A stretch of 41,696 bases of DNA from a virus: positions 1 through 41,696 of the IMG/VR virus record IMGVR_UViG_3300043331_002825; one strand, given 5' to 3'. The position numbers and the translations under genes were made by a program. A model generated the notes under the pieces. It had not been told where the DNA came from and made no database searches. It was given only the letters and a program-made list of their open reading frames with translations. Below are positions 1-41,696 of the stretch, piece after piece; position 1 is the stretch's first letter; each line of letters begins with the position of its first letter.

Positions 1-459
1 TTACGCCGCAGCGTCGCGTGCGGCCGCCTGAAATCGGGCCAGGTGTTCAAGCACCTTCCTCGCCCCGCTCGGTTTCAGTGAGTCCGCGGACATGAGCTCG
101 ATCAGCAGTGCCGTCCATTCACTGCCGGGATCAAAGCGCAGCTCCTGGCTCACGGCAATCACGAACCGCCTCGCCTCACCAACCTCAATAGCGTAGCTCG
201 CCGCCGGCTCAGTCGCGCGCGGCGGCTGTTCGACTCTGGCAGCGCCCGACAGATACTCGTCGGTCGTGACGCCCATCAGCCGCACGACCGCCCTCAGGCG
301 GGAGGCCGGCAAGCTCCTGCGGGTGATCCAGTTAGTTATCACCTGAGGCCCAACTCCCAAGTCACGGGCGAGTTGGGCTCGCGCACCACGTTTTTTGTCG
401 AGCCACGCCTTGAGTGGGGCGATTGGAACCACATCGTCGTCGTCCGGCGGTTGGGCCAT
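1..459 (-). CDS. Phage repressor, helix-turn-helix
   Basis: This 152-residue protein is the likely lysogeny repressor (Mu c / CI role). A helix-turn-helix lies at about residues 27-47, with the recognition segment PQVITNWITR. The C-terminal half is a helical region of unknown fold and probably serves for multimer formation. It faces the early operon, as c does in Mu. The ATG at 459 is preferred over 516, because a start at 516 would place the operator and any promoter inside the gene. No good ribosome binding site precedes either start. The recognition helix closely matches that of the divergent gene at 542, so both may bind the same operator. The role is inferred from position and fold. Confidence 0.78.
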   Translation of the reverse strand: MAQPPDDDDVVPIAPLKAWLDKKRGARAQLARDLGVGPQVITNWITRRSLPASRLRAVVRLMGVTTDEYLSGAARVEQPPRATEPAASYAIEVGEARRFVIAVSQELRFDPGSEWTALLIELMSADSLKPSGARKVLEHLARFQAAARDAAA

Positions 460-493
460 AGAAGGGAAGCCTAAACCGGGCCGGATTCCGTGA

Positions 494-499
494 GTTACA
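494..499 (-). promoter_or_regulatory. Possible -10 of the repressor promoter
   Basis: On the minus strand TGTAAC lies in the left operator half-site, a mirror image of the early -10. The matching -35 region is weak (about three of six bases), so this promoter may need activation. If used, it gives a leader of roughly 28 nt to the start at 459. Confidence 0.35.
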
Positions 500-534
500 C
501 AGAATGTTGACATCAATATTCACGTACTGTGTAA
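495..534. promoter_or_regulatory. Early switch operator: nested inverted repeats
   Basis: A perfect 8-bp inverted repeat TTACACAG (495-502) and CTGTGTAA (527-534) frames the intergenic region. Inside it, 503-520 forms an imperfect dyad of pattern AATnTTGAnnTCAAnATT. The outer half-sites overlap the -10 elements of both divergent promoters. These are the expected sites for the repressor and the Cro-like protein. Confidence 0.7.
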
Positions 535-535
535 T
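507..535 (+). promoter_or_regulatory. Early promoter, sigma70 type
   Basis: A perfect -35 TTGACA (507-512) and a -10 TGTAAT (530-535) are separated by the ideal 17 bp. Transcription would begin around 541-542, directly at the ATG of the Cro-like gene, so the early message is probably leaderless. The -10 lies in the right operator half-site, which allows direct repression. Confidence 0.75.
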
Positions 536-541
536 ATACAC

Positions 542-763
542 ATGACCGCGCTCGACGAGGCTATCAAGCTGGCCGGCGGGCTGACCGCCCTGGGCAAGAA
601 AATCGGCAGCAAACCCCAGGTCGTCAGCAACTGGCGCACCCGCGGCATCCCCCCCGAGCGCTGCGCCGATATCGAGTCCGCCACGGGCGGCAGGATCACG
701 CGACAGCAACTTCGGCCCGACATTTTCGGGCGGCCGACACCGGCGCGCAAGCAAGCGGCATAG
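542..763 (+). CDS. Cro/YdaS-like DNA-binding protein (Ner position)
   Basis: This 73-residue protein resembles the YdaS/Cro-like phage regulators: a helix-turn-helix at about residues 12-36 and a conserved tail in which a bound arginine-cysteine motif, a glycine pair and RPDIF occur in order. Its recognition segment PQVVSNWRTR nearly copies that of the repressor at 1-459. It is the first early gene and sits where Mu encodes Ner, the negative regulator of early transcription. It has no untranslated leader and no ribosome binding site, as its promoter appears to start at the ATG. Role inferred; family assignment is fairly secure. Confidence 0.8.
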   Translation: MTALDEAIKLAGGLTALGKKIGSKPQVVSNWRTRGIPPERCADIESATGGRITRQQLRPDIFGRPTPARKQAA

Positions 764-766
764 CTC

Positions 767-1000
767 ATGGCCCGCCCGCGCGACCCCCATCCTCTCGGCA
801 AATGCGCCGAGGAGCGGCTCGACATCACGATGCCGGCCGAGCTGAAGCTCCGGCTTAACACGGTCGCGGCGCTCCACGGCAAGACACCCACCGCTTGGGC
901 GCGCGACACCCTGGAGAAGGCCATCGAGGGCGAATGGATCTTCACGCGGCGCAGGGTAGGTGCCCAGGGTCCGGATGACAACGGAGGAACTACCGGATGA
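767..1000 (+). CDS. Small ribbon-helix-helix-type protein
   Basis: The 77-residue product carries a segment (ERLDITMPAELKLRLNTVAA, about residues 19-38) with the strand-helix pattern of Arc/CopG ribbon-helix-helix proteins, followed by a second helix (PTAWARDTLEKAI). Such proteins are usually dimeric DNA-binding regulators. It follows the Cro-like gene by 3 nt, and its stop overlaps the transposase start by 4 nt (ATGA), so it is translated as part of the early operon. The target is unknown. Confidence 0.6.
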   Translation: MARPRDPHPLGKCAEERLDITMPAELKLRLNTVAALHGKTPTAWARDTLEKAIEGEWIFTRRRVGAQGPDDNGGTTG

Positions 1001-3222
1001 ACGACCGGCGACAAGAAGAACAACACTTCACCGCCGCGAAGCTCGCGGGGCTGCCAGGTATGCCGAAACGGCCGGGCGAGATCCCGCGCAAGATGAAGCA
1101 GCTCGGGATCACCGGGCGCGCGAAGCAGGGACAGGGCGGCGGCAAGGAGTATCCCCTTTCAGCATTACCCATCGAGACGCGCGAGGCGATCGCGCGGCGA
1201 ATGATTTCAACCGCTGCTGCGCTGCCGCCGGCCGACACGATTCCCCTGTTCGTGGATCGGCCGGCGGGATCGGCGCCGGCGGCTTTTTCTTCAACACCGG
1301 ACGCGCGCGCGGAGCAGCTCGCGCACGAGTTCGAGGCGAAGCCCGATAAGCAGAAGGCCGCGGCGCGCGACGCGCTCGCCATCGTGCAGCGGTGGGCGGA
1401 GCTCGTCGCGCGGGGCTTCACCTGGCGCGCGGCTGCGCCGGCGCTTGCCGAGAAGCACGGCATATCGCCGGCGACGCTCTACCGCTGGTGGCGCGCGGTG
1501 AAGTGCCAGCCGCGGCACCTGTGGCTCTACCTCCTGGTCGACGGCTATCCCGGCCGGCGCGCGCGGCAGGAAATGAGTGCCGAGGCTTGGGAGATCCTCA
1601 AAGCTGATTACCTGCGCCGCGAGCGGCCCACCGCGAAGGCGTGCATCGACCGGCTGCGGCGGCGCGCGAAGGAGCGCCCCGACTGGGTCATCCCATCCGA
1701 CCGCACGCTCGAGCGGCGGCTCGACGAGATCTCCGAAGTCGTCAAGACCATGAGCCGCGAGGGGCCGACCGCCGCGAAGCAGATGTACCCCTCTCAACAG
1801 CGCCTTAAGGGCCATTTACACGCCCTCGCGATCATCAACGGCGACGGCTACAAGCACAACCTGTGGGTGCGCTTTCCCGACGGCGAGGTCCGGCGCGCGC
1901 AGACCTGGTACTGGCAGGACGTCTACAGCTCGAAGATCCTCGGCTGGCGCACCGACAAGACCGAGCACACCGACGTCATCCGGCTTTCGTTCGGCGATCT
2001 GATCGAGGCGCACGGCATCCCCGAGGCGGTGGTGGTGGACAACACCTATGCCGCGGCGAACAAGACGATGACCGGCGGCGCGCGGCATCGCTTCCGCTTC
2101 AAGGTGCGCGAGGAGGAGCCGCTCGGCGTCTTCCAGCTGCTCAATGTTCCCTATCACCCGACCACGCCGGCGTGGGGCCAGGCGAAGCCGATCGAGCGCG
2201 CGTTCGGCGTGGGCGGCGTCGGCGAGTACATCGACAAGGCCCCCGAGTTCGCCGGCGCGTGGACCGGATCGAACACGCTGGACAAGCCCGAGTATGACGG
2301 CAAGCACCGCGCGATCGAGCTCGCCGATCTGGAGCGCGTCATCGCGCGCGAGATCGCGGCGTGGAACGCGCGCGCGGGCAGGCGTGGGGCGATGCACACC
2401 GGCGGCAAGTCCTGCGACGCACTGTTCGCCGCCTCCTACGAGGCCGCCGCCGCCGCGATCCGGCGGCCGACCGAAGCGCAGCGCCGGCTGTGGCTGCTCG
2501 CCACCGAGCCGGTCCAGGCATCGAGCCGCAACGGCGAGATCACGCTGAACGCCGGCCGCGTGGTGGGCGAGCGGCTCTCCAACCGCTACTGGTCGGAGGA
2601 GCTGGCCGAGCACGCCGGCAGGCCGGTGGTCGCCCGCTTCGATCCGAAGCGGCTGCACCAGGGCGTGCACGTCTACACCCTGGACGGGCGTTACATCTGC
2701 TACGCCGACTGCGTCAAGCCCGGCGGATTCAACGATGCCAACGCCGGCCGCGAGCACAGCCGCGCGCGCGGCTCTTACCTGCGCGGCGCGCGGCAGATGC
2801 TCGAGGCCGAGACGCGCATGGATGCGCTCGAGGCGGGGAAGGCGCTTGCCGGCGGCGACGGGCCGGTGATCCCGGCGCCGGCCGCGGTGCGCGGCAAGGT
2901 CGTGCGCGGCGACTTCCGCGACCCGCTGCAGCGCCCCCACCGCGAAGCCGCTCCCGACACCCCGGAAGAGGCGCGCGAGCGCGCCGCGCTTGCGCAGGAG
3001 ATGACGGACCTGGCGGCGGGCAAGCGCGCCACGGTCGTCGCCCTCGCGGTCGACGACCCCGGCGCGAATTACCGCCGCTGGTGCGCGCTCGACCGGCGCC
3101 TCGCCGCGGGCGAGGCCGTGACCGACCGGGAGCGCGAGTGGCACGCCTCGTACCGCGCGAGCGGCGAGTGGGCAACGATGGATGCGATGGCGCAGGACTT
3201 TCCCCAACTCAAGGAGGCATGA
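997..3222 (+). CDS. A: Mu A-type DDE transposase
   Basis: This 741-residue protein is the transposase that binds the phage ends, nicks them and joins them to target DNA for integration and replicative growth. The N-terminal Mu DNA-binding domain is at about residues 8-65, with helix-turn-helix segments at about 140-167 and 205-250. The RNase H-like core contains the catalytic triad D283 (NGDGY), D348 (DNTYA) and E400 (GQAKPIERAFG), spaced much as in Mu A. A beta-barrel follows near 515-575, and a charged C-terminal tail should contact MuB. Length is close to Mu A (663). A GGAGG-type ribosome binding site precedes the ATG. The likely end sites are the 22-bp repeats at 40996-41039. Confidence 0.97.
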   Translation: MNDRRQEEQHFTAAKLAGLPGMPKRPGEIPRKMKQLGITGRAKQGQGGGKEYPLSALPIETREAIARRMISTAAALPPADTIPLFVDRPAGSAPAAFSSTPDARAEQLAHEFEAKPDKQKAAARDALAIVQRWAELVARGFTWRAAAPALAEKHGISPATLYRWWRAVKCQPRHLWLYLLVDGYPGRRARQEMSAEAWEILKADYLRRERPTAKACIDRLRRRAKERPDWVIPSDRTLERRLDEISEVVKTMSREGPTAAKQMYPSQQRLKGHLHALAIINGDGYKHNLWVRFPDGEVRRAQTWYWQDVYSSKILGWRTDKTEHTDVIRLSFGDLIEAHGIPEAVVVDNTYAAANKTMTGGARHRFRFKVREEEPLGVFQLLNVPYHPTTPAWGQAKPIERAFGVGGVGEYIDKAPEFAGAWTGSNTLDKPEYDGKHRAIELADLERVIAREIAAWNARAGRRGAMHTGGKSCDALFAASYEAAAAAIRRPTEAQRRLWLLATEPVQASSRNGEITLNAGRVVGERLSNRYWSEELAEHAGRPVVARFDPKRLHQGVHVYTLDGRYICYADCVKPGGFNDANAGREHSRARGSYLRGARQMLEAETRMDALEAGKALAGGDGPVIPAPAAVRGKVVRGDFRDPLQRPHREAAPDTPEEARERAALAQEMTDLAAGKRATVVALAVDDPGANYRRWCALDRRLAAGEAVTDREREWHASYRASGEWATMDAMAQDFPQLKEA

Positions 3223-3226
3223 CCCG

Positions 3227-3982
3227 ATGGAGAACTTCAAGCGCGAGGGGCGGTGGGCGCCCCTTAAAAACGTACAGCTCGCCGCGCGCGCGCTCGACCG
3301 CGCGATGCGGCGCGAAGCGAACCTGCCCGGCATCACGGTGCTGTACGGACCGGCCGGCTTCGGCAAGAGCATGGCCGCCTCCTACTGCATGAACAAGTTC
3401 GACGGCGTCTACGTCGTGTGCCGCAGCTTTTTCACCAAGAAGACCTTCGTCGAGGCGATCCTGCGCGAGATGGGCATCAAGCCCGGCCGCACCATCGCCG
3501 AGATGATGGAGCAGGCTTCCGAGCAGCTCGAGCTCTCGGGGAAGCCCCTCATCATCGACGAGATGGATCACCTGGTCGACAGGAACGCGCTCGAGATCGT
3601 GCGCGACCTGCACGAGATGGCGCGCTGCTCGATGCTGCTGATCGGCGAGGAGCTGTTCCCGAAGAAGCTGAAGCGCCGCAGCGAGCGCTTCCACAACCGG
3701 GTGCTCGTGTGGCAGCCGGCGCAGCCGTGCTCCCGCGAGGACGTCCACCAGCTCGCGCAGTTCTACTGCCCCGGCGTCACCATCGCCGACGAGCTGCTCG
3801 ACTTCATCAGGAAGAGCGCCGGGAGCGTCGCGCGCGTGATCTGCGTCAACCTCGACGCCGTGCGCGAGTACTGCGCGAAGGAGGGCGTCAGGAAGATCGA
3901 CCTCGAGGCGTGGGGCAAGCGCTCGCTCTACACCGGCGACGCGCCGGCGCGCGAGCCGCAACCGCTGAAGGCGGTGGTGTGA
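3227..3982 (+). CDS. B: Mu B-type ATPase, target DNA activator
   Basis: This AAA+ ATPase coats target DNA, delivers it to the transposase and provides target immunity. Walker A is GPAGFGKS at residues 41-48; Walker B is LIIDE with D111-E112. The start at 3227 is chosen because AAGGAGG (3211-3217) lies 9 nt upstream; an in-frame ATG at 3182 lies inside the A gene. At 251 residues it is shorter than Mu B (312) and lacks room for the N-terminal helix-turn-helix domain of Mu B, so it keeps mainly the ATPase and C-terminal parts. Its stop overlaps the next start. Confidence 0.93.
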   Translation: MENFKREGRWAPLKNVQLAARALDRAMRREANLPGITVLYGPAGFGKSMAASYCMNKFDGVYVVCRSFFTKKTFVEAILREMGIKPGRTIAEMMEQASEQLELSGKPLIIDEMDHLVDRNALEIVRDLHEMARCSMLLIGEELFPKKLKRRSERFHNRVLVWQPAQPCSREDVHQLAQFYCPGVTIADELLDFIRKSAGSVARVICVNLDAVREYCAKEGVRKIDLEAWGKRSLYTGDAPAREPQPLKAVV

Positions 3983-4194
3983 GCCTGAAGCGCACCGAGA
4001 TCGTGGCGAAGGTGCGCCGGGACGCGGCCTTCATGGAGCGGACGGCGGTGAGGCTGGATTACCTCGCGCACCACACGCCCTCGCCGGGTGCGGTTGTGGC
4101 TCACGCGGCAGATCTCACCAGGACGCGCGAGGATATGCGCCAGGCGATCCAGCGCGTGCGCGCGGACCTCGACCAGCTGGAGGGCACGCTGTGA
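3979..4194 (+). CDS. Small helical early protein
   Basis: The 71-residue product is predicted to be mostly alpha-helical, with heptad-like spacing of leucine and alanine in its second half (TREDMRQAIQRVRADLDQLE). It begins at a GTG that overlaps the stop of gene B (GTGA), so translation is probably coupled. No family is recognised. Its place directly after B suggests a transposition-accessory or early host-interaction role, but nothing in the sequence proves it. Confidence 0.72.
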   Translation: MSLKRTEIVAKVRRDAAFMERTAVRLDYLAHHTPSPGAVVAHAADLTRTREDMRQAIQRVRADLDQLEGTL

Positions 4195-4871
4195 GAAGGC
4201 CCGCCCGCCTCGAGCGCGCCGGCGCGCTCACGCCACGCGACCGGATCTGGGCGGCGATCCGCATGTTCGGGCGCGATCACGTGTTTTCCGTGGCCGAGCT
4301 GCTGCTGCTCTCCGAGCAGCGCGCCGACACGGTGCTCACCTACCTGCGCGGCCTCGAGCGGGCTGGCTTCGTCCGGCCGGGCGCTCCCCAAGGCACGCCG
4401 CCGGCGCTCAAGCGGCGGCGCGAGTTCCGCCACTTCGCGCTCGTGCGCGACGTCGGCGTGGACGCGCCGCGCGTGAACGGCGAGGGCAGGCCGGTGGAGC
4501 AGGGGAGCGGCCGCGAGCAGATGTGGCGCGCAATGAAGGCGCTGCGGACCTTCGACTACCGCGAGCTCGCCGCGGCCGCCTCCACCGAGCGCCACCAGGT
4601 GTCGCCCGACGAGGCGCAGACCTACTGCCGCTTCCTCAGGCTCGGCGGCTATCTCCTGCGCGAATCCCACGCGAAATACGGCACCAACGGGACCGCCGAG
4701 CGGCTGCGCTTCATCCGCTCGCGCAACACCGGGCCGCGCGCGCCGCTCGTCACCGCCGAGAAGTGCGTGATGGACGGCAACAGCGGCGCGATCGTCTACG
4801 ACCCGGCTCCCACCACCCCGGCGCTTCGCGCCACCCCTCCTCGGGCAGGAGGGGTGAAAGGCCCGCAATGA
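4191..4871 (+). CDS. Winged-helix early protein
   Basis: The 226-residue protein has two winged-helix-like halves. The first (residues about 14-65) contains FSVAELLLLSEQRADTVLTY and LRGLERAGFV; the second (about 105-165) contains FDYRELAAAA and CRFLRLGGYLL. Tandem winged helices are typical of DNA-binding proteins in the early region of Mu-like phages. Its last 20 or so residues are encoded by a copy of the double-hairpin repeat at 4805-4858, so the native protein has probably been extended or disrupted there. GTG start, GTGA overlap with the gene before. Function unknown. Confidence 0.75.
   Translation: MRRPARLERAGALTPRDRIWAAIRMFGRDHVFSVAELLLLSEQRADTVLTYLRGLERAGFVRPGAPQGTPPALKRRREFRHFALVRDVGVDAPRVNGEGRPVEQGSGREQMWRAMKALRTFDYRELAAAASTERHQVSPDEAQTYCRFLRLGGYLLRESHAKYGTNGTAERLRFIRSRNTGPRAPLVTAEKCVMDGNSGAIVYDPAPTTPALRATPPRAGGVKGPQ
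4805..4858 (+). repeat. Double-hairpin dispersed element, copy 1
   Basis: Stem one is GGCGC-TTC-GCGCC and stem two is CACCCCTCCT-CGGGC-AGGAGGGGTG, a perfect 10-bp stem. Related copies lie at 6154-6200 and 11189-11241. This copy forms the 3' end of the winged-helix gene at 4191. Confidence 0.8.
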
Positions 4872-5248
4872 CCGCTGACGGCAAAACCAACCTCGAGAAG
4901 GTGCGGCGTGCGTGGGGCGAGGTCCCGCCCGAGTGGGTCGTGATTCTCGCCGAGGCGTGCGACGCGCGCGCGAGCAGCCAGAGCGCCGTCGCCGCGCGAC
5001 TCGGGATCTCCGGCGCGGCCGTGAACCAGGTCCTCGCCAACTCCTACATCGGGCGGCTCGACAAGATCGAGGCGCGGGTGCGCGGGAGCCTCATGGGCCA
5101 GACCGTGGCCTGTCCGGTGCTGGGCGAGATCAGCAAGCGCAAGTGCCTCGAGAGCCAGAGCCCGACGCGCGGTGCCACCAACGAGCTGCGCGTCGAGCTG
5201 CGCCGCGCCTGTCCGCGCTGCCCGAACTACTACAGGAAGACGGCGTGA
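4868..5248 (+). CDS. Helix-turn-helix protein with C-terminal zinc motif
   Basis: This 126-residue protein has an XRE-like helix-turn-helix at about residues 38-60 (QSAVAARLGISGAAVNQVLA). Its C-terminal part carries four cysteines in the order CPV, KC, CPRC, a likely zinc knuckle. Proteins of this plan are common in the early operon of Mu-like phages as regulators of unknown target. ATG start within an ATGA overlap (4868-4871). Role inferred only from the fold. Confidence 0.75.
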   Translation: MTADGKTNLEKVRRAWGEVPPEWVVILAEACDARASSQSAVAARLGISGAAVNQVLANSYIGRLDKIEARVRGSLMGQTVACPVLGEISKRKCLESQSPTRGATNELRVELRRACPRCPNYYRKTA

Positions 5249-5451
5249 GCAATCGTCGGCTCAGATCGAAGCAGTACAGGGGCGTGCTCCTCGACCCGAA
5301 GTTCAGATACGTCCCGGCCGCGCAGACCGACGTGCGCGCGACGTGGGAGCGGGAGCGCCGGCGGCTCGCGGCCGAGGCCGCGGCGAGGGCCGGCAACGAC
5401 GCCGAGATCGAGGCCAAAGTGCGGCCGATCGTGAGGAGGGCGAAGCCGTGA
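5245..5451 (+). CDS. Small basic early protein
   Basis: A 68-residue, arginine-rich product with a central helix (ATWERERRRLAAEAAARAG). The GTG start overlaps the previous stop (GTGA), and its own stop overlaps the next start. No family is recognised. It could bind nucleic acid because of its charge, but no motif supports this. Confidence 0.62.
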   Translation: MSNRRLRSKQYRGVLLDPKFRYVPAAQTDVRATWERERRRLAAEAAARAGNDAEIEAKVRPIVRRAKP

Positions 5452-5630
5452 CCACTCAACGCCGGCAGGCCGCGCCCGCCCCGCTGGTGATCCGGCGCAC
5501 GCAAATGAGCGCCGCCGTGCGCGCGGCCCTTGCCGAGATCGGCGGCGAGCGTCGCCGCTACGAAGCGTTGACCGGCTGCTGTTCCTCCTGCCGCGTCGCC
5601 GCGCAGGCCCTGCGGAGCACTAAGCCATGA
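5448..5630 (+). CDS. Small early protein with CCxxC motif
   Basis: A 60-residue product with a cysteine cluster CCSSC near residue 46-50 in an otherwise helical sequence. It is embedded in the chain of 4-nt overlaps, with a GTG start. No function can be assigned. Coding status rests mainly on frame continuity and the conserved overlap architecture. Confidence 0.55.
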   Translation: MTTQRRQAAPAPLVIRRTQMSAAVRAALAEIGGERRRYEALTGCCSSCRVAAQALRSTKP

Positions 5631-5851
5631 CTTACCCCGACGCCTACATCGAGCACATGGGCGAGGTCTTCACGGCGAATCCGATGCTGCGCCAGGTGTG
5701 CACGTTCGAGCAGTTCCTGCGCTGGCCGGATCACTGCGCTCGCGCGGCCGCGCACGCGCACGCCGTCGCTGCTGCGGTCATGAGCGTGCGGAGGCTCCGG
5801 GAGCAGCTCGAAGTTCAACAGCGGCTCGATGCCGCAAGGAGGCAAGCGTGA
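5627..5851 (+). CDS. Hypothetical early protein
   Basis: A 74-residue protein with an aromatic N-terminal half (TYPDAYIEHMGEVF) and a C-terminal helix that may form a coiled coil (SVRRLREQLEVQQRLDAA). It overlaps both neighbours by 4 nt. No family is recognised. Confidence 0.6.
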   Translation: MTYPDAYIEHMGEVFTANPMLRQVCTFEQFLRWPDHCARAAAHAHAVAAAVMSVRRLREQLEVQQRLDAARRQA

Positions 5852-6444
5852 CGTTCGAGAGCTTGAGGCATCAGGTGTCGCACTTCGTCCACGAGGCGCG
5901 CGAGCCGCTCACCTTCGCAAAGCTGCGCGAGGTCTGCGACATGGCGGCGGACGACAAGCAGCTCGCCAACACGATCTTCCAGATGTGCAAGTACCGCGAG
6001 CTGGTCCGGCATCCCGCGCCGACGGGCGCTGGCATGGGCGTGCGGCACGCCTACGGCCCCGGCAAGAACAAGCCCGGTGCCGCGCCGCAGGAAAACGCCG
6101 CGGGGGGGGGCAACCCGAAGACCGAGCGGGCGAAGCCCGCCAGGCGCGCCAGGGGCTCCCACCACCCCGGCGCGTCGCGCCACCCCTCCTCCGGCAGGGG
6201 AAAGCGCAGCCACGGAGTGCGCAAAGTGCAGCGTAGGAATGCAGCCTCGCGCGGGCGCGGCCAGCGCGGGAATGTGCGTAATACACACATTTCCGTGCCC
6301 GCCGGGCACGTCACGCCGATGTGGGCGCTGCGCGCCGACGGCGCGTTCGTGCTGCTCGGCGATGAGCCGGGCCTGGTGGTGCCGCGCCCGGTGGCGCAGG
6401 CGCTCATCGAGTTCGTGCGCAAGCTCGACAAGGGGCGGGCGTGA
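5848..6444 (+). CDS. Winged-helix-like early protein interrupted by a repeat
   Basis: The 198-residue product begins with a short winged-helix-like segment (FAKLREVCDMAADDKQLANT and MCKYRELVRH, residues about 24-55). Its end (TPMWALRADGAFVLLGDEPG onward, about residues 152-198) is a separate conserved-looking block. Between them lies a low-complexity basic stretch encoded by a run of nine G (6102-6110) and a double-hairpin element (6154-6200). The middle is therefore probably acquired sequence kept in frame. A one-base change in the G run would cut off the C-terminal block. GTG start, 4-nt overlaps at both ends. Confidence 0.65.
   Translation: MTFESLRHQVSHFVHEAREPLTFAKLREVCDMAADDKQLANTIFQMCKYRELVRHPAPTGAGMGVRHAYGPGKNKPGAAPQENAAGGGNPKTERAKPARRARGSHHPGASRHPSSGRGKRSHGVRKVQRRNAASRGRGQRGNVRNTHISVPAGHVTPMWALRADGAFVLLGDEPGLVVPRPVAQALIEFVRKLDKGRA
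6154..6200 (+). repeat. Double-hairpin dispersed element, copy 2
   Basis: Shares CTCCCACCACCCC and CACCCCTCCT with copies at 4805 and 11189. Stem one is GGCGC-GTC-GCGCC; the second stem is shorter than in copy 1 because the right arm is partly lost. It lies inside the gene at 5848. Confidence 0.72.
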
Positions 6445-6842
6445 AAACCCTCGCGCACGTGCGCCTCGCGCTCGCGGCTCGCCGGCGCGTCCTTGCCGTC
6501 GTGCAGCAGGCAGGCGACGGATGGGCGGACACCGGCGGCATCGCGTGCGCGTGTAACCGGACGCGCCAGGCCGTGCTCACGATGCTGCGCGACCTGAAGA
6601 GATGCGGCTACGTCGAATCGCGCGAGGCGAACCTGCGCGCGCTCCTCTGGCGGGCGACCGGCAAGCCCATGCCGAGAGACCCGGAGCCGGCGCGGGCCGA
6701 GTGCGACGAGTCGCATCCCTGGCCGGTGCGCGATTACGACCACCGGGCGCTCTCCCACGCGCTCGGGATGTTCCGCGGCGTGCCGGACTCGCTCGCGCGG
6801 CTGCCCGCGCGCGTGCACCGCATCCTGGAAGGTGGCGCGTGA
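6441..6842 (+). CDS. Winged-helix early protein
   Basis: A 133-residue protein whose first 65 residues fit a winged helix: GWADTGGIACACNRTRQAVL is the helix-turn-helix and MLRDLKRCGYVESRE the second helix and wing. The rest contains an aspartate/proline-rich linker and a final helix. GTG start in a GTGA overlap. It forms with 6842 a pair of similar small DNA-binding proteins. Target unknown. Confidence 0.7.
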   Translation: MKTLAHVRLALAARRRVLAVVQQAGDGWADTGGIACACNRTRQAVLTMLRDLKRCGYVESREANLRALLWRATGKPMPRDPEPARAECDESHPWPVRDYDHRALSHALGMFRGVPDSLARLPARVHRILEGGA

Positions 6843-7165
6843 TGAAAACCTCGCGCCACCAGGTCCTCGCCGCCCTGGCCCGCCACGTCGGGAAGGACAA
6901 CGGCGTCAGCGCCCGCGATCTGGCCGCGCGCCTCGGCTGCTCCGAGCGCGAGCTGCGGCAACACGTGTCCGATCTCATCATCGACGGCGGGCACGTCATC
7001 GCCGGCACGCCGGCGTCCGGCTACTTCGTCCCGGCGGACGCCGCCGAGCTGGACCACACCATCGAGTTCCACAAGAGCCGCGCGCTGCACGAGCTGCTCA
7101 AGGCGTCGCGCCTCTCGGGCATCCCGTATCTCGAGCTGGCCGGCCAACTGCGGGTGAAGACATGA
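6842..7165 (+). CDS. Winged-helix early protein
   Basis: This 107-residue protein has a clear winged helix at residues 8-65: VSARDLAARLGCSERELRQH is the helix-turn-helix, followed by DLIIDGGHVIAGTPASGYFV as the wing. The tail is a helix. Start and previous stop share one base (TGATG). The fold matches small phage regulators; no specific role is known. Confidence 0.74.
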   Translation: MKTSRHQVLAALARHVGKDNGVSARDLAARLGCSERELRQHVSDLIIDGGHVIAGTPASGYFVPADAAELDHTIEFHKSRALHELLKASRLSGIPYLELAGQLRVKT

Positions 7166-7422
7166 GCGGCCGCACCCCCGACCGCCTGGGCGACGCGATC
7201 CGCGAGCTGGCGCGGACGATGGCCGAGCACGGCAAGTATCGGATCGAGTCCCGAATCGTGACCAAAACCAGCCGCGCGATCTACGAGCTGAGGCTGCTGC
7301 AGGTCGTTGAGCGGCGCGCCTTTACGCCGCGCCGCCTCGGCGTGCCGGTGATTGAAGTCGAAGCGTTCGGCCCCGAGCCCTCCACGGGCTCGCGCCAGAT
7401 GGCCGATCACAAGAAGGAGTAG
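7162..7422 (+). CDS. Hypothetical early protein
   Basis: An 86-residue product with a helical start (DRLGDAIRELARTMAEHGKY) and a beta-like middle. ATGA overlap with the previous gene. It ends 3 nt before the Gam gene, and its 3' end carries the AAGGAG site (7414-7419) used by Gam. No family recognised. Confidence 0.62.
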   Translation: MSGRTPDRLGDAIRELARTMAEHGKYRIESRIVTKTSRAIYELRLLQVVERRAFTPRRLGVPVIEVEAFGPEPSTGSRQMADHKKE

Positions 7423-7425
7423 CAC

Positions 7426-7947
7426 ATGGCAACGCTGCAGGAGATCGACAGGCTGGCCGAGCGGTTCGCCGGCATCAGGGGCAAGCTCACCGAGGAGGTC
7501 GCGGCGCTCAACGACGAGATCGAGGCCGCCCGCAAGCGGCATTTACAGGCGGTTAAACGCCTCGTTGAGCGGGCCGCCGAGGCCCACGGCGAGCTCCTCG
7601 TCGCGATCGGCGACAGCAGGGGCCTGTTCGTCAAGCCCAAGTCGCTCACGCTGCACGGCGTGCGCGTGGGCTACCGCAAGGGCTCCGGGACGATCGAGTT
7701 CGAGGACGCCGACCAGGTCGTGGAGCTGATCGAGAAGAAGCTCGCCGACAAGGTCGAGATCCTGATCGTCACCAAGAAGAAGCCGAACAAGAAGGCGCTC
7801 GCGCAGCTCGACGTCGCGGACCTGAAGAAGATCGGCTGCACCGTCGAGGGCACCGACGACGTCGCGTTCATCGAGGACGCGGCGAGCGACGTGGACAAGC
7901 TCGTGCGCGCGCTGCTCAAGGAAGCCACCGAGGAGGTCGAGGCATGA
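7426..7947 (+). CDS. gam: Mu Gam-like host-nuclease inhibitor
   Basis: This 173-residue protein matches the Mu Gam family in length and architecture: a long N-terminal coiled coil (about residues 5-55), a beta region with KSLTLHGVRVGYRKGSGTIEF, and a C-terminal lysine-rich part (VTKKKPNKKALAQLDVADLK). Mu Gam is a Ku-like protein that binds linear DNA ends and blocks exonucleases such as RecBCD. The position in the early operon fits. A strong AAGGAG lies 6 nt before the ATG, one of few early genes with its own good ribosome binding site. Confidence 0.9.
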   Translation: MATLQEIDRLAERFAGIRGKLTEEVAALNDEIEAARKRHLQAVKRLVERAAEAHGELLVAIGDSRGLFVKPKSLTLHGVRVGYRKGSGTIEFEDADQVVELIEKKLADKVEILIVTKKKPNKKALAQLDVADLKKIGCTVEGTDDVAFIEDAASDVDKLVRALLKEATEEVEA

Positions 7948-8132
7948 GGACCGCGCTTGTGATCTGGGCATGCCTGCTGCTGCTCAATGCGGCCGCGCGC
8001 GTGGTGGCGCAGGCGGTCCTCAGCTACCCGAGAATGGTCAGGACCAGCCGCGGCGTTGACGCCTTCATCGCGCTGTTCAATGCCTCGCTCGCCGTCTTTC
8101 TTTTGTGGCTGGCGCTCGGAGCCGAGGCATGA
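7944..8132 (+). CDS. Small two-helix membrane protein
   Basis: The 62-residue product has two hydrophobic segments, about residues 4-26 (ALVIWACLLLLNAAARVVAQ) and 42-60 (AFIALFNASLAVFLLWLALG), so it is probably an inner-membrane protein. It overlaps both neighbours by 4 nt. An early membrane protein may act in superinfection exclusion or host takeover, but no evidence beyond position exists. Confidence 0.68.
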   Translation: MRTALVIWACLLLLNAAARVVAQAVLSYPRMVRTSRGVDAFIALFNASLAVFLLWLALGAEA

Positions 8133-8359
8133 GACCGCAATCAAACCGCACGCTGTATCTCCAGTTCAACCAGCGCGGGAGCTGGACGCGCGGCGTGGAG
8201 TTCGACGCCGATGCGATCAAGCGCGTCCAGGAGGGCGCGGGCGCGCTCCTTCGGGCGGTCGGCGAGGGCATCTCCGCTCGCATCGTCGCCGATCAGACGC
8301 GGTCGCCCAAGCGCATCGCTTACGCCGACGGGCCGGACTTCAACTGGAGGAAGCGGTGA
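8129..8359 (+). CDS. Hypothetical early protein
   Basis: A 76-residue product. The start at 8129 is chosen over 8105 because it gives the usual ATGA overlap. It contains a helix (DADAIKRVQEGAGALLRAVG) and basic beta-like ends. No family is recognised. Confidence 0.6.
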   Translation: MRPQSNRTLYLQFNQRGSWTRGVEFDADAIKRVQEGAGALLRAVGEGISARIVADQTRSPKRIAYADGPDFNWRKR

Positions 8360-8835
8360 CCCCTCTCTCCTCTCTCCTCTCTCCTCTCGCGTCGGTTGAC
8401 GACCCGTTGATCCTCACCCTCGACGAGCTCGACCCCTTCCCCGAGTTCCGGCTGTGGACGAAGAAGATCCCGTGCCTGTCGCCGGCGCGCACCGCGCAGG
8501 TCGTGGCGCGGCTCAAGCGCTGGGCCGTGCGCAGCTCGAACGGCAAGGGCTGCATCGAGTGGGCCGGCGCGCGCAACCGCAAGAACTACGGCCGGATCAA
8601 CTTTCGGATCACCGGCGGGCATCACTGCTGCGAGCTCGTGCACCGCGTGTCGGTGTGGCTCAAGACGGGCAAGGACATCCCGTACTGGATGGAGGCCGCG
8701 CACAGCTGCGACAACCCGCCGTGCTTCAACCCTGAGCACCTCGAGGCGCAGCGCCGGCGCGACAACCGGGTGAAGTCGGCGGTCAACACCAACGCGCAGA
8801 AGGCTGAGCGCGCGGCGCTGGAGGCGCGGGCATGA
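8356..8835 (+). CDS. HNH endonuclease
   Basis: This 159-residue protein has the plan of small phage HNH nucleases: GCIEWAGARNRKNYGRI (about residues 57-73), then HRVSVWLKTG and the HNH core AAHSCDNPPCFNPEHLEAQ with histidines and two cysteines. Such enzymes nick or cut DNA and may be homing or packaging-linked nucleases. Here the gene sits in the early operon, away from the terminase genes, which favours a selfish or accessory enzyme. Its N-terminal residues are encoded by a tandem heptamer tract (8363-8390), so the true start may lie further in. GTG start in a GTGA overlap. Confidence 0.85.
   Translation: MTPLSSLLSPLASVDDPLILTLDELDPFPEFRLWTKKIPCLSPARTAQVVARLKRWAVRSSNGKGCIEWAGARNRKNYGRINFRITGGHHCCELVHRVSVWLKTGKDIPYWMEAAHSCDNPPCFNPEHLEAQRRRDNRVKSAVNTNAQKAERAALEARA
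8363..8390 (+). repeat. Heptamer tract, CTCTCTC family
   Basis: Three copies of CTCTCTC and one CTCTCGC in exact 7-bp register. It lies in the first codons of the HNH gene and encodes a serine/leucine/proline stretch. Confidence 0.85.
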
Positions 8836-9113
8836 CGACCGATCGTGTTGCCGCCTGCCGCTGGCACCAGGGAGACAAACCGCTCCAGATCGCGGATGAC
8901 GGGTCTGATTGGCCGTGCTGCCCTGAATGCAGCCGGATGCTCGAAACGAAAGACTGTAACGGCTGCGGCCAGACCTTCCTCGACTGGGAGGCCACGAGCT
9001 GGGACGACATCATCGCACCGCCTGCCGCAACGAGCGACGGCGATCTCTGCTGCCTCGCGTGCCTGCCGCGCGTCGAGCGCGCGTTCCGCGAGGTGCTGGA
9101 GGGCGAGCTGTGA
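8832..9113 (+). CDS. Cysteine-rich zinc-binding early protein
   Basis: A 93-residue protein with several CxxC pairs: CCPEC, CNGCG and CCLAC, enough for two zinc sites. The rest is acidic. Such small zinc proteins often mediate protein or nucleic acid contacts. It overlaps HNH and methyltransferase genes by 4 nt each. No specific family recognised. Confidence 0.7.
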   Translation: MTTDRVAACRWHQGDKPLQIADDGSDWPCCPECSRMLETKDCNGCGQTFLDWEATSWDDIIAPPAATSDGDLCCLACLPRVERAFREVLEGEL

Positions 9114-9688
9114 GCTACCGCCCCGTCACCGACGTCGCGCTGCTGGCCCGCTCGAAGGTCAAGTATTACGGCGCGTTCTTCAACGGGTCGCTCGAGCGCA
9201 TGCGGCTGCCGCTCGGCGTGCAGATCCTCGACCCGGTCCTGTTCGTGTGCGCCGGCCGCGTACGCGATTACCCGGCGCCGGGCTTCGGCCCCAACGACAG
9301 GACCGTGGACATCAGGAAGAAGCTGCGGCCCGACTATCTGATGGACGTCCGTCACGAGCTGCCGATCTGCTCCACCGATCCGCGCGGCTGGCCCGCGATG
9401 ATCGTGGACCCGCCCTGGAGCGAGCACGAGGCGCGCCACTACGGAACGCAGGACAAGTATCCCGCGCCCGGCCCGCTGCTCAAGCGCTGTCTCGAGCACA
9501 CGCGGCCGGGCGGGCGGGTCGGCATTCTCCACTGGGAGATGCCGCGGCCGCCGGCGAAGGTCCACGGCTGCAAGATCAAGCTCGTGTTCGGCCTGCCGAT
9601 GGCGCTCTACGGCCAGACCTGGCGCGGCTACGTCGTCTTCGAGAAGGTGATGCCGAACACCTGGTCGAAGCGGAAGGCGAAGCCGTGA
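9110..9688 (+). CDS. Putative DNA adenine methyltransferase (DPPW)
   Basis: The 192-residue product has the catalytic motif IV of amino-methyltransferases, VDPPW at about residues 101-105, followed by a RPGGRVGILHWEMP segment typical of the strand after motif VI in Rossmann methyltransferases. RPDYLMDVRHELP upstream may be a cut-down motif I region; no clear GxGxG is seen, so the enzyme may be a diverged or partner-dependent form. It would modify phage or host DNA, possibly against restriction. GTG start, GTGA overlap. Confidence 0.6.
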   Translation: MSYRPVTDVALLARSKVKYYGAFFNGSLERMRLPLGVQILDPVLFVCAGRVRDYPAPGFGPNDRTVDIRKKLRPDYLMDVRHELPICSTDPRGWPAMIVDPPWSEHEARHYGTQDKYPAPGPLLKRCLEHTRPGGRVGILHWEMPRPPAKVHGCKIKLVFGLPMALYGQTWRGYVVFEKVMPNTWSKRKAKP

Positions 9689-9879
9689 CGCCCGCTGCCT
9701 GGGAAACGTGCGACCACAAGTTCATCCCGTATTTCGGGCCGGTGCTTCACTGCGCCAAGTGCGGCGCGGAGACGATGGCAACGATGGACCCGTGCTCGTC
9801 GAAGGCCATCCTTCCGCCAACCGATCACGCCGCGCTGGACGCGCTCGAAGCCAAGCGCGCGTCGAAGGCGAAGCCATGA
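9685..9879 (+). CDS. Small zinc-ribbon-like protein
   Basis: A 64-residue product with cysteines and histidine in the order CDHKF then LHCAKCG near the N-terminus, a likely zinc ribbon, followed by an unstructured tail. Coupled by 4-nt overlaps to its neighbours. Function unknown. Confidence 0.62.
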   Translation: MTPAAWETCDHKFIPYFGPVLHCAKCGAETMATMDPCSSKAILPPTDHAALDALEAKRASKAKP

Positions 9880-10415
9880 TCCGCGCCTTCCTCGAATGGC
9901 TCTCCGACCGGCTGCCGGCGAAGCTCCACGATGATCGCGGGAGGCCGTACGTATATTGGTACCACGTCCTGACGATCCCCGGCCTGCTGCGCGTCCAGCT
10001 GCACCGCTTCGTCAGCTCCGACTCGGACGGGTTGCACGATCACCCGTGGGGCTGGGCGCGCGCCTTCATCCTGGCCGGCTGGTACATCGAGGAGCGGCGC
10101 GACGGCACGCGCATCCGCGGCGCGGGCTCGACCTACGGCCTCACCGGCGACGTGTTTCACCGCGTGCATCTGCCCGACCAGGCCGAGGTCTGGTCGCTCT
10201 TCGTGCACGGCCCCTACGTGAAGCACTGGGGCTTCCTGCGCCCGCTCGACCCGCTCGCGATCTCCGGCTGGCGGATGCGCGAGGCGTGCCGCTGGATCTA
10301 CGAAGCGCGGGCGCGCCATGCCGAGGCGTTCGACGACTGGTGGAAGACCGCGCCGAAGGGGCGCGCGCTGCGCAAGCGCAAGGAATTCCGCAACCGCTTC
10401 CTGGGGGCGTCGTGA
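9876..10415 (+). CDS. Possible cupin-fold protein
   Basis: The 179-residue protein contains LHDHPWGWARAFILAGWYIEE (about residues 52-72) and, later, TGDVFHRVHLPDQAEVWSLFVHGP. The HxH then H pattern on beta strands looks like a metal-binding cupin barrel. The N-terminal and C-terminal parts are helical and basic. Homologues of this kind occur as phage accessory proteins without a proven reaction. The ATG at 9876 gives an ATGA overlap. The assignment is by motif only and is tentative. Confidence 0.6.
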   Translation: MIRAFLEWLSDRLPAKLHDDRGRPYVYWYHVLTIPGLLRVQLHRFVSSDSDGLHDHPWGWARAFILAGWYIEERRDGTRIRGAGSTYGLTGDVFHRVHLPDQAEVWSLFVHGPYVKHWGFLRPLDPLAISGWRMREACRWIYEARARHAEAFDDWWKTAPKGRALRKRKEFRNRFLGAS

Positions 10416-10744
10416 GCCTCGCGCGCCGCCTCATCCTCGCCCTCGCCGCGCGCCTCCCCGCGCCGCGCCTCGACAACTGCGACGCCGACGTCGCGGAGAA
10501 GCGCGCCAGGGTGACGAGCCAGCTGCGCGAGGTTGCCTTGACCAAGGCCCGCGTCACGTGCGGCTGCGGGGTGAGCGTCAAGTTGATCTACTCGTTCCGG
10601 TGCCTGTATTGCGGCGAGTTCTACTGCCAGCGCTGCGCCGAGATTCACTTCGGCAAGACGCGCGCGGCGTACGAGCACGAGCGCTCGGACTACGTCCTCA
10701 CCGAGGGTCGAGGGTCGGGGGTCGAGGGAGGCGCACACGCATGA
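10412..10744 (+). CDS. Zinc-binding early protein
   Basis: A 110-residue protein with a double zinc-binding region: CGCG, then CLYCGEFYCQRCAEIHFG (about residues 69-86), resembling a B-box or LIM-like knuckle. The N-terminus is short, basic and hydrophobic. The C-terminal residues (EGRGSGVEGG) are encoded by a GAGGGTC heptamer tract (10703-10730), so the end of the protein is repeat-derived. 4-nt overlaps at both ends. Confidence 0.68.
   Translation: MSLARRLILALAARLPAPRLDNCDADVAEKRARVTSQLREVALTKARVTCGCGVSVKLIYSFRCLYCGEFYCQRCAEIHFGKTRAAYEHERSDYVLTEGRGSGVEGGAHA
10703..10730 (+). repeat. Heptamer tract, GAGGGTC family
   Basis: Units GAGGGTC, GAGGGTC, GGGGGTC, GAGGGAG in 7-bp register, at the 3' end of the gene at 10412, just before the next start. 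Confidence 0.85.
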
Positions 10745-10992
10745 AGCCGTGCCCGACCGGCTGCGGCCGAAAGCACATCAACAGCGTGCTCATGTGCGGG
10801 CCGTGCTGGGACCAGGTGCCGGCGGAGCTGCAGCGCGAGGTATGGACGACGCGGCGCCAGCTCGAAAGAGCCATGAAGCGGGCGTGGGAGCGAAGCGTGA
10901 TCCACACGCTGCGGCGCGAGCGCGGCGAAGCTGCGGCCAAGGCGATCGAGCACGTGAAGGCGCGCATCACTCAGCGGGAGCTTGCCCTGTGA
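10741..10992 (+). CDS. Small zinc-finger early protein
   Basis: An 83-residue product starting with a compact zinc motif, CPTGCGRKH...CGPCW (residues 4-24), followed by helices rich in arginine and glutamate. ATGA overlap with the previous gene. The family is not named here; many phages encode similar one-finger proteins of unknown role. Confidence 0.66.
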   Translation: MKPCPTGCGRKHINSVLMCGPCWDQVPAELQREVWTTRRQLERAMKRAWERSVIHTLRRERGEAAAKAIEHVKARITQRELAL

Positions 10993-11180
10993 CGCGCCTC
11001 GTCTCTATCGAGACCAAGATCCGGCAGATCTGCGGCCTGACCGATAAGGATGTGAACGACTGGGAGCGCCGCTTCATCGACAGCATGCAGAGCTACCTGC
11101 CGCCCGGCGGGCAGACGACGGCGCTCTCCGAGAATCAGATCGCCGTGATCGAGCGCATATGGGAGGAGCACTTCGCATGA
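10989..11180 (+). CDS. Hypothetical early protein
   Basis: A 63-residue, mostly helical protein (IETKIRQICGLTDKDVNDWE; LSENQIAVIERIWEEHF). GTG start in a GTGA overlap; its stop overlaps the next ATG. No family is recognised. Confidence 0.62.
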   Translation: MTRLVSIETKIRQICGLTDKDVNDWERRFIDSMQSYLPPGGQTTALSENQIAVIERIWEEHFA

Positions 11181-11419
11181 ACGACAGGACTCCCACCACC
11201 CCGCCGGCGCAGCCGGCACCCCTCCTCGGGCAGGAGGGGATGGCCGAGCTGATCGCGAAGCGTGACGCGGCGCTGAAGGCATGCCGCGAGGCCGAGGCGC
11301 TGAAGCTCTACGACGTCGCGCAGCGCCACTGGGAGGAGCACATCCGGTGCCTGCACCTGGAGATGGGCATCCCGATCCCGGCGTCGCTCCAGCCGGGCGA
11401 GGAGGCGCCGAAGCCGTGA
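11177..11419 (+). CDS. Small helical protein with repeat-derived N-terminus
   Basis: The 80-residue product begins with residues encoded by the third double-hairpin element (TPTTPPAQPAPLLGQEG) and continues as a helix (MAELIAKRDAALKACREAEALK). ATG 11177 gives the usual ATGA overlap, but an internal ATG at the helix start (about 11240) could be the ancestral start. Function unknown. Confidence 0.6.
   Translation: MNDRTPTTPPAQPAPLLGQEGMAELIAKRDAALKACREAEALKLYDVAQRHWEEHIRCLHLEMGIPIPASLQPGEEAPKP
11189..11241 (+). repeat. Double-hairpin dispersed element, copy 3
   Basis: Same flanks as copies 1 and 2, but stem one is GCCGGC-GCA-GCCGGC: different bases, stem kept. Stem two is ACCCCTCCT-CGGGC-AGGAGGGG. 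It lies in the first codons of the gene at 11177. Confidence 0.8.
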
Positions 11420-12051
11420 ACCGGAATAGGACTGAGGACTCAGGACTGAGGACTGAGAGAAACCACTCAGCACTGAATCGATCAACCCAAGCCGTGAGTG
11501 GGGCCAGTAACCACGGCAGGCAGCACGGCAACTCGGCTCCGATCCTAGCGCAGCCGAGCACTCCTCCCGCGAAAGCGGAGCCGCGAGCTGCCCGCCCCGC
11601 GCTGAATCGGCGTACGTGCGCCGATGCGGGGTGGCACCTATTCCTGACGCCGAGCGAACGATCGTTCGGCGACAAGATCCGGCCGCTCGCCGGCCTGAGC
11701 GGCACGCCCGAGGCGCTCGCGGCCGCGAAGGCGGGCGACATGAAGCGGGCCGACGAGCTTGAGCTCGCCTGGCTCAACACGTGGGGGCCGCGGCCGAGCG
11801 TCGAGCAGCTCACCGGCAGTACCGATGATCGGCTCGGCGTCAGGGCGGCGGCGATCTTTCGCGCGCATGGCGGACCGATCATCTGCTGGATCGTGGTCGA
11901 GGTCAGCTGCTGGCTCTGTTTCGGCCGCATCGCGCGGCATCCTCGCTGCCGCAATCGCCACTGCGACGGCAGCGGCTACGACGGCTTCATGGACGCGCTG
12001 TACTACTACACCGACCCGGATCTCAACCTGGTGGAGGTGCCAAAGCAGTGA
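11416..12051 (+). CDS. Early protein with Cys-rich zinc motif, N-terminus repeat-derived
   Basis: A 211-residue product as read from the GTG at 11416. Its first 21 codons run through a heptamer tract (11430-11477) and look unselected (TEDSGLRTERNHSAL), so the functional protein probably begins later, near residue 60-70. The C-terminal half has CWLCFGRIARHPRCRNRHC (about residues 166-184), a likely zinc site, then an aromatic acidic end (ALYYYTDPDLN). Function unknown. Confidence 0.6.
   Translation: MNRNRTEDSGLRTERNHSALNRSTQAVSGASNHGRQHGNSAPILAQPSTPPAKAEPRAARPALNRRTCADAGWHLFLTPSERSFGDKIRPLAGLSGTPEALAAAKAGDMKRADELELAWLNTWGPRPSVEQLTGSTDDRLGVRAAAIFRAHGGPIICWIVVEVSCWLCFGRIARHPRCRNRHCDGSGYDGFMDALYYYTDPDLNLVEVPKQ
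11430..11477 (+). repeat. Heptamer tract, GACTGAG family, both orientations
   Basis: GACTGAG, GACTCAG, GACTGAG, GACTGAG (11430-11457), then 6 nt, then the reverse-complement form CACTCAG, CACTGAA (11464-11477). The two arms can pair. It fills the start of the gene at 11416. Confidence 0.85.
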
Positions 12052-12350
12052 AGGTCTTCCTGGTTTGCGGCCACGCGCACGAGCGCTCGTGGATCGTCGA
12101 GGCACATACCACCAAGGCCGGTGCGCGCGAGCGCGCGGTGCAACTCCTCCGGCGGCGCGATCAGCTGCACAGCGATCTCATTGCGCACGCCCTGAAGCAC
12201 CGCTTCCTGAAGCCGCGCCCGACGTGGGGCCAGTGGAACAAAGGCATGGAGGTGATCGTCGCGGTCGCGCGTCGCGACGCGAACGACCCGATGCTCGAGG
12301 TCGATGCCAAATACGACTTCGTTGCCGTTCAGCTGAAAGGCAAGCCGTGA
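12048..12350 (+). CDS. Hypothetical early protein
   Basis: A 100-residue protein of alternating beta and alpha segments (KVFLVCGHAHERSWIVEAHT; ARERAVQLLRRRDQLHSDLI). Uncertain family. GTG start in a GTGA overlap; its stop overlaps the next start. Confidence 0.64.
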   Translation: MKVFLVCGHAHERSWIVEAHTTKAGARERAVQLLRRRDQLHSDLIAHALKHRFLKPRPTWGQWNKGMEVIVAVARRDANDPMLEVDAKYDFVAVQLKGKP

Positions 12351-12562
12351 ACGAGACGATCCACAACGGCGACACCGCCGAATACGTCGGCGAGCACGGC
12401 CCGCTCGTGGGCAAGCGCTGCACGGTGGACTCGTGGAGCCCGAAGCGCAAGCGCGTGCGCGTGATCATCGACGTCGGCGGCCGCGCCGCGCTGCGGTCGG
12501 TCAAGCCCGACAACCTGAAAAGGCTCGGGGGGGGGGTACTGGAAAGCAGCAATGAGGACTGA
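12347..12562 (+). CDS. Small beta-rich protein with poly-G tail
   Basis: A 71-residue product resembling a small SH3-like barrel (AEYVGEHGPLVGKRCTVDSW; KRVRVIIDVGGRAALRSVKP). A run of ten G (12527-12536) lies near the 3' end, so the last residues would change if the run slips. The final bases contain one GACTGAG unit (12557-12563) at the stop. GTG start, 4-nt overlap. Confidence 0.6.
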   Translation: MNETIHNGDTAEYVGEHGPLVGKRCTVDSWSPKRKRVRVIIDVGGRAALRSVKPDNLKRLGGGVLESSNED

Positions 12563-12565
12563 GCG

Positions 12566-12808
12566 ATGAAGACCGAAGAAGCGATCAAGGTGTCGACCGT
12601 GCTGCAGGCGGTGATGGAGGAGCTGGATGCGTGCTTCGAGAAGCACGTCGGCAGGCGCGTCGCCATCACGCTGTTCGTTTGGACTGACGGCCGAGCGCAA
12701 TATATCTCGAGCGCCGATCGAGCGGAGGTCCGCAAGAACATCACCGACCTGTTCGAGATGTGGGACAAGGGCATGCCCGATATTCCGTCGCACGAGATCT
12801 CAGGATGA
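12566..12808 (+). CDS. Hypothetical early protein
   Basis: An 80-residue protein with helix-strand-helix pattern (VLQAVMEELDACFEKHVG; RVAITLFVWTDGRAQYISS; EVRKNITDLFEMWDKG). It starts 3 nt after the previous stop and overlaps the next gene by 4 nt. No family recognised. Confidence 0.62.
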   Translation: MKTEEAIKVSTVLQAVMEELDACFEKHVGRRVAITLFVWTDGRAQYISSADRAEVRKNITDLFEMWDKGMPDIPSHEISG

Positions 12809-13059
12809 ACCCCATCGAATTTGAAGGCCAGACCGTGCTGCTCGGCCCGCCGCCGGGCACGCCGCGCGGCGAGTGCGGCGCGCTTCCGGTGAAACGCGTC
12901 CAGGTGGGGACGTTCGGTGGCTACTTCATGTCGTACTGGAAGCCGACGCCGGAGGAGCTGGCGGCGCTCAATGCCGGCGCGCACGTCGCGCTCGCCGTGC
13001 ACGGTGGCGCACACCCGCCGGTCTGGCTCGACGTCGAGCGCGTCGTGGAGCTTCCATGA
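12805..13059 (+). CDS. Hypothetical early protein
   Basis: An 84-residue beta-rich product (EFEGQTVLLGPPPG; KRVQVGTFGGYFMSYW). ATG 12805 is chosen because of the ATGA overlap. It closes the overlap-linked chain; next comes a heptamer tract and GemA. No function known. Confidence 0.6.
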   Translation: MNPIEFEGQTVLLGPPPGTPRGECGALPVKRVQVGTFGGYFMSYWKPTPEELAALNAGAHVALAVHGGAHPPVWLDVERVVELP

Positions 13060-13060
13060 C

Positions 13061-13095
13061 AACTCGGCACTCAGCACTCAGCACTCAGCACTGAC
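13061..13095 (+). repeat. Heptamer tract, CACTCAG family
   Basis: AACTCGG, three CACTCAG and CACTGAC, in 7-bp register. It makes up nearly the whole 37-bp gap between the stop at 13059 and the GemA start at 13097. Confidence 0.9.
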
Positions 13096-13096
13096 T

Positions 13097-13567
13097 ATGA
13101 CCCTCCGCACCTCCGACCGCCGCCGCGACCTCGCCGCGATCCACATCGCCGCGGAGCAGCTCGGCCTGGACCGGGCGACCTACGAGGCGATGCTGTTCAC
13201 GGTCGCCGGGCCGACCGCGCGCCGCGGCGGGAAGATCTCCGCCGCGCACCTGGACGACGTCGGCCGCCGGCGCGTGCTCGAGCACCTGCGCCGCGTGGGC
13301 TGGCAGCGCACCGCCCCGCGTGCACCGGCCGGCCGCCCGACGCCGGCGCCGGACCGGATCAAGATGGTGAGGATGATCCGGGGGCTCCTGCGCGAAGCGG
13401 GGCGCGCCGACGAGTACGCCGACGGCCTGTCGAAGCGGATGTTCCATGTGGAACTGTTCGAGTGGTGCGCGCCGGACCAGCTGCGGCGTATCATTTCCGC
13501 GCTCCGGTACGACCGCGGCCGGCGCACGGCCAGGGCCGCCCGCGCGGCCGAGGGAAGAGCCGTTTAG
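13097..13567 (+). CDS. gemA: GemA-family regulatory protein (Mu gp16-like)
   Basis: This 156-residue protein matches the GemA/gp16 family: N-terminal RRRDLAAIHIAAEQLGLDRATYEAML, a GKISAAHLDDVGRRRVLEHLRRVGW block, and a C-terminal half with GLLREAGRADEYADGLSKRMF and APDQLRRIISALR. In Mu, gemA affects host gene expression and DNA supercoiling. The early/middle position before mor is the same here. The start at 13097 directly follows a heptamer tract and has no clear ribosome binding site. Confidence 0.88.
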   Translation: MTLRTSDRRRDLAAIHIAAEQLGLDRATYEAMLFTVAGPTARRGGKISAAHLDDVGRRRVLEHLRRVGWQRTAPRAPAGRPTPAPDRIKMVRMIRGLLREAGRADEYADGLSKRMFHVELFEWCAPDQLRRIISALRYDRGRRTARAARAAEGRAV

Positions 13568-13589
13568 AGTTTTTTGAAAGGAGATGACC

Positions 13590-14093
13590 ATGAAGACGAT
13601 CCATGCGATCTCGATGACGGTGTTGCTCGGCGCGCTCGCGGCCTGCGGGGGCGGAGGGGATGGGGGCGGAGCCGGAGCCGTGAAGGTGGTGTGCATGGAC
13701 CTGCACGAGCAAGGCACGCCCACCGCGTGCGCGGCGAGCGCCGCGGCCCAGGGGATCGCCCTGAGTGCCCTGGAGGCCCGCGAGGTCGATCTCGGCCAGG
13801 TGCAACGCGGCGTCCAGGCGCGGCTCGAGGCGGGCGTGGAAAACGCGACCCCGTTCGACTTCGACGGCATCATCCAATACTGGACCAACCTCGACTGCGC
13901 CGGCCGCACCGAGCCGTGGATCATGGCGGAGGGCGGGTTCCCGATTCGGGCCGGGGGCACCGAGTTCGGCGGCGTAAGCCTCGAGTGCGGCGACTCCACC
14001 GCCGGCGCGAAATGGTTCCGGATCGACATCCTCACGAGCGACCGCGTGACGCTGGTCGATCAGATCACCGGGAATTTCAGGCTGGTGGAATGA
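13590..14093 (+). CDS. Putative lipoprotein, moron candidate
   Basis: A 167-residue secreted protein with a typical lipoprotein signal: basic start, hydrophobic core and lipobox LAAC with the modified cysteine near residue 20, then a glycine linker. Two more cysteine pairs could form disulfides. ATG 13590 is preferred over 13584 because AAAGGAG (13577-13583) then has 6-nt spacing. It has its own strong translation signal and is not overlap-coupled to its neighbours. A lipoprotein between gemA and the late activator fits a lysogenic-conversion or superinfection-exclusion gene, but this is inference. Confidence 0.75.
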   Translation: MKTIHAISMTVLLGALAACGGGGDGGGAGAVKVVCMDLHEQGTPTACAASAAAQGIALSALEAREVDLGQVQRGVQARLEAGVENATPFDFDGIIQYWTNLDCAGRTEPWIMAEGGFPIRAGGTEFGGVSLECGDSTAGAKWFRIDILTSDRVTLVDQITGNFRLVE

Positions 14094-14106
14094 GGTCCTG
14101 CGCCTG

Positions 14107-14430
14107 ATGGCAGATTCCGCCCGGACGCAATACCCGGAGATCCTCAAAGAGCTGGCGGCCGCGGTGGCCGCCTCGCTCATCGAGGACGGGGTGGCGCCCG
14201 CGACGGCGCACGGCTGCGCGGAGAAGAGCGTCGAGCGCCTTCGCCACCTCTTCGGCGGCCAGCTCTGCTACATCCCGATGGGCCTCGGCTACAACATCGC
14301 GCGGCGCAACACCGAGATCCGGCGCCGCCTCAAAGCCGGCGAATCGCGCGATGCGATCCGCCGCGAGTGCGGGCTGTCCGAGATGCAGCTGCGCCGCATC
14401 GAGGACGACGACACGCCGTCCAGGAGGTAG
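14107..14430 (+). CDS. Mor/C-family transcription activator
   Basis: This 107-residue protein carries the Mor family signature GGQLCYIPMGLGYNIARRNTEI (about residues 51-72) and a C-terminal helix-turn-helix (SRDAIRRECGLSEMQLRRIE). In Mu, Mor activates the middle promoter and C activates the late promoters lys, I, P and mom by binding dyad sites upstream of weak -10 elements. Only one such gene is seen, so it probably does the work of both. A 12-bp palindrome starts 38 bp downstream of its stop, in front of the lysis gene, and recurs before the capsid genes. Confidence 0.92.
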   Translation: MADSARTQYPEILKELAAAVAASLIEDGVAPATAHGCAEKSVERLRHLFGGQLCYIPMGLGYNIARRNTEIRRRLKAGESRDAIRRECGLSEMQLRRIEDDDTPSRR

Positions 14431-14432
14431 AA

Positions 14433-14460
14433 GGGACGAGGGTCGAGTGTCGAGTGAGGC
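14433..14460 (+). repeat. Heptamer tract, GGGTCGA family
   Basis: GGGACGA, GGGTCGA, GTGTCGA, GTGAGGC in 7-bp register, between the activator stop and the late element at 14462. Same family as 10703 and 16402. Confidence 0.8.
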
Positions 14461-14461
14461 T

Positions 14462-14489
14462 AATTTATAACACGTGTTAAAAGACTCGC
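14462..14489 (+). promoter_or_regulatory. Late promoter element, copy 1
   Basis: This 28-bp AT-rich sequence contains the perfect palindrome TAACACGTGTTA (14468-14479) and is repeated exactly at 24247-24274. About 30 bp downstream of the dyad centre lies TAGCAT (14504-14509), a fair -10. Geometry and position before lysis resemble the C-activated lys promoter of Mu. Binding by the activator at 14107 is inferred. Confidence 0.7.
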
Positions 14490-14515
14490 CGCGCCGCGCC
14501 CCCTAGCATGGCGCG

Positions 14516-15058
14516 GTGTTCGACGATCCCGTCCTCGCCCAGGCCAAGGCGGCGGCGCACAGCCTGCCGCCTTTGCTCGTCATCGCCATCATCGAGCAGG
14601 AGTCGGGCGGCAACATCTGGGCGTGGAATCCCGAGCCGGACTACCGCTACCTGTGGGACGTCAAGCGCAACGCGCCGTTCCGCACGCTGACGGCGGAGGA
14701 ACGCACCTCCGAGCGCCCGCCGGCTGACTTCCCCTGCTTCGCGGGCGACCGCGACCAGGAATGGTGGGGCCAGCAGGCGAGCTGGGGCCTGATGCAGGTG
14801 ATGGGCGCGGTCGCGCGCGAGCACGGCTTCCGCGGCGCGTACCTTCCCGAGCTGTGCGACCCGGAGTTGAACCTCGAGTACGGCTGCCGGCACCTGTTCA
14901 GCCTCAAGGGCCGCTACCACGCCGGCCACGGCTGGCCCGGCGTGATCGCGGCGTACAACGCCGGATCGCCGCGCCGCGTCAGCGGCTACGGCAGCGAGTA
15001 CGAAAACCAGCGCTACGTCGATGAAGTGATGGCGCGGCTGGGAGGCGCGACGCTATGA
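14516..15058 (+). CDS. Endolysin, lytic transglycosylase
   Basis: A 180-residue SLT-type lytic transglycosylase that cleaves peptidoglycan for lysis. The ES motif with catalytic Glu is IIEQESGG (E29), followed by WGLMQVM (GLMQ motif, about residues 90-96) and AAYNAGS (about 142-148). There is no signal peptide, so release needs a holin. Start GTG 14516 is taken because it gives the conserved N-terminus; the ATG at 14508 is in another frame. No ribosome binding site is visible, and the predicted transcription start falls at or next to the GTG. ATGA overlap with the next gene. Confidence 0.9.
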   Translation: MFDDPVLAQAKAAAHSLPPLLVIAIIEQESGGNIWAWNPEPDYRYLWDVKRNAPFRTLTAEERTSERPPADFPCFAGDRDQEWWGQQASWGLMQVMGAVAREHGFRGAYLPELCDPELNLEYGCRHLFSLKGRYHAGHGWPGVIAAYNAGSPRRVSGYGSEYENQRYVDEVMARLGGATL

Positions 15059-15411
15059 CAGCTCGCAGTTTGCAGTGGGCAGTTTGCAGCCTCGCGCTCG
15101 CCGGCTGCACTCCACTCAGCACTCAGCACTCAGCCCTCAGCACTGAGCGGGCGGAGCCCGTCGCGGTATTTGCCGAGGGGGGGGGCGTTACCGTTTCGCT
15201 CTATCAGGAGCCGTGCGCGCTCGCCGCCGTCTCGAACCTGCCGTACCGCGCGACCTGGCGCGACGCGGCGGGCAAGACGTTCGAGGGCTGCGCCGCGGTC
15301 CAGCACGGCTCGGTGGTCGTGATGTATTTCGATGACCGCACGGTCGTGACAGTCCCCGTGCGCGCGTTCGGCGCGCCGTCGCCGGCGGGACCGGCCGGCA
15401 TTCGTTTCTGA
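15055..15411 (+). CDS. Lysis-module lipoprotein built over heptamer repeats
   Basis: A 118-residue protein with a short lipoprotein signal ending in LAGC (cysteine at about residue 18). Two heptamer tracts (15065-15092 and 15113-15147) encode part of the signal and the following linker (LSTQHSALST). The mature part has two further cysteines and beta-like segments. Nine G in a row (15177-15185) encode a glycine triplet and are a slippage risk. Its place after the endolysin suggests a spanin-like or export role; no Rz1 homology is claimed. Confidence 0.68.
   Translation: MTARSLQWAVCSLALAGCTPLSTQHSALSTERAEPVAVFAEGGGVTVSLYQEPCALAAVSNLPYRATWRDAAGKTFEGCAAVQHGSVVVMYFDDRTVVTVPVRAFGAPSPAGPAGIRF
15065..15092 (+). 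repeat. Heptamer tract, GCAGTTT family
   Basis: GCAGTTT, GCAGTGG, GCAGTTT, GCAGCCT in 7-bp register, inside the signal-peptide codons of the gene at 15055. Confidence 0.8.
15113..15147 (+). repeat. Heptamer tract, CACTCAG family
   Basis: Three CACTCAG, then CCCTCAG and CACTGAG, five units in 7-bp register, in the codons just after the lipobox of the gene at 15055. Confidence 0.9.
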
Positions 15412-15424
15412 AAGGAGGCATCAC

Positions 15425-15616
15425 ATGGCAAAGCTGCTCGAAGGCAAGAAGACCTACATCGGCATCGCGATCGCGCTCCTGGCCGAGCTCGCGCGGCTGC
15501 TCGACATCGACCTCGGCGATCCCGAGCACATCGTGAACTCCGTCGTCGTCGTGATCGGCGCGGTGGTCGCGATCTACGGGCGCGCGGCCGCCAAACCGAA
15601 AGGAGACGCGCAATGA
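15425..15616 (+). CDS. Holin candidate
   Basis: A 63-residue protein with two hydrophobic segments, about residues 10-26 (TYIGIAIALLAELARLL) and 37-52 (IVNSVVVVIGAVVAIYG), and a charged C-terminus. Size, topology and position between endolysin and a second lipoprotein fit a small holin or a phage membrane protein of the lysis cassette. A good AAAGGAGG lies before the ATG (15410-15417). Its stop overlaps the next start by 4 nt. Confidence 0.68.
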   Translation: MAKLLEGKKTYIGIAIALLAELARLLDIDLGDPEHIVNSVVVVIGAVVAIYGRAAAKPKGDAQ

Positions 15617-15954
15617 GGAAACTGACACTGTGGCTGCTGATCGGGCTCGCGGCCCTGCTCGGCGCATGTGCCACGCTGACCCCGCCGCGGAACGTGGACG
15701 ACAGCATCGCCTACGGCTACGGCCAGCTCGCGGCCGCGCGCGGCACGGCCGCGAAGCTCCTCGACCGCGGCGCGATCACGGCCGCTGACGCGCGCGCGGT
15801 CCAGGAGAAGGCCGATCAGGCGCGCACCGCGCTCGATGCCGCGCGCCGGCTGCGCGGCGCCGGCGACACCGGCGGCGCGCAATCGCAGCTCACGCTCGGG
15901 CTCGACATCCTGCTCGAGCTGGAGACCTACCTCAAGGCACGGGAGGCCCGATGA
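15613..15954 (+). CDS. Lysis-module lipoprotein
   Basis: A 113-residue lipoprotein: signal core LTLWLLIGLAALLGACA with lipobox LGAC (Cys at residue 19). The mature protein is an alanine-rich helix, probably a coiled coil, that could span the periplasm. It may be the outer-membrane partner of a spanin-type system. ATGA overlaps tie it to the holin candidate and to the next gene. Confidence 0.72.
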   Translation: MRKLTLWLLIGLAALLGACATLTPPRNVDDSIAYGYGQLAAARGTAAKLLDRGAITAADARAVQEKADQARTALDAARRLRGAGDTGGAQSQLTLGLDILLELETYLKAREAR

Positions 15955-16178
15955 ACACCGCCACCGCAATCACCGCGCTCGTCAACCTCGCTACTGCCGC
16001 GGTCGAGATCTCGGTCGCCGCGCAGACCGTCGCGCAGCTCATACGGAAAGCGCAGATGGAGGGCCGCGACACCTTCACGGCCGAGGAGTGGAAGGTAATC
16101 GAGAGCCTCGACGACGGCGCACGCGCGCGCCTTGAGGACTCGATCAGGAAGGCCGAAACCGCCGCAGCCGGTGGATGA
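15951..16178 (+). CDS. Small lysis-module protein
   Basis: A 75-residue protein with a mildly hydrophobic alanine/valine-rich N-terminus (ITALVNLATAAVEISVAAQTV) and an acidic helical C-terminus (FTAEEWKVIESLDDGARARLE). Similar small proteins are found beside holins in transposable phages. Membrane association is possible but not certain. Overlaps the next gene by 8 nt if that starts at 16171. Confidence 0.62.
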   Translation: MNTATAITALVNLATAAVEISVAAQTVAQLIRKAQMEGRDTFTAEEWKVIESLDDGARARLEDSIRKAETAAAGG

Positions 16179-16398
16179 AGCCGACCTCGCTCTTGCAACC
16201 GAGGAGCGCAATCTCATGCTGGCGCTGGCCGCGCGCCCACGGACGCCCGCGCACGGCGTCTCGGCCAGCCACTGCGCGGAGTGCGGCGAAGCGATTCCCG
16301 AGGCGCGGCGCGTGGCCGTTCCAGGGTGCGACCGTTGCGCGGAGTGCGCGGGCCTCGCGGAGCGCCGCGAGCTGATCAGGAGAAGGACGGGGAGATGA
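16171..16398 (+). CDS. DksA/TraR-type zinc-finger protein
   Basis: A 75-residue TraR-like protein with the C4 motif CAECGEAIPEARRVAVPG then CDRCAEC. TraR/DksA proteins bind RNA polymerase in the secondary channel and change promoter choice. Such genes are common at this place in Mu-like phages. GTG 16171 gives the usual short acidic N-terminus (DEADLA); an ATG at 16132 would overlap the previous gene by 47 nt. Effect on host transcription is inferred. Confidence 0.85.
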   Translation: MDEADLALATEERNLMLALAARPRTPAHGVSASHCAECGEAIPEARRVAVPGCDRCAECAGLAERRELIRRRTGR

Positions 16399-16401
16399 GG
16401 C

Positions 16402-16429
16402 GAGGGTCGAGGGTCGAGGGTCGAGGGAG
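16402..16429 (+). repeat. Heptamer tract, GAGGGTC family
   Basis: Three perfect GAGGGTC units and GAGGGAG in 7-bp register, in the gap between the zinc-finger gene stop and the GTG at 16436. Confidence 0.9.
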
Positions 16430-16435
16430 GCGCCC

Positions 16436-16768
16436 GTGACGCTGGAGCTGTTCCTGTCGGTGTGCGGCTTCCTCGCGCTGCTCGTGGCCGGCGCCTGGGG
16501 GCTGGGGAAGGTGCTCGTGCGCCAGTTCGACCAGAAGCTCGACGAGCGCTTCAAGGCGCAGGAGAAGCTCCGCCAGGAGGCGCGCATCGAGCACCAGCGG
16601 CGCTTCGAGAAGCTGGAGTCGTTCCAGACCGAGGTCTACCGCGACTACATCCGCCGCGATGACTACGTGCGCGACATCGCGAGCATCAAGGTGATGGTCG
16701 AGAACCTGGCGCTGAACGTGGATCGCAAGCTCACCGAAATATGGCAGGCGATGAGGAACAAGGGATGA
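16436..16768 (+). CDS. Membrane-anchored coiled-coil protein (Mu gp25-like position)
   Basis: A 110-residue protein with one N-terminal membrane helix (LFLSVCGFLALLVAGAWGLG, residues 4-23) and a long charged coiled coil. This plan is that of the small DUF2730-type proteins before the terminase genes of Mu-like phages, whose function is unknown. GTG start, supported by GGAGG at the end of the heptamer tract. ATGA overlap with the next gene. Confidence 0.7.
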   Translation: MTLELFLSVCGFLALLVAGAWGLGKVLVRQFDQKLDERFKAQEKLRQEARIEHQRRFEKLESFQTEVYRDYIRRDDYVRDIASIKVMVENLALNVDRKLTEIWQAMRNKG

Positions 16769-17091
16769 CGCCCAATTTGACGCCCACCCAGATCGCCCGC
16801 GCGCGACGCGGCGCGCTTCGCTGGTTTTTGCTCTCCGCCGCGAATACCGCGCGCCCGGTCGGCATCTACACCGAGGCGCTGCTGCCGATCATCCAGTCGG
16901 TCTATCCCGACGCGACCCATAAGGAGATCCGCACCGAGCTCGACTACCTCGAGGAGCGCGGGCTCATGAAGATCAAGCGCGATCCGACCGACCGCTGGTT
17001 CGTGGATCTCACGCGCGGCGGCGTGGACGTCGTCGAGTACACCGTCGAGTGCGATCCCGGCATCGACCGCCCGAAGCTGACGCAAGCGTGA
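16765..17091 (+). CDS. Winged-helix protein before terminase (Mu gp26-like position)
   Basis: A 108-residue protein with a winged-helix pattern: IYTEALLPIIQSVYPDATHK, then EIRTELDYLEERGLMKIKRD and a wing DRWFVDLTRGGVDVVEY. Genes of this type lie next to the small terminase in many Mu-like phages. The ATG at 16765 is chosen for the 4-nt overlap. Role in packaging control is possible but not shown. Confidence 0.74.
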   Translation: MTPNLTPTQIARARRGALRWFLLSAANTARPVGIYTEALLPIIQSVYPDATHKEIRTELDYLEERGLMKIKRDPTDRWFVDLTRGGVDVVEYTVECDPGIDRPKLTQA

Positions 17092-17095
17092 GCCG

Positions 17096-17617
17096 ATGGG
17101 CCAACGCTCCAGGATCGAGCTGTTGCCCGATGAGGTGCTCGCCGAGCTGAACGAGCGGCTGGTGAAGGGACGCTTCGCCGGGTACGTCGAGCTGGCCGAG
17201 TGGCTGACCGGCAAGGGCTTCGAGATCTCGAAGACCGCGCTCCACCGCTACGGGCAGAAGTTCGAGGACAAGCTCGCGGCGCTGAAGCTCGCGACCGACC
17301 AGGCGCGCGCGGTGGTGGACGCCGCGCCGGACGACGACGGCGCCATGAACGAGGCGCTGATGCGGTTGATCCAGGAGAAGCTGTTCGGAATCCTGCGCGA
17401 CCTCAACATCGACCCGAAGAAGATCAACATCGCGAGCCTGGTGCGGGCGGTCGCCGAGTTCACGCGCGCGAACGTCGCGCACCGGAAATACCGCGCGCAC
17501 GTGCGTGAGAAGGCGACGGCAGCGGCCGCCACCGTGGCCAAGCTCGCGAAGAAGGGCGGGCTGTCGAAAGCGACCGCCGCCGAGATCCGGCGCGAGATCC
17601 TGGGCATCCCTGCCTAG
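17096..17617 (+). CDS. Small terminase subunit, DUF3486 (Mu gp27-like)
   Basis: The 173-residue protein matches DUF3486: start RIELLPDEVLAELNERLVKG, a GYVELAEWLTGKGFEISKTALHRYGQKFE helix-turn-helix and a long helical tail. It should recognise phage DNA and recruit the large subunit to start headful packaging from the phage left end. It starts 4 nt after the previous stop. A decayed heptamer tract follows its stop. Confidence 0.9.
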   Translation: MGQRSRIELLPDEVLAELNERLVKGRFAGYVELAEWLTGKGFEISKTALHRYGQKFEDKLAALKLATDQARAVVDAAPDDDGAMNEALMRLIQEKLFGILRDLNIDPKKINIASLVRAVAEFTRANVAHRKYRAHVREKATAAAATVAKLAKKGGLSKATAAEIRREILGIPA

Positions 17618-17638
17618 TGTTGAGGACTGCGTGCTAAG
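17618..17638 (+). repeat. Decayed heptamer tract, GACTGAG family
   Basis: TGTTGAG, GACTGCG, TGCTAAG directly after the stop of the small terminase gene. Compare TGCTGAG and GACTGAG in the tracts at 19395 and 26873. The rest of the gap to 17785 has a small hairpin (GGGCCGC/GCGGCCC, 17672-17688) and no convincing promoter. Confidence 0.55.
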
Positions 17639-17785
17639 AGCCATGCCGCGCCGCAACAGGGATTCCCGGCTGGGCCGCCACGCGGCCCTGTGCCGCTTTC
17701 GGGGGTATCACCCTACGTCAAAAATCCACCCCGGTATAAGACCCCTTTTAAAAACGCCCGCGTGGGGCGAATCTCGGCGGTTTTC

Positions 17786-19390
17786 GTGAAAAGGACCCCC
17801 TCAAAAGCGCCCCGGCGCCCCCCCCCAGGGGCCGCCGCGCCCGCCAAGACCCCGATCGCGGCTGCCGTCGAGAAGGCGCTCCAGGCGCCGGCGGTGCTGC
17901 TGGCCCATCAGCAGGCGTGGGTCGCCGATCGAGCGGACGTCTCCGTATGGGAGAAGTCGCGCCGCGTTGGCGCCTCCTGGTGTGATGCCTCCGATTCGGT
18001 GCTGGAGGCCGGCTCCGAAGAAGGGCAGGACGTGCTCTATATCGGCTACTCCGAGGACATGACGCGGGAGTACATCGACGACTGCGCGATGTGGGCGCGC
18101 GCCTTCAACAAGGCGGCCGGCGAAGTGCGGGAGACGCTGTTCGAGGACGTCGGCGCGAGCGGCGACATCCGGCACATCAAGGCGTTCCGCATCGACTTCG
18201 CGAGCGGGCACAAGGTCCTGGCGCTCAGCTCGCGGCCGCGCTCGATCCGCGGCAAGCAGGGCAAGGTCACGATCGACGAGGCGGCGTTCCACGACGATCT
18301 CGCCGGGCTCGTCAAGGCCGCGGCGGCGATGCTCATCTGGGGCGGGCGCGTGCGCATCATCAGCTCGCACAACGGCGAGGACAATGCGTTCAACGTCCTG
18401 GTGAAGGAGATCCGCGCCGGGAAGCTCCCCTTCTCGATCCATCGCACGACCTTCGACGACGCGCTCAATGCCGGCCTGTTCGAGCGGGTGAAGCTCATCC
18501 TGGGCGACAAGCTCAAGCAGAAGACGCGCGAGGAATGGCGCGCGGCGATTTACGCGCATTACGGCGACAACGCGGCCGAGGAGCTCGACTGTATCCCGTC
18601 AATGGGCGGCGGCGTGTATATCCCGCGCCCGGTCGTCGAGCGCTGCCAGCGCGGACCGGAGCTCTGCCGCGTGATCCGCTGGTCGAAGCCGGCCGAGTGG
18701 ATGTTCAACGAGCGGCGACTCGAGGAGACGAAGGAGTGGATCGCCGACGTCCTCAAGCCCGCGGTGGACTCGCTGCCCAATGAGCTACGCACCGTAAAGG
18801 GCCGGGACTTCGGGCGCTCGGGCGACCTCTCGGTCGATCGCGTGCTCGCCGATCTCGGCGGTGCGCGCTGGCGCGCCGCGCTCACGCTGGAGCTCCGCGG
18901 CCTACCGTTCGACGTGCAGGAGACGATCGACACCTGGCTGCTCGAGAACCTGCCGCATCTCCATCACGCCAAATACGACGCGCGCGGCAATGGGCAGCAG
19001 CTCGCCGAGGCCGCGCTCCTGAAATACGGCCCGGCGCGCATCGAGTGTGTGATGGCAAGCGCGAAGTGGTACGCGGAGAACTTCCCCCCCTACAAAGGCG
19101 CGCTCGAGGGCCAGAGCTGCGAGCTGCCGCGGGACGAGGACGAGATCGCCGACCACCGCCGCGTGGTGCTCAAAGCGGGCTATCCCACGATGGACGAGGG
19201 GAAAGACAAGGGAGCCGACGGCAAGCAGCGCCACGGCGATCGCGCGGTCGCGTCCGTGCTCGCCTGGGCGGCGACGCGTACCGAGGGGCAGCCGCCAGCC
19301 GGGGAGTCGGTGGAGTCGGCGGCGGACCAGTTTCTGCCGGAAGCGATGGCGAGCCGCCCGCGCGCGACGATGTTCCGGCGCGCGGTCTGA
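17786..19390 (+). CDS. Large terminase subunit (Mu gp28-like)
   Basis: This packaging motor is 534 residues long from GTG 17786. The ATPase has a Walker A-like SRRVGASW (about residues 58-65) and Walker B VTIDEA (D164, E165). The nuclease domain begins with the metal-binding GRDFGRSGD (D341) and includes a later KYDARGNG segment. The start is uncertain: an in-frame GTG at 17690 adds 32 residues, and neither has a good ribosome binding site. Nine C in a row (17818-17826) sit in the first codons, where slippage would break the gene. A heptamer tract separates it from the portal gene. Confidence 0.92.
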   Translation: MKRTPSKAPRRPPPGAAAPAKTPIAAAVEKALQAPAVLLAHQQAWVADRADVSVWEKSRRVGASWCDASDSVLEAGSEEGQDVLYIGYSEDMTREYIDDCAMWARAFNKAAGEVRETLFEDVGASGDIRHIKAFRIDFASGHKVLALSSRPRSIRGKQGKVTIDEAAFHDDLAGLVKAAAAMLIWGGRVRIISSHNGEDNAFNVLVKEIRAGKLPFSIHRTTFDDALNAGLFERVKLILGDKLKQKTREEWRAAIYAHYGDNAAEELDCIPSMGGGVYIPRPVVERCQRGPELCRVIRWSKPAEWMFNERRLEETKEWIADVLKPAVDSLPNELRTVKGRDFGRSGDLSVDRVLADLGGARWRAALTLELRGLPFDVQETIDTWLLENLPHLHHAKYDARGNGQQLAEAALLKYGPARIECVMASAKWYAENFPPYKGALEGQSCELPRDEDEIADHRRVVLKAGYPTMDEGKDKGADGKQRHGDRAVASVLAWAATRTEGQPPAGESVESAADQFLPEAMASRPRATMFRRAV

Positions 19391-19394
19391 GAGT

Positions 19395-19415
19395 AACCGA
19401 GGACTGAGTGCTGAG
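19395..19415 (+). repeat. Heptamer tract, GACTGAG/TGCTGAG family
   Basis: AACCGAG, GACTGAG, TGCTGAG in 7-bp register, filling most of the 31-bp gap between large terminase and portal genes. Confidence 0.8.
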
Positions 19416-19421
19416 GGCGAT

Positions 19422-21146
19422 ATGAAGATCTGGGAGGACTTCTTCGGCTCGACGTGGTTCGAGGGCGCGGCCGCCCCCGCGCCGCTGCGCGAAGCCTACG
19501 GCTACGGCGGCACGATCGACCCGGACGAGGACCAGTGGCGCAGGCTCACCGGCGACGCGCAGCGCGATCTCACGCCGATGACGCAGAGCCGGATGCAGAA
19601 GATCGCGCACTTCCTGTGGGAATCGAATCTCCTGGGGAACCGCATCATCGAGCTGCCGGTCGCCTACATCCTGGCCGAGGGCGTCGCGCTCACGGTGAAG
19701 GACCCCGAGAACCAGAAGGTCCTCGACCGCTTCTGGCGCGACCCGATCAACGACATGGACTTGAAGCTCCCGAAGAAGGTGCGCGAGCTGGGCGTGTTCG
19801 GCGAGCAGTGCTATCCGGCGTTCGTGAACGAGATCGACGGCCACGTGCGGCTCGGCTATCTCGACCCGGCGCTGATCGAGACCGTCGTTACCGACCCGGA
19901 CAACCGCGAGCAGCCGATCGGGATCGTCACCACCAAGGACCGGAAGGGCACGGCGCGCCGCTACAAGGTGATCATCAACGGGCCGGAGGAGGTTTTCGCC
20001 AAGCGCACGCGCGCGATTCGCGAGAGCTTTCCCGACGGCGAGGCGTTCTACTTCCGCATCAACGATCTCTCGTCCGGCACGCGCGGCCGCTCCGATCTGC
20101 TCGCCCAGGCCGACTGGCTCGACGCCTACGACCAGTTCCTGTTCGGCGAGCTGGAGCGCGCCGGGGCGCTCCGGGCGTTCATGTGGGATGTCACGCTCAA
20201 GAACGCGACGGCCGACCAGGTGAAGGCCCGCGCGAAGGAGATCACCGCGCCGAAGTCGGGGAGCGTGCGCGTGCACAACGACTCCGAGGAGTGGAGCGCG
20301 GAGGCGCCGGACCTCAAGTCGGTCGACACCGCCCAGGGAGCGCGGCTCTTCCGCAACCACGTGCTGGGCGGCGCGACGCTGCCCGAGCACTGGTTTGGCG
20401 GCGGCGGGGACGTCAACCGCGCGACCGGCGAGTCGATGGGCGAGCCCACCTTCAAGGTGCTTTCGATGCGGCAGCGCTTCGTGAAGCACATGCTCGAATC
20501 GATCGGCCGCTACGTGCTGATGCAGGCGTCCGACTCCGCCGAGATCGACTGGTCCGACGAGAAGTTCGCGGTCGAGGCGGTGATGCCGGAGCTCACCTCG
20601 ACCGACACCACCAAGTACGCCAGCGCGCTGCAGCAGATCGTCGTCGCCTGCGCGGTCGCGATCGAGAAGGGCCTGCTCACCGAGTTGACGGCGGTGAAGA
20701 TCGTGAACGCGATCGCCGGCCGGCTCGGCGTGGAGTTCGACGCGGACGCGGAGCTGAAGGCCGCGCGGGAGGAGATGACCAAGCGCGAGGCCACGCGTGC
20801 CGAGCGGGACAGCTTCACCGAGCCCGACGGGGCCGCCGGCGCCGGCGCGCTGATGCAGGAGGCGCGGGACATCCTCGAGGAGATGGAGCAGCGGCGCACC
20901 GCGGCGCTCGAGGAAATGCGCCGGCTCGTCGAAAGTGCGCGCCCCGCGGGCAACGCGCCGGCGGGCAGTGTCGAGCTGAAGGTGAACGACGGCGTCGAGC
21001 GGCTGGTCGAGGCCCAGGCCGCCGGGATGCGGGAGCTGGGCGAGCGCTTCGCGGATCTGCTGGCTCGGCTCGCCCGCCCGCGCTCCCGGACCATCACGCT
21101 CCCCGACGGCCGGAAGTTCGAACTCAATGAAGAGGACAGGCCATGA
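19422..21146 (+). CDS. Portal protein
   Basis: A 574-residue portal that forms the dodecameric DNA gate at the capsid vertex. Evidence is its place right after the large terminase, its size, and portal-like features: LLGNRIIELPVAYILAEGVAL near residue 68, then a beta-rich wing and LSSGTRGRSDLL, and the stem region with HWFGGGGDVNRATGESM. The last 130 residues are coiled-coil, partly repeat-like. It fills the place of Mu gp29, but the sequence need not be a close relative. ATGA overlap with the next gene. Confidence 0.88.
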   Translation: MKIWEDFFGSTWFEGAAAPAPLREAYGYGGTIDPDEDQWRRLTGDAQRDLTPMTQSRMQKIAHFLWESNLLGNRIIELPVAYILAEGVALTVKDPENQKVLDRFWRDPINDMDLKLPKKVRELGVFGEQCYPAFVNEIDGHVRLGYLDPALIETVVTDPDNREQPIGIVTTKDRKGTARRYKVIINGPEEVFAKRTRAIRESFPDGEAFYFRINDLSSGTRGRSDLLAQADWLDAYDQFLFGELERAGALRAFMWDVTLKNATADQVKARAKEITAPKSGSVRVHNDSEEWSAEAPDLKSVDTAQGARLFRNHVLGGATLPEHWFGGGGDVNRATGESMGEPTFKVLSMRQRFVKHMLESIGRYVLMQASDSAEIDWSDEKFAVEAVMPELTSTDTTKYASALQQIVVACAVAIEKGLLTELTAVKIVNAIAGRLGVEFDADAELKAAREEMTKREATRAERDSFTEPDGAAGAGALMQEARDILEEMEQRRTAALEEMRRLVESARPAGNAPAGSVELKVNDGVERLVEAQAAGMRELGERFADLLARLARPRSRTITLPDGRKFELNEEDRP

Positions 21147-22114
21147 AAAAGCAACCCCGCAAGGTCGCACTGATCGACGTCCGCGACTACCCGCGCGCTG
21201 ACTACAGCGCCTACCATCAAATCACGGTGACCGAGCCGCCGGCCGGCGAGACCGAATGGCACTGGCGCGCGAAGCTGCTCTCCTACCAGCCGATCGGCTA
21301 CGAGTGGAAGGGCAAGGTCCGCAAGAGCCGGCCCGCGGACGTGCCGGCTCCGGTCTATCCGTCCGATGCGCACCTCAAGCGCCAGGCGGAATACCTCAAG
21401 CTCGCGCCGGCCGAGCAGGCGGCCGAGCGCGCCAGGCAGGAGGAATTCCGCGCGCAGTGCGCCGCGATCTACGAGGCGAGCCCGAAGCCGGTGCACCTCA
21501 TCGAAGAGGTGGTCGGCGTCGCCCCCGACAAGGACGCCGCGGACACTGCCGCGCAGGAATGGGTGCGCGCGAAGATGAAGGGACAGCGCAAGGTGAAGCC
21601 CGCGAGCATCCACGGCTACGCGATCCCGCTGCCGCTCGACCCGCTGGGCGCGGCCGTCCACGATCTCTTCGACGCGCTGCGCTACCGCTGGAGGCGACAC
21701 GTCCGGCCACTCCTCATGGCGCTCGGCTTCTCCGCCACGCTGCGCAACAACCGCAGCGCGGAGATACTGGCGTTGCTCGACGCCGGAGCGGGTGCCAGCC
21801 TGATGCGCGTCTACGACGGCTCGCGCCCCGCGACCTGCGGCACCGTGACGACGCTGCTCGCGGAGCTCACCCACAGCGACCCGGCGGGCACGCAGGCGAG
21901 CCAGGCGCTCACCTTCTCCGCGATCACGGCGGACGCCAGCGCGAACGCCGCCGGAACGATGACGTGGTACCGCGATGTGGATTCCACCGGAACCTGCGTG
22001 GTCGATGGCAGCGTCGGCACTTCGGGGTCTGACTTCAACGTGAACAGCACGTCGGTCTCGGTGGGCCAGGAAGTCTCCTGCTCGAGCAAGGTTTATACCG
22101 AGGGCAACGCCTGA
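21143..22114 (+). CDS. Fusion: unknown head protein plus phage structural beta domain
   Basis: The 323-residue product has two unlike parts. Residues 1-191 are charged and helical with an acidic/basic mix and no known family. From M192 the sequence (MALGFSATLRNNRS, then IYD-type strand, TLLAELTHSDP, TFSAITADASANAAGTMTWYR, VGTSGSDFNVNS) matches a virion protein that is usually free-standing at about 120 residues and starts with just this methionine. The ATG at 21716 could also be used as an internal start, although the GGAGG at 21691 is far away. Head decoration or joining role is inferred. Confidence 0.72.
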   Translation: MKKQPRKVALIDVRDYPRADYSAYHQITVTEPPAGETEWHWRAKLLSYQPIGYEWKGKVRKSRPADVPAPVYPSDAHLKRQAEYLKLAPAEQAAERARQEEFRAQCAAIYEASPKPVHLIEEVVGVAPDKDAADTAAQEWVRAKMKGQRKVKPASIHGYAIPLPLDPLGAAVHDLFDALRYRWRRHVRPLLMALGFSATLRNNRSAEILALLDAGAGASLMRVYDGSRPATCGTVTTLLAELTHSDPAGTQASQALTFSAITADASANAAGTMTWYRDVDSTGTCVVDGSVGTSGSDFNVNSTSVSVGQEVSCSSKVYTEGNA

Positions 22115-22128
22115 CGTAGCCTGAGCTT

Positions 22129-23394
22129 ATGTCGATCGCCCTCAAAGCCGCGGGCGCTGGCGTCGCCACCGAGACGAGCGGGGCGGCCTGTTCTCCGGCG
22201 TCTCCGGCGACGGTTGATGCAGGCGACATCCTCATCATCCACGCGTATTTTGAGGGCACGGCAACCGCTCCCAACACGCCGGCAGGCTTCACGCTGCTGA
22301 GCGGCCCGCACGTCATCCAGTCAACGATAGGCCGGCACTGGATTTACGGAAAGATTGCTGATGGTTCAGAGGACGGCGCCGCCAACGCGCTGGGCTCGCA
22401 GGCTGTCACAACGATGCGAAGCGGTCGTTGCTACAGTTTTTCCGGCCGCGTCGCCGGCACGATCACGGACCTGGTGCAGGGATTTGCTGCGACCTCCCAC
22501 GCCACGGACCCGCAGATGCCGACCGTCTCGACGACGATCGCGGGCGGGCTTGCGGTTGCGGCGATCGCGCAGAACGACAATAACGCCATAGGGAGCGCCA
22601 CGGGAGAGAGCGGCGGTGACTGGACTGCCGCCGTCGCCACCTTCAGCGCGGCGCTGACGCCCGGCCTGTCTCTGGCGCTGCAAGCGGCGACGCCGACCGC
22701 CGACCCTGGGACGATCAGCGGGGGCGCGGTTGCGACTGCGAACGACCCCTGTGGCGTGATCGGCTTCGAGATCAGGCCCTCGCTGCCGGCGGTCAGCGGA
22801 ACCGTGGCCGTCACCGCCGCGGATACGACGAGCGCCGCATCGGGCAAGGTCACGACGACCGGCACGATTGGCGTTACTGCCGCGAACACGACGGGCGCCG
22901 CCTCGGGCAAGGTCACGGTCGCCGGCACGATCGCCGCCACGCTGCAGGATACGACCGGGGCCGCCACGGGCAACGTCGGCAACCCGGCAGTCACCGGGAC
23001 GGTCTCGGTCACCACCGCGCCGACCATCGCCGCCGCCTCGGGCAAAGTCGCGACAATCGGAACGGTCGCCGCGAGCACCGAGGACACGACGGGCGCGGCG
23101 GACGGCACGGTGAGTGGCGGCGAGCAGCCGGCCGTCGTGGACGGCCCCTGGCGCCTGCTCACCGGCGAGTACCCGAAACCGCGTCGCCGCGAGGAGCGGC
23201 CGCAGCTGCCGCCGCTCATGCTGCCGCGTCTGCCGGTGCCGCCGCCGGTCGCGGCCCCGGAACTGCGGATCGTGATCGAACGGGAGTCGCCCTTCCGCGA
23301 GATCCTCGGCGCGGAGATCTCGCTGCCGCCCAAGCCGATCAAGCGCCCGGACGAGGACGCGGATCTCGCGATCGCGCTGCTGCTCGCGGCCTGA
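22129..23394 (+). CDS. Virion protein with tandem beta repeats
   Basis: A 421-residue protein. The N-terminal 220 residues form a beta-rich domain (GDILIIHAYFEGTA; HWIYGKIADGSEDGAA). Then about five repeats of 17-23 residues follow, each like GTVAVTAADTTSAASGKVT, from about residue 224 to 325. The end is proline-rich and acidic. Repeats of this kind occur in phage surface or decoration proteins and may vary in number. It lies between portal and minor head genes, so it is probably on the capsid. No enzyme motif is seen. Confidence 0.68.
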   Translation: MSIALKAAGAGVATETSGAACSPASPATVDAGDILIIHAYFEGTATAPNTPAGFTLLSGPHVIQSTIGRHWIYGKIADGSEDGAANALGSQAVTTMRSGRCYSFSGRVAGTITDLVQGFAATSHATDPQMPTVSTTIAGGLAVAAIAQNDNNAIGSATGESGGDWTAAVATFSAALTPGLSLALQAATPTADPGTISGGAVATANDPCGVIGFEIRPSLPAVSGTVAVTAADTTSAASGKVTTTGTIGVTAANTTGAASGKVTVAGTIAATLQDTTGAATGNVGNPAVTGTVSVTTAPTIAAASGKVATIGTVAASTEDTTGAADGTVSGGEQPAVVDGPWRLLTGEYPKPRRREERPQLPPLMLPRLPVPPPVAAPELRIVIERESPFREILGAEISLPPKPIKRPDEDADLAIALLLAA

Positions 23395-23397
23395 GCC

Positions 23398-24234
23398 ATG
23401 ACCGAAGACGAGATGCGCAGGGCCTTCGAGCGCGGCAAGCGGATGAACATCCGGCGCCGCACCCGGCTCATGGAAGACACGCGCAAGGAGATCGTGCGCA
23501 TGTTGAACGCGGCGCGCGGGGCCGTCCTCGCCACGCTCGCGGGGCAGCCATCGGACTACCAGCAATGGATGCTCCCGCAGCTCCAGCGGGAGATCGAGCG
23601 CGCGCTGGCGGAATTTGCGAACGCGGCCGGCGCCGAAATCGGCGGAGCCGCGAACCGCGCCTGGGAGATGGGCCGCGATCTCGTGGACGACCCGCTCGAA
23701 GCGACCGGCGTACGCGTCACCGGAATCGCGCCGCGTCTCGACACGCGGCAGCTGGTGGCCATGCGCGCCTTCCTCACCGACCGAATCAGGGATATCGGCA
23801 CCACGGCCGCAAACAGGATCAACACCGAGCTGGGCCTGGTGGTGATCGGCGCGCAGACGCCGGGCGAGGCGGTGACGGCGGTCACCGAGATCCTGGGCGA
23901 GCCGTCACGCGCGCGGGCGATCGGCATCATCCGTACCGAGATAGGCCGCGTGTACTCGACGGCCTCGCAGCAGCGTCTCGAGCAGGCGGCGCGCTTCGTG
24001 CCGGGGCTGAAGAAGCAGTGGCGCCGATCGGGGCGGCTTCATCCGCGCCCGCACCACGAGGCGGCCGACGGCCAGGTGCAGGACGTGGACGACCCCTTCA
24101 CCCTCGTCGGGCCGCGGGGCGTGGTGAAGCTCATGTATCCGCGCGATCCGGCCGCGCCGGCGGCCGAGACCATCAACTGCGGGTGCCTCTCCGTGCCCTA
24201 CAAGGCCACCTGGTCGGAGCGCGCGGCGGCCTGA
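23398..24234 (+). CDS. Minor head protein (Mu F-like)
   Basis: A 278-residue protein of the Mu F / SPP1 gp7 head morphogenesis family. The C-terminal hallmark is present: IIRTEIGRVYSTASQQRLEQ, then KKQWRRSGRLHPRPHHEAADGQ and a final ETINCGCLSVPY. These proteins sit near the portal and take part in head assembly or DNA ejection. It starts 3 nt after the previous stop. Downstream is a 98-bp gap with the second late element. Confidence 0.9.
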   Translation: MTEDEMRRAFERGKRMNIRRRTRLMEDTRKEIVRMLNAARGAVLATLAGQPSDYQQWMLPQLQREIERALAEFANAAGAEIGGAANRAWEMGRDLVDDPLEATGVRVTGIAPRLDTRQLVAMRAFLTDRIRDIGTTAANRINTELGLVVIGAQTPGEAVTAVTEILGEPSRARAIGIIRTEIGRVYSTASQQRLEQAARFVPGLKKQWRRSGRLHPRPHHEAADGQVQDVDDPFTLVGPRGVVKLMYPRDPAAPAAETINCGCLSVPYKATWSERAAA

Positions 24235-24246
24235 TACCCAGGGCCG

Positions 24247-24274
24247 AATTTATAACACGTGTTAAAAGACTCGC
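24247..24274 (+). promoter_or_regulatory. Late promoter element, copy 2
   Basis: Identical over 28 bp to 14462-14489, including the palindrome TAACACGTGTTA (24253-24264). A weak -10 (CACACT, 24289-24294) lies at the same distance as in copy 1. It precedes the capsid genes, as the I promoter does in Mu. Activator binding is inferred. Confidence 0.7.
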
Positions 24275-24332
24275 GCCGGGCGCGGCGGCACACTTCGCGC
24301 GAGTCGCCTCGGAACCCGACAGGAGCACCGAC

Positions 24333-24572
24333 ATGGCCAAGAAGGAAATCTCCGCCGCAGAAGCGATCAAGTTCTTCGGCAAGAACATCACCGTCCAGAC
24401 CGCGACGCCGGTCACCATCAGGGGCAAGGACGGCAAGGAGCGTCCCGGCTACAAGACCGCTGACGCGCCGCTCGCCGAGCAGCACGTGCTCGCCGCGCGC
24501 GACTACGGCGCCAGTGTCACGATCGTGACCATCGACGGCCGCCGGCACGAGGCGTTGAAGAAGGCGGCCTAG
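24333..24572 (+). CDS. Small head-module protein
   Basis: A 79-residue basic, beta-rich protein (SAAEAIKFFGKNITVQTATP; SVTIVTIDGRRHEALKKA). AGGAG (24321-24325) lies 7 nt before the ATG. It is the first gene after the second late element and probably highly expressed with the capsid gene. No family is recognised. Confidence 0.7.
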   Translation: MAKKEISAAEAIKFFGKNITVQTATPVTIRGKDGKERPGYKTADAPLAEQHVLAARDYGASVTIVTIDGRRHEALKKAA

Positions 24573-24576
24573 TCGC

Positions 24577-26865
24577 TTGAAGCGCATCCCGAACGACGGC
24601 ATCGTCGGCATCGCCCGCCTCCTCGAGGCGGCGACCGGCGAGTACCGCCAGATCATGGAGCTGGTGCAGGCGGCGTTGATCGCCAAGCTCGCGCTGCCGC
24701 CCGAGCGCTCCTGGATGGTCTGCATCGAGGCGATCTTCGCCGACCGCGTGATCATCCGCCGCGAGGGCCGCTTCTGGTCCTACGTCTACAAGCTCTCCGC
24801 CGACAACAAGGTGGAGCTCGCCGACGCCCAGGAGGTGGTCGAGAGCTACGTCCCGGTGGCTCTGCGCGAATCGCTCGCGGCCGCCGTATTCCTGGAGGCG
24901 AAGGACGCGGACGGCTCGGTGTGGGACGCGGTCCTGATCCGCGCCGGGCTCTCGAAGAACGGCACCTACTACCCGGACACGGTGCTGCGCGAGGCAGCGC
25001 CCCTCTTCGAGGGCGTGCGCGTCTTCGTCAAGCCCGACGATGTCCACCTGAAGGGCGGCGGCAAGGACCCCGAGCGGATCGTCGGCTGGCTGTCCGACCC
25101 GCGCTTCGTCGAGGGCAAGAGCACCGACACCGGGCACATCGCCGCCCAGTTCAACATGGCGGCGGGCGCGCGGAAGCTGCGCGAGACGATCACCGACGCC
25201 TGGAAGCGGGGAAAACGCGACCTCGTCGGCTTCTCGATCGACGCGCTGGGCAAGGCGGTCACCTCCATGCGCGAGGGCGTGAAGCGCATGGCGAAGTCCA
25301 TCATCAAGATCGATTCCGTGGATCTCATCGTCGATGCCAGCGCCGGCGGCGCCCTGGTTCGACTCGTCGAAGCCGCCGCGGGTACGGAGAACGACACCAT
25401 GAAGAAGCGCTTGCTCGAAGTCATCAAGCAGAAGCTGCCGGCGAAATTCGCGCAGCTCAACGTCGAGACCGCCACGGACGACGAGATCGAGGCGCTCTAC
25501 CGGGAGGCCGTCGCGCAACCGGCGGCCGCGCCCGCCGCGGCGCCTCCGGCGATCACGGCCGAGCAGTTGAACGAGACCATCCGCATGGTCGAGGCGCGCG
25601 CGAATGCCCGCACCGCGATCTACGGCACGAAGCTCCCGAAGACCGCGCAGGATCGCCTGTGGAAGCAGTTCGAGACCCGCGAGAAATTCACCGAGGCCGA
25701 CGTCTCCGCCGCGATCAAGGCCGAGCGCGAATACCTCGCGCCACTCGTGGAATCCGGCCGCGTGGATCTGGGCGAGCACGATGACATCACGGTCGAGGAC
25801 CGCTCCAAGAAGATCGCGTCGATGTTCGATGCCTTTTTCGACCCGAAGCACAAGGACCACGCGAGCACGCAGTCCTTCCGCGAGTGCTACATCGAGGTGA
25901 CGGGCGACCGGCGCGTCACCGGGCGCATGGAGAACGTGGACCGGGCGCGGCTGCGGGAATCGCTGGGCGAGGCGTTCCGCGAGTCGCTCGACTCCACCTC
26001 GTTCGCGAACGTGCTCGGCAACTCGATCACGCGCCGGCTCATCGCCGACTACCGCGAGAAGAACCAGTACGACGTGTGGCGCCCGGCGTGCGACGTCGTG
26101 CCGATCACGGACTTCCGCACCAACGAGCGCACCCGCTACGGCGGCTACGGAGACCTCCCGGCGGTGGCCGAGGCCGCGCCGTACGCGGCCCTCGCGAGCC
26201 CCACCGACGAGAAGGCGACCTACGCGATCAGCAAGCGCGGCGGCACCGAGGACATCACGCTCGAGATGATCAAGAACGACGACGTGGGAGCCATCCGGCG
26301 CATCCCGGTGAAGCTCGCCCGCTCGGCCAAGCGCACGCTCGCCAAGTTCGTGCTGGACTTCGTGCGCACCAACCCGACGCTCTACGACTCGGTCGCGTTC
26401 TTCCACGCGACGCACGGCAACCTCGGCTCGGCGGCGCTGGATGCGACCTCGCTCGCGGCGGCGCGGCTGCGGATGCTGAAGCAGGCGGAGCTCAACTCCG
26501 CCGACCGCCTCGGCATCGGGCCGAAGAACCTGTGGGTCGCGCTCGACGGCGAGGAGGCGGCGGTCGATCTTTTCCGCAAGAACACGAACCTCGACAAGAC
26601 GTTCGTGAACGAGCTCTCGCTCTCCGTGATGTCGGTGTGGTACTGGACCGACACCAACGACTGGGCGATCTCGGCGGACCCGATGGACATCCCCGGCATC
26701 GAGATCGGCTTCCTCGACAACCAGCAGGAGCCGGAGCTGTTCGTGCAGGACAACCCGACCGTGGGCTCCATGTTCAGCAACGACAAGATCACCTACAAGA
26801 TCCGTCACATCTACGGCGGCACGGTGGTCGAGTTCCGCGGCTGGGACAAGTCGGTCGTCGCCTGA
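24577..26865 (+). CDS. Prohead protease/major capsid protein fusion
   Basis: A 762-residue protein that joins three parts found as separate genes in Mu. The N-terminal 100 residues are of unknown fold. Residues about 100-265 look like a prohead protease, with SKNGTYYPDTVLREAA and DLVGFSIDALG (possible catalytic Ser220). Residues about 265-350 are a helical scaffold-like linker with an alanine/proline stretch. Residues about 390-762 are the HK97-type major capsid part (DVVPITDFRTNERTRYGGY; GTEDITLEMIKNDDVGAIRRIP). Processing would free the capsid subunit. The start is a TTG with poor signal; an ATG at 24655 is an alternative. Confidence 0.9.
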   Translation: MKRIPNDGIVGIARLLEAATGEYRQIMELVQAALIAKLALPPERSWMVCIEAIFADRVIIRREGRFWSYVYKLSADNKVELADAQEVVESYVPVALRESLAAAVFLEAKDADGSVWDAVLIRAGLSKNGTYYPDTVLREAAPLFEGVRVFVKPDDVHLKGGGKDPERIVGWLSDPRFVEGKSTDTGHIAAQFNMAAGARKLRETITDAWKRGKRDLVGFSIDALGKAVTSMREGVKRMAKSIIKIDSVDLIVDASAGGALVRLVEAAAGTENDTMKKRLLEVIKQKLPAKFAQLNVETATDDEIEALYREAVAQPAAAPAAAPPAITAEQLNETIRMVEARANARTAIYGTKLPKTAQDRLWKQFETREKFTEADVSAAIKAEREYLAPLVESGRVDLGEHDDITVEDRSKKIASMFDAFFDPKHKDHASTQSFRECYIEVTGDRRVTGRMENVDRARLRESLGEAFRESLDSTSFANVLGNSITRRLIADYREKNQYDVWRPACDVVPITDFRTNERTRYGGYGDLPAVAEAAPYAALASPTDEKATYAISKRGGTEDITLEMIKNDDVGAIRRIPVKLARSAKRTLAKFVLDFVRTNPTLYDSVAFFHATHGNLGSAALDATSLAAARLRMLKQAELNSADRLGIGPKNLWVALDGEEAAVDLFRKNTNLDKTFVNELSLSVMSVWYWTDTNDWAISADPMDIPGIEIGFLDNQQEPELFVQDNPTVGSMFSNDKITYKIRHIYGGTVVEFRGWDKSVVA

Positions 26866-26872
26866 GCGATAG

Positions 26873-26900
26873 TGCTGAGTGCTGAGGACCGAGGACTGAG
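26873..26900 (+). repeat. Heptamer tract, TGCTGAG/GACTGAG family
   Basis: TGCTGAG, TGCTGAG, GACCGAG, GACTGAG in 7-bp register between the capsid gene stop and the next gene. Confidence 0.9.
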
Positions 26901-26922
26901 TTAAGAACAGGAGAAAAACCCG

Positions 26923-27378
26923 ATGAAACGCACCTTCAAGGCCCTGTTAATCGCCGGCGTCCTGGCTGCGCTGGCGCTCGCGTTGCCGGTCTTCCAGCCG
27001 GTGATTGCCGCGACGCAGAACGTCACCCCGGCCGCCGGCCAGGTGGTGACGATCCCGATCCTGGTCGCCGGGCAGCGCACCGCCACGCAGACGGCGGTGG
27101 CGCGTTTCGCGATGCCGTTCCCGTGCAATGTGCTCGGCGTCAGCGCTTCGGCGCGCGCCTCGGGCGGCACCAGCCCGACGCTCACGATCGACGTCATGGC
27201 GGGCGGCGTGTCGATCCTTTCGACGCCGGTCTCGGTCACCGCGGGATCGGTCGCCGAGGCGACGGTCACCACGGCGGCGGTCGCGGACGAGGCGGTGATC
27301 ACCGTGAATACCGCCATCACCGGCACCTCGCCGACGTGGGACGACATCATGGTGTTCATCACTGTGGTGCGGAAGTAG
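26923..27378 (+). CDS. Exported beta-rich protein in the head module
   Basis: A 151-residue protein with a clear Sec signal peptide: KR basic start, hydrophobic core LLIAGVLAALALALPVF and a likely cut after IAA near residue 30. The mature part is all beta (TVTPAAGQVVTIPILVAGQ; SVTAGSVAEATVTTAAVADEAVITVN), like phage decoration proteins. AGGAG lies 9 nt before the ATG. A strong terminator follows directly. A signal peptide is unexpected for a capsid part, so the protein may act at the cell surface. Confidence 0.75.
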   Translation: MKRTFKALLIAGVLAALALALPVFQPVIAATQNVTPAAGQVVTIPILVAGQRTATQTAVARFAMPFPCNVLGVSASARASGGTSPTLTIDVMAGGVSILSTPVSVTAGSVAEATVTTAAVADEAVITVNTAITGTSPTWDDIMVFITVVRK

Positions 27379-27400
27379 CGCAGGCGGAACCCGAAAGCCC

Positions 27401-27435
27401 AAAGGGCGGGCGCGGTCAACCGCCCCGCCCTTTTT
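27401..27435 (+). terminator. Rho-independent terminator after capsid transcripts
   Basis: Stem AAAGGGCGGG (27401-27410) pairs with CCCGCCC and the following T residues (27424 onward), with TTTTT at 27431-27435. It separates the highly expressed capsid block from the connector and tail genes, which need read-through or a further promoter. Confidence 0.88.
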
Positions 27436-27443
27436 GTTGAGAC

Positions 27444-28121
27444 ATGCTCTCCGACTATCAGACTCTGGTCACCGAGCTGACGCGCGACGACGCGGGGAAG
27501 ATCGCCGTCGCCGAGCGCGACCGCGCGATCGCGCTCGCGGTCGAGCGCTACTCCAAGGACCGCCCGCAGCCCAAGGTCCAGGACGTGACCCCGGACGACG
27601 CCAACACGCTGCCGCTGCCGGCGGCGTGGGAGGCCGACTTCTCGGCGCTGGTCTCGCTCGAGTATCCGATCGCCAACGTGCCGCCGACCATGATCCTGCA
27701 GGACCGCTACGGTTTCTACCGCTCGCCCACGGGACTGAAGATCCAGGTCCTCGACGCCGTCGCCGTCGCCGCGAACAACGTGCGCGTCGCCTACACCATC
27801 CGCCACGTGGTGTCGGCGGTCGCCGACACCATCCCCGTGGGCGACCGCGAGCCCGTCGCGTGCTGGGCGGCGGCGGTACTGTGCGACGAGCTCGCGGCGC
27901 TCTACTCCGGCAACACCGATTCCACGATCCAGGCCGACACGGTGGCGAACACCTCGAAAGCCCAGGAATACGCGGCGCGGGCGAAGGGGCTGCGCCGGCG
28001 CTACCTGGACGAGCTGGGGATCGAGGACAAGCGCGCGCAGCCGGCGGGCGTGGTGGTGGATCTCGACTTCAAGGACAGCCGCGGCGAGGACCGGCTGACG
28101 CACGGGAGCGCGTACCGATGA
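27444..28121 (+). CDS. Head-tail connector-like protein
   Basis: A 225-residue protein beginning MLSDYQTLVTELTRDDAGKI and with a central YPIANVPPTMILQDRYGFYR block. Its place after the capsid gene and before tail completion genes fits an adaptor between portal and tail. No catalytic motif. It starts 9 nt after the terminator T run, without a clear ribosome binding site, and overlaps the next gene by 4 nt. Confidence 0.72.
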   Translation: MLSDYQTLVTELTRDDAGKIAVAERDRAIALAVERYSKDRPQPKVQDVTPDDANTLPLPAAWEADFSALVSLEYPIANVPPTMILQDRYGFYRSPTGLKIQVLDAVAVAANNVRVAYTIRHVVSAVADTIPVGDREPVACWAAAVLCDELAALYSGNTDSTIQADTVANTSKAQEYAARAKGLRRRYLDELGIEDKRAQPAGVVVDLDFKDSRGEDRLTHGSAYR

Positions 28122-28624
28122 TGCTCGCGATCGGCCTCGAGGGCTTCGCCGAGCTGGACGCCGCGTGGCGCCGGGCGCCGGACATCGTGCGCGAGGAGAT
28201 GACCGGCGCGATGTGGGAGGCGGAGCTGCTGCTCGAGCGGGCGGTCCAGGAGAAGACCCCGGTCGGCGTCTACGTGCTCAGGCCCTCGATCTCCGCTCGC
28301 GCGCCCGAGGTGAGCCAGGACGTCGTGATCGGGGAGGTCGGCACCTCTGTCGCGCACGCCGTGCCCGTCGAGCTGGGAACCCGCCCGCACTTCCCGCCGG
28401 TCGAGGCGCTCGAGGACTGGGTCATGAGGAAGCTGGGCGTGCCGGAGCAGGAAGCGCACGGCGTCGCATTCCTGGTGGCGCGCAAGATCGCCGCGCGCGG
28501 AACACCCGCGGTCGGCATGTTCCACCGCAGCTTCACCGAGAAACAGCCGCAGGTCGAGATCATCTTCGCGAACGCCCGGAGCCGCATCGCAGAGCGCCTG
28601 GCGGCACGAGGGGGGGCGGCGTGA
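28118..28624 (+). CDS. Tail completion protein, HK97 gp10-like
   Basis: A 168-residue protein with the pattern of the gp10/neck family: an N-terminal helix that begins GFAELDAAWRRAP, a TPVGVYVLRPSI segment, and an AHAVPVELGTRPHFPPVEAL loop, then a helix and FTEKQPQ near the end. Such proteins form the neck between head and tail. ATGA overlap with the connector gene. A run of seven G lies just before the stop. Confidence 0.78.
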   Translation: MMLAIGLEGFAELDAAWRRAPDIVREEMTGAMWEAELLLERAVQEKTPVGVYVLRPSISARAPEVSQDVVIGEVGTSVAHAVPVELGTRPHFPPVEALEDWVMRKLGVPEQEAHGVAFLVARKIAARGTPAVGMFHRSFTEKQPQVEIIFANARSRIAERLAARGGAA

Positions 28625-28627
28625 ACT

Positions 28628-29104
28628 ATGCCGGCACTCGCGGACATCCGCGCCGTGATCAAGACCAGGATCGAGACCGTGGCGGACATCGGCAAGGTGA
28701 ACGACTACGAGCGCTATGCGCGCGAGATGAGCGCGCTCAAGATGCTCTACGTGGCGAACATCGGCGGCTCGGACCAGCTGCGCGGGTGGTACTTCCGGCG
28801 CGCGACGAAGCAGGAGACCTACCTCGACCTCCAGCGCTGGGTGGTCGTGAACAACTGGACGATCCGCGGCTTCATGGCGCTGGACGACTCGGCGGGGAGC
28901 GAGAAGACCTTCGACGACCTGGTCGAGGCCGTATGCGACAAGTTCGACATGGACCCGGAGCTGATCACCGGTGCCGATCCCTGCGAGGTGATTCTCGACG
29001 AGGAGCGCGGCGGCGTGCAGGTGCCGGAGAGCGGACCCGTATTGTTCGCGGGCGTGCTGTGCCACTCGGCGCGCCTCACGCTCGCGACGCGACACTGGAA
29101 GTAG
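28628..29104 (+). CDS. Tail terminator-like protein
   Basis: A 158-residue protein starting with a helix (ALADIRAVIKTRIETV) followed by alternating strands, as in lambda gpU-type tail terminators. Its place between the gp10-like protein and the tube gene supports this. Sequence identity to a named family is not obvious by eye. Downstream lies a heptamer tract. Confidence 0.62.
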   Translation: MPALADIRAVIKTRIETVADIGKVNDYERYAREMSALKMLYVANIGGSDQLRGWYFRRATKQETYLDLQRWVVVNNWTIRGFMALDDSAGSEKTFDDLVEAVCDKFDMDPELITGADPCEVILDEERGGVQVPESGPVLFAGVLCHSARLTLATRHWK

Positions 29105-29109
29105 GCCAG

Positions 29110-29137
29110 TGCTGAGTGCTGAGTTCTGAGCACGGAG
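29110..29137 (+). repeat. Heptamer tract, TGCTGAG family
   Basis: TGCTGAG, TGCTGAG, TTCTGAG, CACGGAG in 7-bp register in the gap between the tail terminator-like gene and the gene at 29147. Confidence 0.88.
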
Positions 29138-29146
29138 AGAAAAGCC

Positions 29147-29386
29147 ATGAGCGACAAACCCGACGAATTCCACGGCCAGGGCGGCAGCTTCGTGATGAAG
29201 GACGGCAAGCGCGTGCGCGCGGAGCCGGCACCGAGGGATCACCCGGACGGCAACCGGCCGCGCGACAAGGACGGCAAGCCGCTCGATGAGCCGGCTGGTG
29301 CGGAGAACGTCGTGCGCCCGGCGGGTCCGGGCTCCACAAACGTGAAGCCGATCCGCGGCGCGAAGCCCACGTTGTCGGACGAGTGA
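29147..29386 (+). CDS. Small hydrophilic tail-module protein
   Basis: A 79-residue, charged and proline-rich protein starting SDKPDEFHGQGGSFVMKDGK. Short proteins with this start occur just before the tube gene in Mu-like siphophages; their role is unknown. It is probably unstructured. A purine-rich GGAGAG lies before the ATG. Confidence 0.68.
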   Translation: MSDKPDEFHGQGGSFVMKDGKRVRAEPAPRDHPDGNRPRDKDGKPLDEPAGAENVVRPAGPGSTNVKPIRGAKPTLSDE

Positions 29387-29406
29387 ACGCTTAACGGAGA
29401 TCTCCC

Positions 29407-30345
29407 ATGCTGAGATTCAGGCGCAAGGTCCTGCTGTTCAAGATCGAGGGCGGCGGCTACGGCGTGGACGCCGTGCCGCTCGCGGCGACCGACGGGCTGG
29501 AAGTGCGCAACCTCAGCGTGCAGCCGCTCAAGCTCTCCTACGAGGAGCGCAGCCGGGTGCTGCCCTTCTACTCCAACGACGGCAAGATCGTCACCGGCAA
29601 GTGGAGCGAGATGAGCTTCGAGATCGCGATCGCCGGCGCCGGCGGCGCGGCGGACGCGGTCGCCAAGTACGGCCCGGTGCTGCGGGCCTGCGGGCTGGCG
29701 CAGACGATCAACGCCGGCGTCTCGGTGCAGTACGACCCGGTATCCATCGGCGAGGAATCGGCGACGAGCTACTTCCAGGTGGACGGCCGCCAGCACAAGG
29801 TGCTGGGCGCCCGCGGCTCGAAGTTCGGGATGATGATCAAGGCGGGCGCGATCCCGGTGTTCCAGTTCAGCTTCATCGGGCTGCACGTGCAGACCACCGA
29901 TACGGCGCTCACGCCCGCCGATCTCTCCGGCTTCAAAAAGCCCCTCGCGGCGAACAACGCCAACACCACGCCCTTCACGCTGCACGGCTTCGCCGGCAAG
30001 TTCCGCGAGTTCACCTTCGACATGGGGTTGACGACGCCCTACCGCAACCTGATCGGCTCGGAGTCGGTGCAGATCCTGGGCCGTAAGCCCACGGGCAAGA
30101 TCACGCTGGAGTCGGAGCTGGTCGCCGCGAAGGACTGGTGGACGATCATCAAGGGCGAGACGCTGGGCGCGCTCGCGATCACCCACGGCACCGCGGCCGG
30201 CAACAAGGTCACGTTCGACGCGCCCAACGTGCAGATCACCGAGCCGGACGAGCCGGACGAGGACGGCGTGATGATGCTCACCGCAGCGCTCGACCTGATT
30301 CCCGGCGCGAACGGCAACGACGAGTTCCGCATCAAGACGTTGTAG
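29407..30345 (+). CDS. Tail tube protein
   Basis: A 312-residue major tail protein. It has a beta-rich tube domain (GVDAVPLAATDGLEVRNLSV; RSRVLPFYSNDGKIVTGKWS) and a C-terminal immunoglobulin-like part. Position upstream of a frameshifting chaperone pair and the tape measure gene confirms its role as the stacked tube of a long non-contractile tail. GGAG (29397-29400) lies before the ATG. A structured 273-bp region with a terminator follows, which would give this gene extra transcript. Confidence 0.86.
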   Translation: MLRFRRKVLLFKIEGGGYGVDAVPLAATDGLEVRNLSVQPLKLSYEERSRVLPFYSNDGKIVTGKWSEMSFEIAIAGAGGAADAVAKYGPVLRACGLAQTINAGVSVQYDPVSIGEESATSYFQVDGRQHKVLGARGSKFGMMIKAGAIPVFQFSFIGLHVQTTDTALTPADLSGFKKPLAANNANTTPFTLHGFAGKFREFTFDMGLTTPYRNLIGSESVQILGRKPTGKITLESELVAAKDWWTIIKGETLGALAITHGTAAGNKVTFDAPNVQITEPDEPDEDGVMMLTAALDLIPGANGNDEFRIKTL

Positions 30346-30532
30346 GGATACGAGCCCGGAGGTTGAGGAAGCCGGACCCACCGGCTGCACAACGAGAGCC
30401 GGGCGCGAAACGAAAAACGTAGTGCGGGCGGTGGGTCCGCCCTCACATGGAATCCCCCGCGCGCGGCGTTCCCCAGGCCGGGCCGCGCGAGGAAGACGGC
30501 ACCACAGAAAAGCCGACGGCCGGGGGCTTCGC
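30346..30532 (+). other. Structured non-coding region after the tube gene
   Basis: No convincing gene is seen. A perfect 11-bp inverted repeat, CGGACCCACCG (30373-30383) and CGGTGGGTCCG (30429-30439), encloses 45 nt that contain GCCGGGCGCGAAACGAAAA. A close copy of that segment (GCCGGGCGCAAAACGAAAG, 30591-30609) lies just before the chaperone gene. The region may fold as an RNA or act as a processing site. Confidence 0.5.
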
Positions 30533-30568
30533 GACGGGCGAGCCTGAGAAGCTGGCCCGTCTTTTTTT
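30533..30568 (+). terminator. Rho-independent terminator in the tail operon
   Basis: GACGGGC (30533-30539) pairs with GCCCGTC (30555-30561), with an inner AGC/GCT stem, followed by seven T (30562-30568). It sits between tube and chaperone genes and would reduce transcription of later tail genes relative to the tube. Confidence 0.88.
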
Positions 30569-30618
30569 AAGGATTGGGAGCCCGGACCCGCCGGGCGCAA
30601 AACGAAAGGGTTAAAGGC

Positions 30619-30987
30619 ATGTTCAAGCTCGCGGAACAACGCACTTACAAGTGGCCGGTCACGGTGCACATCCCGGCGGACGGCGGCAAATTCACGAAGG
30701 CCACCTTCACGGCGGAGTTCAAGGCGCTGCCGCAGAAGGAGATCGATCGAGTCGTCGAGGAGGGCCGCGGCGGGGACCGCGACGCGGATCTCTGTACCGA
30801 GTGCCTCATCGGCTGGAGCGGCGTGCAGGACGAGAATGGCAACGACATCCCGTTCAGCGACGAGGCGAAGGCGAAGCTGCTCGACATCACCTACGTCCGT
30901 CACGCGCTGCTCGACGCCTTCCTCGAGTCCATCACCGGCGGGGGCGCCCGCAGAAAAAACTCGCTGATGCCGCGCGCCACTGGATAA
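30619..30987 (+). CDS. Tail assembly chaperone, first frame (lambda G-like)
   Basis: A 122-residue chaperone with a beta-rich start (YKWPVTVHIPADGGKFTKAT) and an ETKEID-type helix later (ALPQKEIDRVVEEG). It keeps the tape measure protein soluble during tail assembly. The slippery heptamer A-AAA-AAC (30954-30960) lies nine codons before the stop in the right frame for a -1 shift into the next reading frame. ATG 30619 is chosen over 30574, which lies within leader sequence and has no ribosome binding site. Confidence 0.85.
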   Translation: MFKLAEQRTYKWPVTVHIPADGGKFTKATFTAEFKALPQKEIDRVVEEGRGGDRDADLCTECLIGWSGVQDENGNDIPFSDEAKAKLLDITYVRHALLDAFLESITGGGARRKNSLMPRATG

Positions 30988-31319
30988 CAGCCGGGCGGGG
31001 CGGCAAGGACGAGCTCGAGGATGACCTGCGGTTCTATGGGGCGGACGAGGACACGATCGCGGAGTGGGTCGGCGGCGGCGGCGACGCGTTCGAGGTCTGG
31101 CCGGAGAACTGGCGCGCGCTCCAGCTCTTCATGCACCTCGGGAGCGCGTGGACGGTCGCGGTGTTTCCCGCCGGCATGGTCTACCTCGGCATCCCGCCGC
31201 AGAGCATGGAGTCGGTGATGAGGATGCGCCGCGTGCCGCGCCGTGAGCAGGAAGCGATGCTGCTCGACCTCCAGGCGATGGAGGCCGCCGCGCGCGAGCT
31301 CCTGAACGAAAAGCAATGA
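30960..31319 (+). CDS. Tail assembly chaperone, frameshift extension (lambda T-like)
   Basis: This reading frame has no early start codon of its own and joins the first chaperone frame at 30960 by a -1 shift at A-AAA-AAC, giving a product of about 233 residues. The 119 added residues include ELEDDLRFYGADEDTIAEWV and NWRALQLFMHLGSAWTVAVF, a pattern seen in DUF1799-type tail proteins. As in lambda G/GT, the extension should contact the tube protein. The stop precedes a heptamer tract. Confidence 0.82.
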   Translation, partial: LADAARHWITAGRGGKDELEDDLRFYGADEDTIAEWVGGGGDAFEVWPENWRALQLFMHLGSAWTVAVFPAGMVYLGIPPQSMESVMRMRRVPRREQEAMLLDLQAMEAAARELLNEKQ

Positions 31320-31354
31320 TCTCTCAGTCCTCGGTCCTCGGTCCTCATCACTCG
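31320..31354 (+). repeat. Heptamer tract, GTCCTCG family
   Basis: TCTCTCA, GTCCTCG, GTCCTCG, GTCCTCA, TCACTCG in 7-bp register. It fills the entire 36-bp gap between the chaperone stop and the tape measure ATG at 31356. Confidence 0.9.
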
Positions 31355-31355
31355 A

Positions 31356-33524
31356 ATGGCTGACCTCGTCCTCTCCATCCGCCTCACCGCCGACGGCAAG
31401 GGCCTGGTGGGCGAGGTGCGCGGCTCGGCCGAGGAGATCAGGAAGCTCGGCCAGGCGGCGACGCAATCCAACACGCAGGCGAAGAGCTCCGCCGAGCAAT
31501 TCACCTCTCGACTGAAGGACCAGGCGGCGACGCTGGGCATGACGCGCAGCCAGACGCTGGCCTATGAGGCCGCGCAGCAGGATCTCACCGTGGCGCAGCG
31601 CGCGGGCGTGGCCGAGTCGATCCGCGCGATCGACGCCTACGACAGGAAGCAAGCGATGCTCGCGCGCGTGCGGACGGCGGCGGCCGCCGCCGGGGCCGCG
31701 ATCGCGATCGCGCTGGTCGGGGGCCTGAAGGCATCGGTCGCGGAGGCCGCGGCCGCCGAGCAGGCGCATCTCAAGCTCGCGGCCGTGCTGACGGCCACCG
31801 GCCACGCGGCCGGCCTCAATAAGAGCCAGCTCGACGCGATGGCGGAATCGCTGAAGGGGGCGACGGGCTTCGACGACGACCAGATCCGCAACAGCATGGC
31901 GGTGCTCCTCACCTTCAAGCAGGTGCAGGGCGACACCTTCAGGCAGACGATCACGATGGCCGCGGACCTCTCGAAGCTCCTCGGCCAGGACCTGCAGAGC
32001 TCGGTGCTGATGCTCGGCAAGGCGCTCGAGGACCCGGCGACGGGCCTCACCGCGCTGCGCCGCGCCGGCGTGTCCTTCACCGAACAGCAGCGCTACTCGA
32101 TCCAGTCTATGGTCGACATGGGCGATCAGGGACGCGCCCTCACGACGATCCTCCAGACGATGCGCGGCCAGGGCATCGACGCCATCGCCAGCTCGATGAA
32201 TACCGGGCTCACGGGCGCGACCAATAGCGCGACGCTCGCCTGGACCGACCTGCTCAAGGCGATCGGTCAGACGTCCGTCGTCAAGGGGGCCGTGGAGCTG
32301 ACGCTGGAGACCTGGGCCGCCCGTCTCACCTCGATGAAGAACATCATCGAGTCGGGTAGCTGGCTCGAGCGATTGCAGCGATTCGCCGCTTTCTCGGTCG
32401 GGTTAAGCCCCGCGGTGGACACGCGGGAGTACAGCGGCGGCCGCGAGGCCGTGCTCGCGCGCGAGGGACAGCAGGCCGCGGCGGGCGAGAAAGCGTTCAC
32501 CGCGCAGGAGGAAGCGCGGGAAACCACGATCGCGCAGGCGATGGGGCTCGTCCCCTTCAGCGGCGAGGGCTGGGCGAAGTTGATGGAGCAGCGGCAACAA
32601 CAAGAACAGGCCGCGGTCGAGGCGTCCGAGCAGCTGCGCCAGAGGGACATCGCCGGCTGGGTCGCCTACGCGCAGGCCATCATCGACGAGGACTTCCGCA
32701 TCGCGGAGGCGCTCGCCCAGACCGAAAGCGCCGAGAGCGCCGCCGCGGAGGCCAAGCAGCAGCGTGACTTCGACGAGGCCGAGCGATTCAGGGAGCAGCT
32801 CGCGCAGAAGGTCGCGGACATCGAGCTCGGAAACCTGACGGAAATGGAGCTGCTGGCGCGGCAGCACGAAGAGAAGGTGGCGATCCTCGCTGTCTGGGCC
32901 GGCGAGGACCCCGAGCGGCAGGCGCAGGCGAAGCAGCAGCTCGAGCAGCTCGAGCTCCAGCACCAGGCGAAGCTCGGCAACGCGACGGCGCAGGGGATTC
33001 TCCAGCGCCGGCAGCTCGAGCAGATGGGCATGCGCCAGCAGGCCGAGTTTTACTTCGGCCAGCTCGCACAGATCACGGCCGCCGGCGCGCAGCATAACAA
33101 GACGCTCTTCAATCTCAATAAGGTTGCCGGCATCGCGAATGCGATCATGAGCACCTACCAGGGCGCGGCGAAGGCGCTGGAGTGGGGCTTTCCCCTCGGC
33201 CCGATCTTCGCGGGAATCATTGTTGCGAGCGGTCTGGCGCAGGTGGCGGCGATAAAGAGCACCCAGTTCGGCGGCGGCACCTCCGCCCCCTCGATCGGCT
33301 TCGGCGCCGCTGTGCCGACGACGCCGGCGCCTGACTTCTCGACGGTCGCCGCGTCGCCCGCGCCGCCCGCGGCGGCGGCGCCCACCACCGGCAAGATCAC
33401 GGTGGTGGTGAGCGGGACTGATATGCAGAAGGCGATCACCTACGACCAGGTGGTGAGCGAGCTCATCCCGACGATCAACGAGGCGCTCGCGAACGGCCAC
33501 GAGCTGGAGCTCGAACTGAAGTGA
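31356..33524 (+). CDS. Tail tape measure protein
   Basis: A 722-residue tape measure that sets tail length. The N-terminal half has the common tape measure domain (LRSRVEAAA-like helices; here KASVAEAAAAEQAHLKLAAV and LTFKQVQGDTFRQTITMAAD, GTGLTALRRAGVSF-type segment). The C-terminal third is coiled coil rich in Glu/Gln/Ala, followed by a hydrophobic patch (YQGAAKALEWGFPLGPIFAG IIVASGLAQV split near residues 605-630). By the usual rule of about 0.15 nm per residue, the tail would be near 110 nm. No ribosome binding site is seen, since heptamers fill the upstream gap. Confidence 0.92.
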   Translation: MADLVLSIRLTADGKGLVGEVRGSAEEIRKLGQAATQSNTQAKSSAEQFTSRLKDQAATLGMTRSQTLAYEAAQQDLTVAQRAGVAESIRAIDAYDRKQAMLARVRTAAAAAGAAIAIALVGGLKASVAEAAAAEQAHLKLAAVLTATGHAAGLNKSQLDAMAESLKGATGFDDDQIRNSMAVLLTFKQVQGDTFRQTITMAADLSKLLGQDLQSSVLMLGKALEDPATGLTALRRAGVSFTEQQRYSIQSMVDMGDQGRALTTILQTMRGQGIDAIASSMNTGLTGATNSATLAWTDLLKAIGQTSVVKGAVELTLETWAARLTSMKNIIESGSWLERLQRFAAFSVGLSPAVDTREYSGGREAVLAREGQQAAAGEKAFTAQEEARETTIAQAMGLVPFSGEGWAKLMEQRQQQEQAAVEASEQLRQRDIAGWVAYAQAIIDEDFRIAEALAQTESAESAAAEAKQQRDFDEAERFREQLAQKVADIELGNLTEMELLARQHEEKVAILAVWAGEDPERQAQAKQQLEQLELQHQAKLGNATAQGILQRRQLEQMGMRQQAEFYFGQLAQITAAGAQHNKTLFNLNKVAGIANAIMSTYQGAAKALEWGFPLGPIFAGIIVASGLAQVAAIKSTQFGGGTSAPSIGFGAAVPTTPAPDFSTVAASPAPPAAAAPTTGKITVVVSGTDMQKAITYDQVVSELIPTINEALANGHELELELK

Positions 33525-33559
33525 GCACTCAGTCCTCAGCACTCAGTCCTCAGCACTGA
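33525..33559 (+). repeat. Heptamer tract with 14-bp super-repeat
   Basis: GCACTCA, GTCCTCA, GCACTCA, GTCCTCA, GCACTGA, an alternation that makes a 14-bp higher-order unit. It begins at the first base after the tape measure stop and ends 4 nt before the next start. Confidence 0.92.
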
Positions 33560-33563
33560 ATTC

Positions 33564-35555
33564 ATGGCGAAGCCGAGACTCCTCTACGACAACCGCCTCG
33601 CCGACGCGGCGCCGGTGGCGAGCTCGACGGCGGCGGGCGACTTCAACGTCGCGAACCTCGCCGACTTCCGCCCCTACACCTGGTGGAAGCCCGCGGCGAT
33701 GCCGGCGACGGTGACGGTGGACCGCGGCACGGCGATCGCCCCGCACAAGGGCACGGGCTCGATGACGGTGACGCGGAGCGGCACCGCGACGCGGGTGAAC
33801 GGCTCGGGCCTGGTCGAGGTCGTGCCTGCCGACACGCCGCGCTTCGACCACGATCCGGTGACGCTGGCGTGCAAGGGCCTGCTCTCCGAGCCGACGCGGG
33901 AGAACCTGTGCCTCCGCAGCGAGGAGTTCGACAACGCGAGCTGGAGCAAGACGGACACGACGATCACGCCGAACGACACCACGGCCCCGGACGGCGCGCA
34001 GACGGCGGACCTGGTGACGGAAGGATCGGCGGGAACGGCCTTGCTGGGGCAGACCATCGTCGCGACCGCCGACGCCAACTATGCCATCAGCCGGTTCGTG
34101 AAGCGCGGCAACCATGATTGGGTCGTCCTGCATCTGCAGAATGGGGCCAATATTGCCAGGGCCTGGTTCAACCTCGCGACGGGCGCGAAGGGATCGCTCA
34201 CCGCCGCAGGCACGGGGGCCGCTGTATCCTCGGAGATGGAGCCGATGGCGAACGGCTTCTACCGCTGCACACTGGTCGGGAGCGTGGGCAGCGGGGTGAC
34301 GAGCATCGCATTCCGCAGCCACAGCGCGGATGCCGACGCGAGCGTGACGCGGGTGGCGGGCGCTACGCGCCACGAGTGGGGCGCGCAGTTCGAGGACGCG
34401 GCGGACTCCGCGAGCTCTTACATCCCGACGACGAGCGCGGCGGTCACGCGCAACGGCGACCAGCCGCGGGTGGCGAGCGTGGCCGGATTCTTCAACGCGG
34501 CCGAGGGCACGATGGTCGCCGAGGTCTCGCTCAATGCGCGGCTCGGCAATCAGCGCTACGCGCAGTTCGACGACGGCACCAGCAACAACGTGATACGGCT
34601 CGATCGGGCGGGATCGAGCGATGCGTCTCGGATTGTCGTGCAGACCGGCGGCGTCGCTCAGGCGCAGCCGAGCGTGGCGCAGCCCGATCTCGACGACGGG
34701 CACGTATTCCGAGCTGCGTGCGGATACAAGGCCAATTATTTCCAGGTCGCCGCCGAGGGCGCGCTGGGCGTGGCGGACACCAGCGGCACCCTGCCGGCGG
34801 TCACGCAGTTGAGTCTCGCCGTGAGCAACGCGAACAGCCTGCAGCTCTTCGGGCACCTGCGCTACTTCGAGTACATCCCGAAGCTCGTCTCCGACGCCGA
34901 GCTCGCGGCGATCTCGAAGCTCGGCGCCGAGCCGGACACGCGGGCGTCGCTCCGCTTCGACTTCACGCGCCCGGCGGGAGCCGCCGACACGCTGCTCATC
35001 TGGGGGCACGACCTCGCGACGCAGGGCGCGACGGTGGAGCTGCGCGGCTCGCTCGACAACTTCGTCGCGAACGACGTCCTGATCGCCACCCGCAAGCCCA
35101 CGAGCGACGCTCCGCTGCTGTTGTTTTTCAACCGGCAGTGGTATCGCTACTGGCGGCTGCGCTTCACCGGCGCGACGGCGCCCACCATCGCGATCGCGGT
35201 GATCGGGGAGGCGCTGGAGTCCCCGGTGCACTTCGAGGGCGAATTCAGCCCGATCGACCGCGAGGTGAGCGGGCGCACCAACCGCAACGAGAACGGGCAC
35301 CCGCTCGGGCGCATCGTGGATTTCGAGTCGTGGAAGTCGAAAATCCAGTTCCGCTTCGTGCGCTGGTCGTGGGCGCGCGAGGAGATGGCGCCGGCGTGGA
35401 CGAAGCATCTGCGCGGCTCGCCCTTCGTCATCGCGTGGGACGCCGATGGGCACCCGGAGGACGCGCGGCTGGTGCAGGCGGGCGATGAGCTGCGCATCCC
35501 GCACCGTGCGGGGTCGCTCTGCCACGTGGAGTTCGACGTGCAGGGGGTGGTGTGA
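33564..35555 (+). CDS. Tail tip protein with large inserted lectin-like module
   Basis: A 663-residue protein that reads as a smaller tail protein split by an insert. Residues 1-53 (RLLYDNRLAD; FRPYTWWKPAAMPATVTVD) and 475-663 (TLLIWGHDLATQGATVELRG; YRYWRLRFTGATAP; NRNENGHPLGRIVDFE; HLRGSPFVIAWDADG) form one known tail-tip family. Residues about 54-474 are a module usual in phage fibres: PRFDHDPVTLACKGLLSEPT, RENLCLRSEEFDNASWSK and a concanavalin-like end (YFEYIPKLVSDAELAAIS). The insert may bind a host glycan. Stop overlaps the next GTG by 4 nt. Confidence 0.8.
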   Translation: MAKPRLLYDNRLADAAPVASSTAAGDFNVANLADFRPYTWWKPAAMPATVTVDRGTAIAPHKGTGSMTVTRSGTATRVNGSGLVEVVPADTPRFDHDPVTLACKGLLSEPTRENLCLRSEEFDNASWSKTDTTITPNDTTAPDGAQTADLVTEGSAGTALLGQTIVATADANYAISRFVKRGNHDWVVLHLQNGANIARAWFNLATGAKGSLTAAGTGAAVSSEMEPMANGFYRCTLVGSVGSGVTSIAFRSHSADADASVTRVAGATRHEWGAQFEDAADSASSYIPTTSAAVTRNGDQPRVASVAGFFNAAEGTMVAEVSLNARLGNQRYAQFDDGTSNNVIRLDRAGSSDASRIVVQTGGVAQAQPSVAQPDLDDGHVFRAACGYKANYFQVAAEGALGVADTSGTLPAVTQLSLAVSNANSLQLFGHLRYFEYIPKLVSDAELAAISKLGAEPDTRASLRFDFTRPAGAADTLLIWGHDLATQGATVELRGSLDNFVANDVLIATRKPTSDAPLLLFFNRQWYRYWRLRFTGATAPTIAIAVIGEALESPVHFEGEFSPIDREVSGRTNRNENGHPLGRIVDFESWKSKIQFRFVRWSWAREEMAPAWTKHLRGSPFVIAWDADGHPEDARLVQAGDELRIPHRAGSLCHVEFDVQGVV

Positions 35556-38197
35556 CGGCCCGCAGCGACGCCCAGACGCGCCACGAGCGGCGCCCGGCGC
35601 TGGTGGTCGAGCTCGACCTCGACTACTGCCAGAACACCTACGGCGTCTCGCCCTGCACGGCCGGTCGCAAGAACTCGGGCACGGCGCAGGCCGGGAGCGC
35701 GTCCACGATCACGCTCGCCGCCGGCGCTTCCGCCGTGAACGACTTCTACAACGGCATGACGGTGCGCCTCACCGGCGGCACCGGCAGCGGTCAGGAGCGG
35801 AAGATCACGGACTACGTGGGCGCGACCAAGGTCGCGACGATCTCGCCCGACTGGACGGCTCCCGACGCGACCAGCACCTACGACGTGATCGACCGGCCGA
35901 ACGGCTGCTACAACGTGTTCCTCGGCGACAGCCCCTGTCAGGACCCCGCCAACTTTGTTAAGGGCGTCACCACGGTGAAGGCGTGCTCGCGCGGGATGCC
36001 GATACCCACGGGCGAGCGCATCCTGCCGCACATCACGGACTCGCAATTCACGCCGACGGAGATCGACCCCAAGAAGGGGCTCGCGACCCGCTCGCACTCG
36101 ACGATCACGCTCACGGACGCGCCCGAGGCTGACGTGCTCGACAAGTATGCCGCCGACCGCGCGGCGCCGGCGGCGAGCACATGGTGGCGGCGGCTGATCG
36201 CGCGCAACCCCAACGCGGTCGGGCGCTTCGCGCGCGCTCGCAAGGGCTACGTCGTGAGCCCCTGGGACTGGAACACGTTCCAGACCGAGCTCTACATCGT
36301 GGAGGCGCTGCGCGGGCCGGACTCACGCGAACGCGTGACGCTGGTGCTCACGGACCCGGTGAAGCTGCTCGACCTCTCGGTGATCCCGCCGGTGACGGAG
36401 GGCAAGCTCCAGGCCGACGTGCCCGCGGTGAGCCACAGCGGCTTCGCGCTGGGCGGGGGCGCAGCCACGATCCGCCTCGCCGCCGATGCCGAGGCCGTGG
36501 ACGGCGCCTATGTTGGCCAGGAGGTGCACATCCTCCAGAACACCGGCGCCGGCCAGCGGCGCCCGATCATCGCCTACAACGGCGAGGATCGGGAGGCGAC
36601 GGTGACGCCGGCGTGGTCGGTCATCCCCGACACGACGAGCCTGACGGAGGTGTCGCCCCTCACCGCGCTGTTGACGCCCGAGACCGGGGCGCAGTATCCC
36701 GACCCGGCCGCGAGCGGCAAGCAGGAGTTCGTGCGCCTCGGCAAGGAGCTGATCCGCTACGAGTTCACCGAGGTCGGCAAGGGCTGGAACTTCACGTACG
36801 CGCAGCTCGAGGGCTGGACGGCGGCGGGCGACGGCACGCTCACCGGGGCGGACTTCTACGCGATCGCCGGGTCGAGCGGCGCCGATCCGCAGCTGCGATC
36901 GCCCGCGGCGCTGGCGATCGAGGGCAAGCACTACCGCTACCTCATCGTGCGGCTCCGCCGCACGGCGGGGTCGAGCTGGTCCGGGCAGGCGTTCTACTCG
37001 ACCGCCGGGCACGGCTTCAGCGGGAGCTTCGTGAAGACCATCGCCGAGCCCGCCGGCATCGATGCGGGCTTCGTCGAGGCCGTTTGGGACATGCACGACC
37101 TCACCGCCGGCGGCACCGACTGGCAGGACAGCGTGATCACGCAGCTCAGGTTCGACTTCGGCGCGGCAAGCGGCGTCACCTACGAGGTGGACTGCGCCAC
37201 CTACTCCGCCACGCCGACGCTCGACAGGAACCGTCTGCGCTGGCCGGACGCGACCTACCGCGCGCAGTTCGACACCGCGCGCGAGGACCATAACGAGAAG
37301 GCCGTCGCCCAGATCGTGCGCGCCTGGATCGACACGCCGGCGAAGACGGTGATCGAGGACATCGTGAACGAGGGCGGGCTCGACGACAGCTACATGGACC
37401 TCGCGGGGCTCGCTCAGGAGGACACCGACTGGCTCCAGGGGGCGCGCATCACGGTTGCGATCTCCAACCCGGAAGGCGCGCTCAAGCTCCTCGCGGACCT
37501 CGCCCAGGACCTGAACCTGCTCGTCTGGTGGCACCCGGTCGGGCAGAAGATCAAGTTCAAGGTGGACATGCCGCAGCTCGGGCTCGCGATCCCGACGGTG
37601 ACCGATGACAAGCTGAAGCTCGGGCAGACCGCGCCCGAGCGGCTCGACGCCGAGCGCATCACTCAGGCGGCGCTCGACTTCGACCTCGCCTCCGCCACGG
37701 CGGATCGGAGCGAGCGCGTGAACTACCGCACCATCGAGATCCACGTGGACGGCGACGCCGAGGGGCCGAACGGCTACGACGACGTGCGCGCCGACATCCG
37801 GCAGTCGCGCTGGCTGACGGCGCCGAACGCAGTCTTCGCCGCGAGCAATACCGCACGCAAGCTCTCGCGGCTGCGCGATGCGCCGATCCGCATCAAGGGC
37901 GCGCTCGACCCGAGGGACGAGCGCCAGGTGGGGGACCTGGTGGACGTGACGACGCGCAGGGTGGTCGGCGCGGCAGGCAACCCCAAGACCATCCGCTGCC
38001 GGGTGGTAAAGCTCGCCGACGACGGCGGCGAATTCCGCATGGACCTGCGCTCGACCGTGTTCGCGCGCCGCTACGCCTTCATCTGCCCGAACGGCTACCC
38101 GGACTACCCGTCCGCGACGGCGGACCAGCGCCAGCGCGCGTTCATCAGCAACGGGGCAACGATGTCCGATGGCACGTCGGCCTATCTCATTTCGTAG
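35552..38197 (+). CDS. Tail hub/baseplate protein with inserted and duplicated modules
   Basis: An 881-residue hub protein at the tail tip. The core includes GCYNVFLGDSPCQDPANFVK, PKKGLATRSHSTITLTDAPE, PWDWNTFQTELYIVEALRGP, and a late hub segment (LLADLAQDLNLLVWWHPVGQ). Three inserts can be seen: a beta module at about residues 43-114, a second copy of the same module at about 293-368, and a jelly-roll-like domain at about 420-553 (HYRYLIVRLRRTAGSSWSGQ; GVTYEVDCATYS). Such modules may bind surface sugars. It is the longest gene in the window. Confidence 0.8.
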   Translation: MTARSDAQTRHERRPALVVELDLDYCQNTYGVSPCTAGRKNSGTAQAGSASTITLAAGASAVNDFYNGMTVRLTGGTGSGQERKITDYVGATKVATISPDWTAPDATSTYDVIDRPNGCYNVFLGDSPCQDPANFVKGVTTVKACSRGMPIPTGERILPHITDSQFTPTEIDPKKGLATRSHSTITLTDAPEADVLDKYAADRAAPAASTWWRRLIARNPNAVGRFARARKGYVVSPWDWNTFQTELYIVEALRGPDSRERVTLVLTDPVKLLDLSVIPPVTEGKLQADVPAVSHSGFALGGGAATIRLAADAEAVDGAYVGQEVHILQNTGAGQRRPIIAYNGEDREATVTPAWSVIPDTTSLTEVSPLTALLTPETGAQYPDPAASGKQEFVRLGKELIRYEFTEVGKGWNFTYAQLEGWTAAGDGTLTGADFYAIAGSSGADPQLRSPAALAIEGKHYRYLIVRLRRTAGSSWSGQAFYSTAGHGFSGSFVKTIAEPAGIDAGFVEAVWDMHDLTAGGTDWQDSVITQLRFDFGAASGVTYEVDCATYSATPTLDRNRLRWPDATYRAQFDTAREDHNEKAVAQIVRAWIDTPAKTVIEDIVNEGGLDDSYMDLAGLAQEDTDWLQGARITVAISNPEGALKLLADLAQDLNLLVWWHPVGQKIKFKVDMPQLGLAIPTVTDDKLKLGQTAPERLDAERITQAALDFDLASATADRSERVNYRTIEIHVDGDAEGPNGYDDVRADIRQSRWLTAPNAVFAASNTARKLSRLRDAPIRIKGALDPRDERQVGDLVDVTTRRVVGAAGNPKTIRCRVVKLADDGGEFRMDLRSTVFARRYAFICPNGYPDYPSATADQRQRAFISNGATMSDGTSAYLIS

Positions 38198-38204
38198 GAG
38201 CGCC

Positions 38205-38477
38205 ATGAACGACGCGGTCAGAGAAGCATTAACGGCGCCGCCAGCGGCGGGGGGCGCAACGGAGACAATCGAGATGCCGGACGCCGCGTTGGTGCGCTGC
38301 CCGCTGGTGGAGTTCAACCTGAGGCGAGTGGTGAAAAACTGTCCTGCGTGCCCGCACTTCCACGGCGCGACCGATCGGTTTCCCGGCAGGAACGGCATCC
38401 CGCCCGAGAAGCGCTACCTGGTCCTCTGCGGGGAACCGGCGCCGGTCAAGCGTGAGATTTTTAAGGTGGTGGACTGA
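38205..38477 (+). CDS. Small cysteine-rich tail-module protein
   Basis: A 90-residue protein with RCPLVEF, NCPACPHFHGA and a final LVLCGEPA, giving four or five cysteines and a histidine that can hold zinc or iron. Small proteins with CPxCxHF motifs recur next to tail-tip genes in siphophages; the role is unknown. ATG 38205 follows GGAG at the end of the hub gene. Overlaps the next ATG by 1 nt. Confidence 0.72.
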   Translation: MNDAVREALTAPPAAGGATETIEMPDAALVRCPLVEFNLRRVVKNCPACPHFHGATDRFPGRNGIPPEKRYLVLCGEPAPVKREIFKVVD

Positions 38478-39967
38478 TGGGCGCGATCTCGAAGGCCTGG
38501 GTGACGATCGCCGACGCGGCGGTCGATCCCGACTCCCCGATCGACGCGACCCTGATGACGGGGTTGCGCGACAACGACATCCACCTGCGAGAGTGGCTGG
38601 GCTTCAGCTTCACCGCTGGCGCGGTGCAGGACCACAACCACGACGGGGTGAACAGCGCGCTGGTGCCGGTGGGGGCGAACGCGGTACGCAACGGCAGCTT
38701 CGAGGACGGCGAGGGCGGCTGGACGTTCACGAACTTCAGCGGTGGATCGCACGCGATCTCAACGAGCCAGCACCGCCACGGCGCGAAGTCCGCGACGTTC
38801 ACCTCGACGGTGCTCGCCAACGGCGGGGGCGACGCGGTCACGAACGAGTTCATGCTGGTGAGCGAGGCCGACCTGCTCGCCCTCAAGTTCTGGCTCTGGG
38901 CCTCGGTCGCCAACGTGTCGAGCAAGCTGGAGGTGTCGTGGTACGACAACGCCAAGGCGCTGATCTCGACGACCGTGGTGCAGAGCTACACCGATACGCC
39001 GACGACCGCGACTTACCACACGCTCTCCGCCACGGCGCCTGCCAATGCGCGGTTCTTCAAGGTGCGAGTGACTGGCGGCGTGCCGGGCTCGGGTAGCGCG
39101 ACCGGCACGATCCGTTGCGACGGCATAGAGGTCAGCACCAGCCCGCTGGTGGTCGCGCAATCGCGCGTGTTCGCGGCGGTCATCGGCCGGGCGGAGCTCA
39201 AGACGACCACCGCGACGGGCGGGACAAGCGTCACCAACGGGACCAGCGCCACGGTCGCGCTAACCGGCGGCACCTACTCGTGGTGGACGGCCGGAGCGAG
39301 CGTCACCGGCACGGCGGTGTTCAACATCGGCCACAACGATCCGGCCGCTGGGGTCATCGGCATCCATAACCAGGACGGAGCGACCCGCACGTTCAACCGC
39401 GACGAGCGCTACGTGCAGGCCTCGCCGCCCTACACGCACGGCCCGACGTTCGTGTTTCTGATGGTGGATGCGCTGGGGCAGATCGTGAACATCGAGGTCG
39501 GCTTCGACCCGCCCTGGGCCTACCACGGTCCGACGGACATCACGCCGCAGTTCTGGCGGGACGGCAAGCCGTATCGCCGCATGGACGTCTACGACGGCTA
39601 CACGATGGCCGAGGTGCTCGCCGGCAAGAACGACACGCTGCTCCGCGCGATCCTGGCCGGCCAGGTGCCGAAAGACAGAATCGAGCGCGAGATCACCCTC
39701 GCCTACAAGGACACCGACAAGGACGCCGTGCCGCACCCGTGGATCTACAATCGCCCCGAGTTTTTCACCGGCCTGACCGTGCTGATGCTCGAGCCCGGCA
39801 CGACGCTCATGCAGCAGCTCGAGGAGATCGCCGCGCAGTCCCACGCGCGGGAGATCAAGGACCTCATCCGCCGCGGCTACCTCACCATCGACAACCGGCC
39901 GCTGGCAATCTCCTCGCTCCCGACGGCCCTGACACCGTGCCGCGCGACGTGGAAGCTCACCGCATGA
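38477..39967 (+). CDS. Tail fibre/receptor-binding protein candidate
   Basis: A 496-residue protein. Residues 1-65 are a short conserved attachment region (KAWVTIADAAVDPDSPIDAT; HNHDGVNSALV). Residues about 70-215 form a carbohydrate-binding-like jelly roll (RNGSFEDGEGGWTFTNFSGG; KLEVSWYDNAKALIST). A stretch rich in Thr/Gly/Ala follows, then a C-terminal region with WRDGKPYRRMDVYDGYTMAE and a helix. Being the last structural gene and having a sugar-binding domain, it may bind the host receptor. Confidence 0.72.
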   Translation: MGAISKAWVTIADAAVDPDSPIDATLMTGLRDNDIHLREWLGFSFTAGAVQDHNHDGVNSALVPVGANAVRNGSFEDGEGGWTFTNFSGGSHAISTSQHRHGAKSATFTSTVLANGGGDAVTNEFMLVSEADLLALKFWLWASVANVSSKLEVSWYDNAKALISTTVVQSYTDTPTTATYHTLSATAPANARFFKVRVTGGVPGSGSATGTIRCDGIEVSTSPLVVAQSRVFAAVIGRAELKTTTATGGTSVTNGTSATVALTGGTYSWWTAGASVTGTAVFNIGHNDPAAGVIGIHNQDGATRTFNRDERYVQASPPYTHGPTFVFLMVDALGQIVNIEVGFDPPWAYHGPTDITPQFWRDGKPYRRMDVYDGYTMAEVLAGKNDTLLRAILAGQVPKDRIEREITLAYKDTDKDAVPHPWIYNRPEFFTGLTVLMLEPGTTLMQQLEEIAAQSHAREIKDLIRRGYLTIDNRPLAISSLPTALTPCRATWKLTA

Positions 39968-40126
39968 GGGAGGCGCGACGATGATCTAACGAGGGCGGCC
40001 GCCCGGTGTTGGAGCACCGAAGCGGCCACCTCGGCCCACTGCCGAAACAGTGAGCCTCGGCCAAGGCCCCCGGCCACGTACGTGACGCCGGAGCCTAGCA
40101 CAACAGCATTGGGAGGCAGGCTCACG
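39968..40126 (+). other. Non-coding gap before the Dam gene
   Basis: This 159-bp gap has a perfect palindrome CACGTACGTG (40075-40084) and GC-rich short dyads, but no -10/-35 pair that stands out. It could hold the promoter for the methyltransferase. A GTG at 40082 would extend the gene into it. Confidence 0.4.
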
Positions 40127-40948
40127 ATGGACGCACTGACACGGAAACGCAGCATCCTTGCCTGGGTCGGGGGCAAGTCGCAGCTCGCTGAGAGGATCAT
40201 CCCGATCATCACTCCGCACAGGTGCTACGTGGAAGTGTTCGCCGGAGCGGCCTGGCTGCTCTTCAAGAAACCGGAAAGCCGGGTCGAGATCATCAACGAC
40301 ATCAATCTCGACCTGGTCACGCTCTATCGGGTGATCAAGCATCACCTGGACGAGTTCATCCGCTACCTGCGATGGCTCCTCACCGCGCGCGAGGAGTTTG
40401 CCCGTTTCAAGGCGATGAACCCGGACACGCTCACCGACGTGCAGCGCGCGGTGCGCTTCTACTACCTGCACCGCAACGCCTTTGCCCCTGGGCTCGCCCG
40501 CCCGGCCTTCAGGAGCGACACGACGCACCCGGCTCGGCTGAACCTGCTGCGCATTGAGGAAGAGCTGTCCGCCGCCCACCTGCGCCTCGCCGGGGTATAT
40601 ATCGAGAACCTGCATTACGCCGAGGTGCTGCGACGCTTCGATCGGCCGCACACCTTCTTCTACCTAGACCCGCCGTACCACGGCTGCGAGCGCTACTACG
40701 GCAAGGGCATCTTCGATCGGGAAGACTTCGGCCGCATGGCCGAGCAGCTCGCCGACATCAAGGGACGCTTCTGCCTCTCCATCAACGACAAGCCCGAGAT
40801 CCGCGCCCTGTTCAAGCGCTTTACCGTCCGCTCGGTTAGCCTCCGCTACAGCGTCGGCCAGGCCCGCCAACTGCCCGCCCGCGAGTTGCTGATCACCAAC
40901 TTCCGACCGCCCGACGGGCGCCCCAGGCGCCCTTTACGGCGCCCGTAA
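40127..40948 (+). CDS. dam: Dam-type N6-adenine DNA methyltransferase
   Basis: A 273-residue D12-class methyltransferase. Motif X is AWVGGKSQLAERI near residue 13, motif I VEVFAGAAWLLF near 36, and motif IV DPPYHG near 183. Such enzymes methylate adenine, usually in GATC, and can protect phage DNA from restriction. It occupies the right-end place where Mu carries the mom modification gene. GGGAGG (40111-40116) supports ATG 40127 over GTG 40082. The specificity cannot be told from sequence alone. Confidence 0.93.
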   Translation: MDALTRKRSILAWVGGKSQLAERIIPIITPHRCYVEVFAGAAWLLFKKPESRVEIINDINLDLVTLYRVIKHHLDEFIRYLRWLLTAREEFARFKAMNPDTLTDVQRAVRFYYLHRNAFAPGLARPAFRSDTTHPARLNLLRIEEELSAAHLRLAGVYIENLHYAEVLRRFDRPHTFFYLDPPYHGCERYYGKGIFDREDFGRMAEQLADIKGRFCLSINDKPEIRALFKRFTVRSVSLRYSVGQARQLPARELLITNFRPPDGRPRRPLRRP

Positions 40949-40995
40949 TAGCCCCTTTGGGGGGGCAAATCCAGCCCGAAAACCGCCCCGAGGGG

Positions 40996-41039
40996 TGTAC
41001 TCAAACCAAGTGGCGGCTGTACTCAAACCAAGTGGCGGT
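40996..41039 (+). repeat. Tandem 22-bp repeats, likely transposase end-binding sites
   Basis: Two adjacent 22-bp copies (40996-41017 and 41018-41039) start TGTACTCAAACCAAGTGGCG and differ only in the last base. Mu A binds 22-bp sites R1 and R2 in the same orientation near the right end, so size, number and place all fit. The repeat does not occur elsewhere in the window. Confidence 0.82.
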
Positions 41040-41050
41040 TTACATTCTTC

Positions 41051-41051
41051 A
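41051..41051. other. Predicted right end (attR) of the prophage
   Basis: CTTCA at 41047-41051 ends in the CA dinucleotide typical of Mu-family termini, 12 bp beyond the last 22-bp repeat. The other CA, at 41043-41044, is possible. From outside, the end would read TGAAGAATGTAAACC. Confidence 0.55.
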
Positions 41052-41058
41052 TTAATTG

Positions 41059-41076
41059 TTTCGCGGCCCCGCGAAA
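41059..41076. repeat. Inverted repeat between prophage end and selC
   Basis: TTTCGCGG (41059-41066) and CCGCGAAA (41069-41076) form a perfect 8-bp stem with a 2-nt centre. For selC (minus strand) it lies just downstream of the gene and may act in 3' end formation, but the U tract precedes the stem rather than following it. Confidence 0.5.
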
Positions 41077-41080
41077 AAAT

Positions 41081-41175
41081 TGGCGGAAGAGAGTGGGAGT
41101 CGAACCCACACAGAACCGCAAGCGGCCCTAACCGGGTTTGAAGTCCGGCCGCCCCACCGGGGACGATTCCCTTCC
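41081..41175 (-). tRNA. selC: tRNA-Sec (UCA)
   Basis: The minus strand begins GGAAGGGAATCGTCCCC and ends CTCTCTTCCGCCA, 95 nt including the encoded CCA. The anticodon TCA is at 41139-41141. The 8-bp acceptor stem and long extra arm (GGGCCGC/GCGGTTC region) are typical of bacterial selenocysteine tRNA. It reads UGA as selenocysteine with SelB and SelA. The host therefore probably makes selenoproteins. The prophage right end lies only about 30 bp from its 3' end. Confidence 0.97.
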
Positions 41176-41177
41176 AT

Positions 41178-41216
41178 TTAGGAATGTCCGCGCTGCGCTT
41201 GCCCGGACATTCCTAA
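41178..41216. repeat. Perfect 13-bp inverted repeat upstream of selC
   Basis: TTAGGAATGTCCG (41178-41190) and CGGACATTCCTAA (41204-41216) enclose a 13-nt loop. It starts 3 nt before the selC 5' end on the minus strand, inside the expected selC promoter region. It could be a dispersed repeat of the host or a small mobile element. Confidence 0.8.
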
Positions 41217-41272
41217 GATAGAAGAACGAACTCCAAACATCTATTCCCGCGTAGGAGGCGATTCCATTCCCC

Positions 41273-41302
41273 AATGATGGCGCTCCATCAGGCACCATCA
41301 TT
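41273..41302. repeat. Inverted repeat downstream of the flavoprotein gene
   Basis: AATGATGG (41273-41280) and CCATCATT (41295-41302) can pair. It lies about 40 bp past the stop of the minus-strand gene at 41343 and may slow transcription, but no T run follows on that strand. Confidence 0.5.
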
Positions 41303-41342
41303 CAAAAAATGAAAGTGAACATCATGCCGCGTGCTCCGGGCA

Positions 41343-41696
41343 TCAGTCCAGTGCGAGACGCTCGGCTATCCGTCCAGCGACCTCCTGTGCCTCGCACGCG
41401 GCATCGCGCAGGAGCCCGCGGTAGCCCGCGCGCACCGCGCCGATCGCCCAGATGCCGGGAACCGGCGTCTCGCAGCTAGCGTTCGCGACGAGATGGCCGC
41501 GGGCGTCGCGGGCTATTTCGGGCGGGGCGAAGCCCGCGCTCGGCTCGAGCCCGATGTAGGCGAAGACGCCGGCGCACGGAATGTCCTCGCTCCCGCCGCC
41601 CGCGTGCCTCACGCGCACCTTCTCGACCATCTTGCCGCCGATTATCGCTTCGAGGGTGGTCTTCCTGACGATGGCTATCCTGGGATTGCCGCGGGC
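41343..41696 (-). CDS. Thioredoxin-reductase-like flavoprotein, C-terminal part
   Basis: Only the last 117 codons are in the window; the frame stays open to the right edge, so the 5' part is missing. GVFAYIGLEPSAGF, then VPGIWAIGAVRAGYRGLLRDAACEAQEVAGRI, is the conserved end of TrxB-type pyridine nucleotide-disulfide oxidoreductases, where IWAIGAVR (normally VFAAGDVR) binds the FAD pyrophosphate. The Asp of the usual GD pair is replaced by Ala here, which is odd. The redox CxxC domain lies outside, so thioredoxin reductase itself is not proved. It is host DNA, next to selC. Confidence 0.82.
   Translation of the reverse strand, partial: ARGNPRIAIVRKTTLEAIIGGKMVEKVRVRHAGGGSEDIPCAGVFAYIGLEPSAGFAPPEIARDARGHLVANASCETPVPGIWAIGAVRAGYRGLLRDAACEAQEVAGRIAERLALD

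Follow-up and report, generated by a model that had tools for sequence, protein, structure and literature searches.

Genes and heptamer tracts of the window

The DNA analysed here (the window) is the complete 41,696-base virus record IMGVR_UViG_3300043331_002825, the genes of which, based on PHROGs matches, make up a Mu-like transposable prophage with all major genes on the plus strand. PHROGs matches identify transposase A and B, Gam, a GemA-like gene, a Mor-like late activator and lysis genes, as well as a DksA-like protein, TerS, TerL, portal, a MuF-type head protein, a capsid/protease fusion, tape measure, tail proteins and a methyltransferase. A 22-bp direct repeat lies at the right end of the window and is followed by host DNA, in which tRNA-Sec and a thioredoxin-reductase-like fragment form a flank at 41081-41696; a search for the host with this TrxB-like flank in 249 Pseudomonadota genomes, 246 Planctomycetota genomes (best match, 37% identity) and 9 genomes of another phylum yielded nothing close. 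The prophage body carries tandem arrays of 7-nt units, as follows.

997..40948, plus strand: Mu-like prophage gene body carrying the arrays (PHROGs matches, relatives)
8362..8388, plus strand: (CCTCTCT)3.9, directly after a GTGA stop/start overlap; probably the first codons of an HNH gene, 8356-8835 (TRF, scan, HNH match)
10702..10728, plus strand: (CGAGGGT)3.9, with GGGAGG at its end 12 bp before ATG 10741; may be C-terminal coding sequence of ORF 9956-10744
11428..11457, plus strand: (AGGACTG)4.3 with one CTCAG unit; CTGAG orientation plus
13061..13095, minus strand: (ACTCAGC)4.4, filling the gap from TGA 13059 to ATG 13097; CTGAG orientation minus
14431..14457, plus strand: CGAGGGT/CGAGTGT array, directly downstream of the Mor-like activator gene stop
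15065-15089: weak GCAGTTT array, just before the (CACTCAG)5.1 array
15113..15148, minus strand: (CACTCAG)5.1 in lipoprotein ORF 15055-15411, where it encodes the linker that follows the lipobox (TPLSTQHSALSTERAEP)
16399..16432, plus strand: (CGAGGGT)3.9, filling the joint from the DksA stop to GTG 16436
17618..17643, plus strand: decayed CTGAG-type array (TGTTGAGGACTGCGTGCTAAG) between TerS and TerL, below scan thresholds
19395..19417, plus strand: 3-unit CTGAG array between TerL and portal
26871..26899, plus strand: 4-unit CTGAG array between the capsid gene and the gene at 26923
29108..29137, plus strand: 4-unit CTGAG array at the joint after 29104
31320..31355, minus strand: 4-unit CTGAG/CCGAG array, occupying the whole joint before the tape measure gene
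33525..33557, minus strand: 4-unit CTGAG array downstream of the tape measure gene, with alternating units (period 14)

A preliminary description of this DNA had listed 14 tracts of tandem 7-bp repeats at gene and module junctions. TRF identified period-7 arrays at most of these positions, and about 12 of the 14 tracts are sound, while those at 15065 (GCAGTTT, 77% match) and 17618 (decayed and recovered in no scan) are weak. A repeat length of 7 is borne out by strong enrichment over shuffled sequence, with no other basic period enriched. Specifically, a scan of the whole window for runs with 15 of 17 matches found nine runs of period 7, six of period 14, which represent the same arrays, and one of period 9, with no runs at any other period from 4 to 19; dinucleotide shuffles yielded a mean of 0.07-0.12 period-7 runs (maximum, 2) versus the 9-10 observed. 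Over-representation of unit length 7, but not of neighbouring unit lengths, is also characteristic of the bacterial class of heptamer long simple sequence repeats (LSSRs) and STRRs. The unit families proposed earlier likewise hold, with eight clear tracts of the CTGAG/CTCAG family plus the decayed tract at 17618, three GAGGGTC tracts, one CTCTCTC tract and the single weak GCAGTTT tract.

The proposal that tracts fill intergenic gaps applies to part of the set. Gap sizes and sequences show it to be correct for 13061, 16402, 17618, 19395, 26873, 29110, 31320 and 33525, and the tract at 14433 lies directly after a stop, so that nine tracts are in gaps between a stop and a start or follow a stop directly, a mostly non-coding location that is also typical of the bacterial class. 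By contrast, the tracts at 15065 and 15113 are located in the N-terminus of the lipoprotein ORF. The context of three others is uncertain; the tract at 8363 immediately follows, in frame, a GTG overlapping the preceding stop, the one at 10703 may be a C-terminus, and gene calls around 11430 are doubtful. Two or three tracts in the window are within coding N- or C-termini.

Array structure, relatives and distribution

Units of the CTGAG family consist of a conserved 5-nt core and two variable bases (TG, GA, TC or TT), the order of which is mixed at each locus; a composite order, AGTGCTGAGTGCTGAGGACTGAG, was found in further viral contigs too. Four units are the preferred array size. In IMGVR_UViG_3300005578_000008 (G010), a phage unrelated to that of the window, exact CTGAG chains of three, four and five units numbered 3, 21 and 2, respectively, and when arrays with any 5-nt core were pooled across the window, G007, G010, G072 and G047, 25 had three units, 46 had four and 8 were longer; in G037 and G073, the distribution of unit numbers was broad and decreasing. 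Units recur at many loci and in both orientations, with CTGAG on the plus strand in four arrays and on the minus strand in four arrays of the window, where all genes are on the plus strand, and with 17 and 20 arrays in the two orientations in G010, where genes also run one way.

Phages related to that of the window, with 67-84% identical capsid proteins, were compared at equivalent joints. Where a relative lacks the tract, the gene pair overlaps or is 0-10 bp apart and homology resumes at once on both flanks, so that the tracts represent insertions of about 20-45 bp that are specific to a lineage and have collinear DNA on either side. For example, the joint from the tape measure gene to 33564 is 39 bp in the window versus 3 bp in G007, the joint from 30651 to the tape measure gene is 36 bp versus a ATGGCTGA overlap in G007 and G008, the joint from DksA to 16436 is 37 bp versus an ATGA overlap in G008, and the joint at 29104 is 42 bp versus 10-bp gaps in G007, L002, L035 and L001. 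The spot of the 14431..14457 array is about 19 bp longer than in G007. Conversely, L035 has arrays of its own at the 29386 and 30345 joints, where the window and G007 have none, and two joints are occupied by different units, with a CTGAG array in the window and a GTGAACA array in G007 between TerL and portal, and a CTGAG array in the window and (GTGATTC)4 in G007 at the capsid/26923 joint. Comparison of G010 with an 80% identical relative also revealed entire arrays, and other mini-repeats, that only one of the two has.

Array density does not track phage kinship. Per 10 kb, it was 2.16 in the window, 1.39 in G007 and 0 in G008, compared to 8.75 in the unrelated G010 (35-49 tracts, nearly all of the CTGAG family, with the figure of 49 runs obtained at a looser threshold) and 1.78 in G011; other Mu-like relatives had a density of 0.066 (73 loci, 1.06 Mb) and genome loci with related prophages one of 0.037 (29 loci). 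Among planctomycete drafts, densities were 2.50 in G037, 1.67 in G047, 0.89 in G072 and 0.45 in G073, with none in others. Period 7 stands out in all array-rich records, joined by period 8 in G037, where 81 of 90 arrays are in gaps even though 85% of the DNA is coding. Three tandem copies of CACTCAG were absent from all 15 genomes that carry distant relatives of the window phage, and were found in 2 of 246 Planctomycetota and 2 of 148 Desulfobacterota genomes sampled. Array-rich and array-poor backgrounds thus exist, with phages of both kinds. The preliminary suggestion of a short-repeat invasion like that of cyanobacterial STRRs is supported in kind, as arrays of the same class reach high density in an unrelated phage contig and in certain bacterial chromosomes.

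Origin of the arrays

We consider it likely, with a probability of about 0.68, that the tracts belong to the bacterial class of heptamer LSSRs and were inserted singly into a phage replicating in heptamer-rich hosts. The observations behind this reading are the insertions relative to related phages, the collinear flanks, the mismatch between array density and phage kinship, the four-unit peak and the presence of both orientations. Arrays, typically of four units with a 5-nt core and two variable bases, would be added one by one to the phage genome by an insertion process that belongs to certain bacterial backgrounds and acts on phages that replicate there; the host of the window phage would supply this process. 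Insertion is probably blind to function, with arrays persisting where 20-45 extra bases are tolerated (i.e., in a disordered coding terminus or immediately downstream of a stop codon), such that selection alone may confine arrays to joints and insertion after a stop would turn overlapping gene pairs into spaced ones.

With regard to how arrays are made, realignment during replication with a 7-nt register and copying from existing arrays are both conceivable. Simple slippage predicts more three-unit than four-unit arrays as well as unrelated units at each locus; both predictions are contradicted, and the generating step is thus uncertain. Plain slippage from a local seed leaves unexplained the four-unit peak, the reuse of units and the arrays at joints where relatives have 0-10 bp, all of which would be explained by copying from existing arrays or by templated addition. 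Free slippage is difficult to reconcile with a four-unit peak in units that lack G-runs, a peak that makes the question of origin testable.

A less probable account, in our view, is that the four-unit arrays are made not by replication slippage but by a dedicated mobilising or templating activity (a mobile mini-element or RNA-templated addition). The sharp four-unit size in G010 (3, 21 and 2 chains of three, four and five units), composite unit orders that recur unchanged at many loci as well as in other contigs, and the other host-type mini-repeats that G010 carries and its 80% identical relative lacks all point in this direction. On the other hand, no constant target duplication was seen in comparisons with empty sites from relatives at only 35-80% identity, array sizes in G037 are broad and decreasing, and neither Y1 transposase nor reverse transcriptase, the candidate array makers considered, tracks array richness among 14 planctomycete drafts, of which only four are rich. 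An extension of this idea, which we deem unlikely, is that discrete four-unit elements are inserted by a dedicated activity, templated or mobilising, that certain bacteria possess, and that phages like that of the window pick up the unit families and carry them between distant lineages; if true, phage-carried four-unit elements would explain the scattered identical units across phyla.

A function at the mRNA level, with arrays serving as sites for translational regulators, as translation-uncoupling spacers or as hairpin terminators, appears improbable. mRNA-level roles have been proposed for TAACTGA in Beggiatoaceae (PMC4679880) and for heptanucleotide elements in Geobacter (PMC2700814); in addition, most arrays are located just upstream of a start, the GAGGGTC arrays end in GGGAGG, which resembles a Shine-Dalgarno site, and forward and reverse arrays in G010 are often adjacent and could form hairpins. 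RNA-level function is nevertheless disfavoured because the two orientations are equally common on one coding strand, relatives differ as to whether a particular joint has an array, and folds are unremarkable, with six of seven window arrays folding no better than shuffles (z of -1.4 to +0.9) and only one, at -2.5, folding better, which leaves little room for a hairpin or terminator function in the window; some arrays, moreover, are within coding ends. Stop-codon function was considered too, as most units hold TGA, and was rejected given that half of the CTGAG arrays in the window have TGA only on the non-coding strand.

The preliminary description had also proposed that the arrays could act as recombination linkers that allow modules to be exchanged; in this reading, they would provide short homology at gene joints. 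While arrays are indeed positioned at joints and several joints have units in common, relatives have collinear flanks and simply lack the insert, and close relatives differ in their units (GTGATTC in G007, CTGAG in the window), so that homology between exchange partners would be missing. In three relatives, identity steps at tract joints match those at tract-free joints, with 14.0 versus 10.4 percentage points in G007 (n=8/18), 10.0 versus 10.5 in G008 (n=5/11) and 13.0 versus 15.9 in L002 (n=4/9), and tracts did not coincide with switches from similar to dissimilar sequence in these small samples. In the clearest module replacement (portal, g21143, g22129 and MuF), joints measure -4 to 14 bp and none has a tract. 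These are small numbers, yet nothing in the comparison of relatives favours the linker idea, which is not supported and which we regard as very improbable. Finally, although the record is metagenomic, an assembly or chance artefact can practically be discounted, since shuffles yield only about 0.1 runs, arrays are present in independent assemblies and genome drafts, and units are not the same between records.

Relation to known heptamer repeats

Knowledge of heptamer arrays in bacteria goes back to the 1990s, with polymerase slippage, selection for quadruplexes and regulator binding each proposed as their origin; intergenic heptamer arrays as such are already known. The STRR repeats of cyanobacteria, reportedly described by Mazel in 1990, likewise consist of tandem heptanucleotides in intergenic DNA. 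One of the closest classes is that of prokaryotic heptanucleotide LSSRs (Mrazek et al. 2007, as described in PMC4679880 and PMC4692102), which, according to these descriptions, have in common with the window arrays that the 7-nt unit is the dominant class, that most are non-coding and that they occur sporadically among lineages; the window arrays differ in being in a phage genome, where comparison with relatives shows each one to have been inserted recently between a stop and a start.

TAACTGA direct repeats of marine Beggiatoaceae, cyanobacteria and Bacteroidetes (MacGregor 2015, PMC4679880) likewise have two to six heptamer copies close upstream of starts and a unit common to distant lineages. 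That system, however, has one unit, with a proposed mRNA-binding role, whereas the window has several units (CTGAGNN, GAGGGTC and CTCTCTC) in both orientations; the word "phage" is absent from the text of that paper (PMC4679880). Arrays of GGGAATC or GGGGA(C/T)T in Xanthomonas and Nostoc (Rehm et al. 2015, PMC4692102) are similar in being intergenic heptamers with a preference for four units, a number that was tied to G-quadruplexes (PMC4692102). In the window, the CTGAG family has no GGG, and only the three GAGGGTC tracts could provide four G-runs per array. CTGAGTG and GTGATTC units, which lack G-runs, still peak at four; a four-unit peak in CTGAGTG-type units, which cannot form G-quadruplexes, argues against a quadruplex explanation of this number. 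In Geobacter metallireducens, elements of four heptanucleotides (GGGACCG x4, 49 loci; PMC2700814) are dispersed between and within genes, as are the arrays described here; they differ in having another unit and in being confined to the chromosome, and the text consulted calls them regulatory without giving a functional test.

A literature search with the exact unit strings returned no paper, and no phage report of intergenic heptamer arrays was found in the non-subscription literature searched. As far as this literature shows, the new elements are the phage setting, the joints that are filled in one phage and empty in its relatives, and a preference for four units among those that cannot form quadruplexes. 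Carriage by phages would also account for the arrival of the same unit in unrelated bacteria, and phage genomes with close relatives display array gain directly, as filled versus empty versions of one gene joint.

Palindromic stretch and other genes of the prophage

Downstream of the Mor-like activator gene lies a palindromic stretch, TAATTTATAACACGTGTTA (14458-14500), which is kept in the Mu-like relative G007 and is likely a late-gene promoter or operator. Two further genes of the window have features of their own:

9708-10415, encoding a cysteine-dioxygenase-like protein (PHROG 4786, E 2e-31), placed between the early and the late genes; G007 has no homologue
22129-23394, a gene carrying an in-frame 63-bp tandem repeat (2.7 copies, 22807-22977)

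A shared motif at phage ends and beside portal genes

At the right end of the window, CAAAYCAAGTGGC occurs two times as a 22-bp direct repeat (40996-41038); it is also found close to the end of the relative G008 (L214) and, in the relative L002 (L219), near the ends at positions 396 and 17790. These copies near the ends of the three phages are probably transposase end sites. The motif also lies directly downstream of the portal gene in L003 (position 892) and L008 (position 3337). The host flank (41081-41696) comprises a thioredoxin-reductase-like gene adjoined by a tRNA-Sec (anticodon TCA), and no close match to it was found in the three phyla sampled.

Repeats in an unrelated phage and a planctomycete

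The unrelated phage contig IMGVR_UViG_3300005578_000008 (L215/L216) contains dozens of heptamer arrays, many as side-by-side forward and reverse pairs, and further dispersed mini-repeats (GTAGGGGCGCAGCATGCTGCG, CACCACGAAGACACGAAGG), which its relative lacks. Heptamer arrays with units of many kinds are very abundant in the planctomycete draft genome G037 (L246-L265), where period 8 is likewise enriched and several arrays form perfect inverted pairs.
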